A DNA stretch of 64,000 nucleotides from Buxus sempervirens. Taxonomy: Eukaryota; Streptophyta; Magnoliopsida; Buxales; Buxaceae. Made by a program: the position numbers and the translations under genes. Positions 1-64,000 of this stretch are shown here, one piece after another. Where the stretch lies: contig OX387185.1 of assembly GCA_947561395.2 (NCBI GenBank), forward strand, positions 30,918,213 to 30,982,212, read 5' to 3'. Position 1 is the first letter of the stretch. Every line of letters begins with the position of its first letter. The notes under the pieces were generated by a model. It saw only the letters and a program-made list of their open reading frames with translations, had not been told where the DNA came from and searched no databases.

Positions 1-244
1 GTGGCCGTAGGAGCGGACCTGCATGGCCATTAGATTAGGATTCTTCCATGTACCTTTGTATTTTTCTGGCTAAAAAGTGATGTAAACATTCATATATATA
101 AAAGAAGTTTGATTTATTTCCATTTGTATTCTTTCTTCTTTATTTATAGTATTTATTACCTCATGAATGTTAAACAGGGACAGGTGAAGCTTAGGGAAAC
201 AAAGGAAATTAAAAATTCCCATTTTTTTGCATTTTTTCGAAGGA
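1..244. other. AT-rich element-1 spacer, no gene seen
   Basis: This stretch lies between the antisense gene's promoter and the 3' LTR, which is outside the window. It is AT-rich. I see no reading frame, repeat or recognisable signal apart from short T runs. Confidence 0.4.
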
Positions 245-406
245 ACCGTATTTATACTACGAGCAAGCCGTGCCCGTAAAATTACTACGGGCGTACCTTG
301 CCCGTGTAGTTTCTACGGTCAGGCGTGTCCGTAATGTCTATACGGGCGCGACTTGCCCGTAATATAATTACGGAATTTACTGCCTTGCGATTTTTTCTAT
401 ATAAAC
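245..406 (+). promoter_or_regulatory. Promoter of antisense gene: hairpin array plus TATA box
   Basis: From 245 to 375 there are repeated inverted repeats built on TACGGGC...GCCCGTA with 6-10 base loops. They are followed by a TATA box (TATATAAAC, 398-406) about 90 bases before the first ATG of the antisense gene at 497. The same hairpin unit recurs in the leader and in the LTR U3 of this element. I infer a DNA-binding or chromatin function from position only. Confidence 0.55.
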
Positions 407-496
407 TCCTAGGGAACGTCACTGTGACACTTTTATTGGTTGGAAAACTCCCTGAGCACGTCTTTTCTCGCTTTCCTTGGCTTCTTTGGCGCTTCC

Positions 497-2287
497 ATGG
501 CTTCCCCTACACCGCTTTCTCCTGCCGTTGAATCTCTTTCTGCAAGACAACCTGTTAGATCAAAACCTCCTAATCTTACCAGGTACAATATTGTGGATTC
601 CTTTTATGATAGATGGGTTAACTCCATGACCCTTGATGAGGAGATTCGTTGGGGTTCCATCCACTTAGGACACATCCTACACCTCCCTAAAATTCCCTTT
701 AAGTGGGAAATCATTGAAGCTTTGATAGGCCATTGGGTACCTGAGCTGAATCTCTTCCGTTTTGATGATAAAGAGATGACTCCTACCATAGAAGAGATTG
801 AAACCATCCTTGGCCTTAGATTTTCTGAAAAAGTTGTGAACCCACCCCTAAAGCTTAGTTATAAAAAAGAGGCTTCCACTTTCTTGGGTATAGGGAAGAA
901 GGACTTAGGAAATTCTGATGCACTGTTGACCTTGTCCAAAACCTTTTTGACTGAAAAACTTCTGAGGAGTAATGACAAGGACTCTAGGTTTAATGCATTG
1001 ACCCTGATAGTGGTCAATCAGCTGCTTTTTCCACGGGGTGATGACCAGGTTGACTTGGCTCTTATCTCAGTTATCTGTCAGGTTAGGGAACGTGAGAGGT
1101 TGGCCCCTATGATCCTAGCAGAGATATATCAGGCTCTTACTGATTGTTATTTCAGGAAGAAGAAACGCTTCCTTGCCTGCGCCCCTATCCTACAGGTAAA
1201 ATATGCATGTATTTTTTTTTTCTTTTTTTTTCTTTTTTTTTTTTCTTTCTATTCTTCCATTTTTTTTCTTTTCTTCTTCTTCTTTTTCTCTCTCTTTTTC
1301 TTCCTTCTTCTTTTTTTTTTTTTTTTTCTTTTTCTTTTTTTTTCTTTTTCTTCTCTTTTTTTTTTTTTTTTGAAATACTCCCTTTTTCTGCAGCTTTGGT
1401 TGCTTGACCATCTTAGCCAGGTTGAAGAAATAACTCGCCGCTTCTTTCCAAGATTGAAAGTTCCTGTTTTGATGAGCAATAGGGGATGTCCTAACATCCA
1501 AGGTGGCAAGCAAGGCTGGTTCGCTTTCTTGGGTACTCTCCAGGATGATCAAGTGAGATGGCCTGGCACTTATCAGCCCACTCCAGAGACAGTGATCAGC
1601 TTTAGAGATAAAAACTTTCTGGTCTTAGCAGGCTTGAAATCTGCTGTTCTCTATCTTCCTTTGAGGGTTCTTCGGCAATTTGGAGCGACCCAGGGAATTA
1701 TGATTCCCACAGGTTATGAGAGCTTTATAGGGCCACTTACTTCAGCCACCATGGGGCTAAATGCTCAATTAATGAAAGAGTGGTCCTATGTTTGCTTTCT
1801 GCGGGGTCCAGTCTTTTCTGAGTCCCATGTGAAGGACTATCACTTCTGGATCAAGGAACAGGTGCAGAGTCATGCCCCAGTACCAGAGGATCCTCCTGCA
1901 ATTCTTCCTCCTACTTATGAGGACATTCTGGAGTCAGAAAGGGCAACCCATAAGCGGCTTCAACAAATATGGGTACGGGAGGCTCAAGAACTTAGGATAA
2001 AAGTCCTTGTTCTGGAGAGGAAGCTTGAAGAGCAGAAGTCTGGCCGCATTGCCATGGAGAAGAAACTTGAAGAACAAAGGCAGGCTCGTCGCTTTGAAGT
2101 CCGTGTGATGCGGAAGAAGTATCAGGATTCCTTGGCTGACCTTAGGGCGTTGAAGATCAAACTTTCTTTTTCGGATGAGGTCATCTCCTTTTTGAGTGAT
2201 CCTGATGCAGAGGGTGCTTCTGGAATCATTGCAACTCAGGCAGCTAGGATTAGAGAGCTTGAGGAGCAGTTAGGGAGTAGGGATTAG
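497..2287 (+). CDS. Antisense extra gene of Tat element, plant-mobile-domain-like
   Basis: Encodes a protein running antisense to gag-pol. The ATG at 497 (MASPTPLSP) is chosen because it follows a TATA box by about 90 bases; the frame is open further upstream without an ATG. The N-terminal part has the look of plant mobile domain (PMD, DUF7745-like) proteins: a YDRWV segment, a WE-rich helix region and the LNLFRFDDKEMTPTIEEIE stretch. The last 110 or so residues are charged and predicted coiled coil, ending in LEEQLGS. A T-rich insert at 1196-1393 has perfect intron borders (CAG|GTAAAA, TTTTCTGCAG) and is 198 bases long, so the frame stays open with or without splicing. Extra ORFs of this sort, some related to PMD and some antisense, are known in Tat elements; their function is unknown. 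Confidence 0.72.
   Translation: MASPTPLSPAVESLSARQPVRSKPPNLTRYNIVDSFYDRWVNSMTLDEEIRWGSIHLGHILHLPKIPFKWEIIEALIGHWVPELNLFRFDDKEMTPTIEEIETILGLRFSEKVVNPPLKLSYKKEASTFLGIGKKDLGNSDALLTLSKTFLTEKLLRSNDKDSRFNALTLIVVNQLLFPRGDDQVDLALISVICQVRERERLAPMILAEIYQALTDCYFRKKKRFLACAPILQVKYACIFFFFFFLFFFSFYSSIFFLFFFFFFSLFFFLLLFFFFFLFLFFSFSSLFFFFLKYSLFLQLWLLDHLSQVEEITRRFFPRLKVPVLMSNRGCPNIQGGKQGWFAFLGTLQDDQVRWPGTYQPTPETVISFRDKNFLVLAGLKSAVLYLPLRVLRQFGATQGIMIPTGYESFIGPLTSATMGLNAQLMKEWSYVCFLRGPVFSESHVKDYHFWIKEQVQSHAPVPEDPPAILPPTYEDILESERATHKRLQQIWVREAQELRIKVLVLERKLEEQKSGRIAMEKKLEEQRQARRFEVRVMRKKYQDSLADLRALKIKLSFSDEVISFLSDPDAEGASGIIATQAARIRELEEQLGSRD
1196..1393 (+). other. Probable spliceosomal intron of antisense gene
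   Basis: The borders are CAG|GTAAAA and TTTTTCTGCAG|CT, with an almost pure T/C body. Translated, it would give an implausible run of Phe and Leu in the middle of the protein, while removing it gives a smooth junction (ILQ-LWLLD). In genomic RNA of the element this sequence is A-rich and antisense, so it is not removed during retrotransposition. Confidence 0.75.
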
Positions 2288-2482
2288 ATTCTTTCATCAT
2301 TTTTTTTTTTTTCCTTTCATTTTTTTCCATACCTTTTTTACAAAAGCAAACTCCATTAGTGGAAAGATATTAGATTTAATTCAAAAATAGGTTTTATATT
2401 ATTGGCCTCAGAATTCTCAGATGCTTATAAAAACAGAAGTTTTATGAAAAAGTATTTGATTTCTCATCACTGGCCAAAGTAT

Positions 2483-2535
<53 letters not shown>

Positions 2536-3331
2536 AAAGCTGATCCAAAACACTTAATCACATATAATTAAAGGAATTAAAATCAGGTTGAATAATGAAA
2601 AGGGTAGTCCAACCAATAGGGAAAGACCAAATTTGTCTACCCCGTGACCTTTAGAATCATCCCCTAATGATTTTTCCTTCATGATTGGCCTTGCTAATCT
2701 GCTCAGTTTCCAGTGCTCATGCTGATTTGAAACTTAGACCCCATGATCAACTCAACCCTTGATTCTTTTCTTCTTTTTTTTTTCTTTTTTTTTCTTTTTT
2801 TTTTTTTTTCTTTTTTTTTTTCTTTTTTTTTTTTTTTTTCTTGCCCTTCTCGCCCCTAGTGCCAATTACGGTTTTCACTAGGGTTGGCCTCTGCATTCCG
2901 TCATCACCAATCCTACTCTGAAAGTTGAATGAATATACTAAAATCACCGAGGTCTTAATAATAGGACGAAACAAAGGCTAGGTTCGGTTTATGAAAGAAA
3001 AGGTATTAAAGGCTCAAAATTTTCTAAGTGTGAAAATGGGTCAACTGGACTTACAGTCATGGTGAATTCAATCCCATTCCCCTTCTTTTGTATTTGGCAT
3101 TTATTTGCCCCTATTTTTTTCTTTTTCTTTTTTTTTCAAATTTTTTCTTCTCTTTTTTTTTCTTTTTGCCCCTCTTGGCCTTGCCCTTATTGGCTTTGCC
3201 CCAGTATAAGGCTGTAAGTCCAGTTTGGGTTTAACAAAAAAATATGAACAGGCTCAAATTGGTTTGACTAGGGATTCAAATTTTGGGATATAAAGAACAA
3301 TGGCCTCAGATCCTTTCCTAGTAATATTCAT
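2288..3331. other. T-rich spacer between tail-to-tail genes
   Basis: Non-coding sequence between the 3' ends of the antisense gene and pol. It contains several homopolymer or T/C tracts, including a pure T run of about 50 at 2485-2534 and others at 2766-2839 and 3114-3167. In element sense these are A/G tracts. A polypurine primer site of the element should lie further left, beyond the window. No gene seen. Confidence 0.6.
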
Positions 3332-6300
3332 TCATGGAAAATATCTCTTTACTGCATCAGAGTTAATTGGCTCAGGAAAATCCTTCCCATCCATTTCTAT
3401 TAAGATGAGAGCACCCCCTGATAGAACTTTCTTGACCACATAAGGTCCTTCCCAATTTGGTTTGAACTTTCCACGAGGATCTTCCAAAAAGGGTAAAATC
3501 TTCTTTAATACCAAATTTCCTTCTTGGAAAGTTCTGGGCTTCACTTTTTTATTGTAAGCCCTAGCCATCCTCTTCCGATATAATTGGCCATGACTAAGTG
3601 CCTTCAAACGTTTTTCTTCTATTAAATTGAGTTGATCATGTCTAGACTGTATCCATTCAGCTTCTTCTAATTCTGCTTCCATTAGCACTCTTAGTGAAGG
3701 TATTTCCACTTCCACTGGTAAAACTGCTTCCATTCCATAGACTAAGGAGTATGGGGTTGCCCCTGTAGAAGTCCGGATTGAGGTTCTGTAAGCATGTAGA
3801 GCAAGTGGCAGCATTTCATGCCAATCTTTAAAACTCACTACCATTTTCTGAATAATCTTCTTTATATTCTTATTCGCTGCTTCCACTGCCCCATTCATCT
3901 TCGGTCTGTAAGGTGCTGACTTGTGGTGGGTAATCTGAAATTGTTCACACATCTTCCTCATGTCTTTGTTCTTAAGGTTTGAAGCATTGTCTGTTACTAT
4001 GGCACTTGGCAAACCATAGCGGCAAATGATGTTGTGCTTCAAAAACTTAAGAACATGGCTACTCGTAATGTTTGCATAAGAAGCCGCTTCTACCCACTTG
4101 GTGAAGTAATCAATTGCTACAAGTATAAACCTGTGTCCATTTGATGCCTTTGGAGAGATCATTCCAATGACATCTATACCCCACATAGAAAAAGGCCACG
4201 GAGATGTCATACTGTGTAATTCACTTGGGGGCGCATGCTTGTTATCCGCGTACACTTGGCATAAATGACACCTTTTAACGTGCATATAGCAATCATGCTC
4301 CATAGTCGACCAGTAATATCCCAATCGCAGAATCTTCTTGGCAAGCATATGCCCATTCATATGGGGTCCACACACTCCTCCATGTACCGTTTCAACTATC
4401 CTCTCTGACTCAGTTTTTGCAACACATCTAAGTAGTATATCATTGTGTGATCTTTTGTACAACTGCCCACCACTTAGTAAGAACTGTCCTGCCAGCCTCT
4501 GTATTGTTCTTTTTTCTGTAGAGGTGACATTTTCTGGTAAACTTCGATCATTCAGAAAATTCTTAATGTCTTGAAACCATGGTACTTCTTCTTCTGGGGT
4601 TTCTTCTAGAACAAGGCAGTAAGCTGGTTCATCCCTGACTTCAATTTCTAATGGTCTAATATCAACCCCTTCTGGCATACTGACCATTGAAGCCAATGTT
4701 GCTAGAGCATCTGCAAACTGGTTTTTGGCCCTTGGCATATAATTGAAGGAAATTCGAGTAAACTTGGTGCTTATTTCTTCCAAATACTGGTGATAGGGGA
4801 TCAATTTGTGATCCTTGGTCTTCCATTCACCAGTTGTTTGGAAGATGATAAGACTCGAATCCCCATATACGTCAAGTTCCTCTACTTCATGATCTAAGGC
4901 TGCTTGTAACCCAATTATGCATGCTTCATACTCTGCTATATTGTTTGTGCATTGGAACCTTAACTTCACTGCGATCGGGATATGTGCCCCATCTGGCTTG
5001 ATCAATACAGCCCCTATTCCATTTCCATTCATATTGGCGGCCCCATCAAAAAACATTTGCCATGAGCTCTCACCTTCTTCCTCTTCAGCAAACAGGATTG
5101 CCTCATCAGGGAAGTTGGTCTTTAAGGGTTGGTATTCTGGTAAAGGGTGTGCGGCTAAGTGATCTGCAATAGCTTGACCCTTAATGGCCTTCTGTGTGAT
5201 ATAGGTGAGGTCAAATTCAGAGAGTAACAACTGCCACTTTGCTGTTCTGCCAGTTAAAGCCGGTTTCTCAAATAGATACTTCAAAGGGTCCATGCGGGAT
5301 ATCAATAAGGTGGAATGACTAAGGAAATAGTGCCTTAGTCTCTGAGTTGCCCATACTAAAGCACAACAAGTCTTCTCTAAGGGGGAATACTTTGCTTCAT
5401 ATTCTGTAAATTTCTTGCTTAGGTAGTAAATCGCCATCTCCTTTCTGCCTGTATCGTCATGCTGTCCTAAGACACACCCCATTGATGTCTCCAAAACAGA
5501 CAAGTATAGAATTAATGGCCTTCCTGGAGTTGGTGGCACTAGCACAGGTGGGTTCAATAAGTACTCCTTTATTGTGTCAAAGGCTTCTTGGCAATCATCA
5601 TTCCAGACTGTCGGGTTATTCTTTCTTAAAAGTTTGAAAATTGGTTCACAGATAGCGGTGAGCTGTGCTATGAACCGGCTTATATACTGAATCCTTCCAA
5701 GAAAGCCCCGAACTTCCCTCTCGGTTCTAGGTGATGGCATTTCAATGATGGCTTTAGCTTTAGCTGGGTCAATCTCAATTCCTCTTCTGCTTACTATAAA
5801 ACCCAATAATTTTCCTGACGTAGCCCCAAAGACACACTTAGCAGGGTTAAGCCTTAGACTGTATTTCCTAAGCCGGTCAAATACCTTCTTCAAGCTGATC
5901 AAGTGGTCTTCTTCTTCACATGATTTGGCTATCATATCATCCACATAAACCTCCATCTCCTTATGGATCATATCATGGAATAAGGCTGTCATGGCCCTCT
6001 GGTAGGTTGCCCCAGCGTTCTTAAGTCCAAATGGCATGACAGTGTAGTGGAAGGTACCCCAAGGGGTGATAAAGGCTGTCTTCTCCTGATCTTCCTTAGC
6101 CATCTTAATCTGATTGTACCCAGAAAACCCATCCATGAATGAGAACAAGCTATGTACAGCGGTGTTATCCACCAAGATGTCAATGTGTGGAAGTGGAAAA
6201 TCATCCTTTGGACTTGCCTTATTCAAATCTCTATAATCTACGCACATTCTGACCTTTCCATCCTTCTTTGGTACTGGCACTATATTTGCAAGCCATTCGG

Positions 6301-6919
6301 GGTATGTGGAAACTGCTAAGAATCCAGCTTGGAATTGCTTAACCACTTCATCTTTAACCTTCAATGTCCATTCAGGTTTTAACCTTCTCAGTTTCTGCTT
6401 AACTGGCTTAGAGTCTGGTAGAATGGGTAGCCTGTGCACCACCATATATGTGTCTAACCCCGGCATATCCCGATATGACCATGCAAACACATCTTCATAA
6501 TCAGCCAAAAATCGTATCATTTCATCCCGCTGTACCTCAGATAGGCATACCCCAATCTTCACTATTTTTGGGTCATCTTCGGTCCCTAGGTTGATTGATA
6601 TGGTCTCTTCAATATTGGGTTGGACCCCCTTTTCATGACGCTCTAATTGATATGTGATTTCTTTTGGAACGTCGTCTTCTTCGTCCTCGGTCTCTTCTTC
6701 AACCCCCATTAGGTCAAAGTCGAGCTCAAGGTCGAAGTCATACTCATCCTGATCAAATTCCGTTTGTTTATATGGTTCATAAATGGTTTGGACCTTTTTG
6801 AAAACTTTATCTTTTCTAGAAAAAACTGAAAAATCTTTTTGTGTTTTTTGAGAGCCTTCTACAAAATCTTTCCCTGAAGACGAAGGCTCATTAAAGCCTT
6901 CAGGAAAAGGGCATTCCAC
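3332..6919 (-). CDS. pol: Tat pol: reverse transcriptase, two RNase H, integrase
   Basis: About 1195 residues, uninterrupted. An acidic N-terminal spacer is followed by reverse transcriptase (residues about 195-360, with VPKKDGKVRMCVDYRDLNKA and the catalytic YVDD near 325). A native RNase H-like region follows (about 460-570). Then comes a second RNase H (about 625-760, with FFDGAANMNG and NNIAEYEACIIGL), the extra RNase H typical of Tat. The integrase carries an HHCC finger (CHLC) and a core with DVIG, a DNAS segment and a glutamate in the MNGAVEAANK stretch. The frame begins where gag-protease stops and lacks an ATG of its own, which fits expression as part of a polyprotein; related Tat/Ogre elements are known to use splicing near this point. 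Looks whole. Confidence 0.9.
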   Translation of the reverse strand: MECPFPEGFNEPSSSGKDFVEGSQKTQKDFSVFSRKDKVFKKVQTIYEPYKQTEFDQDEYDFDLELDFDLMGVEEETEDEEDDVPKEITYQLERHEKGVQPNIEETISINLGTEDDPKIVKIGVCLSEVQRDEMIRFLADYEDVFAWSYRDMPGLDTYMVVHRLPILPDSKPVKQKLRRLKPEWTLKVKDEVVKQFQAGFLAVSTYPEWLANIVPVPKKDGKVRMCVDYRDLNKASPKDDFPLPHIDILVDNTAVHSLFSFMDGFSGYNQIKMAKEDQEKTAFITPWGTFHYTVMPFGLKNAGATYQRAMTALFHDMIHKEMEVYVDDMIAKSCEEEDHLISLKKVFDRLRKYSLRLNPAKCVFGATSGKLLGFIVSRRGIEIDPAKAKAIIEMPSPRTEREVRGFLGRIQYISRFIAQLTAICEPIFKLLRKNNPTVWNDDCQEAFDTIKEYLLNPPVLVPPTPGRPLILYLSVLETSMGCVLGQHDDTGRKEMAIYYLSKKFTEYEAKYSPLEKTCCALVWATQRLRHYFLSHSTLLISRMDPLKYLFEKPALTGRTAKWQLLLSEFDLTYITQKAIKGQAIADHLAAHPLPEYQPLKTNFPDEAILFAEEEEGESSWQMFFDGAANMNGNGIGAVLIKPDGAHIPIAVKLRFQCTNNIAEYEACIIGLQAALDHEVEELDVYGDSSLIIFQTTGEWKTKDHKLIPYHQYLEEISTKFTRISFNYMPRAKNQFADALATLASMVSMPEGVDIRPLEIEVRDEPAYCLVLEETPEEEVPWFQDIKNFLNDRSLPENVTSTEKRTIQRLAGQFLLSGGQLYKRSHNDILLRCVAKTESERIVETVHGGVCGPHMNGHMLAKKILRLGYYWSTMEHDCYMHVKRCHLCQVYADNKHAPPSELHSMTSPWPFSMWGIDVIGMISPKASNGHRFILVAIDYFTKWVEAASYANITSSHVLKFLKHNIICRYGLPSAIVTDNASNLKNKDMRKMCEQFQITHHKSAPYRPKMNGAVEAANKNIKKIIQKMVVSFKDWHEMLPLALHAYRTSIRTSTGATPYSLVYGMEAVLPVEVEIPSLRVLMEAELEEAEWIQSRHDQLNLIEEKRLKALSHGQLYRKRMARAYNKKVKPRTFQEGNLVLKKILPFLEDPRGKFKPNWEGPYVVKKVLSGGALILIEMDGKDFPEPINSDAVKRYFP

Positions 6920-9900
6920 TAATGGAGTTTTTTTTTAGAAGCCATGTCTGTTTGCCAAACAAACGCGGCTTCAAAAGTAAGGGGAGTTTCCTCCCAATTA
7001 TTCAGAATGAAAGAATCTGGGGCAGGGATACAAGCCTGCTCCTCGAGCTCATGGTCTGCATCAGAAATCACCAATACTGGGTGAGTTGCATTGCCTGCTT
7101 CTTCGGTAGGGCCAGTTCCAGATGGAACTTCTACTGCAGCCCAGTCAATAAAAGGTAGCTCCTCTGCTACTTTTTCTTGGTTGCCTTCTGTCATGGCAAA
7201 GAATGCCCCTACGTCCTCAGAAAAATCCTGTTTTTGTTCGGCTTGTGGCCCAGGCCCCCCAGATGCTTGTGGAGGTGGAGGTGGAACATATGGTTGTATT
7301 GTGGAGGGTTTGGGTTTCTGGAATGGGTTGACATTGTAGTATGGAGGTTTAGACTGATCCTCAGGAGGAGACAGCTGAATCATGTGAGACGGCTTAGGAA
7401 AAGTTTCCCTGATGTGTGGGAATTTCATAGCTTCTATCTGCCCCTGACTTTTCCATTTCCTTGGCTTGGACCCCAATCCTGCTCTGTGAACCATCTTCTT
7501 AACCTGAACTGGTTCTATCCTTCCTTGTAGGTTAATCCCCAGACCTTTTCCAGGGTGAAAATGGTACTTTTCTAATACATTTTTGACCATTTTTTCAGCA
7601 CAGGTCAATTTTCCTTCTTTTTGCTGATACCCCCCAGGTATATAATTCACAGCTTCAAATTGAAAAGAGTGAAACGCCATTTTATCTGCTGTTATTTCCG
7701 TGTTAATGCAGGGTACATCAGGGGACCACATGGGGGGAACCAAATTTTCGGCCAGGACGGTAATCACCTTTTGCCCTCTAATATACTTGACTCTTTGGTG
7801 GAGGGTAGATGGTATGGCCCTAGCCGTATGAATCCACGGCCTTCCTAGGAGTAGGTTGAAAGCCGCAGGTATATCCATCACTTCAAATGTGATGTTGAAA
7901 ATATACGGTCCAATTGTGACCGGCAGTTCAACCTCCCCTAGGGAGTGTGTCTTAGAGCTGTCAAATGCTCTTATAATTCTTCCATTTTGTTTTATTTTGT
8001 TTCGCTCCAGATTGAGCTTAACAAAGGTTACTAATGGGCAGACATTGAGGGCTGACCCATTATCAATCAAGACCCGGGCTATCATGCAGCCCTTACTGAG
8101 CACAGCAATGTGCAATGGATCCACATGATGGTATCCTGCTGGACTAATTTCCGTTTCAGAAAAGGTTATAACATTATGAGATAATATTTGCCCAACCATC
8201 CGGCCTAGTTGGTCTGGTTCAATGTTTTTAGGTACATGGGCCCCCTGGAGTATTCTTAACAAGGAGTCCCTATGTTTTTCTGAGTTTAACAATAGGCCCA
8301 GTATTGAGATCTGGGCAGGGACTTTGTTCAACTGTTCGATGACATTGAACTCACTCTTTTTTATTACCTTAATGAGGTCAGCAGCCTCACTGTCAACTAC
8401 CTGGGGGGTATCTTCCCCTACCTTGGCCTTTCCTTTATTTTTTTCTTCTTCTTTATCCTTCTCTGTTTCTTTATGTTTTTCTTCCACCCCTACACACTTT
8501 CCTGACCTCATCATAAGGTTTACTTCTTCCTTGCTTTCAACTGCAGGGCATGTAGTGGTGAATGCTTCACTGTAGTTCCATGGTACAGCCGATTCAATGT
8601 AGGAAGGCTTAGGGACGTTTACCACCAATGGGGGAAGTTTGGAATTGGCAATGGAAGTCTGAATAATGGGAACATTAACAACCAATGGAGGAAGTTGTTT
8701 TGGTTGTGGGTTTGCAGAAGTGACTGATGCACTAAGGGGGTCACAATTTATGACCAATGGTGGCTTAGACTGAATGGGCGGAGTAAAAGTGGATGGATTA
8801 TAATTAACGACCAAAGGTGGGTTGGCAATGTTCATCTGGGCCATGAGGGATGAGACCCGGTCCAAAGATGAGCTAATGTTCTTTGCAGCACCATCATTCC
8901 CCTTTGAAATCATGTTTATTTCTTTGCCTTCACTTCTCTTGTCAAAATATACTTTGACTGTTGTCCCTATGGGAGCAATTAATTGAGATGGGTCAAAGGT
9001 TATTTTGTCAGAAGAGATGACTCCTATGACATTAGATGGGCCTGTCCCGTGATGTTGGGGCAGTGGGTTTTGTCCAATATCTGTTCTTGGAGGATTGGAA
9101 GCCCCTGTATTGAAAGACAGGGTATTATGGTCTAGTAAATCCTGAATGGCATGTTTCAAAGGCCAGCACTTGTCTGTAGGGTGCCCAGGTGCACCCATAT
9201 GGTAATCACAAGTGGTGGAGGGGTCAAAATTTCTCCCCTTAGATGCATTAGGATTAGGTTCTCTTAAGGTGATATACCCTCCTTGCAATAAAGTGGGCAG
9301 CAATTGAGAGGGAGTCATTGGAATAGGGGTAAAAACCCTATTTCTCCTTGCTGCAAAATAGGCATCCTTTTCCTCTTTGGTAAAAACCCTTTTTTGGTCT
9401 GAAGGTGCTGTTGGAACATTAACCCTCATAGGGGCCTGGGTAGGTGGAGATGGAGTAGGAAAATGAGCCGGTACATTGATTTGTATGGGTTTGTTAGGGC
9501 CAGATGGTGGCTGTACCATGTTTACCTCACCCTCCTTCTTGTTCCCATTCTTTTTTGTTCCGCTTCCTTTCTTTAGGTTGGGGTCATGCTGGCTAATCAT
9601 GGCAGAGTGGTCAATTATCTTGCCTGACCTTATTCCATCCTCAATTCGGTCAGCCACCTGAACCAAAGCTGCAAAATTAGTGGTGGTCTGACCCACCAAG
9701 TGGCTGTAGAATGGTTGACCCAAAGTGCTTATGAAGGTAGAAATCATTTCCTGTTCTAGCATGGGTGGCCTGACCTGGGAGGCTGTCTCCCTCCACCTCT
9801 TGGCATATTGCCTTACAGTTTCTTCCCTTCCTTTGCTCATTCTCATGACGTCGTACCTATCTGGCATGATCTCTGAATTGAACCGGTATTGAGCTAGGAA

Positions 9901-10551
9901 GGCATCGGCTAGGTCCTTCCATCTTTTGATCTTCCCATGGTCCAGAGTGGCGAACCATCTTAATGCGGTTCCTGTCAGGCTCCTTTGGAAAAGTTGGATC
10001 AAGATGCCCTCATCCTGCCCGAACTGGCATAGGGCACCGCAATACAACTTTAGGTGGCTCATGGGGCAACCAGTGCCATCATACTTGTCCAAGTTTGGAC
10101 ACTTAAACTTAGCCGGCAGGTTAACATTGGGGTATAGGCACAGGTCTTCAAAATTGGTGCCTCCAAAGTTGTTTACCCCTTTGACTTCCCTAAGTTCATC
10201 TTGGATCATTTCTAGCTTATGCATGAACTTTCTTTCAACCTCTTCCCTTATCCTTTCCTTTTCCTTAGCCTTGTTTGATTCAGCTGTCTCATCCCTGGTC
10301 AGTATAGGTTCAGGGGTGGGTTCATAGACAGGTTCAGGAGTTGGTTGCACTGGAGGTGGAACATTGACTTGGGGTGGAGGTGCAGGGTTGGATGTGGATG
10401 CCTGGTTCTGGGCCTGCATTTGTTGGGCCTGCACTTGTTGGGCCTGTACTGACAGTATGTTCTCTAGCATTCGGGCTAGTCCGGCCACTTGTTCTTGGAG
10501 TAGAACGACATCAGGATGAGGAGCATCAACTTCATCTTCAATGGGATTCAT
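6919..10551 (-). CDS. gag: Tat gag-protease polyprotein
   Basis: About 1210 residues from the ATG at 10551 (MNPIEDEVDAP), which is matched by the start of the related gag at 33256. The N-terminal coiled coil (LLQEQVAGLARMLENI) and Q-rich linker are followed by a retrotransposon gag domain (ALRWFATLDHGKIKRWKDL, then QYAKRWRETASQVRPP). A Tat-style knuckle (CDYHMGAPGHPTDKC) and repeated PPLVVNVP linkers come next. An aspartic protease near the last third has VLIDNGSALNV and the LLGRPWIH closing motif. After it comes a G-patch-like segment (PGKGLGINLQGR ... GLGSKPRKW). No breaks are visible. The frame is open for 20 codons upstream of the ATG as far as a possible 3' splice site (TTTTGCCAG) near 10607. 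Confidence 0.9.
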   Translation of the reverse strand: MNPIEDEVDAPHPDVVLLQEQVAGLARMLENILSVQAQQVQAQQMQAQNQASTSNPAPPPQVNVPPPVQPTPEPVYEPTPEPILTRDETAESNKAKEKERIREEVERKFMHKLEMIQDELREVKGVNNFGGTNFEDLCLYPNVNLPAKFKCPNLDKYDGTGCPMSHLKLYCGALCQFGQDEGILIQLFQRSLTGTALRWFATLDHGKIKRWKDLADAFLAQYRFNSEIMPDRYDVMRMSKGREETVRQYAKRWRETASQVRPPMLEQEMISTFISTLGQPFYSHLVGQTTTNFAALVQVADRIEDGIRSGKIIDHSAMISQHDPNLKKGSGTKKNGNKKEGEVNMVQPPSGPNKPIQINVPAHFPTPSPPTQAPMRVNVPTAPSDQKRVFTKEEKDAYFAARRNRVFTPIPMTPSQLLPTLLQGGYITLREPNPNASKGRNFDPSTTCDYHMGAPGHPTDKCWPLKHAIQDLLDHNTLSFNTGASNPPRTDIGQNPLPQHHGTGPSNVIGVISSDKITFDPSQLIAPIGTTVKVYFDKRSEGKEINMISKGNDGAAKNISSSLDRVSSLMAQMNIANPPLVVNYNPSTFTPPIQSKPPLVINCDPLSASVTSANPQPKQLPPLVVNVPIIQTSIANSKLPPLVVNVPKPSYIESAVPWNYSEAFTTTCPAVESKEEVNLMMRSGKCVGVEEKHKETEKDKEEEKNKGKAKVGEDTPQVVDSEAADLIKVIKKSEFNVIEQLNKVPAQISILGLLLNSEKHRDSLLRILQGAHVPKNIEPDQLGRMVGQILSHNVITFSETEISPAGYHHVDPLHIAVLSKGCMIARVLIDNGSALNVCPLVTFVKLNLERNKIKQNGRIIRAFDSSKTHSLGEVELPVTIGPYIFNITFEVMDIPAAFNLLLGRPWIHTARAIPSTLHQRVKYIRGQKVITVLAENLVPPMWSPDVPCINTEITADKMAFHSFQFEAVNYIPGGYQQKEGKLTCAEKMVKNVLEKYHFHPGKGLGINLQGRIEPVQVKKMVHRAGLGSKPRKWKSQGQIEAMKFPHIRETFPKPSHMIQLSPPEDQSKPPYYNVNPFQKPKPSTIQPYVPPPPPQASGGPGPQAEQKQDFSEDVGAFFAMTEGNQEKVAEELPFIDWAAVEVPSGTGPTEEAGNATHPVLVISDADHELEEQACIPAPDSFILNNWEETPLTFEAAFVWQTDMASKKKLH

Positions 10552-10828
10552 GGCTCGAGCTCTTGATCTGGTTACAGGAGCTATGATTGCGAGTGTATTA
10601 GTACCTGGCAAAATAAAGATAAAATATCAGTGCCAATTTAATCTCATTCACATGTCTAGGTATACTTATGTGCAAGCTGGGTGAACACGAGTTTGGATTT
10701 TTTTTTTATTTATTTATTTATTTGCTTCTTTTTTTTATTTTTTTTATTTTATTTTATTTTATTTTTTTTTGAATTGAATTGTTGGAATATTCTAGGGCTT
10801 CCAACAGATCCCACAAAAGAGAGAAAGG

Positions 10829-11648
10829 TCTGAAATTCAAAGGCTTTCAGAGGCCCGGGTTTTTTTTTTTTTTGAAAGGTCTGAAATTCAGAGGCTTTCA
10901 GAGGCCCAGGGATATTTTTGGAAAAGGTCTGAAATTCAGAGGCTTTCAGAGGCCCAGGGATGTTTTGATGAAAGTCTGAAATTCAAAGGCTTTCAGAGGC
11001 CCAAAAGGAAAAGGTCTGAAATTTAAAGGCTTTCAGAGGCCCAAAAGATCTGAAATTCAAAGGCTTTCAGAGGCCCAAAAGTTCTGAAATTCAAAGGCTT
11101 TCAGAGGCCCAAAAGAAAAAGGTCTGAAATTCAAAGGCTTTCAGAGGCCCAAAAATTCTGAAATTCAAAGGCTTTCAGAGGCCCAAAAGAAAAAGGTCTG
11201 AAATTCAAAGGCTTTCAGAGGCCCAAAAGTTCTGAAATTCAAAGGCTTTCAGAGGCCCAAAAGAAAAAGGTCTGAAATTCAAAGGCTTTCAGAGGCCCAA
11301 AAGTTCTGAAATTCAAAGGCTTTCAGAGGCCCAGAAGATCTGAAATTCAAAGGCTTTCAGAGGCCCAGGGATTTTTGAGAAAAAGTCTGAAATTCAAAGG
11401 CTTTCAGAGGCCCAGGGATTTTTGAGAAAAAGTCTGAAATTCAAAGGCTTTCAGAGGCCCAGGGATTTTTTGAGAAAAAATCTGAAATTCAAAGGCTTTT
11501 AGAGGCCCAGGGATTTTTGAGAAAAATCTGAAATTCAAAGGCTTTCAGAGGCCCAGGATTTTTTTTGAAAAATCTGAAATTCAAAGGCTTTCAGAGGCCC
11601 AAGAGTTTTGAAAAAGTCTGAAATTCAAAGGCTTTCAGAAGCCCAAGG
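10829..11648 (-). repeat. 20-copy minisatellite of hairpin units in the Tat leader
   Basis: Twenty tandem copies of a core that on the plus strand reads TCTGAAATTCAAAGGCTTTCAG then AGGCCC, spaced 34-48 bases apart by variable A/G/T spacers. Each core is an inverted repeat (TCTGAAA / TTTCAGA in element sense) able to form a 7-bp stem with a 10-base loop. Units near 11047-11335 alternate two spacer types, suggesting duplication as dimers. A decayed version lies at 32155-33000 in the second Tat element. Confidence 0.92.
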
Positions 11649-11772
11649 AACCTTTCTCTCACATTTTTTTTTTTGAAGCATTTTATTCAAACTTGTTTCT
11701 CTTTATCATTATTTAAAGGTTAAAAGAATATTTTAGTGGGAAAAACTGATTAAAGTTGAATATTCCGAGAAA

Positions 11773-11910
11773 ACCGTATACACAGTACGGTCCAGCCCTG
11801 CCCGTATTCAAATTACGAGCAAGCCGTGACCGTATGGAAAACACGGGCGAGCCCAGCCCGTATAGGTTATACGGGCAAGCCCAGCCCGTGTACTAAATGC
11901 GGTTTTACGG
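11773..11910 (-). repeat. TACGGGC/GCCCGTA hairpin array in the leader
   Basis: Three to four consecutive stem-loops with arms of type ACGGGC/GCCCGT and 6-8 base loops, at about 45-base spacing and in an AT-rich background. It is the same unit as at 245-375 and 14577-14692, and is degenerate at 31438-31533. Confidence 0.8.
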
Positions 11911-12425
11911 AACTCTGTTATATTTTTCCAGTTTTTACATGGTTTGATCACTTTAATTGCTCATCCAAACGTACGGTTCACCCATTGCAGAGCTTCTAAA
12001 CTGTCCCAAAGTGGACCTTGGCCTATTTGTAAAAACACATGCTTGGGAGGGCACATGTACCCTCCAAATTGACTCCATATTCTAGAATTTGGTACCCTTG
12101 TGTTGCCTCTTGTATGAACATTGGGTAGGATTGATTCTAAACAGAGTTAGAAACTCTTCCTATGGGCTGCACCAATTTTAGAAAATATGCATATTTTGGG
12201 ACCAATTTTATCCCGAACCAATGGGTACCATGACACCCCTATGACATGAAAATAATGCATAACAATAGGATTACCTTGTTACCTTGTTTACCTTCAATAT
12301 GGCATCCGCATTATGCCCCGGTTTGTAAGCCATGCACACGGCCTTCCCACAATCATACAAACCCATATCCCCACGTAATTGTGTACTTTAGCTAAAAACG
12401 TGTAACTCCACCTTCAAGCGTAGGG

Positions 12426-12612
12426 GTTTTGGGTTTTGGCTTAATGGCAACTTAGCACTCAAGCCTAGTGATGACCAGAATCCCAAATCCACGTTATCAT
12501 CACATCATTAGCTCAAAGTTCTAAGGTGAATGTTTTCACTTTCGCTTTCCGAAGTATCGACCTCGTTGCGCCAAGCTACACACATTCGGGTTCAACTTCC
12601 TATAGGTTAAGG
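12426..12612 (-). other. Conserved Tat leader block
   Basis: This block is strongly similar to 30418-30600 on the plus strand of the second Tat element, including GTGTGTAGCTTGGCGCA and GAAAGCGAAAGTGAAAACAT. It is clearly more alike than the flanking leader. A packaging, dimerisation or splicing role is possible; this is inference. Confidence 0.75.
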
Positions 12613-13110
12613 GTAGGCTGTGTAAAAAAATAAAAGGTGCACAGTGCATTGTAAAAATAGGGTGCATTCACAACGTCCCAAACCCTTGCCACTCTTTTCG
12701 CCGCCATGCATAAAGAAACAAAGCCATAATAGGAAATCATATTTAAAATAAACAAGTAACTAAAGCAGTCCTATAGCACCTAAAACATGCTCATAAAAAA
12801 AATCATCTATCATGCAAACATATGATCATGTTATACACCCAAAATCATCATGGAGATCATGCTGAAAATTAAAACATGCTATCATAAAAATATAGCAAGA
12901 AATAAGCATAGTTCAGCAAAACGGACCTCCCCTACGCATGTTTGTAGAAACAATCCTATAAATCAGAATTAAGCATGTTTCTACCCCCATGAATTCTTAA
13001 GCAATAATTCAGATTTAAAACATACTCAACATGCTTAAGAACACAAAATAGCAATCAAATCAAAAAATCAAAAACATGAACTAAAACACCAAAAGGCTCA
13101 AATCCACAAG

Positions 13111-13128
13111 TCCCCAGCAGAGTCGCCA
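13111..13128 (-). other. Primer binding site, tRNA-Arg type
   Basis: In element sense it reads TGGCGACTCTGCTGGGGA, two bases after the LTR end. It is complementary to the 3' end of plant tRNA-Arg (CCCCAGCRGAGTCG plus CCA), the usual Tat/Ogre primer. Confidence 0.88.
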
Positions 13129-14380
13129 GTTGTGAGACATGGGAAAAAAATCAATCTAATGATTTCCTCAATCATCACACGGGATTAAATTAAAACAAAG
13201 AGTCGCCACCATTCAATTTAGGTGTGAATGGACACCAAAATATTAAATAGGCACAAAAGGCAATTTTAGGGCAAAATATCCCTCCTAAGAAAAACAACCA
13301 AAGATGGGTAAGGGGATTAGGTTATGAACAAGGGAAGGTGTTAGGCACCCCTATTCATCCACACAAGGTGGTTGCCAGGTATTTGTTCATGTTAAATTAA
13401 AGGAAAAAGCTTGCTATAAAAATCACACAAAAATCACAAAAAGGCAAAAATATATGGTTTTTTCATATGAATAGTCTGATTGATCCAGAACATTCAAATA
13501 TGATCATACCATTCCTAGGGTTTCATGATCAAAATAAAATTGAGATAAAAATCAAATAAAATCAATTTAAAGTGAAAAATCCAAAAATCTGGTTTCAAGT
13601 CAAAATTCTAGAAATCTGGAAAAATATGATTTTTATAAAATATTTCAAAATTGAACTTGAACAGTTCAGAACATAGATAAAGCCCAAATTTCACATTAAA
13701 TCAGAAAATAAAAACTAAAAATACCCACGTTGATGAAAAACACCAAAAGGGGAGAACTGAGACCGTAGGGTCCTCTCTCAATAATGAAAAACAATTTAAA
13801 AATCATCTCATGAAACCCTAGAATTTATTTTCAGGCTTCTGGATTCAGATCTACCATATTGATCATGATAAATCCAAGATCTTAGCCTAAAACCACAAAA
13901 ATCACGAAAACAGTGCTGTAGGTGCAAAAGTGGCAAAAATCCAAATTTTATCAAAAAGTGGGGATCTCATGCTATGAACATCATAGATTCATGTAATTCA
14001 TTCAGATATATCATAAAAGCATTAAAACATGATCAGGATATTCAAAATAGCTACATCTCACAATTTAGAGCACATGGGGGTCTACCCTACGGATCCACCT
14101 GTTCCCCTTTCCCCTAGTTCTCTCTTCACGTTTTACGGCTAGAGAGACCCTTGAGGTACTTAGAGACAAGTTTAGGAATACAAAAACAGATATGGCCTTA
14201 TTCTACAGCAATAGAGATGATCCTATTACTTCTAGAATTGAAGACAGAAAATAAAAAAGGATAGGGGACTTACCTGGATTGAGCAGGCAGAGCAGCAGGG
14301 ATTCCTTTCCTTCTCTTGGAGCTTCTTAGAATTCCTTGACTTCAAAATTTCGTGGCCCTAAGCTAGAGGAATGAGCCTCT

Positions 14381-14388
14381 ATTTATAG
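14381..14388 (-). promoter_or_regulatory. TATA box of Tat element 1 LTR
   Basis: CTATAAAT in element sense. A hairpin array starts 189 bases upstream and a consensus 5' splice site lies about 110 bases downstream. The TATA boxes at 27792 and 55612 sit at the same place in the sister LTRs. Confidence 0.65.
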
Positions 14389-14576
14389 ACACACCCCAGG
14401 GGCAAGGTTGGTCCAGAAGGATATATCCTGATTCTCAGGATAGAGTGAAATATAGAGATAATGCCCATCCATAGTGGCTTCAGCGAATAAAATACTTAAT
14501 TCGCTCGTTTAAAGATATATTGGACTTCAAATAAAGCTCGGAAATCGAGAGAAGGACCAAACTTGCACGTGTCTGT

Positions 14577-14692
14577 AATGCCCGTAAATGATTTACGGTC
14601 CAATGGTGACCGTATTGGTACTACGGGCGCGCCTGCCCGTAGATATTTTGCGGGCGAGATAGGCCCGTGAAGCCAATACGGGCAAAGCCTGT
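14577..14692 (-). repeat. TACGGGC/GCCCGTA hairpin array in U3
   Basis: Repeated inverted repeats (for example TACGGGCGCGCCTGCCCGTA) ending 189 bases before the LTR TATA box. It is the third copy of this array type within the same element. Confidence 0.8.
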
Positions 14693-14786
14693 TCTTTCTA
14701 TTTTTAGGCTTTTTTGACCTGTTTTAAGCTCTAATTACATGTTTTTATTATTTTCTCATTTGGCAGTGCAATTTGGGGTGTCTACA

Positions 14787-14981
14787 CAACGCACATGGTG
14801 TGTAACAGAATCTCATCCGTAGATAATGTGTGGATTTCAGGTATATTGGTCTTGTCCGTATATATAATACGGTTTGGACAAAACTGTATGATATATATGG
14901 ATACGTTCAATTTATGCAATTTCGCAAAGGCTCGGGATCTGAGCCTTATTTACCCTTCATACCTCTCTCTGGGAGACTCGA
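14787..14981 (+). repeat. Remnant of U3 of second Tat element's LTR
   Basis: A short strip between the LTR of element 1 and the Tekay element. It contains a CCGTA...TACGG inverted repeat (14848-14870) like the U3 arrays. It probably continues at 27669 once the chromovirus is removed, which would put the hairpin about 240 bases before that LTR's TATA box. The start of that LTR was not found, and element 1 may have inserted into it. Confidence 0.45.
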
Positions 14982-15549
14982 TGTCACGCCCCGGAACCAA
15001 GCCTGCCCCTCCAAGGCATAACCCATTCCAGACCGTGGCAAGTGGGCCATTACTCTTAACAAAACACTGAGCAATTTAAAACTTTTTCATAATGAGTGCA
15101 ACTGCAATAGTTTATATATGTGCATATCAAAAGTGCAATCATATATACATTTGAGATGAAATAGAACATGAGAGTTTAGTTACAAAAGACGGGTGACTAG
15201 TCACTCCTCTCAATGTATAGGGTTACAGTTCAAAACTATACAAGTATAACAAAAGAAAATCCTAAGGCCTGTAATAGTCTTCCTCTCTATACCCGATGGC
15301 CTTTTCCTTTCCTTCATCCCCAGCTCGGTCCTTCACACCGGACATCGATGGATCTGAAAAATACGATAGATAACAACTGTGAGACGAATGTCTCAGTAAA
15401 CAACACATGCATGATTCGATAAAACACAGTTCATGTAAATATATCTCGATGAAACCATGACATGCGGGTAATTTTAATACTATAAAATCCACGGCATCTC
15501 ATGTGTCATACAGTAGTGCATGCATGTGCTTTAGTGTACAGTTCATCAA

Positions 15550-17679
15550 ATTTTTTTTTTTTTGGAAGATAAGTCCAAATGTATTAATGATAAAAAGATA
15601 TATACAATGAGATGCCCAAACAAGTTGAGACCAACCAAATCCCCTTAGAGAGGGGAGGCATTACAAGACCAAACAGTGGGCATACCCACCTAAACCATGA
15701 AACAAAGCAGAAGACGACCCTAAAGGGAACAAAAAGCTGTCAAACTAAACAAGAGAGACAGAAAATAAGAGATACATTACAAAATGAAAGAGGGGTAGAC
15801 TCCCCAGGTATCACAAACTTCTCTGTTGCTAGGAGTGTCCTTTAATTTACCCACGAAAGCCCCATACTTACTCCTTATGTCCTCAATAATAAGCGAAGTA
15901 AGGTTTTCGCTAGGCATCGCCTTATTTTGAAACAGTCGCCTATTTCTTTCTCTCCAAATATGATAGACCGTTGCTGCAAGAGAAGACTTTTTAAGCATAG
16001 CAATAAGGTTTTTACCTTTGAAATTCTGGATTGCTCAGTTTAGTTCCACCTCCCATTGCAATGGATTCCTGGAAATGCAACTCTTTCTTAATAAACTTTT
16101 CCATACCTTATTTGAGTAGCGGCAACCAAAAAAAAGATGATCCATGTTCTCCGAGCTAGCTTGGCAAAGCACACATTTGGAATGGTTGATGATGCTACGA
16201 CGAAGCAATAAGTCTTGTGTGAGCAAGCTATGGTGGATTACCATCCAAAGAATAAAGGCATGTCTAGGGATGTTATTAGGATACCACACTAAGTCTGCCC
16301 AAGCAACCTTGGGAGATGCATCTCTCAAGGCTTCATATGCTTGCTTGACTCTGTAATCACCTGTAGTAGAATACAAGCAACAAACTTCATTTAATTCATG
16401 GGAGATGGCAGGGGGAGGATCCCAGGAACCTTCAAAAATTATTGAAGAGACTTTAGCATTGAGGGGGAGTCCTGAGTCATAGATAATTCTTGTTCCAAAT
16501 CTCTGAAATATAGACCCTATTGGGAGCCAATTATCAAACCATAGCCAAGTGAACTCTCCATTGCCAATCCGATAGTGAAGATGGTTGAGAAGGTGGCTTC
16601 TTTGCTTTAAGATTTTCCTTCATTGCCAAGAAGGAGATGCTGGTTGTTGTACCTGCCAAATGCTTCTTCCTTTAAGGTGGTTTTGAGTCGTCCACTCGTA
16701 CCATAAAGAACCATCAGCCTTGACAATTCTCCACAAATATTGAGATATGGTTGCTGCATTCCACTTGTGTAAGTTGATGAGGCCCAAACCTCCCTCATCC
16801 TTCGGGAGGCATACTTTGCTCCAACTTATTGGATTAATTTTCTTTTTCAAATCTGGCCCAGACCAAAGGAAGCACCTGCATAGCCTTTCTAACTCCAAAA
16901 GGACTCCTTTAGGTAGAATAAAGGAGGATAACCAGTAGACAGAGGTTGAGAAAAGAACCGATTTTATGAGTTGGACTCGCCCAGCATAGGACAAAAATCT
17001 AGCTTACCAAGCTTGCACCTTATACTTCATTCGTTGGAGCAACACCTCACAATCCCTTGCTTTTAATCTGGAAGTAATAAGAGGGAGACCCAGGTACTTT
17101 ATAGGTAAGGAACCAAGAGGAACTTGGCAGCTTTGTACAAACAAATCCTGGGTCTCATTCGGAATGGCACAACAAAATAACTGGCTCTTACCTCGATTAA
17201 TCTTCAGCCCCGAGTATGCTCCAAACTTATCTAAGCACCTGAGAATGCATTGGATAGATTTGAGCTCACCTTTGGAGAAGATCATTAAGTCATCAGCAAA
17301 ACAGAGAGCCCTAATGTCCAACTTCTGGCATTTTGGGTGATATTTGAAATCTTGGCCGGCATCCCTTTGTAAAATTCCCATAAACAATTCCATGATAAGC
17401 ACAAAAATGTAAGGTGATAGAGGATCTCCTTGACGGAGACCTCTTGCTCCCTTGAAGAACCCCACAAGGCTTCCATTCATGTTTAAAGAATAGCTAGGAG
17501 TTGATATGCATTCCATGACCCACTTTATAAACTTCTCCGGAAAGTTCATAGCCCTCAATATCATTGGGATAACATCCCAGTTTACTGAATCATATGCCTT
17601 CATTATGTCAATCTTAAGAGCACATCTTGGGCTGCCCTTGTTAAGATGATAGTTATGGAGGAGCTCTTGAGTAATCATG
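15550..17679 (-). mobile_element. 5'-truncated L1-type LINE inside the Tekay 3' LTR
   Basis: About 2.1 kb, poly-A end at the left (T run 15550-15563 on plus), flanked by the 12-base target duplication ACAGTTCATCAA (15538-15549 and 17680-17691). The same site is empty in the other LTR (about 25635), so it inserted after the chromovirus. It encodes the C-terminal half of LINE ORF2: RT with KIDIMKAYDSVNWD, GLRQGDPLSPYIFV and FADDLMIF, then the LINE C-terminal zinc region (CVLCQ) and VYHIWRERNRR. Four open stretches are all in the same frame, separated by three in-frame stops: TAA near 17004, TGA near 16620 and TGA near 16035. The last two fall at positions where Trp is expected. Confidence 0.92.
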
Positions 17680-17759
17680 ACAGTTCATCAATTTATAACA
17701 CTTGTAATCAATAAACATTATAATAAATGTAATGGATCTCAAGCTTGCATGGAGGATAC

Positions 17760-18125
17760 GAGTTCTCTATCTCCAGGCCAGGGTGAACACAGATCCACTA
17801 CCCCCAACCGAGATGAATTGATCCATCTACCCACCAAGACTTACTGATGTGGAAGAGCTTGTTCAATACCCCCAAATTGAGGTGAACCCTGGTTCACTAC
17901 CCCCAATTAAGGTGAACGGCATACATTGCTAATCAATATTCTTTGTCATGAGGAAGCCAGTTCACTACCCCCAAATTGAGGTGAAAACTCGTTTACTACC
18001 CCCAATTGAGGTGAACGGCATATATTGCTTACCGATATTTATTACTCTTGTCAAGGAGCTAGTTCACTACCCCCAGATTGAGGTGAACAATGGTTCACTA
18101 TCCCCGATTGAGGTGAACTGCACAT
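17760..18125 (-). repeat. Palindromic minisatellite in Tekay 3' LTR
   Basis: Repeated GTTCACTACCCCC...GAGGTGAAC, each copy an imperfect palindrome (GTTCAC/GTGAAC), about 7 copies at irregular spacing. It is followed at 18240-18375 by repeated GGGCC-A-GCCC palindromes. The same arrays occur at 25740-26045 and 26145-26290 in the other LTR and, in diverged form, in the solo LTR at 35959-38656. Confidence 0.8.
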
Positions 18126-18778
18126 ATAAAATGTCACACAAATAGACCAATGCCCTAAATACAACTCATCAACTTCTAGGTTATTGCCTCTCATATATTT
18201 CATGTTAAATGTGGGGCTAAAGCCTAGCAGGTCAATAATACTCAATGTCCCTAGGCCACTGCCCTTTTTGTCTCATGGTTCGGATAATGGGCCAAAGCCC
18301 TTGAGGTGGTACAAATGTTGTATGGGCCTATGCCCTTTATCTCGTGGGTCACATATCAGGCCGAAGCCCATAATTCCAGGTGTGGTACACTCAACTTGGT
18401 ATTCAAGGGTAAAAGTTTGGTTTCCAGAGTTTTCTACTCTTCTTGACTCATTTTGGGCAACCTATGCCTCAACTCTTTTGATACTTGTATATCTCGGTCT
18501 TGGTTCTTGATTTCTACTTCTAATGGTTAATTGTCAAGTGTTTGAGGTAGTAGGATCAAGTTATCATATTTATATAGTATTCTGGGACAGAAAACCTCTC
18601 TAAGACATTCTTTGGGAAAACGTACCCAAAATCTTGGTTATTTGGAATTTTGAGTTACTTCCAGTTGGAACACCTTCTAAACACCTAACTCTTACTTATC
18701 CATAGGTTGGATTTGAATAAAATCAAAGGGTGGTTCAATCTGGGCTAAAGGTGTAAATTTTTGGAAATTTTGGTAAGG

Positions 18779-18880
18779 GCGCTCGATAGGTCGCTCGAAT
18801 TGACTTCAAGCGGCTACAATTTTTGCTCTCGGGTTCTTTGTTAAAACAGGGCACTAGAACAGTCGCTCGAGCGGCCATGA
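18779..18880 (-). repeat. CGCTCGAGCG-type CpG-rich array, Tekay 3' LTR
   Basis: A cluster of CGCTCGA / TCGAGCG inverted repeats around a GCTCTCGGGTT segment, in otherwise AT-rich LTR. A related module occurs at 26690-26870, 34395-34560 and 37620-37830. Confidence 0.75.
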
Positions 18881-19728
18881 CTTAAAACTCTATCTAGGTT
18901 TTCTCAGTAGCTCACGAAATCCGATTTTTGGGGATTTGGGGTTTTTCTCAAATCTGATTTTTCTAGGTGTTTTTGGGCTTGAAATCACTCCTAGCATGTG
19001 TAGAAACTTGCTACCTACAAAACCCCTCAAATAAAACTCCCCTATTGGCCCTAGGACTCATTTTCACATCTCAACCCTAACATTCATCTAACATGCGAAA
19101 AATGGCCGAATTCACGAAATAAGGGTTGGGGTGGTGTTACTTATCTCTTGCAAACTCTTTAGCAAGCTTCCTAGATCCCTTTGCAAGCCACGAACAGAAC
19201 TTTTCTTGCCTCTTGGATGATTCCTCCGAAAATCTCCACCAAAAACCCCAAACGAGAATGGCTTCTCTTGGGTTCTTCTTTTCTTTTCCTGCTAACAACT
19301 CCTCCAATGGTTTGGAATAGGATGGAGGACGAAAATGGGGGAAGAATGAAGAGAAGGAGATGAGTGTGGGAGAAAAGAGAAGAGGGAAAGGGTTTTGGTC
19401 GAATTGGGGCGGGGGGGTGTTGGTCGTGAATGGGTTTTCCTCTTGGCTATTTTCACTTAAGTGACTTCCACAGCCACAAATTATTATAGCTTCGCCACTC
19501 CTTCCTCCTACTTGCATGTGGCAACAACACTTAGCAAGTTTTCTCACCATATGAAATCTCATGTTACCAAATGACAGATACTCACCTTCTTAGGCTACTG
19601 ATAGCCCGGAGCTTAGCCACTTTGGCTGGCTTTAGGCTTGAGCTTCTCTAGCTTCACCTACACATCAAGCTCATGAATTAGGGTATGCTAAGGAGGGTAT
19701 GCTAAGGATATTGGAACGGGGTTTCACA

Positions 19729-19745
19729 TTCTACCCTCCTAAAAG
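19729..19745 (-). other. Polypurine tract of Tekay element
   Basis: In element sense AGGAGGGTAGAA directly abuts the 3' LTR, the expected position of the plus-strand primer. Confidence 0.7.
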
Positions 19746-22700
19746 AAAATTTCGTCCTCGAAATTTACCTTGTGATTCACCGAAGAGTGTAGGGTACTTC
19801 TTTCTCATTTCGGCTTCGTTCTCCCATGTAGCTTCTTCTACATTGTGGTGTTGCCACAAGACTTTCACTAATGGTACAGTCTTGGTGCAGAGAACTTGCT
19901 CTCTTTTATCAAGGATTTGGATAGGACGCTCTTCAAACATCACATTCTCACGAACCTCCAATGGTTCTAAATCAATAATATGGCTAGGATCCGGTACATA
20001 ACGACAAAGCATGGATACGTGGAATACGTCGTGTACACAGGCTAGTTGAGGTGGTAACTCCAATCTATAAGCTACAGGCCCAACTGTCCCAATAATACGG
20101 AATGGTCCATTGAATCTGGGCGATAGTTGGCTTGCTTACTGAACCTTAATATGCCACGGTAGGGAGATACCTTCAAAAACACCATATCTCCTACCTCAAA
20201 CTTTAATTCTCGCCTTCTTACGACAGCATAGCTCTTTTGTCTACTTTGGGCTGTTTTCAGCCGTTTTCTAACAAATTTACCTTTTCCACACTATCTAGAA
20301 TGATCTGCGGACCCAAGTATTGCCTTTCACCTACTTCTTCCCAAAATAACGGGGATCTACAAGTTCTCTCGTATAAAGCCTCAAATGGAGCCATCTTGAT
20401 GCTCGCTTGATAACTGTTGTTGTAGGCAAACTCTACCAAGTCTAAATATTTATTCCAATGACTTCCAAAGTCTAATACACAACACCTCAGCGTATCTTCT
20501 GAGGTCTGTATCGTACGTTCTGATTGTCCATCTGTCTGTGGGTGGAAGCTGGTACTAAACTTCAGCTGTGTTCCCAAAGCTTCATGCAAACTATCCCAAA
20601 ACTTGGAAATGAACCGTGGATCGCGGTCAGATACAATAGACACTTGTATTCCATGCAACCAAACGATCTCACGTATATACAATTCGGCAAGTGATTGTAG
20701 GGGTTGATCCTTCCGAACAGGTAGGAAATGAGCGGACTTAGTCAATCTGTCCACAATAACCCATATGGAATCTTGCTGCCTCACTGTCTTAGGCAAACCT
20801 AAGACAAAGTCCATGGTTATATGCTCCCACTTCCATTCAGGAATAGGAAGCAGTTGCAACAATCCTGGTGGCCTCTTGTGCTCAGCCTTCACTTGCTGAC
20901 ACACCAAACACTTCGATACGTATTCAGCAATCTCTCTCTTCATTCCTGACCACCAATAAATCCCTCTAAGATTTCTGTACATCTTGGTGCTTCCGGGATG
21001 TACTACATATCATGATCTATGCCCTTCCTCTAGGATTACCCTCTTGATATCATCATCATTGGGTACACAGATTCTACCTCTGAATCTCAAGATATCATTC
21101 TTGACACTAAAGTCTTTGGCCTTCTCTGAACCTCTGCTCATTAATTCTCTTGTTTTCTGCAATTCAGGATCTGACAACTGACCCTCTCTGATTCTGTGCA
21201 CTAGATTCGGCTCTATCTGCATACGGGCTATACTCACCCCTTGACTACAGAGTCGAAACTCTCCAGGCCAATCTCTAACCGTAGCTACAAGACTGCACTG
21301 GCTAGCCATAAATGACGCTAAGGTGGCAATGGATTCATCTGAAACTCCACTGCGACTTAGTGCATCTGCTACTACATTAGCTTTCCCTGGGTGGTATTGA
21401 ATATCAAATCTATAGTCCTTCAAAAGATCTAACCACCTTCTCTACCTCATATTCAGATCTCTTTGGGAGAAGATGTATCTCAAGCCCTTATGATCTGATT
21501 ATATCACAAATTGTGCTCCAAATAGATAGTGTCGCCAAATCTTCAAGGCAAACACAATGGCTGCGAGCTCAAGATCATGCATAGGGTAATTACGCTCATG
21601 TGGTCTCAATAATCGTGAAGCATAAGCCACTACTCTACCACTCTATATCAAAACACAGCCCAATCCGATGCTAGACGCATCACAATACACTGCAAATCCC
21701 TCATTCACGGACGGTATAACCAAAACTGAGGTTGATGTTAATCTGCTCTTCAGTTCTTGGAAACTATCCTCACACTTCTGATCCCAATGATATGTGACAA
21801 ACTTCTTAGTCAAGTTGGATAACAGGGCGGCAATCTTAGAAAACCCCTCGATAAATCTACGATAGTATCTAGCCATTCCTAAGAAATTGCGGATCTCTGA
21901 AACATTAGTAGGTCTAGGCCAGTCTAACACTGCCTTTACCTTAGATGGATCCACTAATATACCATCTCTAGATACAATCTGCCCAATAAAAGAAATCTAC
22001 TTCAACCAGAATTGGCACTTACTAAACTTGGCATATAACTGATGACTGCGCAAAGTGTGTAGGACTATCTTAAGATGACCTTCATGCGCTTTCCTTGTCC
22101 TTGAATAGACCAATATATCATCTATGAAGACAACCACAAAGTGGTCCAAATGCTCGTGGAAGATTCGGTTCATCAAATCCATAAAGACTGCTGGAGCATT
22201 CGTCAACCCAAACGGCATCACCAAGAACTCAAAATGGCAGTATCTCGTACGAAACGCCATTTTCTCTACATCCTCTGGAGCTACTCTCAACTGGTGATAA
22301 CTTGATCTTAGGTCTATTTTAGAAAACCAGGAGGCTCCCTTCAATTGATCAAAAAGATCATCTATCCTTGGCAAAGGATACTTGTTCTTGACAGTGACTT
22401 GGTTCAACTGTCTATAGTCTATGCATAATCTCATACTGCCATTCTTCTTCTTCACAAATAACACCAGTGCACCCCAAGGTGATGCACTGTGCCTAATAAA
22501 TCCTTTGGCTAACAGATCATCAATCTGAGCCTTCAGTTCATCATACTTTGGTCTAGACATCCTGTACGGTTGTTTAGAAACCGAGTGTGTACCAAGCACA
22601 AGCTGGATATTGAATTCCAACTCCCTCTGGGGTGGTAATCCAGGTAAATCATCCAAAAATACATCCGTAAACTCACAGACTACTGGTACTTCCTCAATAC

Positions 22701-24519
22701 TCAGTTCCTTGCCCTCAGCTGGTTCTACTTCAATTGAATCAACCAAACTAATACGGGTGTTCAACCCTTGGCTCATGAAACAGTGGATTGGACTATCTGG
22801 TTTACTAACAATGATTGACTTGTTATGACAGTCAATAATCACATGGTGTCTTGACAACCAATCCATGCCTAGGATCACATCATATCCACTAAAGTCCAGA
22901 CTAATCAAGTCTCCAGGCAACTCCATCTTGCCTAGTCTAATCATACAATCCCTATAGACGGTCTCCACAGTACTAGTCTCACTCAACGGTGTATAAATAG
23001 ATAGTGCAGTTTCTAAACGAGAAGGGACTAACCCAATATGGCATGCACAATCAAGTGTAATAAAAGAATGGGTAGCTCCCGAATCAAATAAACTCATGGA
23101 AGTTCTTCCAGAAATAAAGATGGTACCTCCAACGACTGTCGGTGCATCTGGTCTAGACTGCAGGAGTGGGGCATCTGCAAGGGCTCTAGACTTTAGAGGC
23201 TGTAGCTGTAGTGGTGCAAGCTGAGCCCTCTGCTCTGCTAGCTATGTTCTGCCTCTACCCGCAGGCCTGCCTTGCTGCCTCGGGCCTCCACGACCTCCTC
23301 GATATGGATGTGACCTCTGATGCCTAGATGGGGCTGCAGTCAACGGTGCGTCAGTCGACTGATAGGGTCTACCTTGAAGCGACTAATAGGTAGAAGGATG
23401 TGGGCACTCGTATATCAAATGACCGTGCTGTCCACAGTGGTAACATGCTCCTACAGGTGCAAAACATGGCCCTGGCATGTGGAATCTACCACATCTCTGG
23501 CAACTAGCACTAATAACTCTCTGGCTAGACTCTCCGCCAGCCTGGATCCCTCCACTGGGTCTCCTCTGATCACCCGTGGTGTATCTTTGCCTACTATCTT
23601 GGCCAGAATATCTCCTTTGACTATAGGCTAGTCTAGGCGGCACTCTCTGTGCTCTCACCTCCTCAATCCGTTTGGACTGTGTCCTCTCAACCACAGTAGC
23701 CCTCCTTACTGACTTGGAGAAACTACAACTCAGGAAAACCTCCACTCGGTCCCTGATATCTCGTCTAAGAACTCTCTCAAAGTTACGGGTCTTCTTACCC
23801 TCTGTATCTACAAGATGTGGGGTGAACCTCGATAACTCGGCAAATCTCGCCACATACTGAGCCACAATCTGGCTCCCCTGGGATATATGGAGGAACTCTG
23901 CCTCCTTTTGAATCCGAACTTCCTTAGGAAAATATCTGTCGTAGAACCGATCCTTGAACTCTTCCCATGTGAGTGGGGCTCCATCTACACCCATCTCAGC
24001 TATCACTGACCTCCACCAGAAGTTAGCCTCACCCTCTAACACATAGGTGGCCAAGCCTACCTGATCCTCATCTCTACATCCTGTGGCTGCGAAGATCTTC
24101 TCGATCCTCACCAACCACCTTTCCTCCTCCATGGGATCAGGATGCCCATGAAAGGGAGGAGGAGACATCCTCTTGAATTGTCTCATAACATCTGCTATCT
24201 GGTCACCTCTCTTGCGACCGGGCAGATTCTGCCCATTATTATGGTTCACAGCAGCCTGCTGCTAGATCAGGGTGGATACCTCACCCAAAACTCTCCAAAT
24301 CTGGTCTATCTGTTCCCTAGCAACTGGGACATCAGGTGGGACTACCTCTGCAGCAGCCGGAACTCCAGCCAGAGCTGCCATGGGATCCTCTACTGGATCT
24401 ACTATTGGGTCAACCACTGGATCTATCACTGGATCCCCCGCCGGAATATCCGTGGGATCATACTCTAGTATATATGTGGCAGCCGCTCTACGGCCTCTGC
24501 CTCTGGGTCTAGGTGCCAT
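19731..24519 (-). pseudogene. Broken gag-pol of Tekay chromovirus
   Basis: Parts in element order: gag from the ATG at 24519 (MAPRPRGRGRR, then DPVIDP-type acidic repeats) with a capsid-like region and a zinc knuckle (CYHCGQHGHLIYEC, about 23.4 kb). Then comes protease with [11 protein letters not shown] (about 23.1 kb) and RT with [20 protein letters not shown]-like and FIDDILVYS motifs (about 22.1-22.6 kb). RNase H follows with VYCDASSIGLGCVLI (about 21.7 kb), and integrase with HHCC finger and WVIVDRLTKSAHF core (about 20.3-21.0 kb). A type II chromodomain lies at the end ([14 protein letters not shown], about 19.8 kb). It carries about half a dozen breaks and is not expected to function. 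Confidence 0.9.
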
Positions 24520-25057
24520 AACACTGAAATTTTACAAGTGTAATCACTTTAGACAAGTCCCAATCAATCATTTTTAAACAAATACAATCAATCACAGCAA
24601 TCAATTTCAACAATCAACTTAACCAAACTTTACATGCATTCCCTTGGTTACAGGAGGGAGAAGAAATATGAAGAAATACTTCATCACTACCACTCCCTTC
24701 AGTATATCTGCAGCTATACGAAGGTCGAGGTCGTCACGAAAATCCCTTCACTAATCTCTTCATAATAATATATAGGTATATACAGGTTCATTTCATGCAA
24801 ATTTAGCTAATAAGCTATCCCATTTGTATAAGGTTAGCCACTTCGGTATGTCCTCAGCATTGGCCGATACTTCATAATATGTTAGCACAACCAGATACAG
24901 CTGGCTCATCACACACAATCACATACAGCAATAGTAATAGATAATCAATCAAAAATAAGGGACGGGTCCCTAGAAGCAACCTAGGGGTTCTAGCTAGCGT
25001 GCACTCGGCCCCCAAACCAACCTAAGGCTTCTAGTCTAGGTTGTAGACCTTATTTAA

Positions 25058-25069
25058 GCACTGATACCA
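25058..25069 (-). other. Primer binding site, tRNA-iMet type
   Basis: TGGTATCAGTGC in element sense, a few bases inside the 5' LTR, close to the chromovirus consensus TGGTATCAGAGC. Confidence 0.82.
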
Positions 25070-25075
25070 AAAATC

Positions 25076-27668
25076 TATCACGCCCCGGAACCAAGCCTGC
25101 CCCTCCAAGGCACAACTCGTTCCAGACCGTGGCAAGTGGGCCATTACTCTTAACAAAACACAAAGGAATTTAAAACTTTTTCATAATGAGTGCAGGTGCA
25201 ACAGTTTATACATGTGCATATCAAAAGTGTGATCATATATACATTTGAGATGAAATAGAACATGAGAGTTTAGTTATAAAAGACGGGTGACTAGTCACTC
25301 CTCTCAATGTATAGGGCCACAGTTCAAAACTATACAAGTATAACAAAAGAAAATCCTAAGGCCTGTAATAGTCTTCTTCTCTATACCCGATGGCCTTTTC
25401 CTTTCCTTTATCCCCAGCCCGGTCCTTCACACCAGACGTCGATGGATCTGAAAAATACGATAGATAACAACTATGGGACAAATGTCTCAGTAAACAACAC
25501 ATGCATGATTCGATAAAGCACAGTTCATGTAAATATTTCTCGATGAAACCATGACATGCGGGTAATTTTAATACTATAAAATCCACGGCATCTCATGTGT
25601 CATACAGTAGTGTATGCATGTGCTTTAGTGTACAGTTCATCAATTTATAACAATTGTAATCAATAAACATTATAATAAATGTAATGGATCTCAAGCTTGC
25701 GTGGAGGATACGAGTTCTCTATCTCCAGGCCAGGGTGAACACAGATCCACTACCCCCAACCGAGATGAATTGATCCATCTACCCACCAAGACTTACTGAT
25801 GTGGAAGAGCTTGTTCAATACCCCCAAATTGAGGTGAACCCTGGTTCACTACCCCCAATTGAGGTGAATAGCATACATTGCCAATCAATATTCTCTGTCA
25901 TGAGGAAGCCAGTTCACTACCACCAATTGAGGTGAACGGCATATATTGCTTACCGATATTTACTCTTGTCAAGGAGCTAGTTCACTACGCCCAGATTGAG
26001 GTGAACAATGGTTCACTACCCCCAATTGAGGGGAACTGCACATATAAAATGTCACACAAATAGACCAATGCCCTAAATACAACTCATCAACTTCTAGGTT
26101 ATTGCCTTTCATATATTTCATGTTAAATGTGGGGCCGAAGCCCAGCAGGTCAATAATACTCAATGTCCTTGGGCCACTACCCTTTTTGTCTCATGGTTCG
26201 GATAATGGGCCAAAGCCCTTGAGGTGGTACAAATGTTGTACGGGCCTATGCCCTTTATCTCGTGGGTCACATATTAGGCCGAAGCCCATAATTCCAGGTG
26301 TGGTACACTCAACTTGGTATTCAAGGGTAAAAGTTTGGTTACCAGAGTTTTCTACTCTTCTTGACTCATTTTGGGCAACCTATGCCTCAACTCTTTTGAT
26401 ACTTGTATATCTCAATCTTGGTTCTTGATTTCTACTTCTAATGGTTAATTTTCAAGTGTTTGAGGTGGTAGGATCAAGTTATCATATTTCTATAGTATTC
26501 TGGGACAGAAAACCTCTCTAAGACCTTTGGGAAAACGTACCCAAAATCTTGGTTATTTGGAATTTTGAGTTACTTCCAGTTGGAACACCTTCTAAACACC
26601 TAACTTTCACTTACCCATAGGTTGGATTTGAATAAAATCAAAGGGTGGTTCAATCTGGGCTAAAAGTGTAAATTTTTTGAAATTTTGGTAGGGGCGCTCG
26701 ATTCGTCGCTCGAATCGACTTCGAGTGACTTCAATTTTTGCTCTCGAGTTCTTTGTTAAAACAGGGTGCTAGAACCGTCACTCTAGCAGCCATGACTTAA
26801 AACTCTATCTAAGGCTACTCAACACTACTGCCTGATGACCGCTTGAGCGGCTAGGTTTTCTCAGCAGCTCGTGAAATCCGATTTTTGGTGATTTGGGGTT
26901 TTTCTCAAATCTGACTTGTTCTAGGTGTTTTTGGGCTTGAAATCACTCCTAGCATGTGTAGAAACTTGTTACCTACAAAACCCCTCAAAGAAAACTCTCC
27001 TATTGGCCCTAGGACTCGTTTTCACATCTCAATCCTAACATTCATCTAACATGCGAAAAATGGCCGAAATCGCGAAATAAGGGTTGGGGTGGTTACCTCT
27101 TGCAAACTCTTTAGCAAGCTTCCTAGATCCCTTTGCAAGCCACGAACAGAACTTTGCTTGCCTCTTGGATGATTCCTTCGAAAATCTCCACCAAAAACCC
27201 CAAACGAGAATGGCTTCTCTTTGGTTCTTCTTTTCTTTTCTTGCTAACTACTCCTCCAATGGTTTGGAATAGGATGGAGGACGAAAATGGGGGAAGAATG
27301 AAAAGAAGGAGATGAGTGTGGGAGAAAAGAGAAGAGGGAAAGGGTTTTGGTCGAATGGGGGGGGGGGGGGGTGTTGGTCGTGAATGGGTTTTCCTCTTGG
27401 CTATTTTCACTTAAGTGACTTCCATAGGCACGAATTATTACAGCTTCGCCACTCCTTCCTCCTACTTGCACGTGGCACCAACACTTAGCAAATTTTCTCA
27501 CCATATGAAATCTCATGTAACCAAATGACAGATACTCACCTTCTTAGGCTATTGACAGCCCGGAGCTTAGCCACTTTGACTGGCTTTAGGCTTGAGCTTC
27601 TCCAGCTTCACCTACACATCAAGCTCATGAATTAGGGTATGCTAAGGATATTGGAATGGGGTGTCACA
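25076..27668 (-). repeat. 5' LTR of Tekay element
   Basis: About 2.59 kb. In element sense it shows a consensus 5' splice site (AAG|GTGAGT, intron from 27539), a CpG-rich array (26690-26870), palindromic minisatellites (25740-26290), a stem-loop (25474-25489) and a 3' splice site (TTTTTCAG|AT, intron to 25448). A short second exon follows, ending in YREEDYYRP and stop at 25356. A G run of about 15 lies at 27357-27371. Confidence 0.9.
25448..27539 (-). other. Putative LTR-resident intron, Tekay 5' LTR
   Basis: The borders are AAG|GTGAGTATCT and TTTTTCAG|ATCC, length about 2.09 kb. Equivalent borders occur in the LTRs at 33443, 35959, 46897 and 48618. This is a sequence-based inference without transcript evidence. 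Confidence 0.5.
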
Positions 27669-29789
27669 CTGGATCTCCCCCATTTGCCCTCTAAAACTTC
27701 TAGATTTACTCCAATGCCTTAAGCTTGAATTGGAAGAATCTAGAAGGGTATTTAGGCATACCCTTGGGTCTTTTCTACCCTTGGCTATGCCTATAAATAA
27801 AGTGCCTCTCCTCTTGCAAATGGTTGATAATCTAAAGTTTGAAGAGCTCTTGAAGAAGAAGAGAAACTCTTCCTAACTCTCCACTCAAGCACTCAAGCAA
27901 CCAAGGTGAGCTTCTAAGCTTTACTCTTCATTTCTATTTAATTTTCAAGCATTCTCTCCTTCTACCTTTTTGTAGATAAGGCCATGGCTGTGTTTGGAAC
28001 CCTGAACCATGCTTAAAGTACCTTAAGCACCCTCTCTAACCGTAAAATGTGAAGAGAGAGCTAGGGGAAACAAGTTTTGGAATGGAACCTTAGGCTTAGA
28101 ACCACTTTTGGATGAATTAATTGCATGATTTGCTTATATTTGTATGTGATTACCGTTTGGGCTTATTTTGAGTTTAATTCTGGAGGAATTACATAGATCT
28201 ATGCTCTCTATAGCATAGATATCAATTCTCTCCTCAAAAATCTGATTTCCTACACAATTCTATGCACACATCACTTGGTTTTCTTTTTATAGCAAAATAG
28301 GCTTTAATATAAGATCTACTACGCTCAATATAGTAGATTTGAGATCATTGGCCTTAGAACAATTTCTCAAAACTTTGTGAGTTGATTTTAAGTGGTTTTA
28401 ATCTTCTAGAGAGGACCTCATGGTCTAATCTCTCTTGTTTGAGCTTTTTTTGCACCAATTTGGGTAACTTTGGCTCATTATCTCTGATTAATGAGAGTTT
28501 CGAGCCAGATCCATGGCCAAAATCTTTCTAAGTGTTTTTCAACTTAGTTCAAGTGATTTCAAATCAAATCACATGAGTCAAGCACACTGTTTTGGCTTGA
28601 TTTCCACTCAATTCTACAAATCTGGACTGAACCTGTACCCTGTCTTGAATCATTCATAACTTCGTCATATGGATGGATTTTTGAATGATTCCAGAGACAT
28701 GTGATAAGTGAAGATGTCTAGTTTAATCTTGTAAAATTTTAGCAATTTATATGGAGCCGATTTTTCAAACCATTTGATTAAAGTTGACAAGTTAGATCAT
28801 ATCAGATTGCTGTACTTGTCACTTTGATTAAGCACTTAGATTTGAATGCTTTCAATTTCTGAGTAACTCTATGAGTCTAATTTCAAATCCAAGTGGTTTC
28901 ATGAATTTTCATTTTAATTTGAGTTCTGTGTGCTTGATTGACTTTGAACTACTCAGTAGTAGATTATAGAGTCGATTTGTGATCCTCTAAGCATGTTTGA
29001 GAGAGTACACAAACCACAAATGGATGAAGTTTTGTGTGAGGCCTATGCTATTTGAAATATGGAACCTCATACTTCATTCATACCAATTTTCAACAATTTA
29101 TATGGAGCCAATCTCCACGAATGGGCTTTCAAAGTTGGCTACTCACCGCTTTTGCAGTTTTACAACAGCAACTTTGAACAAGTGTATTTTCTTGGATTGC
29201 AATCGGATTTAATTGAAATTTTCACTGAGTCTTCTAGTTCATATAAGCTCTCAAATGGCTTTGGGTTCACTCAATTTTAGTTTGAATTGAATGACTTATG
29301 ATTGGTTGAGTTTTCCAAGCTTAAATGGTTTGATTTTGAGTTGATTTTTCCATATTTACTTTAGTCTGCTTTTCTTCAAGTTTTACTTTGATTTTTACTT
29401 GATCATGAAGTCCTAGAGGTGATATATCCATAGAGAGAGTCCAGAATCTATTGGACTACTCATATGGAGGAATCACACATTTATTTGTTTACTTTACTTA
29501 CTTTTTAAGTGATTTTTGTATACAAGCACTTTTCAAGCATGAATAGCATATGACAACCACTTTGTGTGGATGAGTAAAGATGCCTAACACCTTCCCCTAC
29601 TCATAACCTAACCCCTTACCCAATCTCTAGACAAGACCATATAGTAGAGCTATTTAAGCTCTATTATGTTCTTTTTATGCTCATTTTGGTGTCCATTCAC
29701 ACCTTAAACATGAATGGTGGCTACTCCATAATTAGTATGATTTCGTGTGATGATCCAGAGATCACTTAGGTGATTTTCCATGTCTCACA
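27669..29789 (+). repeat. 5' LTR of second Tat element (part right of Tekay)
   Basis: Ends in ATGTCTCACA followed by the primer site. Its TATA box is at 27792-27799 (TATAAATA), with a 5' splice site CAACCAAG|GTGAGC at 27905/27906. The sequence is alike to the minus-strand LTR at 53627-55822. The LTR start is displaced by the Tekay insertion (see 14787-14981). No coding frame. Confidence 0.82.
27792..27799 (+). promoter_or_regulatory. TATA box of second Tat LTR
   Basis: TATAAATA, about 107 bases before a consensus 5' splice site. Position matches those of the sister Tat LTRs. Confidence 0.6.
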
Positions 29790-29791
29790 AC

Positions 29792-29810
29792 TGGTGACTC
29801 CCCTGGGGAC
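29792..29810 (+). other. Primer binding site, tRNA-Arg type (second Tat element)
   Basis: TGGTGACTCCCCTGGGGAC lies two bases after the LTR. It is the tRNA-Arg primer complement with a few changes from that at 13111-13128. Confidence 0.8.
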
Positions 29811-30417
29811 TAGTAGATCAAAGCCATGACATGCTTGTGTTCTTTTTGTTTTGTTTGTTTGCTGTTTTCCTTCATCATGATGGTATGTTCTTCTGTTTGG
29901 TATTGAATGACATGTAAGTCATAAGAATGTGATGAATGTGATGTATATGTTTGGTTGTGTTTAGAACCATGTTTAAGAGGGTTGTCTTGTCAAAACATGC
30001 TTGATTGCCTTGTTTTCATGATAACACGTTTTGGTTTGGATTTCTAATGTCATGTGTTGATAATGAGTATGATGAGCATGAGATCTGAATGTTTGGTGGA
30101 TGTTTTGAATAATTCAAGCATGTTCTCCATGATTGATTGCCTTTTTGTATAAACATGACAACATGCTTACATGATTGTATGATTTTTCCATGAATATATG
30201 ATTAACATGAGCATGCTTAGGTGATTTCTATTATCTTGTTTTACTTGTGTTTATCTATTTCAAATGTGATCTCTATATCATGCCTTGGTGAATGTGAATG
30301 TGAATATGAATATGCATGGCTACGAAAAATAGTGACAAGGATGGGACGTTGTGATGAATGTGACCTACTTTTCAAATGCACTTGTGCACTTTTTCATTTT
30401 TTTACACAGCTTACCTA

Positions 30418-30600
30418 TCACCTATAGGAATTTGAACCCAAATGTGTGTAGCTTGGCGCACCGAGGTCGTTAGTTCAGAAAGCGAAAGTGAAAACATTCA
30501 CCTTAGAGCTTTGAGCTAATGATGTGATGCCATTATGGATCTTTGATTCTGGTCATACACTAGGCTTGAGATCTAAGTTGCCATTAAGCCAAAACCCAAA
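30418..30600 (+). other. Conserved Tat leader block, second copy
   Basis: Close match to the reverse complement of 12426-12612, in the same place relative to primer site and hairpin array. Confidence 0.75.
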
Positions 30601-31437
30601 AACCCTTACGCTTGAAGGTGGAGAAACACGTTTTTGGACAAAGTAAACCATTACGATGGGAAATTGGGTTTGTAATTGAGGGAAGGCCGTTTTGCTTGGT
30701 TCTAAGGCCCAAGGTATGATATGGATACCATATTGAAGGTAAACAAAAGGTAACAAGGTAATTTCATTTTTTATTTTAGAATTGCCTTCATACTTTGTAA
30801 AGTAAGATCCATGGTGTCCATGTGTTTGGGATTGTATTTTTCCCAAGGAGATGTTGTACCCTAAGATTGGTGTGGCCTATAGGAGGAGTTTTTATTCTTC
30901 TTAGAAGTCATTCTACCCAAATTCCTATAGGAGGCAACCTAATGTCCAAAATCCATACATGTGGTGTCCTATTTTGGAGGGAGCATATGCCCTCTTCTGT
31001 GTAAATAGTAAAAATCCTCTTTTTGTAGGAAATTTGAAGAAAAAGACACCCAAAGAAGAGATGGTACAGGAGGCATTATTTACGTCTAGTTTGGGAACAT
31101 TATTTTCCTTTGAAATCCCAAGAAGGCAAAGTTGTAATTTTATTTCAGCCCTTGAAAGCACATTTGTATTTTATCCCTTTCTTTCATATGCTTATCTCTC
31201 TATTGAAGGCATGAGAAGTCTTTGTACATATTTGTTATATACTTTTTTTTATTAATTTCATAAGGTTCATTGGTCTTCATGCACTTTTTGTAATAATTCA
31301 AATGTCAAAGTCCAATTTTGGGACAGTTCAGAAGCCACCCAATGGTGAACAGTGAGTTTGAACAAGCAATCAAACTAATAAAATCAATTGGGAAAGCAAA
31401 AATTTAAAAATCTATTTTTAAGCATAAAACTGCCCTG

Positions 31438-31533
31438 AGTATACGGATTTAAGGTGCCCGTAATCATTATACGAACATAACCTGTCCGTAATATATATAC
31501 AGGCATGGCAAATCCGGACTGAGTATACGGATT
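31438..31533 (+). repeat. Degenerate TACGG hairpin array, second Tat leader
   Basis: Repeats of TATACGGATTTA, GCCCGTAAT and GTCCGTAAT type. This is a decayed counterpart of 11773-11910 in the same position of the leader. Confidence 0.6.
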
Positions 31534-32154
31534 TAGGCTTAAATTGAACTTAAGCAAATTTAACAAGCAGATTTGCATCCTTTTAATCTGTAAATGATAC
31601 ATAAAGATAATAAACACTTCAGTGAGGGTAAATAGCATGCAAATCCTACCAATCTCATCAAAATCAAAAGGTTAAGCCCACTTTAGGTATTATTTCACCT
31701 AATTTGAGCATTTAACTTAACTTAAGGGTGCAAATGATAAAAGAAAAATCTGTTTGAATCAAAACCAACTCACACACTTCAATTTTAGGAATTGAACATG
31801 AAATCATAACAAGGTTTCAGAAAATGTTTTGAACCTAACTTTTGAAGTGTAATTCAATTTGAGAATGTTGAAAAAGGAGTTCAAATCATTTTATCCCCAA
31901 AGTTTGATAAGAGCACTCCAATTTAAAAATCTGTTTTTAAATATAAAAGCATTTAAAACTTTTAAAAGACTTCTTTTAAAGAACAATTTGGTTATCAAAC
32001 CATAGGTCTTTTGGGAACCTTGGAATCCCAAATGGGTCACTTGGAAACCATTGAATTCCAAGCAAATGAAAAACCCAAAAATCAGAAATAAAAAGGAAGA
32101 AGAAAGATTTAAAATCAACTCCTTTAAAACAATTTGATTTCCTTTTCAACTCAA

Positions 32155-33000
32155 AAGCTTTAAAGAAAATTCAAAAAATCACGGGCCATCTGAAAACCTT
32201 TAAATTTCAAATTTTCTTCAAAATTTCCATAGGCCTCTGAAAGCCTTTGAATTTCAGATTTTTAACTTATAGGCACCTGAAAGCCTTTCAATTTCAGAAA
32301 TTCAATTCATGGGACAACTGAAGGCCTTGAAAAACTTCAGATTTCATAGGTCACCAATAGCCTTTGAATTTTAAATCTTCATAAGCCCTAGGGGAGCTTG
32401 AGTAATTCCCTAACCTCGTAGGCCCTCTAAAGCCTTAATTTAGAAATTCATAGGATGGCTGGAAGCCTGAAATTCCAGATTTTTCAAATCGTCATAGGCC
32501 CTTGGAAGCCTGAGTATTTCCAAGAAATTTGCATAGGCCTAAGGAAGCTTGCTAATTCCCTAACTCATAGGATGGTTGGAAGCCTGAAATTCTAGATTTT
32601 TAAAAAACTTCATAAGCCCTTGGAAGCTTGCGTTAATTCCAAGAAATCTTCATAGGCATAAGGAAGCCTGCGTAATTCCTTAACTCATAGGACCTCTGAA
32701 AGCCTGAAATTTCAGAATTTTATCTTCATAAGCCTCTAGAAGCTTGCGTGATTCTAGAAACCCTTCATAGGCCTCTGAAAGCCTACGTAATTTCAGAAGG
32801 TTCTTGGAAACCTTAATTTCAAATTCATAGGCCCCTGAAAGCTTGCATAGTTTCAGGAGGCTTTGGAAGCCTTAATTCCAAATTCATAAGCCCTTGGAAG
32901 CTTGAGTAATTCCAAGACAATTCATGATTTGTCTAAAAGCTTTTATTTTAGGCATTTCATATCTAGTGGGACATGTTAGAAGCCCTAAAATATTCCAACA
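32155..33000 (+). repeat. Decayed hairpin minisatellite, second Tat leader
   Basis: About 20 diverged units of CATAGGCCTCTGAAAGCCT(TTGAATTTCAG) type, in the same leader position as 10829-11648. Units have drifted, but the GGAAGCC/GAAAGCCT core and the CAGA half remain. Confidence 0.8.
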
Positions 33001-33442
33001 ATTCTTTTGGATGGTCTTTTGGGTACCAACCAACTTCCTTTAAGAAGGTTGATTTCAACCAAATCCAAAAAGCACAAAAAAATAAATAAAAGCATTCCAA
33101 ACTCATGTTCACTTAATTTGCATACATGCATTCATAGGTGTGTGAATATGATTTAGATTAATACTAATATATCTCTTTTTCTTTTTCTTAATCAAGGTTT
33201 TCGGCTACCTGCAACCATTGCTCCCAGGTGCTCTCTGAGATTAAGGACTACCATTATGAATCCTACAGAGAACCAATCAACTATTTTTGCACAGGACTTT
33301 GTTCAGCTGCAAGAACAAGTGTCCGGGCTTGCCAAAATGTTGGAGACCTTGTTGACTACCCAAGCCCAGCAAGCTCAAGCTTAGAACCAAGCCTGCTCTT
33401 CCTACCAAGAACCTCCACCTCAGACCAACATACTGCCACAAC

Positions 33443-35828
33443 TATAAAATCCCAAATTTTAGAAATAAATAAAATTAATTATTAAAAGGGCTAATTGGGT
33501 TAATAATATATAGGAGATGAGATATTGGTTCAAACCAGAGGAGTTCAAAGTGAACCGAAGGAAATTAGGGAACCTATCTAAGGTAAGAGCATGATTTTGG
33601 ATTAGGTATAAATTTTAATTTAATGATTGGTTAATGCTGTAGGATGTAATTGATAAAAAGAAAAATATAAAGAATAAAAGAGTTGGTCGAACCCTAAAGG
33701 AAGTGGGTTGACCCAGAATTAGTTTGGTCTGGGGTTAGAGGCTTGATTGTAAATAGGTGTAATGAAGGGAGGGTATTTAAGTAAAAGACTCTTAAACTAT
33801 TAAAATAACCTAATATATATATATATATATATGCATGAGTTAAACACATCCAACTCTAAGAGAAGAATTAGCCGCACGTTTCATATTTCTATTTCCTCAA
33901 TTCTTCTTTCCTCTTTCAAAGCTTAAACCCTAGTACTCAAGCACTTGTTGGAGCCGTCTTACAGAAGGAAAAAGGAGAATTTTCGTTCAGTAAAACCCAG
34001 GTAAGATCAAACTATAAAAGAAGTTCTGTTTTTGGGGGTTAAGCATGATCATGTGTTCTTAAAAGGGTGTGTTTTGATCCAGACGAGATCAAGGAGTTGC
34101 GGGGCTCGTTTGGAATAGTTTGGGGTGATATTGAGTTGCTTTTAGAGGAGGTTTGAGTTCCAAAAAACAAGTAAGTAGTCCCTTGACGCTTGCATAAAAT
34201 ACAAATTTGTGTTTAGACGATATACGTGGTTAATCGGTGATTTGATGTGTTGTTTTTGGTTATTTATGATGTTTTAATTGTTGGGAATTGTTCTAGCATG
34301 TTTATAAAGTGTTTTAGAATGATTTATAGTGGTTTTGATTCATTGAATATTGAGTTGTGGGATTTTTGTTGAATTTTGCAAAGTTACGGATTTTACACGT
34401 ATCGGGCCGCTTGAGTAGTCGCTCAAGTGCCCTATGTATTTATTCCAAAACCCGAGAGCAATTTTACCCAGATTGAACTGTCACTAGAACAGTCGCTCGA
34501 ACGACCTATCGAGCGATCTCCCCTGAAACAACCTATTGTGTAAGGCTGATCGAGCAACCAGTCTGTCAGATTTTTGGAAATTGGCTTTTCAACCTAGCTT
34601 TTCACTACGGAAGTGTTTTTATCCAATTTTAACCTATGTACCATCAAGATTGGGGTATTTGGGAATTGTTTGCACTGGCGGATGTTTAAAATTCAATTTT
34701 ATAAAGATTTTGGGTAGATTTTTCCAAAGAGGCACTTCTACTTGATACCATTATTCCAAACAATTCTATTCTTAACCAAACTTGATTTTAAGAGTTCCTA
34801 CATCTGTATTTGGACTATCTGGACATGTTTTGAGTGCCGAATGATGTTACATATGCCCAAATTATTTTGCCCATTGAAACCGTGTGATATATATACATAT
34901 TTAACTCCACTGGTGGGGGTTTTTGGGTCACAGTTGTGACAAGGCAGCTGCTTGGTTTATTATTTCCGCAAGGCGGATTTGGTTATTTGTTTATCCTAAT
35001 CCGTGTACTCGGTGGGATACTTCCTTATTCATGTACTCGGTGGGAAGGTGGTTATTTGTTTATCCTAATCCGTGTACTTGGTGGGATACTTCCTAATTCG
35101 TGTACTCAGTGGGAAGATGGTTTATTTGGTTATCTTAATCCATGTACTCGGTGGGAAGATAGTTATTGGTTTATCCTAATCCGTGTACTCGGTGGGATGA
35201 ATGTTATGTGGTGGTTGTTGCCTTTTATCATCAATTCGTGTACTCGGCAAGATGTTTCATTGTGGTTGTATTTCTATGCCACCATGCTTGGATTTATGTT
35301 TCATTGTAATTGAAATCATGTGATTAGTCGGATTAAGCATTGTATATTTTATTGTGGTTAACTATTTGCATGACTACTTACTGAGATGTTGTTTCTCACA
35401 TTATCGTTTTATTGGTTTTGTTTTCAGATATTCCTGGTGAGGACGATTGCAGGGGATACACACTTCTGGGGATTACAATGAGTACTAGGAAGAAGATTAC
35501 TTTATTCCTGTATAGGTTTAGGGATTTACATTATTAAATTTGACTTAATATTGGAAGAATGGTTTCAGATTACTTTTATTTAGATGGCATGGGTGAGGTA
35601 CATTTTATTCTAGTTAACCCTTTTCAGACTTAGTTGAGGAATTGGTAATTGGATTTTTCTTTAGTATCCCGCGCTTCTTGAAAGAAAAGAAAATTTTATT
35701 ATTACTTCCGCACTCTGATTATATCAAATGAAATTGTGTAAGTCTGGATTAGTTATTTTGGGCCCTTACTCTAACGTTCTAGGGTCGGGTTTATGTTCTT
35801 AAATAAACCTGGATCTGGGGCGTTACAA
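33443..35828 (+). repeat. Solo LTR C (chromovirus type)
   Basis: About 2.39 kb, TATAAAATCCC ... GGGGCGTTACA, flanked by the perfect 5-bp duplication ACAAC (33438-33442 and 35829-35833). It holds an AT microsatellite (33810-33832), a 5' splice site CCCAG|GTAAGA at 34000/34001 and a CpG-rich array (34395-34560). A 7-copy TGTACTCGGTGGGA minisatellite (34997-35255), a stem-loop (35382-35398) and TTTTCAG|AT at 35427/35428 follow. It presumably arose by LTR-LTR recombination. Reading frames over the minisatellite are repeat translations, not genes. Confidence 0.9.
34001..35427 (+). other. Putative LTR-resident intron, solo LTR C
   Basis: The borders are CCCAG|GTAAGATC and GTTTTCAG|ATATTCC, length 1427. 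It encloses the CpG-rich array and the minisatellite. Inference from consensus signals and conserved position. Confidence 0.5.
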
Positions 35829-35958
35829 CAACTACATCCTTAATCTGAATTCCAACAGCCTATTCCTGAACCAATATTAATCAAGGAGGAGACAGTTGAG
35901 TCTGAGAAGGAGAAGGAGAAAGAGAGGATAAGGGAGGTGATGGAGAAGAAACTTCTGG

Positions 35959-36116
35959 TGTAACGACCTAGAACCAGGCCTACCTCTCCAAGGCACAAAC
36001 CCGTCCCCGGTCGTCACAAGTTGGTCTTTTGACCTAATATAATGTGGATAATTTAAAATTTTGTTTTCCTGGAACAAATGGAATTGATATACAGTTCATG
36101 CTTGTGCGTATCAAAA

Positions 36117-36163
<47 letters not shown>

Positions 36164-38656
36164 AAGTATAACAACTTGAGATAATACAAGAAATAGGTAT
36201 CTAGTCACTCCTCTTAGTTGGAAGGTTTACAAGTCCAAAAGAAATATACAACTATCATGTACAAGAAAATAAACATCCTAATTAGGCCGGTAATAGTCTT
36301 CCTCTCTATACCTTGGTGCCTTGTCCTTTCCTTTTCCCCAATCCGGTCCTTCACATTGGACGTCGACAGCTCTGAAAATAAGATGATAAAATAACTGGCG
36401 TGATGAATGTCTCAGTAAACAACACATGTATGCTAGATAAAAACACAATTGATGCCACTATACTTCGGTAAATCGGTGCTCAGGTGTACAAGTCATTTCA
36501 TTACTTCACAAACACACATCAAATCTTGTCACTTTATTATTTAGGTGGTTTATTATATATTGCCCATGACATCATCTAGTTTCACAAATTTCTCATGGTG
36601 GCTAGGCATCCAACGCTGATTATCCTTGACGTTAGGCATTCATACGCCGATTACCCTTGACGTATGAGAATCCATGCTGATTCCCCGTAGCAATGGGCAT
36701 CAGCCACCGATGTTGCTTGGTGCCGGAATGATAAAAGATGATACAACGTAACATAACAACTTGGTCATGGCATTATACATAAACACAACCCACTTAAGAC
36801 CTATGGATCCATAACTTAAGACTGTTCATTATGCAAGTATTCGTTTGCTCATCATACAAGATATCTCACAATTCCAAGCTTTTGTGGAGGATGCTAGTTC
36901 ACTACCCTCAACTGGGGTGAACCGCACACACTACCCACCGATACTCACTTTGTAGAGGATGCTAGTTCACTATCCTTAACTGAGGTGAACCGCACACTCT
37001 ACCCACCAATACTCACTTTGTGGAGGATGCTAGTTCACTACCCTCAACTGGGGTGAACCACACACACTACCCACCAATACTATCATACCAAAGGTTATCA
37101 ATTGGGCCAATGCCCTTTATATCATGCTACAAATAATGGGCCAATGCCCTTCATGTCATGCAATTCAATATGGGCCAATGCCCTTCATATCATATGCCAA
37201 ATACTGGGCCAATGCCCTTCATATCATGTATTGCATGTTTTTGAGCAATTAACAAAAACAATTCATGCTTATGGAAAGAAATCATTTATTTATCATATAC
37301 TACTTGGGCAACCTCGGCCCCAACTCATTGGAAACATACACAACCTTAATTATGCTTTGGTTTCCTACTTCCAAGGATCAGTTGGAAAGTGTTCCAAGTG
37401 GTAGAATCAAATTATCCCACTTTTATAAGAATCTGGAATGCAAACTCTCTAGGAATCCTATTTCAGTAGAATGTACCCAAAATCTTTGTTATTTGGAATT
37501 TTGAGATAATTCCAGTGTGTACACTTCTTAGATACCTAAATCCTATTTGTACATTGGTTGGATTCAAATAAAAACAATCTGTAGTTTGATTTGTGCTAAA
37601 ATCCAAAATTTCTTAAATTCTGCCAAGGATGCTTGAAGGCGCGCTCGAGCGTTGCTTCGGGCTCTCGGCCAAACCAAAATTTCAACTCTCGGGTTTTGAT
37701 TTCTAAAAAAACACAGGCGGGGCACTCGATAGGGCGCTTGAGCTCCAATGGGCGGCCTCGCCTTAATTAAGTTTTTGAATGGGCGCTTGAGATCTCGCTC
37801 GAGCGACACTTCGAGCGCCTTGGAGATTTCTCAGGTCGCGAAATTTCTGAAAATTTGTGATTTCTAGGTTTTCTTCAATCTCACTCATTTCTGTGGTTTT
37901 TAGTCTCTAAATTGTCTCTATCATGTGTGGTTACCTATTACACATAAAACCCTTAACATATGCACCTCCTATTTGCAAGGAAATCAAATTTGTACTCAAA
38001 CCCCCAAATCTCAACATTGCATATGAAAATGGGGAAAAACGAAAATCTAGGTTAGGGTGGTGTTGCTTACCTCTTCTAAGCAACCAAGTAAGTCTTCTTG
38101 CTCCTACTGCAACCCATGAGCAGCACTCCTTGTGCCTTTTTAGTTGCTTCCTTCACCAATCCTCCAAGCTTTCTCCAATGAGCAAACCACCCTAAATGAA
38201 AATCCAAGGTTCTACTCCTCCCTCATAATGACACCCACCCCAAAAAGGAAATGGGAGAGAAGATGAGAGTGGAGAGGAGAAGTGAGTGTAGAAGAGAAGA
38301 AAGTAGAAGAAGGAGATGAAGAGAAGGGAGTTTGTTTCAATCGTATGGGGCAAAAACCCCCTTCTTAGGCACTTAAGACACTTCTCCTTTCCCAATTTTA
38401 CCCTTCTCCCATCAACCGTTAATATTTCCACTTTGCCACTCCTCCTATTGTACACACAACAAATCACCACTTAGCCATTTTTCGTCTCAATGATTACATT
38501 TATTTAATAATCTCGGGATTACTTACCTTTACACATTACTCACGAGCTTAGACTTAGCCACTTGGCTGGCTTCAAGTCTAGGCTTCTCCCGCTTCACCTT
38601 CACAATAATTACACAATTTAGAGTTTGCTAATCATCTAGGAATCTGGGGTTTCACA
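35959..38656 (-). repeat. Solo LTR D (Tekay-like)
   Basis: About 2.70 kb, flanked by the perfect duplication TCTGG (35954-35958 and 38657-38661). It is a diverged relative of the Tekay LTR, sharing ACCCAAAATCTT-GTTATTTGGAATTTTGAG. Contents: an AT microsatellite (36124-36161), three copies of a roughly 68-bp TTCACTACCCTCAACTGGGGTGAAC repeat (36893-37075), four copies of a roughly 37-bp GGGCCAATGCCC palindrome repeat (37105-37230) and a CGCTCGAGCG array (37620-37830). In element sense the splice-type borders are AAAG|GTAAGT (38527/38526) and TTTTCAG|AG (36372/36371), followed by an exon ending YREEDYYRPN and stop (36278). Confidence 0.9.
36372..38526 (-). other. Putative LTR-resident intron, solo LTR D
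   Basis: The borders are AAAG|GTAAGTAATC and TATTTTCAG|AGC, length about 2.16 kb. Homologous in position to the Tekay LTR intron. Confidence 0.5.
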
Positions 38657-40330
38657 TCTGGACAGGATGGAAATGATCCAAGAAGAGTTAAGGGAGGTAA
38701 AAGGGGTGAATTCGTTTGGAGGCACAAATTTTGAAGACCTTTGCCTCTATCCCGATGTTTGTCTGCCGGCCAAGTTTAAGTGCCCGGATTTCGACAGATA
38801 TGATGGCACTGGCTGCCCCATGAGCCATCTGAAACTTTACTGAGGGGCCTTATGCCAATTTGTCCAGGATGATGGAATTCTGATCCAATTCTTTCAGAGG
38901 AGCTTGACAGGGGCAGCTTTAAGGTGGTTTGCCACCTTAGACCACGGCAAAATCAGAAGGTGGAAGTATCTAGCCGATGCCTTCTTGGCTCAATACAGGT
39001 TCAACTCGGAGATTGTACCAGATAGGTATGACATGATGAGAATGTGCAAAAGAAAAGAGGAATCAGTGAGACAATATGCCAAAAGGTGGAGAGAGACTGC
39101 CTCTCAAGTTAGGCTACCCATGATGGAGCCAGAAATGATCTCTACTTTCATTGGCACACTAAGGCAGCCATTTTACAACCATTTGGTGGGTCAAACCACC
39201 ACAACTTCGCTGCCTTTGTGCAAGTGGCCGACTGGATTGAAGATGGGATCAGATCTGGTAAGATAATTGATTATATTGCTGGGGCTAGTCAATCAGATTC
39301 TTCCACCTTTGCACAGAAGAAAGGGAATGGAGTGAAAAAGAATAGAGGAAGAAAAGAAGGAGAAGTAAAAATGGTGCAACCTCCTCCTTCAAGAAAACCT
39401 CTCCATATTAATGTCTCCACCCCTTCACCTATGCAAGTCCAGCCACCACAAACCATCCATCAACTTCCCATCAATATTAATGTTCCTCCACCACCACAGT
39501 CAAACCAAAGAAAAGTATTCACAAAAGAGGAGAGGGATGCGTGGATGGCGTCCAGAAGGAACATGGCTTTTACCCCTATTCCAATGACTCCATCCCAATT
39601 GCTACCAACCTTGTTAAAAGTAGGGTATATCATTCTGAGAGAACCAAATCCAAATGCATCTAAGGGAAAGAATTTTGATCCCTCCGCCACTTGTGACTAC
39701 CATATGGGTGCACCAGGATACCCTACTGACAAGTGTTGGCCATTGAAGCACGCAATTCATGATTTGATTGATTAGAGAACCCTGTCATTTAACACGGTTA
39801 CTCCCTCTCCCTCCAGAAATGACATTGGTCAGAATCCTCTGCCTCAACATAATGGGTCAGACCCCTCCAATTTAGTGGGGGCCATTTCTTCAAAAAATAG
39901 AACCTTTGATCCCTCGCAATTAATTGCTCCAATAGGGATGTCTGTAAAGGTTTATTTTAACCAGGAAGAAGAGGAAGAGCGAGTTAATGTCATTTCTGGA
40001 AGAAAATGAAATGACTGTGCTGCAGAGGATATTAATTCCTCTCCGAATAGGGTCTCTTCCTTCATGGTCCAAATAAATGTTTCAAAACCTCCTTTGGTAA
40101 TCAACTACAATTCAGCCATTGTTTCTCTACCCATCCATCAAAACCACCAGTGGTCATCAACTATTACCCCACCACTGCATCAATCATTTCTTTTTCCCCA
40201 ATAGCTTCAAAACCCTCTCAACCAAAGGTGCCAAAGCAGCTTCCACCTTTGGTTATAGATGTCCCTTCTTCTCATAATGTTCCTCAATCAATTCCTATAG
40301 CAAAGCCCAACTCAAATCTCTCTTCAAAAC

Positions 40331-40866
40331 TCCATGGTTCTTCCACTTGGCAACAAGAATTCCTTCCTTTCCTTTCTTCTCCTTCTTCTTCAAATCTCCA
40401 GCCACTCCCACTCACTCTCCTTGTTCTCAACTTCCAACACAAGAAATGAGTCCAACACTTAGAGAAATTTGCTAAGCTTTGAACCATGTTGCCCTTTTCC
40501 CAATTTGCCCCTCATTAAGAGCACCTCGTCTAACTAAGTCCACTACACCCCATATCCATTTGCAAATTTGCACTTTCCTTTCTCTTATGGCCCAACTTAA
40601 GATAATATGGCTGCAATGAAAAAAAAATAACTTGCTAAGTGCATCAAACTTAACCCCAATGCCATATAATAATTTAAAATTAAATAATAAACTTGGTTGA
40701 GCTTACCTCATTCAAATATTAAATGGCTATCAAATAGCTCCCAAATTCTCAGATGTTGCCCACTTCACCTTCACCTTCACAACACAGTTACTTAAGTAGT
40801 CTTAAAACCCAATTAATAATAAGCTAAATAATTAGACTAAAATTAAAAAAATTCAAGGTCTCACAT
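40331..40866 (-). repeat. Probable LTR end fragment
   Basis: Sequence to AAGGTCTCACA resembles the start (element sense) of the 35959-38656 LTR family: a CTTCACCTTCACAA segment about 100 bases from the end and pyrimidine-rich blocks on plus. The other end is absent. This may be a truncated LTR that removed the right end of the second Tat element. Weakly supported. Confidence 0.35.
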
Positions 40867-42246
40867 AGATAAGGTGAAAATATCCCCAAAAAGTAAAGAA
40901 GCAGGTTGGACAATGTGTTTCTTTTATATTAGGTATAGACTATAGTCAAAATGTAAGGTTAATAAACTTGCCTTGCTTTTGTTATAAGAAAACTTGTATG
41001 GCAAAATGTAATGTTAAATAAACCTACCTTGCTTCTATCATAAAAATCTTTTTTAACAGACCATTCTAGTATGCTGGCAGTTGACCATCTTCTTCAATGG
41101 AAAATCTTGGTGGCAAACTTAAAATGGCCTTCCTTTTACAACATACATGAGTGACTATGGTTTTAATACCTATTTTACCCTTTTGGCAACATGCCTAATT
41201 TATCATTTTGGCTGCTTCTATTTTGATACAATATTTTCTATTTTACACCACTATAGTTGACGATTATTATTACAATATATAATATAATATTAATATATAT
41301 TATGATATATATTAATATTCAAACCCACTCAAGCTTGCCACTATATATGAATAGAGTCAAACCCACTCAAGCTCGGCTCGAGCGCGTAAAGAGAGATGCC
41401 AAGTTCACCTCAAAAGCATAATTATGGAGTATAGATTATGGGTGCAATTTGTTGACCTAGACCAAATCGAGGTTTGTGACTTTTAACCCAAAACCGAACC
41501 AAATTGAGAATTGATCACTCCAACCTAAAAACCCAACCAAATAAAGATGTATATACTTGTTGGACTTATTTATGAAGGTGCATGAAGGATGTGCAAGAAG
41601 GCATGAAAGCCATCTATTTTGTTTCATTTTTCTGCTACTGACGTGTCTCTCACAGATGTCATGGTTGCAACAGTAGCACTTCAATGTCCATCCTATACAG
41701 CCACATCTTGCTGCTACTGAAGCGATTGAAGGAGGTGGTGTCATGTTATTTCATCTTCTTCTATTTCCCAAAACTTTCTTTCGCAATTAGCTAAAATGGA
41801 ATTCATGGCAGTTTTGCGTGAATCCATCTTGGATTCATCATTTAAGATTTGAAAACACTCTGACTTAGGGTGTAAGGTTTCTCTTTCCTTAGCCAATATT
41901 TTTTATATGAAATTTCCAGCTTCTTAATACACAATAAGTATTCTCCATAGTATCTTTTCCTTTAACCAAATTGCTTCTCACTATTCTTTACGGTTGCTAG
42001 TTTTACTATAATTATGTTACAAAGCCGGTTAATTGGTTTGTTGTTGTTTTGGGGGCTTGAGAAATATTGATTTCTGGGCTTCTTATTTCTCTTTCTTTTA
42101 TGTTTTTGTCTTTGTAAGGAATGTAATGGGAGTAAGTGTTGTTGAAGACTTGTTATTAAATCTCATCGTTACTTGGATCCAAAAATGCCCTAACAAAATA
42201 AAACAGAAGAACACCACTTGTGTTATTGCTTTGTTAGGTGCTCATG
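40867..42246. other. Unrecognised AT-rich sequence, no gene seen
   Basis: The oldest visible layer. It contains two diverged copies of a roughly 40-bp segment (about 40947-40990 and 40999-41045, AATGTAA-GTTAATAAACTT type), an AT palindrome (41270-41325), and a frame (42033-42251) that would continue past the Cassandra insertion site. I found no domain, TIR or LTR that explains it. Confidence 0.5.
41270..41325. repeat. Imperfect AT palindrome
   Basis: Alternating ATATAATAT/ATATTAATATATATTA stretches that are largely self-complementary. Possibly a cruciform-prone spot or the remains of a small element. Nothing else supports the latter. Confidence 0.5.
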
Positions 42247-42251
42247 GGGAT

Positions 42252-42606
42252 TGTGACATCCTGGCTGTCTGAGTGGGCGGCTGTGATGTGGGCGGGGTGA
42301 GAGACCTGGGCGAGCTACCACAGTGGCGAGCTACCAGGCGAGGATGTGCATATGGTTGGGAATCCCACAACGCTCGGGGATGCTATAAGTAGTCTTAAGA
42401 CCCCCAAATAAGCAAGAGGCCTTTTAAGGAGCAACACGGGACTAAATCCCCTGGGAACCCTAAAGTTAAGCGTGCTCAGGTGGGAGCACTGCTAGGATGG
42501 GTGACCCCTGGGAAGTTTTCTTGTGTTGTCCTTGAGAACAAATCCGTGAGGGCCCGTGGGCCCAGAGCGGACAATATCTTGCTGGTTATGGGTCTGGGGC
42601 GTTACA
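42252..42606 (+). repeat. Cassandra LTR, left
   Basis: 355 bp. Contains a 5S-like segment at about 42432-42530, with GGCGAGCTACC repeated near its start. It appears identical to the right LTR. Confidence 0.94.
42432..42530 (+). other. 5S rRNA-derived segment in Cassandra LTR (left)
   Basis: Aligns with the plant 5S rRNA: AAGTTAAGCGTGCT (A box), AGGATGGGTGACC (intermediate element) and CTGGGAAG...GTGTTG (C box). The 5' portion is weaker. A TTTT falls inside the C box, where genomic 5S has CC bases. Not a functional 5S gene by context, but the Pol III control regions are largely kept. The copy in the right LTR is at 42868-42966. Confidence 0.9.
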
Positions 42607-42608
42607 AA

Positions 42609-42622
42609 TGGTATCAGAGCCT
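42609..42622 (+). other. Cassandra primer binding site, tRNA-iMet
   Basis: TGGTATCAGAGCCT lies two bases after the left LTR and matches the consensus complement of initiator tRNA-Met. Confidence 0.92.
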
Positions 42623-42674
42623 GCCCCGACCGGAAGGTGTGGGGGTTCGGCCCAACGCGAGGACGCGTTGTCCC

Positions 42675-42687
42675 ATGGAGGGGAGTA
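42675..42687 (+). other. Cassandra polypurine tract
   Basis: ATGGAGGGGAGTA abuts the right LTR, as expected for the plus-strand primer. Confidence 0.85.
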
Positions 42688-43042
42688 TGTGACATCCTGG
42701 CTGTCTGAGTGGGCGGCTGTGATGTGGGCGGGGTGAGAGACCTGGGCGAGCTACCACAGTGGCGAGCTACCAGGCGAGGATGTGCATATGGTTGGGAATC
42801 CCACAACGCTCGGGGATGCTATAAGTAGTCTTAAGACCCCCAAATAAGCAAGAGGCCTTTTAAGGAGCAACACGGGACTAAATCCCCTGGGAACCCTAAA
42901 GTTAAGCGTGCTCAGGTGGGAGCACTGCTAGGATGGGTGACCCCTGGGAAGTTTTCTTGTGTTGTCCTTGAGAACAAATCCGTGAGGGCCCGTGGGCCCA
43001 GAGCGGACAATATCTTGCTGGTTATGGGTCTGGGGCGTTACA
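42688..43042 (+). repeat. Cassandra LTR, right
   Basis: 355 bp, apparently identical to the left LTR, including the 5S-derived segment (42868-42966). Confidence 0.94.
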
Positions 43043-44261
43043 GGGATTGCAAGGAAACATCCTCAAATGCTTCAAAAAACACTGTGCGCACCTGATTTCG
43101 GTTGCACGACGAGGCGCATGCAAAATGATGCGTGCCTCGGGATTGTTTGGAGTCACCACTGCCTGATGGGGTGCAGGTAGACACCTGGGTGCCTAAGTTT
43201 GTCTATTAAGGCTTGGTCTGCGGCTTGAGATTCTAAGCAAGTTCTCGGTTGCGATCTGGGGAAGTCCATAAACACCCCAGTCCACCCCGTCGAATGACGG
43301 GTTCCATAGGTTTCCCTGGTTTGAGTCAACTTTGGTTTCTTACTCACCCGATTCCTATTCCAGCATTCAATTTGGTTAAGTCCGGCAGGACCGCCAAATT
43401 GGTGTGGGTCCCTTTGCTTGATTTTATCTTTTCAGCTTAAGGTGAGATGGGTCTGATTGGGTGGGCCCCATTGGAAGGCCCACGGATCCCTTGGTGGGCC
43501 AAGTGTGGTCCACATGTCCCCTTGGCGGGCCTCGGTCTAGGCCTGCGAGGACCTTTGGGCTTTGGTTTAATGAATTGATTTTATTTTGAAATTCAAGTTT
43601 GATTATTTAAGTGGATTTTCATGCCAAAGTGGGTCGAGATTGCTTCACGGGCCCCTGAGCAGGCCCCACAATTGGTTGCCAAATTGATTTGAGATTATCT
43701 TGATTAGTTATGCTAAAGTGGGCCAAGCTTTGGGCTTGGGGCCCTTTACCTGGGCTTGGGCTTGAAAGCCCAAGGCTTCCTGAGTTAGGGTTTGGAAACC
43801 CTAACCTTTGTTGGGTTCACTGGGCTTAGTGGGTCCGACAGGCCTTGCCCTTGGTCTCGGCAAAACCACAATTTTAAACTACACATGCATGCCCCACATA
43901 GGGCTTGGGTGGGCCTGAAGTGATCTCGCCCATTCAATCAACTTGGTTAACCTTATTTTGAGCAAAAAGTAAGTTTATCGGGCTGGAAGGGCCCTGTTGG
44001 AAGGCCCATTGGAAATCAAATTGAACCGGGGGTCCAAGTCCCATATTGGATTTCCGGGTGACCCGAAACACTATTGGTTCATTTGGTTCGGTTTGAAAAT
44101 GTCACCCACATCCAGCAAAAATCACAGAATATACATCCCAAAAATCACAGAATGTACATCACAGAGAATATACAAAAATGACATTTTTCAGGGGAGATCG
44201 ACTCACTTAACGATCTCCGATTGTGTTGGAAATGATGGCTCATACAAGGAACGAGTTGGAC

Positions 44262-44420
44262 ACGCGGTGAACAATGCGCTGACCTCAGGCGCTCGGCGCG
44301 AGGTCAGCGCGATCTCGGCGGAACCACAAAAACAACAGAAAAAGACGCCCGGCGCGAGCTCGGCGGACACAAAATCGCCCGGCACGAGCTCAGCATAAGC
44401 TCGGCGAGAGCTCAACGCAC
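44262..44420 (-). repeat. GGCGCGAGCTCGGCG palindromic array in LTR G
   Basis: Contains a palindrome with 10-bp arms (CGCTGACCTC/GAGGTCAGCG) followed by four diverged CGCCCGGCGCGAGCTC units. A 34-base block (44274-44307) matches 47745-47778 of LTR A with three mismatches. Confidence 0.8.
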
Positions 44421-44496
44421 GCCCTTGACGAAACACGATCGTCTGTTTTTTTTGAAACTCAGAGACTGGCTTGCTTTCCAATCTCTGTAACACCTT

Positions 44497-45259
44497 TTTA
44501 TTTTTTCTGGAAATTAAGAAGGTACGATTAAATAAAAGGAAGTATGTACAAAGTAGATAGTGGGCATACCCACCAAGCACAACAAGGAGCAGCCACGCTC
44601 AAACTATAGTAAACACGATACAATCAAGCCTATGAGAAATTAATACTGAAGAAGACCCCCATCCTTAGATAAAAGTACAATTTAGATCCCATTTTTGCAT
44701 AACCTGCCTATGATAACTATTATCACTAAGCACTAATGGAGTACCTGTCACTCTGTTGTGGATGTCCTGGTATACGAACTTACAAATCTCCTCTTCAGGC
44801 AAGGCAGAGTTCTTAAATACCCTTCAATTTCTCTCACACCATATGTGATACACAGCCGCAGCCAAGGACAAGTGCTTTAGAAGGTGTAAGGGAGACTTAG
44901 AGCACCATGCTCGAGCACCATACTCAACCATATGGTCCCAAGAGAGAATAGGAGTCATAGTGTTAAGACCGTTCCTGATCATAAGAGTTCTCCAAACCTG
45001 TCTACCATAGTCACACTGGAAAAAAAGGTGTTCAATGGTTTCATTATACTTGCGACAAAAGACACATACCGCATTATGTATGATACCCCACCTGTTGAGC
45101 CTGTCTTTAGTCAGGAGAGCTCTCTTAATTGCAAGCCATGTCACGAATGAATGCTTGGGGATGTTGGTTGAAAACCAAACCAATCTCGCCCAAGCAACGG
45201 AAGACCGACTAGTCTCCAAGGCTTTATAGGTGATGTAGGTTCCAGTGTGGAAGACCGAC
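44497..45259 (-). mobile_element. Strongly 5'-truncated L1-type LINE in LTR G
   Basis: About 0.76 kb with a T-rich left end, flanked by the perfect 17-base duplication AATCTCTGTAACACCTT (44480-44496 and 45260-45276). Encodes the C-terminal LINE zinc region (CVFCRKYNETIEHLFFQCDY) and AVYHIWCERN. A TGA at 44824-44826 then falls where Trp is expected before RVFKN. It inserted after LTR G. Confidence 0.93.
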
Positions 45260-46678
45260 TAATCTCTGTAACACCTTCCCGGTGCTCCTTAGACTCCTAG
45301 AAGACGTCTAAACACAACTTGAAATTAAACTAAACTAACTTCACATTGCGACTCAAAATCTCTTCGCTGACATCCCAAATCCGAAAATCAAACAGAATAT
45401 GACTAACGAAGGGAAGAGGGGGTTTACATCGGGGTACAACAGATGAAATGGCCGTGGGAAACATGCTCCCTCCTTCGAATAAGACAAACAATAGCAGCGA
45501 GATGAAGCAAAACCATTTCGGATATCCTTAAAACATTTCCATTTTCATGTATATGAAATAACAAATTGTAGGAAACATTACCGTGGGGTTTAGGAACCCT
45601 AGAGGTGTGCGATTCACACTCTTGGATGCAAAGCAATGGTTGGAGCACCTTCTTTCATGTACCGACCGTGAGTCCTCCTTCGGATTCAATGAGAAAAGAA
45701 GAGGAAACGAAAAGCCGAGGGTGGAAGGGGCTTACGGTGATGTTGGGTGGTTCGAGGGAGCAAGGAGAGGTGAGGGAGAAGGGTTTCGAACCAAGCAAGG
45801 TGGGGAAGACAGGGTTGTCGCCGGCGACCAAAAAGCTAACTGAAGAGGAGCTAAACTCCCTGGGGGAAGAGAGACAACCAACGAAGGAAAAGCCCCCCAA
45901 CCCAGAAAGAAAAAAAAGCCAACCCAAAAAGGCCGAACAAGAAAGATCCAACCAAGAAAAGGCCAACCCTTTGCAAGAGGGTTGCCGTGGCTTTTATAGG
46001 AGAAAAATTGGGTGTTCGCCGGGTTGGCGCCGAGCTGGCGCCGAGTAGCTGGAGCTCAGCGCGAGTGACCTAATGATTAAAGAAATTCAATTCGGCCGCT
46101 GATTTGTCTGGAAAATCTGAAATTTACAGATCTAGTCCCTGGACATTTTTTATTTAATCCGATACACTTGGATATTCACAGATTTAGTCCCTGAGATATT
46201 TTCTTAACTTTTGATATTTATGGATTTAGTCCCTGAGATATTTTCCTGCGCCACTTGCTACATGTGCAGCTCTTTCCCACGTGTGCAGTTTGCCGGTTTT
46301 GCTGCTCGGAAATTTTGACAGCTTATATCTTCTTCATCCGGACTCCGATCTGGGCAAACTCAGTTGCGTTAGAACCATATCGGAGTCCTCTATCGAATGG
46401 GATGGGGTTAAACACCTGGTTCGGGGTTTAGCAGAAAGTCAACTTTCGGCTCCCCCTCAAGCAAAACCGGCCTGCAGAACCTTTATCCGGACTCCGATTC
46501 CAGCAAGCCCAGTAGCGTTGGAGCCGTGTCGAGATTCTCTATCCATTGAGATATAACAAGGTAGCCAATTATCACTTGATCAAAAAGTCAATTTTCGTCC
46601 CCTCAGGGTTTGACTTTTCCGCCAGGGTTTTCATTTTCATCACTTCCAGGGGTGCAAAAATAAGGTGCTTACAAACAC

Positions 46679-46896
46679 CATTTGTTTTCTTTTCAAATGC
46701 GTATGGCATATAAGTGATGTTATGCCCTTATAATAGAACAAAGAGACAAGGAGATTTGAGAAAAAAAAATGACAAAAGCAGATAGCACAGTTATCTCCTA
46801 CCTTTGAAATCTAGGTGGCAATTTTTAGAAAACCATAATTCCTTACCTGATAAATAAATCCAAAATATCAAATTGATTTCATATTGAAGCAAGTAC
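46679..46896. other. Unrecognised strip of oldest layer
   Basis: AT-rich sequence between the target duplications of LTR G and LTR A. No gene, repeat or element end seen. It is contiguous with 43048-43082 and 52054-52727 if the insertions are ignored. Confidence 0.5.
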
Positions 46897-48823
46897 TATA
46901 AAACCCCGAATTTTCTACATGATTTTTTATTGGAAAAATAAAATTAATAAGCTGTGTGTATGTAGGGAAACTTGGTGGGCGAGCGTTGCACCGAATCCAG
47001 TTGATTTAAAACTCGTCGAGCGGCAAAGTATGTATAGTAAGTATAAATACTTAAAGAAGTTAGACTCGTAGGTTTTCGTTCTCGCATACTTTGTGTTGAA
47101 GGCGATTTCGGCTGGTGATCTAGGGTTTTGGAGAGAAGCAAACCTTGTGTTCCTACTGATCGGAGTTCTTAGAATCAAGTTGTTCAAGGAAAACCTATTG
47201 CGAACTGAAGGAGAACTAGGTGACGATCGACTGTTGGTTTTGCTGTACTAGGAGTTGCCGTTGCAAAGTTTTTGGAGCGTATAACTGTGAGTAGCATCGT
47301 TTTGATTTTATGGTGGGTTTTGATCCCTGAGATTAGTTGGAAGCATGTTTTCTGAATAATTTATTTGTCGAGCGCGAGTTATTTGATGGGTTTAGAGTCG
47401 TGATTATAAAGTTGTTTAGATTAAATCCGAAACGTGTTTAACAGTGTTTTGGTAATGGTAGAAGCATAGATGAGTAGTTACAGAGGTAAAAAATACAGCC
47501 AGTCATGGATTTCTGAGATTAACAAAGAGTCGTGAGTCGGAGGTAGTGTCCGCTGACTTGGTGCCTACCTAGCACCAAGTGGTAGAGTCAGCGCAAGTTA
47601 TAGTATGTTGTTCTCGCCGAGTTCGCGCTCAGCTCGCGCCAACCGCACGCGAAGTATATTTTAGTCTCGCCGAGTTCGGGCTTGTCTCGCTATAAGTCAT
47701 TTTAGTTTGCACGAGATGCTGATTTCGTATACGCCGAGTCCATGCCGACCTCGCGCCAAGCGCCAGAGGTCAGCGCATCCAATAAAAATCTGCCGAAAGT
47801 GTTTTTGACCAATCCAAGCCAATTTTTGATATTTTGAGACTTAAACCTCTTACCCAAAGGCTAGATTAGGATATTAGAAATATTATATCTGTTCAAAACC
47901 ATTGGGAGAGCCTTAAATCAAATTTTGGGTATTTATATAGGTTTCTGAAGTGGGAATTGAAAGAATCTGGGTAGGTTTACTGATCAAGACACTATAAACT
48001 AATGAGATTGTCTTTGCTATGTATTATATTTGTTTTCTAGTTATGAATCTATTTAATCTGGATTTGTTTGATATCAAAGGGTTGAATAGTATTGTAAAAT
48101 TTCTTGTGTGAGTAAAAGGATTTTTCTGCTAATGAGGTTTGTGTTTTGGGGTTGGGATACCTACTGAAATTATATGAGTTGCTATTCTGGTTGGAATGAC
48201 TTGTGATGAGTGTATTGGATACACATGATGGTAATTAGTGTGGGGTTATTGTTTTGCAACTACTAAGTTTTGTGAACTTGTTAATTTGGTTTTGGGTTTA
48301 GCTTCCCTTGGATCCATGTTAAGCTTAGTAATGTGATGATATTGTTTGTTGGGGTAATTGCATGGCCTAGCGGGTTGCCACGACCGGGTTAGAGCAGCCA
48401 GATACCCTGAGTAGGCCTAGTTGTCAATGCCGATACCCGGAGTAGGCTGGCATTGGATGACGATACCCTGAGTAGGCCGTCATTTCAGAATGTCCGATAC
48501 CCTAAGTAGGCCGGAACTGTGTACATGGAGGTGTGGAGTGTCTCCTTGGCATGTGAATTAACCAACTTAAGCAATATGAATGATATTGACCTTTCGTTGT
48601 TTTATCGGTATTGTGGTTGTAACGCCCCAGATCCGAGTCACGAAATAACACCGTAACTCATCCCCGGAGGTTAATTTAAAACACAGGATCACAATATCAG
48701 AGTGAAGCAAAAACATGAATACAACAATAGCTATATAACAGAGTGCGCTAAAATATTCCCAAACTAAAATAAAACTCACATGTCCAAGTAACTACCTGCA
48801 AGTATCGAGCTCTCCAAGAGTAT

Positions 48824-50825
48824 CTGAAAACAAAACAAAAGCAACGGGGTGAGATACGAATATCCCAGTGAGCAGCACATGCATGCACAAATACATTTAG
48901 TTCAGTTCTAAAACATGCCACGATTACAAACCATATACAACGATGATAACACGTATAACCCAACAAAACTTCAACATTCCAATTTACATCCGTGAGGAAA
49001 ACCATCGTATAAACCAAGCAGAAAAGACGGTATCAAATCATGCATATAGCCGTAAAGTCACGTATAACCAGTTAACAATATATCGAAGAAATCATAGTTC
49101 AACAACTCAAAAGATATAACTCGGGTCCCAACCCGTATCAATAATAAAGTCACATCATAACCAATGCCCACGCCTCCCAATGTATATCCGGCCTACTCAG
49201 GGTTTCGGATATTGAAATGACAGCATCATCCAATGCCGGCCTACTCCGGGTATCGACATTGACAACACCATACCACTCAGGGTCATGATGCTGCTCTACA
49301 CTGGCGGGAGGTACAATACCCAATAATCGGTAAACAATATTCCATGAACCATAAATACCAACAAACCAGCGAATAAAACATATCACGTCAAACAAAATCA
49401 AATACCAACATTAGTCAATGTCATGTAGTTGCTTAGATTGGTTAATCTACATGCCAGAGCGACATCCACACCTCCATGTACACAGTTCCGGCCTACTCAG
49501 GGTATCGGACACTCTGAAATGACGGCCTACTCAGGGTATCGTCATCCAATGCCGGCCTACTCCGGGTATCGGCATCGACAACCAGGCCTACTCAGGGTTT
49601 CTGGCTGCTCTACACTGGTCGTGGCAACACTCCATGGCCATGCCATTACACCAATAAAACAAAATACATCACATTACTAAGCTTAGACTCTGAATCCAGG
49701 ACAAGCTAAACCAAAATCTATAAATAACCAAATAAAACTCCGCATTCAGTACACATATCACAAGTTGTTCCAACCAGAACATCAACTCACACAAGTGTTC
49801 CAACCAGAACAGTAATTCCTCACAAGTGTTCCAACCAGAACAGTAATTCCTCACAAGTGTTCCAACCAGAACAGTAATTCTTCACAAGTGTTCCAACCAG
49901 AACATCATCTCACAAGTGTTCCAACCAGAACAAATAATTCCTCACAAGTGTTCCAACCAGAACAATAACTCTTCACAAGTAGACAAGTAAATAATCTTTG
50001 CCCATCAAGAAAACAGGGTTTAATAAAAACTAAATCAAGTCTAGTATGTAACCCAAAAAGAACTAAAATAAAAACCCAGTGTTGGGTATCCAGAACATCA
50101 CCTAAAATGTTGCCCTACATTTACCTTGGAAGCTCTTAAGAAATTCCAGAATCTATCTTCAATGTTCTCATAAGTAATTTTGTCTCTAATGTTCTAAACA
50201 AGTACTTTGCTAAGTGATCGAAGACCTTCTAGCATCAAACTCCCCATTGGTTTACTCAATTATGAAATTTAGTAAGAAAAGTGGACTATGCGATCACCTC
50301 CTGAGGTAGGCGCGAGGTGGGAGGATAGTATAATAGCAACAATCAGGGTATGCGCTCACTCGATGGTAAGTGGGCACGAGAAGGGCGTGAAGTGGGCGCG
50401 AGAAGGGCGCGGGGTAGGCGCGAGAAAGGCGTGGAATATTTAAGTGGGTGCGAGAAGGGCACGGGATAGGCGCGAGAAAGGAGCCAAGTCTATTTTTCCA
50501 TGTGCCTACTTCCCGAAGTGGGCGCCAAGAGGGCGGATACCCACTGTGTTTTTCAAGTCTCTGTTGAATCCAAATCTTCAACTCTGGCCGAAATTTTTCA
50601 GTCTGTAACCACTTCTCTGGTCTCCTAATACCCCCAGAACACATTCAAACCTATTTTGAAATTAATCTAACACACTTTTCAATTATCCCCAATTTGTTAT
50701 ACAGAAAACCCTTCGGAATATCTTCGCCCAGAAACCCAGTGAATAATTCATTCGACAACCATGTGCATTCATTCAAACAAAAACTACGAATAACATAAAC
50801 CAGGTTTTAAAACAGTGCCACTCAC
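48824..50825 (-). other. Putative LTR-resident intron, solo LTR B
   Basis: The borders are AAAAG|GTGAGTGG and GTTTTCAG|ATACTC, length about 2.0 kb. The second exon here lacks the YREEDYY-type ending. Confidence 0.45.
49765..49990 (-). repeat. Minisatellite in LTR B, single-copy in LTR A
   Basis: Seven copies of about 30 bp with core TCACAAGTGTTCCAACCAGA. The corresponding place in LTR A (about 48185-48215) has one copy, so the array expanded in the B lineage. Confidence 0.85.
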
Positions 50826-52053
50826 CTTTTATGCTTCCAAGTCTTGGCAACAGCAACCCAAAAAATCCCCAATCACTTCGGCCGTCTGCTTGCTCTGGTC
50901 GAACAGAGGTTTTCTGAAGGAAGAAAAGCCCTTCCGAACTTCTTATTAGCAAAAACTTACTGGCAGTAAGTCTTCCCCAGCTCGACTCTCCCACAGAACC
51001 TCTCCAACTCCTTCTCTCGAAGAACCCTAAACAAAAGCCGCAGCCGCAACCTTCTCAGTAAACTATACGCGTATTCAGGGCAAAAACCCAAAACCTAATT
51101 TCTTAAAGTATTTATACCTTCTGCAAATATGCTTGCTGCTCGATGACCCTTTTAACTCTGATATGGTGTGTGCTCGCCCACCAAAACCCCTACATTAGCA
51201 CCTTCCAATTTATAATAAATTTCAAACACACTATTATCAATTTCTTTAAACCAATATTTGATGCCTGTTTAACTTAATTTAAAATCTTCATAATTTAGGC
51301 TTGGGAAATTCCGAGACTACCCTCACTTGTTCCAACACCGAACCGCCAAAATCCAAATCCATGGAAGTCCAATAACCAAAATTTCCTATTTTAATAATTC
51401 ATCCTATTTAACATTTTGAAATTAACTCTAATTAATTTCCTTTTCTCTGTTTCTAAAGTTCTCCATTAATTAAATAAGTGTTAAAAGCGTAAAATCTAAA
51501 TTTTAATGTTATTAAAATTCGGGATTTTACAGTGGTTGATATTTGATGTGAACTAATATTAGACTTCTGGATTTCCATCTCGTATTTATCGCTATTGATG
51601 TATTGGTGTTGGTTATTTATCGGTGCATACTTTATAACTGTGGTTAACTATTTCTGCATGCATGTGCTACTCGCTGAGATATTCGTATCTCATTCCTTTG
51701 TTTTTGTTTTGATTTTCAGATATTCGTGGTGAGGCGCTTACGAGAGTAGATCCGACTGACACATATAGGGAGCAAGATTATTACTACAATCCATAGACTA
51801 GTAGGTTTAATTTTAGATTGAAACTTTGACTCATTTGATTTTGGGAAATGTAATAAAGTAGTTGATATGGATTCGTTTGGCTTTACTTAAAGATTATTTT
51901 GGACGTCTTAGATAAGAATTTAATTGTGCACTCTGATATGGTATTAATTGCGTGATTATCCAGCGATCACATTTATTTTGGATCCTTACCTAACCCTCTG
52001 TGAGACGTGTTATATCTTTAATGAATAACACGGATCCAGGGCGTTACAAGTAC

Positions 52054-52727
52054 TGTAGGTTCAAGTCGCTTGACCTCCAAAACAGCTTGTGTGAAAAACT
52101 AAGGGTGTTGACTTTTGTTACATTAACTTCGTTTAATCTATAGTTTTATCTTGTTGAATTTGATTGGTTATGTAAATAACTTTGTATGTCTAATAGGCCC
52201 TGATAAGACAACTTCTATGAATTAAAATTTTTAGTTTAAAATATTTGATTGTGCTTACATTTTGATTTGTTTTCTTTTTCATGTTCTTAGTTTATGAATT
52301 TTGATGATAATCAACAAAACAATGTGTCAATTGGACACTTTCTCAACTTCGACTTTTACAAATAAACTGTTACTTGACCCATAGATATTTGTTCCAATCA
52401 TATTGATCTTATTAATATATTTTATTTTATTTGTTTTTTCTTCTTGTTACTTTCTTATAAGAAAAGAAACAATAGCCAAGATTGTATCTTTAAAGAACAT
52501 CCTTCAAGAAATCTGTCAAAGAGACAAAGATTCTTTGCCTACTTATTATTTTAAAACAAATGGTGCCTCTTTCTCTTAATTTTCAAGCAATTGTTAACGT
52601 TGAAGGAGTATGTTACGTTGGGAACTGCAAGAAGACAAAGAAAGAAATTGAAAAAGATGCAACACAAGTATCAATTGACACAATTGAACTAAAAGGACTT
52701 TAGAAGGTACCAAATTTGGAGACTATA
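52054..52727. other. Unrecognised strip of oldest layer
   Basis: AT-rich, no long frame, no element ends. Short frames only (for example near 52296, MNFDDNQQNN, ended by a stop within 25 codons). Confidence 0.45.
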
Positions 52728-53626
52728 CGTAGCGCCCTGGAACCAGGTTTGCCCATACGGGGCACCAACCCGTCCTTGAGCTCTACTTATGGACCCAAAA
52801 GAACCTAATTAATACCATCAACCTGGGCAATTACAAGGTAATCATCAGATTGCATAAGCATTTGAAGCATGGGTGAATCCTATCTAACAAAAAGTCACCT
52901 GTATAATAACCTCCAAAAATATGATATCTGTGTATACAAAAAACAACTAAGTGCTTGCCATCTCTATCTTTCATGTGTATAGACATATACAAAGCTGATA
53001 ATATAAAGGTAACTCTCAAGTTTATAAGTCCAAAAGAATATTTACATATCCCAATTACAGTTCCCAAATTCTAAATACAATTATCACAAGGAAGATCTGA
53101 AAGCAAAACTGGTAAAACAAAACAAGCGTGAGACGAAAGTCCCAGTAAGCAGCAAACAAGCATGATTAAAAGCAGTTTATGCAATTTTATAACATCATGA
53201 TAATATTCTCAAATATGAAGTGTAAATCCAAGTCAAAGTATCTCAATTGGGTAACACATGAAATCAATTCAATAAACACAATCATACACTGCAAACATGT
53301 CTTGGTAGGACTCGTGGATTAGCGTGTCTCTAAATTAGAATAATGACCACTGTCCATTTGCCACCTACACGACTTATAGAGAGAAGCCTAACTATCTACA
53401 ACTCAGCAAGCAGAGTACCCACGTATAGGCTGGCAAGTGGCAACCAAACCAATAATCAAGGCCAAGTGGAATAACCTTCCACTGCCGAACCATACCATAT
53501 GAATCACAAGATCATCTCGCCGATACCCCACGGCGGGTGGTTGCCACAGCACTTCTATGGCCCAAGAGGGCCTCACTGATACCTTACAATGGAAAGCTAT
53601 ATGGACAATGACATTAAGCTAAAAAG
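52728..53626 (-). repeat. LTR F fragment (chromovirus type)
   Basis: Starts on plus with GTAGCGCCCTGGAACCAGG, like the ends of the Tekay-type LTRs. It contains CTTTCAG|AT (about 53095, element sense) and the conserved stem-loop (53130-53145). It is cut by the Tat LTR H at 53627. The remainder was not found in the window. Confidence 0.65.
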
Positions 53627-55822
53627 TGTGAGACCATGGAAATCACGTATGTGACCTAATCATCACACAGAATTCACAATACAAAGGAATCGCCACCATT
53701 CAAGTTTAAGGTGTGAATGGACACCAAAGTGAGCATAAAAAAAATTAAAATAGAGCTAAAGTAGCTCTACTTTAATGTTTAGTCCAGAGATTGGGTAAAG
53801 GGGTTAGGTTATGAATAGGGAAAGGTGTTAGGCACCCCCATTCATCCACACAAGGTGGTTGCCATATGCTCATTCATGCTTCATGCTTGCACATATATAT
53901 TTCACACAAAAATGAACAAAAACAAGAGAAAACACATGTGTGATTCTCCACATGAGTAATCTAATTGATTATGTACTCTGTGTGTGGATACATCACCTTC
54001 AGGGCTTCATGATCAAGGTAAAAATAATATAAATCTTGAAGAAAAACAGTTCAAATCAAATCTGGAAATATCAATACAAGATCATGCTATTTGAGCTAGG
54101 AAATTTCAATCAACCATAAATCATTCAATCCAAACTCAAATTGAGTGAAACCAAATCCATTTGAAAGATTATATGAAGTATAAGTCTCAGTAAAAATTTC
54201 ATTCAAATTCAATTAAAATCAAAGAAGATGTTCAAAATCTACTGATGTAAAATAGAAAAAGTGGTAAGTAGCAAATTTTGAAAGCCTAGTTGTTGAGATT
54301 GGCTCCATATAAATCCTTGAAAATTAGTGTGAATGAAGTATGAGATGTCATCTTTTGAATGGAATAGGTCTCATTCAAAACTTCATCCATTTATGGCTTG
54401 TGTGCTCTCTCAAACATGCTTAGAAGATCACAAACTAACTCTGTAACTTGTTATTGAGCAGCATAGAGTCAATCAAGCACGTAGAGCTCAAATCAAATTG
54501 AAAAATTATGAAACCAATTGAATTTGAAAAAAATACTCATTAAGGAAGACTCAGAAATTAAAATCACTCAAATCGGAGTTGAAATGAGCCTTTGGTACTT
54601 AATCAAAGTGACAAGTTTAGCGATCTGTTCTGAGACTTGACTCAACTTCAATCAAATAATTTGAAAAATTGGCTTCATATAAATTGCTCAAATTTTACAG
54701 GATCAAACTAGACTTCCTGGCCTTTCACATGTCTCTGGAATCATTCAAAAATTCATCCATATTATGAAGTTATGAATGATACAAGACAAGGTACAGGTTC
54801 TGTCCATATCTGTAAAATTGAATGAAAAGCAAGACAAAACCAAGTGTGTGTGTGTTTGATCCATTAGATCTGATTTGAAAATACTTCAAATGACTTGAAA
54901 ATAACCCAGAAACATTTAGGGCAAGGATTTGGCTCAAATCTCTCATTATTTGGAGAGTGAGAGCCAAATCTACCCAAGTTGAATGAGATTTTGCTCAATT
55001 TAAAAATGATTAGACCATAGGGTCTTCTCTAAGAGATTAAAATCAATTAAAATCAAATCAAGAAGTCTTGAGAAGTTGTTCTAAGGCCTATGATCTCCGA
55101 TCTACTATATTGAGCATAGTAGATTTAAGATCCATGCCTATTTTGAAAAAATCAAGTGATTGTGTGCATTGAATTGTGTAGGAAAACAGATATTAGGAGG
55201 GAATTGAGATCCAATGCTATCAAAAAGCATGGATCTATGTAATTCCTCTAGAATTAAAGACAAAACATGCACAAACAGCAACCACACACAAATAAACATG
55301 AATCATGCAAGTATTTCATGAAAATGATTCTAAACCTAAAGGATCCATTCCAATACTTGTTTCCCCTAGCTCTCTCTTCATATTTTACGGCTAGAGAGAA
55401 TGCTTAAGGTACTTCAAGCACGGTTTGGGGTTTCAAACACAACAAGGCCTTATACTACAGAAAAGTAGAAGATGAGAGAGTGCTTGAATTGAAATAAAAA
55501 TGAAAGGGCTAGGAGCTCACCTTGGTTGCTTAAATAGAGAATTGGGTAGAGGTTCCCTTCTTCAAGAGCTCTCAATCTTCAAAATTCCAGCCATTTGCTA
55601 GAGGAGAGACCCTTTATTTATAGGCAAGAGCAAGGGCAAGGAAGTCATAAAGGTAGATACAAAACTGTGTCTAAATCCTTCCTATTCAAGTCTAAGACAT
55701 GAATTGGGGAAATTTGGCCAATTTGGGAAATTCAGGCTTTATAAAGAAAAGTTTAAAGGTAAATAAGAGAAAGCTCACAGGAATTTTCATTTTGAAAATT
55801 TTACTCATGCCCGAAAACACAG
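53627..55822 (-). repeat. LTR H (Tat type), interrupted by a LINE
   Basis: Ends in element sense with ATGGTCTCACA, with no primer site next to it, so it is a solo LTR or a 3' LTR. Closely related to the LTR at 27669-29789, including the ATGTGGCAACC/GGTGTTAGGCACCCCC block near its end. TATA box at 55612-55623 (CCTATAAATAAA) and 5' splice site CCAAG|GTGAGC at 55521/55520. The LINE entered just where the sister LTRs begin their hairpin array. Confidence 0.78.
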
Positions 55823-55985
55823 TTTTTTTTTTTTTTTTTTGAAAATTAAGTAAATTAATAAAGAAAAGAAAGAATATACAAAGGGACCCTCACCCACACT
55901 GTGGTGCAAGGTACAAGAGCCAAGGCTCACAACAAGAACAACCAAGAAAACATATACATTCTAATCCATCCCCAACACGAACCTC

Positions 55986-58900
55986 TCACCTATGCCTCAC
56001 TAAAGCTCCTAAGCAATTTAGGTCCCAGTTTCTTGCCAATTGTTGGTCACGTGGGTTACTTTGGACCCTTACTTTGCTGTACTTCAATTTCCCTCTAATA
56101 TCATTCACTATATGCCTCAACACCTCTTGGTGAGGAAGATAACTACTATTGAAGATCCTCCTGTTTCTTTCAATCCAGATGTTATAGATGGCAGCTGCAA
56201 AGGATAATTTCATAAGTACTTGTTCTAAGGCAGATCCAGCACATGTGTTCTCCAGCCATGCAACATTATTAGGCCACTGACGCGTCACCTGCGGAGACCC
56301 ATTCATATAAAGAAGACTATGCCAAATTGCTTCACTATAGTGACACTCGAATAATAGATGGTGCTGCGTCTCATTAACCTGTCTACATAGGATACACGTG
56401 GCTGACTGTATAACCCCCCACTCCAGGAGTTGATTCTTGGTTAGGAGTCTACCTCTTATCGCCAACCATGCAATAAAAGAGTGCCTTGGAATAGCCAAGC
56501 TGTGCCAAAGTAGTGTCTTCCATTGAACTGGTTGTCCAATCCCAACAATTGCCTTATATGCACTCTTCGTACTAAACATACCTGATTGAGCTGGCACCCA
56601 TATCGTTTGATCCTCCTTTTGAGGATCTGGTCTTGGTAGTTCATGAAGTCTTCCCCAAATCTCCATAAGGTCCATGGTCATTGATGGAGGCACATCCCAC
56701 TCCACCTCTCCTACAATACTACTTACTGCAGCATGGAGTGGTATACCCGAATCATAGCTTACTCTCCTGCCAAACCTGCTATACAATGGCCCCATTGGGT
56801 GCCAATTATCAAACCATAATGACGTGTCCCTCCCGTTATTAATCCTCTTTCTAACTAGAGCAGCGGCACTTCTAAGCTATAATACTTTCCTCCAAACCCA
56901 CAATCCTCTAGCGGGAACCTTTAACGCCCAAAAGTTCCTGTCCTTGACAAGGTAAGTCCTCACCCACTTCAACCAAAGACTAGATGCCCCACTTGCAATC
57001 AACCATATTAGCCGCATTATCGCACCTTTATTCCACTCATGGAGTTTGACAAACCCCAATCCACCCTCCTCCTTTGGTGTGCACACAACATCCCAACATA
57101 CCAGAATGACCTTCCTTTTCATAGCAGGACCTGCCCATAAGAAGTTTTTGCAAATTCTCTCCAACTCATTGATCACCTTCTTAGGAATGCTAAACATCGA
57201 AAACCAGTAGACCTGAATTCCAAACAGAACTGTCTTCACCAGTGTCATCCTCCCTGCATATGATAGTGCCCTTCCTTTCCACGATTGGGTCTTGGATCTG
57301 AGACTATTAAGTAGTGGTTCACAGTCAGCTATTGATAATCTGGTAGAAATAAGAGGGAGGCCCAAGTATCGTACCGGAAATTGAGCTAACTGAAACCCCA
57401 ACTGACTTGCAATATCTTGTTTCTTCTCCTCCTCAACTCCACTTACAAAAATAGTACTCTTCTCACTATTAACCTGGAGTCCCGCCAAGCTATTCAACCT
57501 CTGGAGTGCTATCTTGAAACACTGAATTGATGATGAATCGGCATGTGCAAACATAAGCAGGTCATCTGCAAAGCATAGCTGTTTGATATCAAGTGCCTCA
57601 CATCTAGCATGGTGTGTAAACCCTTGTCGAGTCTCCTCCTTGAGGATCATATTGAACATCTCCATTGTCAACACAAATAAATATGGAGATAGTGGGTCTC
57701 CTTGGCGAACCCCCTAGCACTTGAGAAGAATCCAACCATACTCCCATTTATGATTATAAAGAACCTTGGAGTTGAAATGCACTGCTCAATCCAATTGATA
57801 AACATCACCGGGAAATTCATCTTGTGAAGAATTGCTAATATACATCTCCAGGAGACCGTGTCATAAGCTTTCCTGAGGTCAACTTTTACAGCTACCATCT
57901 CTTGGTTGCTTGGCCCATGGTATCGGTGCACTAGCTCGTGAGATAGCAAAATATTATCCACAATGTTCCTTCCCGGTACAAAAGCCGATTGGTAATCGCC
58001 CACCAAATCACCAATCACCCTCTTCATCCGATTTGCCATGATTTTAGATACGCATTTATATATAGTATTAACACATGATATGGGTCTAAAATCACTCACC
58101 TTAGCTGGATTTCTGCACTTTGGGATTAGTGACACTGAAGTGCAATTAATCTGCTTCAACATTTTGCCAGATATGAAGAAGCTTTGTATAGCTTTCACCA
58201 CCTCAGTTCCGACAATGCTCCATGCTTTCTTAAAGAATACAGGAGTAAATCCATCCGGTCCTAGCGCTTTGTCATCCTTCAAATCGAATAAAGTGGTCTT
58301 TATTTCATCCTCATTCACAACCTCCATTAAAGCCCTTGCCTGTTCAGGACTTAACTTCCGGTCAAACTCAGGAACCTGACCCCCCACTTGGTCCACTGCA
58401 CCCATAGAACTTTGGAAGTACTTCAATATTGTACTTTGTACCAATGCAGGATCTGTCACCCTCCTTCCATGCTCATCATCAATGCTGTAGATATTATTCG
58501 TTGCCCTTCTCGTAGCTATCGTATTATGGAAAAAACCTGAATTCTGGTCCCCATCTTTGAGCCATTGTATCCTGGACTTCTGTCTAAGCTGTGCCTCCTC
58601 AATTCTAAGAGCATCTGATAGGTTATTTTGAAGAATCTTCTCTCGCTGCCCAAGCCCTTCATCATCCCATCTTTGTTGTAAGAGTTTCTGACATTCCATC
58701 AGTTCATAACGAATATCTTTGATTTTCGATGAAATATCCGAAAACCGCTCATTCTTACTCCACATCTTAAGTGCATCCTTCACCCTTTTCAATTTTTGAA
58801 CCACAATGAACATGGGCGTTCCAGAAATCTGGGTATTCCATGCTTGGGCCACAATATGCATAAAATCTTCATGTTCCGTCCAAACATTAAAGAATCTAAA

Positions 58901-59629
58901 CGGCTTACCTTGACCCAGCCTTGGAGGATACATTGACACAATGATTGGGCTATGGTCCGAGATAGACTGTGGCATGAACTCAGCCTCTGAAGCACTAAAT
59001 TCATGAAGCCATCCCATGTTAACCAGTGCTCTATCCAACTTACACGCAATCTGGTTGTTCCCACAACTCCTATTGTTCCAAGAAAGAAGCTGGCCCTTAA
59101 ACTTCGAATCTGTACACTCACACCTATCAATGAACGAATTGAACTCATCTGCCGCCTGCACATTAATATGTCTTCCACCTTGCTTTTCTGAAGAACTCCT
59201 AACACAATTAAAGTCCCCCAACAACATCCATGGTGACTCCGTTTGGTATGCTCGCAGCTCACTCCATAGAAATCTTCGCTCAACTTGATCATTCGAAGCG
59301 TAGACGAAGGACATCATCGCCCGCTGTTGCGAACCCATTACTTCCACTAAGCAGTGGATAAACTGATCCGACCTGGCTACCGGAGTAACCTTCATGACAT
59401 CACTATCAAAGAGAATCCAGATCCTTCCTTTTAATGCCCTTCCATAATTGGATATGAGATCCCACCTTGCGCAAATTCTATTTTTTATTGCATGGGCGTT
59501 TACTTCCCTCACTTTTGTTTCCACCAAACACAGTAAATTCAGTCCTTGGTTTTCGATTAAGTGTTTTACTTCCTGCTGCTTAGAGGGATCATTGAGACCC
59601 CTTATATTCCACGAACCCACCTTGATCAT
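55986..59629 (-). pseudogene. LINE ORF2: endonuclease, reverse transcriptase, zinc region
   Basis: Starts at ATG 59629 (MIKVGSWNIRGLNDP). The apurinic endonuclease has its catalytic signatures (WNIRGLN, VETKV, LLGDFNCV, SDHSPI) in residues 1-230. RT follows, with LIPKCRNPAKVSDFRPISC, VKVDLRKAYDTVSW, FADDLLMF and YLGLPLI. The C-terminus has WFDNWHP, the zinc region CILCRQVNETQHHLLFEC and AIYNIWIERNRR. Breaks: loss of about one base near 57708-57714, just after SARG where LRQGDP is expected, and an in-frame TAG at 56877-56879 after WRKVL. Family length is normal (about 1200-1300 residues). Not functional as it stands. Confidence 0.92.
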
Positions 59630-61041
59630 TGGGATAATGGTGATTGACCTGAACCCATGGGAGCCGCTACCTCCCCCTGCCCACCAGAATTCTTTGCTTG
59701 CATCTTATGCTGCTTCATTGCGATTTCGTCCACAAAAATTCTTTTCTTGTTCTTCTTTCTCTGCTTCCTTCGTGATGATGACTCACTCGGGCTTCCTTCC
59801 TCCATCGCTGATAGCATACTGAACGGGTTTGACTCAATCACCACAGCACTCCCAACGACTCCCACTTGAGAATTAGGAGTTAGACAACATGCCACCTCAC
59901 CTACGCCAACTTGGATGTCAACTTGACCAATCCTCTCGGACCCATCGTCCCCCCTATCCTCCACGTGATCCACTACCTCACCTTCCCCATTGTTCCGTGA
60001 CTTGGCCTTATGTGTTACAAGCTGCCATTGTTCCCCAGATTCAACCTCCACACCGCCATCAATATCTGTGGCTTCACCCTCAACTTCCGGCCCACTCGCA
60101 TTTGCCTCCATTACACAAGGCTCTCCATCTCCTCCACCTTGCTGCTGTTGGTGTTCCTCCCTTGCATCAACAGTAGGTAATCGTTCAAATAACTTGCCTG
60201 TTGGCCTCCAATGCTTAGCCACTTTCCTTGGGCACCTATTGGTTGAGTGGCCAAACACCTTGCATGAAGCACATACTACTGGCCTCCAGGTGTATTCCAC
60301 TCGGATCTCCTCCATCCTTACTCCTAAGTTCAACAACATGGATTTAGGATATTCACAGCTTGTATCCACCTCCACGCACACCCGAGCATAAGATAGTTTA
60401 GTATGATTCTCAGTTGCATCATCCATGAAGAGAGGCCGACCCACCCCACTTGCCACATAGCTCATGCCCTTGACCGTCTAGAACTCAGTCGGGACATTAA
60501 ATAGTTTAACCCAAATGGGTATTTTTTCCAAATCTTGCTGTTTTAGGCTCATATTCGGTTCCCATTCTCTTAGCACCAACAACCGTCCAGCAATATGCCA
60601 AGGGCCAGCATCACGAACCTTCTCCAAGGCTTGGATGGATGCAAACCTAAAGAAGAAAAATCCATTATCGTTTGCAGACACTGTAACCTGACCATGTCTG
60701 CTCCACCACTTGTCAGCAAACGACTTTACCACCAAGAAAGGCAGCCTCTTGTCAAGCACATGACCGACCAGGCAATTTTGCCAGGCAGCGCACCCTTCCA
60801 CAGCTACTTCTGGAGGTGGGCTGATCACCGTTCTCCCATCACAGTGCTCAGGCCTATAGAAGGAAAGTTTTGACCTTTGGCAAGAGCTCGCATTAAACAA
60901 ATCTTTCCAAGACTGAGCGGGACCATTCAAATTTGAACTCATGTTACCATTCGGGCCTATCGGGCCGGGTACCCTGCCCTGGTTCCTCGTTGACCCATCT
61001 TCCTCACCCGACACGAGAGGCGGGTACTCCGATTCCATCAA
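59626..61041 (-). pseudogene. LINE ORF1, RNA-binding protein
   Basis: Begins at ATG 61041 (MMESEYPPLVSGEEDG). The N-terminal DUF4283-like domain ends with WVKLFNVPTEF, followed by a CX2CX4HX4C zinc knuckle (CASCKVFGHSTNRC) and a basic C-terminus (RRKQRKKNKKR). An in-frame TAG at 60478-60480 replaces the Trp usually found after PTEF; the frame is otherwise open. Its stop codon overlaps the ATG of ORF2 (ATGA, 59626-59629), suggesting coupled re-initiation. Confidence 0.88.
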
Positions 61042-61627
61042 GAACCACCCAGACCAATTGCAAACTTACTGCATGGGACCCCACCGCAAATCCGTCAACA
61101 CAGCCCACTATCTGACGTGCACATACATAGCACAAAACGATGTCTTCTCACCAGCAGCAGGCCTCACCCACAAATCCTCCAGAAGTGTTCGCACGGTACC
61201 TCCAGAACCATATGGAGTACCCTACCGACCAGGACCTTGCTGCTCACAGGCACAGCACCCACGCACCAAACACAGTACCACAGCACAGACTTGCTTCAAC
61301 GATCACAGCACTTAACGAACAACACCCGCTCACAACCAGCAATCCCCCACCGCACCAGTCGAGTCTCACACCTGAGACATACGAACTGGCCCAAAGAAAC
61401 CCAAGACCTCCAGTACCTCGCGACTACCCGAGCCTTGCTGCTCGTGAGCAAGCACTTTGCTTCCAGCAACTCCCGAAGCACCAACAGCCCTTCACGAACC
61501 AGGCCTTGCAGCAGCAAACACCCACACCTCACAACACCAGGACCATGAACCAGAACCTCCAATACCTCACACACCAGACCAGTACCTCACGAAACCCAAT
61601 ACCTTGCTGCTCACCAACACCACCAAT
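61042..61627 (-). other. LINE 5' UTR
   Basis: A GC-rich, repeat-poor leader, unlike the AT-rich surroundings. The plus-strand open frames here (for example 61140-61631, rich in Pro, Gln, His and Thr) are composition artefacts of the C-rich strand. Confidence 0.7.
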
Positions 61628-64000
61628 GTAACGCCCTGAATCCGGGTTACGTAATGGAACCGTAACTCGTACCCGAGGGTTAGATAACAAAACCACAGGA
61701 TCTATATCAGAGTGTAAGAAACATGACATCTCATTTATTATCATCAAACACAATATCAGAGTTCGCTAAAATATCCCAATCTCCAAAACACAATGAATTA
61801 AAAGAATTACAATTCCAAAGTTACTCACTATCTCAAATGAAAAATAGCAACTACAATATCTCAAAAGTCACTCAACAAAGAAATCCTCGCCCCTATACTC
61901 GGGGTAATCCGCGTCTGGCTCAACCCCAGGTATATCGTCCTCACCAGGATCTGAAAACAAAACAAATCAAAACGGAATGAGATACGAATATCTCAGCAAG
62001 TAGCACATGCATGCACAAAGCATTTATATCAGTTCTAAAACATGCTTCAATAGTAAAACATGTGCATTCGAAACGATAACCAATCTTTAAGAGTAAACCG
62101 AGTAATCCAAATACATCTTGTATACTGATAAAGAGCAATATCAACAGTCAATGCATGACAGAGATTCATAAGTGAAAACATAAACAAGTCCACGGTGGAC
62201 TCATGAAATAAGAATTGCCCTTAACTAGGTAATGCCGAAGTTCACTATGCCACCTCCCGGCTTAGGTGCGAAGCCGAGTACACGATCATCGTCTTATTGC
62301 GGGAGAACCCATCCAGTACAGTGATGAGTTGGCATGTACTAATCCAGTCACAGTCCGAGTACACGATAAAATGAGGGATAGCCGCAGCCAGCCGAGTACA
62401 CGATCAAGCCTCACCGAGTACACGGTGGAAACGCGTGCGTGAACAACTCATTACGACTAGCAAAGAAAACAATCTATTCCACTACCTAGCTCTTAACTTG
62501 ACAAATGTGGATCCACACCGAGCTATGCCATCTAGACTCGAGCTAAAGCCAAAAACAGAAATCTCATTAATATCGAAGGTTTCCAAACCCAAAACATGCT
62601 ATCTCGAGCACACATCCATCTCTGAGTACACAGAGGAACCAACCCCAAGTACATGGGCATCCCCGAGTACACGGAGGTAAGGTAACCATCCAGCCATCTA
62701 GATTCACACGAACATCCTCCAAGTGTATAAAAGATCCCAAAAATCAGATTTGTCCATAACAATTTAGTTTAGAAAGTCCTTTCCAACATAGAGCTGAAAA
62801 TGCTCTTTTATAGTCAAAATTTGGTAAAACTGTCAAAACACGGTTAAACCGGCAAATCTGCATATAGATATCAAAGTTTTGTAATAATATTAAATTCGGA
62901 CTTGTCACCTTTGTTTTTATACTCAACAGAAACCTTTCCCCATATAATTTACACTAACTCACTTTTATTTAATCTAATATTCTCAACTCTTTCTTTAACT
63001 CTTTTACTTCATATACCTCTCTTTAATATTTTCATTTCAGCATTTATTATTGTACTCCTATCCTTTCTATCCTTTATAAAGTATCCTTAGAGGATCTTAC
63101 TTAATATGTTTTACAAAAGAAACCATCTAGAGACTATACATAGGTTCAGATTTCTTTATAATCTCCAACTCATTTCTCACTCCATTCTTCTGATTTCTCT
63201 ACTTTATACTTAATTATAAACTCAGGTTCAGCACCTATATCTCACTCCAATTCCCTTTCTTCATCTCCCATTTATCTCGTAGATAATACCACCTTATAAG
63301 TGTAGAAAATCCCAAATTATAATTGCTGGAAAAATCTCAGAACTTATTAAAATACTCACTTTTAATTACTTATATAGATTGCTGATTTTTACACTAGTAC
63401 CTGCAGAATTTCTCAGACCAACCTCTCTTATTTTCCAGAAATCATTTAATTACTCTAGGTTAGATTTCCAAAGGTTTTTCCCCTTGCTTGAATTTAGGAT
63501 TTGGGTTTGAATCATCCTAGACTTGAGCTGAGCTACAGGTCAGCAATGGTCAGCAATGGTAGGCAATGGTAGGCACTCTCTCTATTTTTCCAGATTCAAG
63601 TACAGCTGTGGAAATTTGATTAGGACTGATCTATTTTGTTGTAATCCAACTATTTCTGGTGATATTTTAACTCCCTAAACATATCTTTAACATGCAATTT
63701 AATTTAATTGAATCATTTCCCCCTTTCACTCTAAACCCTTCGCTGATTTTCACCAGGTTCAGCAGTACTTAATTCCTTAAAGTTCCATTTCATCACCTCT
63801 TGATCAACCCAAAAATCCCTCCAATTTATCTTTACCTGAGATCACTAACATAAGTCTCAAATTAGAATTTAATTGTCATTTATAAATTAAAGAAATAAGC
63901 TGATTTTAATTGGGCGCCAACCTCTGGGCAGGTAGGCAATCCTCAGCCATCCTGGGCGCCCACTATACCAGATTCACATATTCAATTCGACAACAAATTT
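61628..64000 (-). repeat. LTR E (chromovirus type), runs off window
   Basis: Starts on plus with TGTAACGCCCTGAATCCGGG, directly after the LINE 5' end. Contains, in element sense, GTTTTCAG|AT at 61951/61950 with an exon ending YRGEDFFVE and stop (61868), and the UUCG hairpin (61978-61995). CGAGTACACGATC repeats (62255-62435, 62615-62680) are related to those of LTR C. A GGGCGCC palindrome lies at 63913-63962. Either a solo LTR or the 3' LTR of an element to the right. No gene. Confidence 0.82.

What the first reader, a model, noticed from the sequence alone, without database searches (positions are those of the whole stretch)
25448..51719. Chromovirus-type LTRs built as promoter-exon-intron-exon cassettes
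Five LTRs of several diverged families each have one consensus 5' splice site shortly after the promoter region and one TTTTCAG 3' splice site 240-530 bases before the LTR end. Tekay 5' LTR: AAG|GTGAGT 27540/27539 to 25448. LTR C: CAG|GTAAGA 34000/34001 to 35427. LTR D: AAAG|GTAAGT 38527/38526 to 36372. LTR A: ACT|GTGAGT 47286/47287 to 51719. LTR B: AAAAG|GTGAGT 50826/50825 to 48824. LTR E shows the 3' half only (61951). The intron bodies are not alike between families, but the borders and their placement are. A solo LTR would then still be a transcription unit with its own intron. I do not know of a description of this architecture.
Basis: partly seen in the sequence, partly recalled or inferred. 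Interest (0 to 1): 0.75.

Follow-up and report, generated by a model that had tools for sequence, protein, structure and literature searches.

The report
Retrotransposon LTRs with built-in splice sites
The long repeats at the ends of this plant's chromovirus retrotransposons carry conserved splice sites, apparently so that splicing turns the element's RNA into a messenger while cutting out the signals needed to copy it back into DNA.

Summary
All five LTRs carry the TTTTCAG acceptor, each LTR's best-scoring one. The donors given for A and B stand. In C the given donor opens an ~82-nt first intron; the main donor is 34171. In Tekay and D the given donors lie near the LTR start; the most conserved donor is ~450 b further in (27096, 38070).

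In copies from the same plant genome (676 Mb) the ~250 nt before these donors are nearly free of ATG (T/D: 18 against 151.5 expected), the intron side is not; GTA, however, is equally rare there. Exon 1 looks like a 5' UTR. In Tekay its natural partner is an acceptor 4 nt before the gag ATG (AG in 21 of 21 rows): 51 upstream ATGs fall to 0, but only to 19 with the LTR's own acceptor. The LTR acceptor starts an exon that, in T/D, codes a conserved C-terminal peptide; a donor at the end of pol fits its phase.

Best model: a three-exon gene whose introns hold PBS and PPT. There is no RNA evidence, and 6 of 17 elements have a stop just before the pol donor.

The parts
25076..27668 (-). 5' LTR of the Tekay-type chromovirus (T5)
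   Evidence: termini, PBS behind it, second LTR at 14982-19728
14982..19728 (-). 3' LTR of the same element (T3), interrupted by a LINE fragment with poly-A
   Evidence: RVT_1 in the insert
27097..27346 (-). predicted exon 1 (5' UTR) in T5; left edge approximate
   Evidence: 0 ATG in its last 200 nt; in 36 T/D loci ATG is scarce from -250 to -1
27091..27096 (-). donor of intron 1 in T5 (GTAACC here; GTAAGC in relatives)
24524..24530 (-). acceptor ATTTCAG ending 4 nt before the gag ATG (24519-24517)
   Evidence: AG in 21 of 21 rows
19763..19768 (-). donor at the pol end, CAA G|GTAAAT, phase 1, just after the chromodomain
   Evidence: GT in 14 of 17 elements; 6 of 17 have a stop just before it
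25448..25454 (-). acceptor TTTTCAG in T5
15354..15360 (-). acceptor TTTTCAG in T3, predicted to be used with the pol-end donor
15262..15353 (-). predicted coding part of exon 3 in T3, in phase 1: PSMSGVKDRAGDEGKEKAIGYREEDYYRP*
   Evidence: pN/pS 0.29 in this frame for T/D copies
33443..35827 (+). solo LTR C, target duplication ACAAC
   Evidence: ATGs lie mainly in it
34171..34176 (+). main donor GTAAGT of LTR C
   Evidence: 19 of 21 rows
35421..35427 (+). acceptor TTTTCAG of LTR C
35959..38656 (-). solo LTR D, target duplication TCTGG
38065..38070 (-). conserved donor GTAAGC of LTR D
   Evidence: GTAAGC in 34 of 38 T/D loci
36372..36378 (-). acceptor TTTTCAG of LTR D (tail frame broken in this copy)
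46897..52048 (+). solo LTR A, target duplication AGTAC, interrupted by LTR B
47287..47292 (+). donor GTGAGT of LTR A; TATAAATA at 47042
   Evidence: same donor block in L184-L188; copies of A itself were not tested at the donor
51713..51719 (+). acceptor TTTTCAG of LTR A, followed in phase 1 by IRGEALTRVDPTDTYREQDYYYNP*
48618..51531 (-). solo LTR B nested in LTR A, target duplication GTGGT
50820..50825 (-). donor GTGAGT of LTR B; TATAAATA 291 b upstream
   Evidence: 19 of 20 rows
48824..48830 (-). acceptor TTTTCAG of LTR B (only a short frame TLGELDTCR* follows)
   Evidence: 20 of 20 copies
61627..64000 (-). 3' part of LTR E with acceptor at 61951, followed in phase 1 by PGEDDIPGVEPDADYPEYRGEDFFVE*

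Best explanation
These are LTRs of Tekay-type chromoviruses built as three-exon plant genes whose first and last exons lie in the two LTRs. Exon 1 is a 5' UTR poor in ATG in the 5' LTR. Its donor is spliced to an acceptor just before the gag ATG, removing the rest of the LTR, the PBS and tens of upstream ATGs (intron 1; LTR C has an extra ~82-nt intron first). Exon 2 is gag-pol. A donor just after the chromodomain is spliced, in phase, to TTTTCAG in the 3' LTR (intron 2, holding the PPT and U3), adding a C-terminal tail of about 25-30 residues, the stop and the 3' end. Spliced RNA is the mRNA but lacks PBS and PPT and cannot be copied; unspliced RNA is the genome. In a solo LTR the two half-introns face each other and look like one intron. 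Shown here: conservation of the sites, scarcity of ATG in exon 1, coding signature of the tail exon in T/D, the gag acceptor in Tekay. Inferred: actual splicing, the pairings, the mRNA/genome division.
For: Donors: B 19 of 20, C 19 of 21 rows, T/D 34 of 38 loci, and 9 of 11 further LTRs found through pol ends. ATG before the donor: T/D 18 against 151.5 expected in 36 loci, with the opposite-strand word CAT at 216 against 150.1; B 12 against 81.5, C 40 against 97; past the T/D donor ATG returns at once (1.78 times expectation in the first 50 nt). In C the ATGs sit mainly in the mini-intron (35 in 1,685 nt) rather than in the exon parts (11 in 2,927 nt). In B, 8 of 19 copies have an unrelated promoter-exon-1 segment (identity 0.59-0.64, shuffled 0.54-0.60) before the same intron (0.80-0.96); in 5 of the 8 similarity begins at the GT itself. 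Gag acceptor AG in 21 of 21 rows. Upstream ATGs in the window's Tekay: 51 unspliced, 19 with LTR-internal splicing, 0 with exon 1 to gag. Tail exon in T/D: pN/pS 0.29 in frame, 0.67 and 1.04 out of frame, bootstrap over codons 0.17-0.46. Pol-end donor in phase 1. No scored place spans a spliced junction: 0 of 40 in each, as expected if spliced RNA is not copied.
Against: No RNA data. The ATG test is not clean: GTA is as rare as ATG in T/D exon 1 (21 against 151.5) and other words of the same letters stand at 0.61-0.74; ATG is also scarce 200-300 nt into the T/D intron (0.11, 0.32) and at -350 to -301 in B, upstream of TATA (0.05); in the two swapped B modules CAT is about as low as ATG. Many neighbouring columns are as conserved as the donor GT (32 of 159 T/D, 73 of 161 B, 58 of 159 C columns). 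In 6 of 17 elements a stop stands just before the pol-end GT, yet three LTRs of that class keep an intact tail frame (L184, L186, L188), one has it with an inner stop (L185), in one it was not found (L187). The tail frame is broken in 15 of 20 C copies, 11 of them sharing one stop, and in 8 of 24 T/D rows; A copies give no clear coding signal (0.55 in frame, 0.78 and 0.43 out of frame). Of six pol-linked LTRs without that stop the tail was found by pattern in two (L179; L182, whose LTR is followed by another PBS), not in L178, L180, L181, L183. The gag acceptor was tested only in Tekay-type copies; two C-type loci held no gag. Absence of spliced copies also fits no splicing. Introns are T-richer than exon 1 in A, B and C, not in T or D. 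Copies share descent, so counts are not independent.
Confidence: 0.57

Rival explanations
1. One reading: each LTR splices its own donor to its own acceptor, giving a leader intron inside the LTR in both full elements and solo LTRs, perhaps to boost expression (intron-mediated enhancement, recalled).
For: Donor and acceptor are both conserved inside one LTR; TATAAATA stands 231-300 b before the donor in 18 of 19 B copies and a CT run in 31 of 36 T/D loci.
Against: No strong ATG depletion after the LTR acceptor; 19 upstream ATGs would remain in Tekay; the exon after the acceptor reads as a C-terminal coding exon in T/D. No intron-less LTR D in 40 scored places.
Confidence: 0.2
2. Exon 1 and the donor are real (5' UTR spliced to gag), but the TTTTCAG exon is a relic or serves another product; pol ends at its own stop and is not extended by splicing.
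For: Stop just before the pol-end GT in 6 of 17 elements; broken tail frames in 15 of 20 C copies; the palindrome beside the GT is kept in lineages without the GT, so the GT may be kept for other reasons.
Against: Purifying selection on the tail frame in T/D, similar YREEDYY-type endings in T, D and A and related ones in C and E, phase 1 fit of the pol-end donor, no upstream coding frame in exon 1.
Confidence: 0.3
3. Chance matches: splice-like words in long AT-rich LTRs, kept by common descent of copies; scarcity of ATG before the donor is a matter of base order.
For: GTRAG words are frequent; flanks of the donors are also conserved; GTA is as rare as ATG in T/D exon 1.
Against: Donor hexamers stay while the adjoining exon is replaced; CAT on the other strand is not depleted in T/D; ATGs lie mainly in the C mini-intron; acceptor just before gag in 21 of 21 rows.
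Confidence: 0.08

Closest known systems
Ogre (Tat lineage) intron between gag-pro and RT-IN
   Same: a plant Ty3/gypsy intron, spliced out of only a subset of transcripts (PMC6317226, passages)
   Different: Ogre's intron is internal and allows translation of the whole polyprotein; here donors and acceptors lie in the LTRs and the introns would hold PBS and PPT
CRM group A chromoviruses
   Same: the coding region ends inside the 3' LTR (CR motif; PMC3059260, passages)
   Different: that paper does not mention splicing (0 occurrences of 'splic'), and LTRs begin TGATG; here a splice of ~2.3 kb (4.4 kb in the window, with the LINE) is inferred and LTRs begin TGTAA/TGTGA/TATAA
BARE1 (Copia): translated and replicated RNA pools, spliced gag RNA
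   Same: splicing helps to set apart RNA for translation (PMC3735527, passages)
   Different: BARE1 removes 104 nt in gag; its pools also differ in promoter and capping
Retroviruses with the main donor in the LTR R region, such as HTLV-1 or foamy virus (recalled, no call)
   Same: a donor inside the 5' LTR
   Different: their acceptors serve env or accessory genes; here gag itself would be the spliced product
Solo-LTR promoters of ta-TRIM in Echinococcus
   Same: LTR-initiated transcripts spliced to downstream exons (PMC4558846, passages)
   Different: the authors say the donor there may be present by chance; here it is conserved across copies and families

Membership tests
Chromovirus (Ty3/gypsy) | gag, protease, RT, integrase, then chromodomain | tested here: met
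   Pfam hits on the window's Tekay ORFs in this order; Chromo is weak, 19.6 bits against cut-off 25.1
Tekay/Del clade | position in an RT tree | not tested
CRM clade | LTR termini TGATG/CATCA | tested here: not met
   starts TGTGA, TGTAA or TATAA, ends TTACA, TGACA or TGATA (definition)
Ogre-type intron element | intron between gag-pro and RT-IN | not tested
   the inferred introns lie at other places; no RNA
spliced LTR element with intron borders in the LTRs | conserved donor and acceptor in the LTR | tested here: met
spliced LTR element with intron borders in the LTRs | spliced RNA observed | not testable with these tools
   no transcript data held

The most novel reading that the evidence does not exclude
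A large plant chromovirus group is organised as a three-exon gene with exon 1 in the 5' LTR and the last coding exon in the 3' LTR, so that splicing cuts out exactly the PBS and the PPT and decides whether an RNA is translated or copied; promoter-exon-1 modules are exchanged between families, in one group with the joint at the donor itself.
Probability: 0.48. Interest if true: 0.82.

Novelty: new variant of a known kind. Interest (0 to 1): 0.64.

Why it matters
How plant LTR retrotransposons use one RNA both for translation and for copying is settled for few elements. If the introns hold PBS and PPT, splicing itself is the switch, and ordinary RNA-seq can test it. It would also give a reason for the long LTRs of these families and for the ragged ends of their polyproteins, and would mean that many solo LTRs carry a promoter, a 5' UTR exon and a strong donor that could splice into neighbouring genes. 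A review of December 2025 says that plant LTR elements generally lack introns, with Ogre and EVADE as notable exceptions (PMC12786077, passages).

Tried and rejected
Exon 1 as coding: rejected, the frame needed for the exon after TTTTCAG has stops close to the donor in many copies. Spliced retrocopies as proof of splicing: none in 40 scored places each for D exon 1|LTR exon (386 candidates), Tekay pol|tail (1,183), Tekay exon 1|gag (355); the joints of B and C were asked for and never answered, nor was the A donor region. Gag acceptor in family C: the two loci cut out (L229, L230) hold no long gag frame; a D-type leader (L010) likewise. RNA fold of the pol end: a hairpin, but no excess stability overall (z 0.04).

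Literature: searches (titles and abstract starts of the papers listed) showed no description of an LTR-borne intron in a plant chromovirus; only open-licence papers are held. Passages were seen of seven papers; none was read whole.

Rows dropped. Tail-exon test: 21 of 25 T/D, 13 of 16 C and 18 of 21 A copies used (frame-shifted ones left out by asking for motif residues at the expected codons, which favours that frame somewhat); six more C copies fell to the A probe and were not used. Pol ends: of 20 windows fetched 12 were used with 5 others; 7 (L159, L160, L161, L163, L164, L165, L170) were set aside by eye as other lineages, although L160 has a chromovirus-like tail with CAG|GTATGT in another phase and L161 has AAG|GTGAAA; L176 was too short; L012 counts as GT with one extra base behind it. 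C mini-intron: 21 of 25 rows had a donor; 4 of these (L139, L153, L180, L182) had no AG at the expected place and a default was used; L180 was mis-assigned. T/D ATG counts misplaced L015 and left out L001, L002, L008; one search mends this (36 of 38 loci; L007 and L032 without site), and the GTA control there led me to lower my confidence from 0.60 to 0.57 (novel case 0.50 to 0.48).
Full report
WHERE THIS IS. The window holds a chromovirus with gag (CCHC), protease, RT, integrase, Tf2-type SH3 and a weak chromodomain hit, LTRs T5 and T3, and the solo LTRs A, B, C, D, each with a perfect 5-bp target duplication, plus the 3' part of LTR E. B is nested in A.

THE OBSERVATION. All strings are at the stated places. 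The acceptor is thus homologous and non-random; the donors need correction.

DONORS IN COPIES. I fetched copies from the same genome. Family B: GTGAGT in 19 of 20 rows. T/D: GTAAGC at the 38070/27096 site in 34 of 38 loci, whose overall matches to the two query LTRs go down to 72%; the window's own Tekay LTRs are decayed here (GTAACC, ATAAGT). Of eleven 3' LTRs found through their pol ends five carry GTGAGT[AG] and four GTAAGTAG[TC]C at the same relative place; one has GTAGGT and one none. Mean column conservation is 0.72-0.77 at exon -60..-21, 0.95-1.0 at intron +3..+6, 0.92-0.94 at +7..+16 and 0.79-0.90 at +17..+60; a fifth to nearly a half of the 159-161 columns are as conserved as the GT, so conservation alone is not decisive.

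EXON 1 LOOKS LIKE A 5' UTR. The 250 nt before the T/D donor hold 18 ATG where 151.5 are expected, with CAT (the other strand) at 216 against 150.1; the next 250 nt hold 164 ATG against 182.6 (36 of 38 loci). B: 12 against 81.5; C: 40 against 97; ten pol-linked LTRs: 15 against 45.1. Against this reading: GTA is just as rare in T/D exon 1 (21 against 151.5), the other words of the same letters stand at 0.61-0.74, and ATG is scarce again 200-300 nt into the T/D intron. GTA could be avoided as a false donor (inference). In B the main module has 3 ATG against 49.7 and CAT 20 against 27.1, but the two other modules are low in both words. In C the ATGs lie mainly between the 34001-type donor and an AG 81-87 nt on: 35 in 1,685 nt, against 11 in 2,927 nt of exon and 121 in 3,150 nt of the main intron. 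TATAAATA lies 231-300 b before the donor in 18 of 19 B copies, and a CT run of 11 or more lies at -320 to -150 in 31 of 36 T/D loci.

MODULE EXCHANGE. In 8 of 19 B copies the exon-1 stretch (230 nt) is unrelated to the window's (0.59-0.64 identity; shuffled 0.54-0.60), yet the intron that follows is 0.80-0.96 identical; L135 shows the reverse (0.87 and 0.66). In five (L122-type) similarity begins at the GT (query 705-707); in three (L128-type) it begins about 30 nt before it (query 674-677). Recombination inside the conserved start of the intron is the simplest cause of the first joint (inference).

THE PARTNER OF EXON 1. In Tekay an acceptor ends 4 nt before the gag ATG: AG in 21 of 21 rows (window plus 20 of 40 listed places), with CTAA about 25-30 nt upstream in all. 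With exon 1 taken as 250 nt, 51 ATGs precede gag in the unspliced RNA; splicing donor to LTR acceptor leaves 19; splicing donor to gag acceptor leaves 0. ATG is not strongly depleted after the LTR acceptor (B 0.83, C 0.61) or in the leader (1.02). So the gag acceptor is the better partner. I could not test this in A, B, C or D.

THE EXON AFTER TTTTCAG. It is often open in phase 1 for 25-30 codons and then stops. Single copies: T5 PSTSGVKDRAGDKGKEKAIGYREEDYYRP*, L034 (D type) LSTSGVKDRIGDRGKDKAPGYREEDFYRPT*, L190 (A) IRGEAPTGVDPTDIYREEDYYYNP*, L101 (C) IPGEDVAGIDTSGDYTEYQEEDYFIPV*, LTR E PGEDDIPGVEPDADYPEYRGEDFFVE*, L179 DTREGDLLDFQGEIAEYSPEDYYYPDLI*; B has only a short end. The frame is whole in 16 of 24 T/D rows, 19 of 21 A rows and 5 of 20 C rows. 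In T/D pN/pS is 0.29 in this frame, 0.67 and 1.04 in the others, bootstrap 0.17-0.46; C 0.48 against 0.68 and 2.11; A copies are uninformative (0.55 against 0.78 and 0.43), and five A-class LTRs compared between families give 0.45 against 0.68 and 0.62. Exon 1 does not supply the upstream frame. The end of pol could: CAA G|GTAAATTT just after the chromodomain, phase 1, GT in 14 of 17 elements; but in 6 of the 17 a stop stands right before it, although of the five LTRs fetched for that class three keep the tail frame, one has it with an inner stop and in one it was not found. L003 and L012 show both the pol-end GT and a whole tail frame in one locus, L003 with a decayed acceptor. So the pol-tail splice is likely for T and D, possible for C and open for the other class.

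MODEL AND TEST BY ABSENCE. The element reads as a gene of three exons, with PBS in intron 1 and PPT plus U3 in intron 2. Spliced RNA could not be copied back. No scored place spans a spliced joint: 0 of 40 in each of three searches. This fits the model but also fits no splicing, and only the 40 best candidates are scored.

KNOWN AND NEW. Splicing of plant LTR elements is known for Ogre, BARE1 and others named there, sunflower elements and EVADE. In CRM group A coding runs into the 3' LTR. My nine searches listed no LTR-borne introns described for plant chromoviruses, within an open-licence library only. I rate it a new variant of a known kind: splicing that sets apart RNA for translation is known; donors and acceptors placed in the LTRs of a plant chromovirus are not, as far as I saw.

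Noticed in passing
window 19747-19765 (-); 2,336 places genome-wide: A palindrome AATTTCGAGGACGAAATTT (8-bp hairpin with AGGA loop) stands between pol and the PPT; 2,336 places with at most 2 mismatches against 4 for the reversed control, also in elements without the pol-end GT. A text search for its core found four papers, none on retrotransposons by title.
   Followed up: partly
27539 and 38526 with T/D copies; 33583 in LTR C: A second AAG|GTRAG word about 130-140 b inside the LTR, upstream of the predicted promoter, kept in most aligned T/D copies; role unknown.
   Followed up: partly
pol ends L057, L162, L166, L172, L174, L177: A stop codon directly before the pol-end donor in a class whose 3' LTR mostly keeps the tail frame; L162, L166, L172, L174 also have AAG|GTGAGG in the same phase ~50 b upstream.
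   Followed up: partly
LTR families B and C genome-wide: Mostly solo LTRs: a PBS-like sequence follows 1 of 20 B and 4 of 20 C LTR ends, and by eye none of the 38 B and C upstream flanks shows a pol end.
   Followed up: partly
3332-10626 (-): Another LTR element with two frames of 1,200 and 1,235 codons; the gag frame carries a G-patch domain.
   Followed up: no
15550-17640 (-) and 55986-61065 (-): LINE fragments, one with a poly-A tract inserted in T3, the other with endonuclease and RT domains.
   Followed up: no
25729-26059, 36861-37235, 48374-48537, 49172-49628, 34980-35228: The LTR introns hold short tandem repeats that differ between T/D, A/B and C (E resembles C by eye) (and sequence).
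   Followed up: no
10866-11612: Tandem arrays of 34/40-nt and ~48-nt units with CTGAAATTCA(A/G)AGGCTTTCAGAGGCCC.
   Followed up: no
L182 (G000:C1:27512770-27516200): A pol end followed by an LTR that is itself followed by a PBS, as in tandem or nested elements.
   Followed up: no
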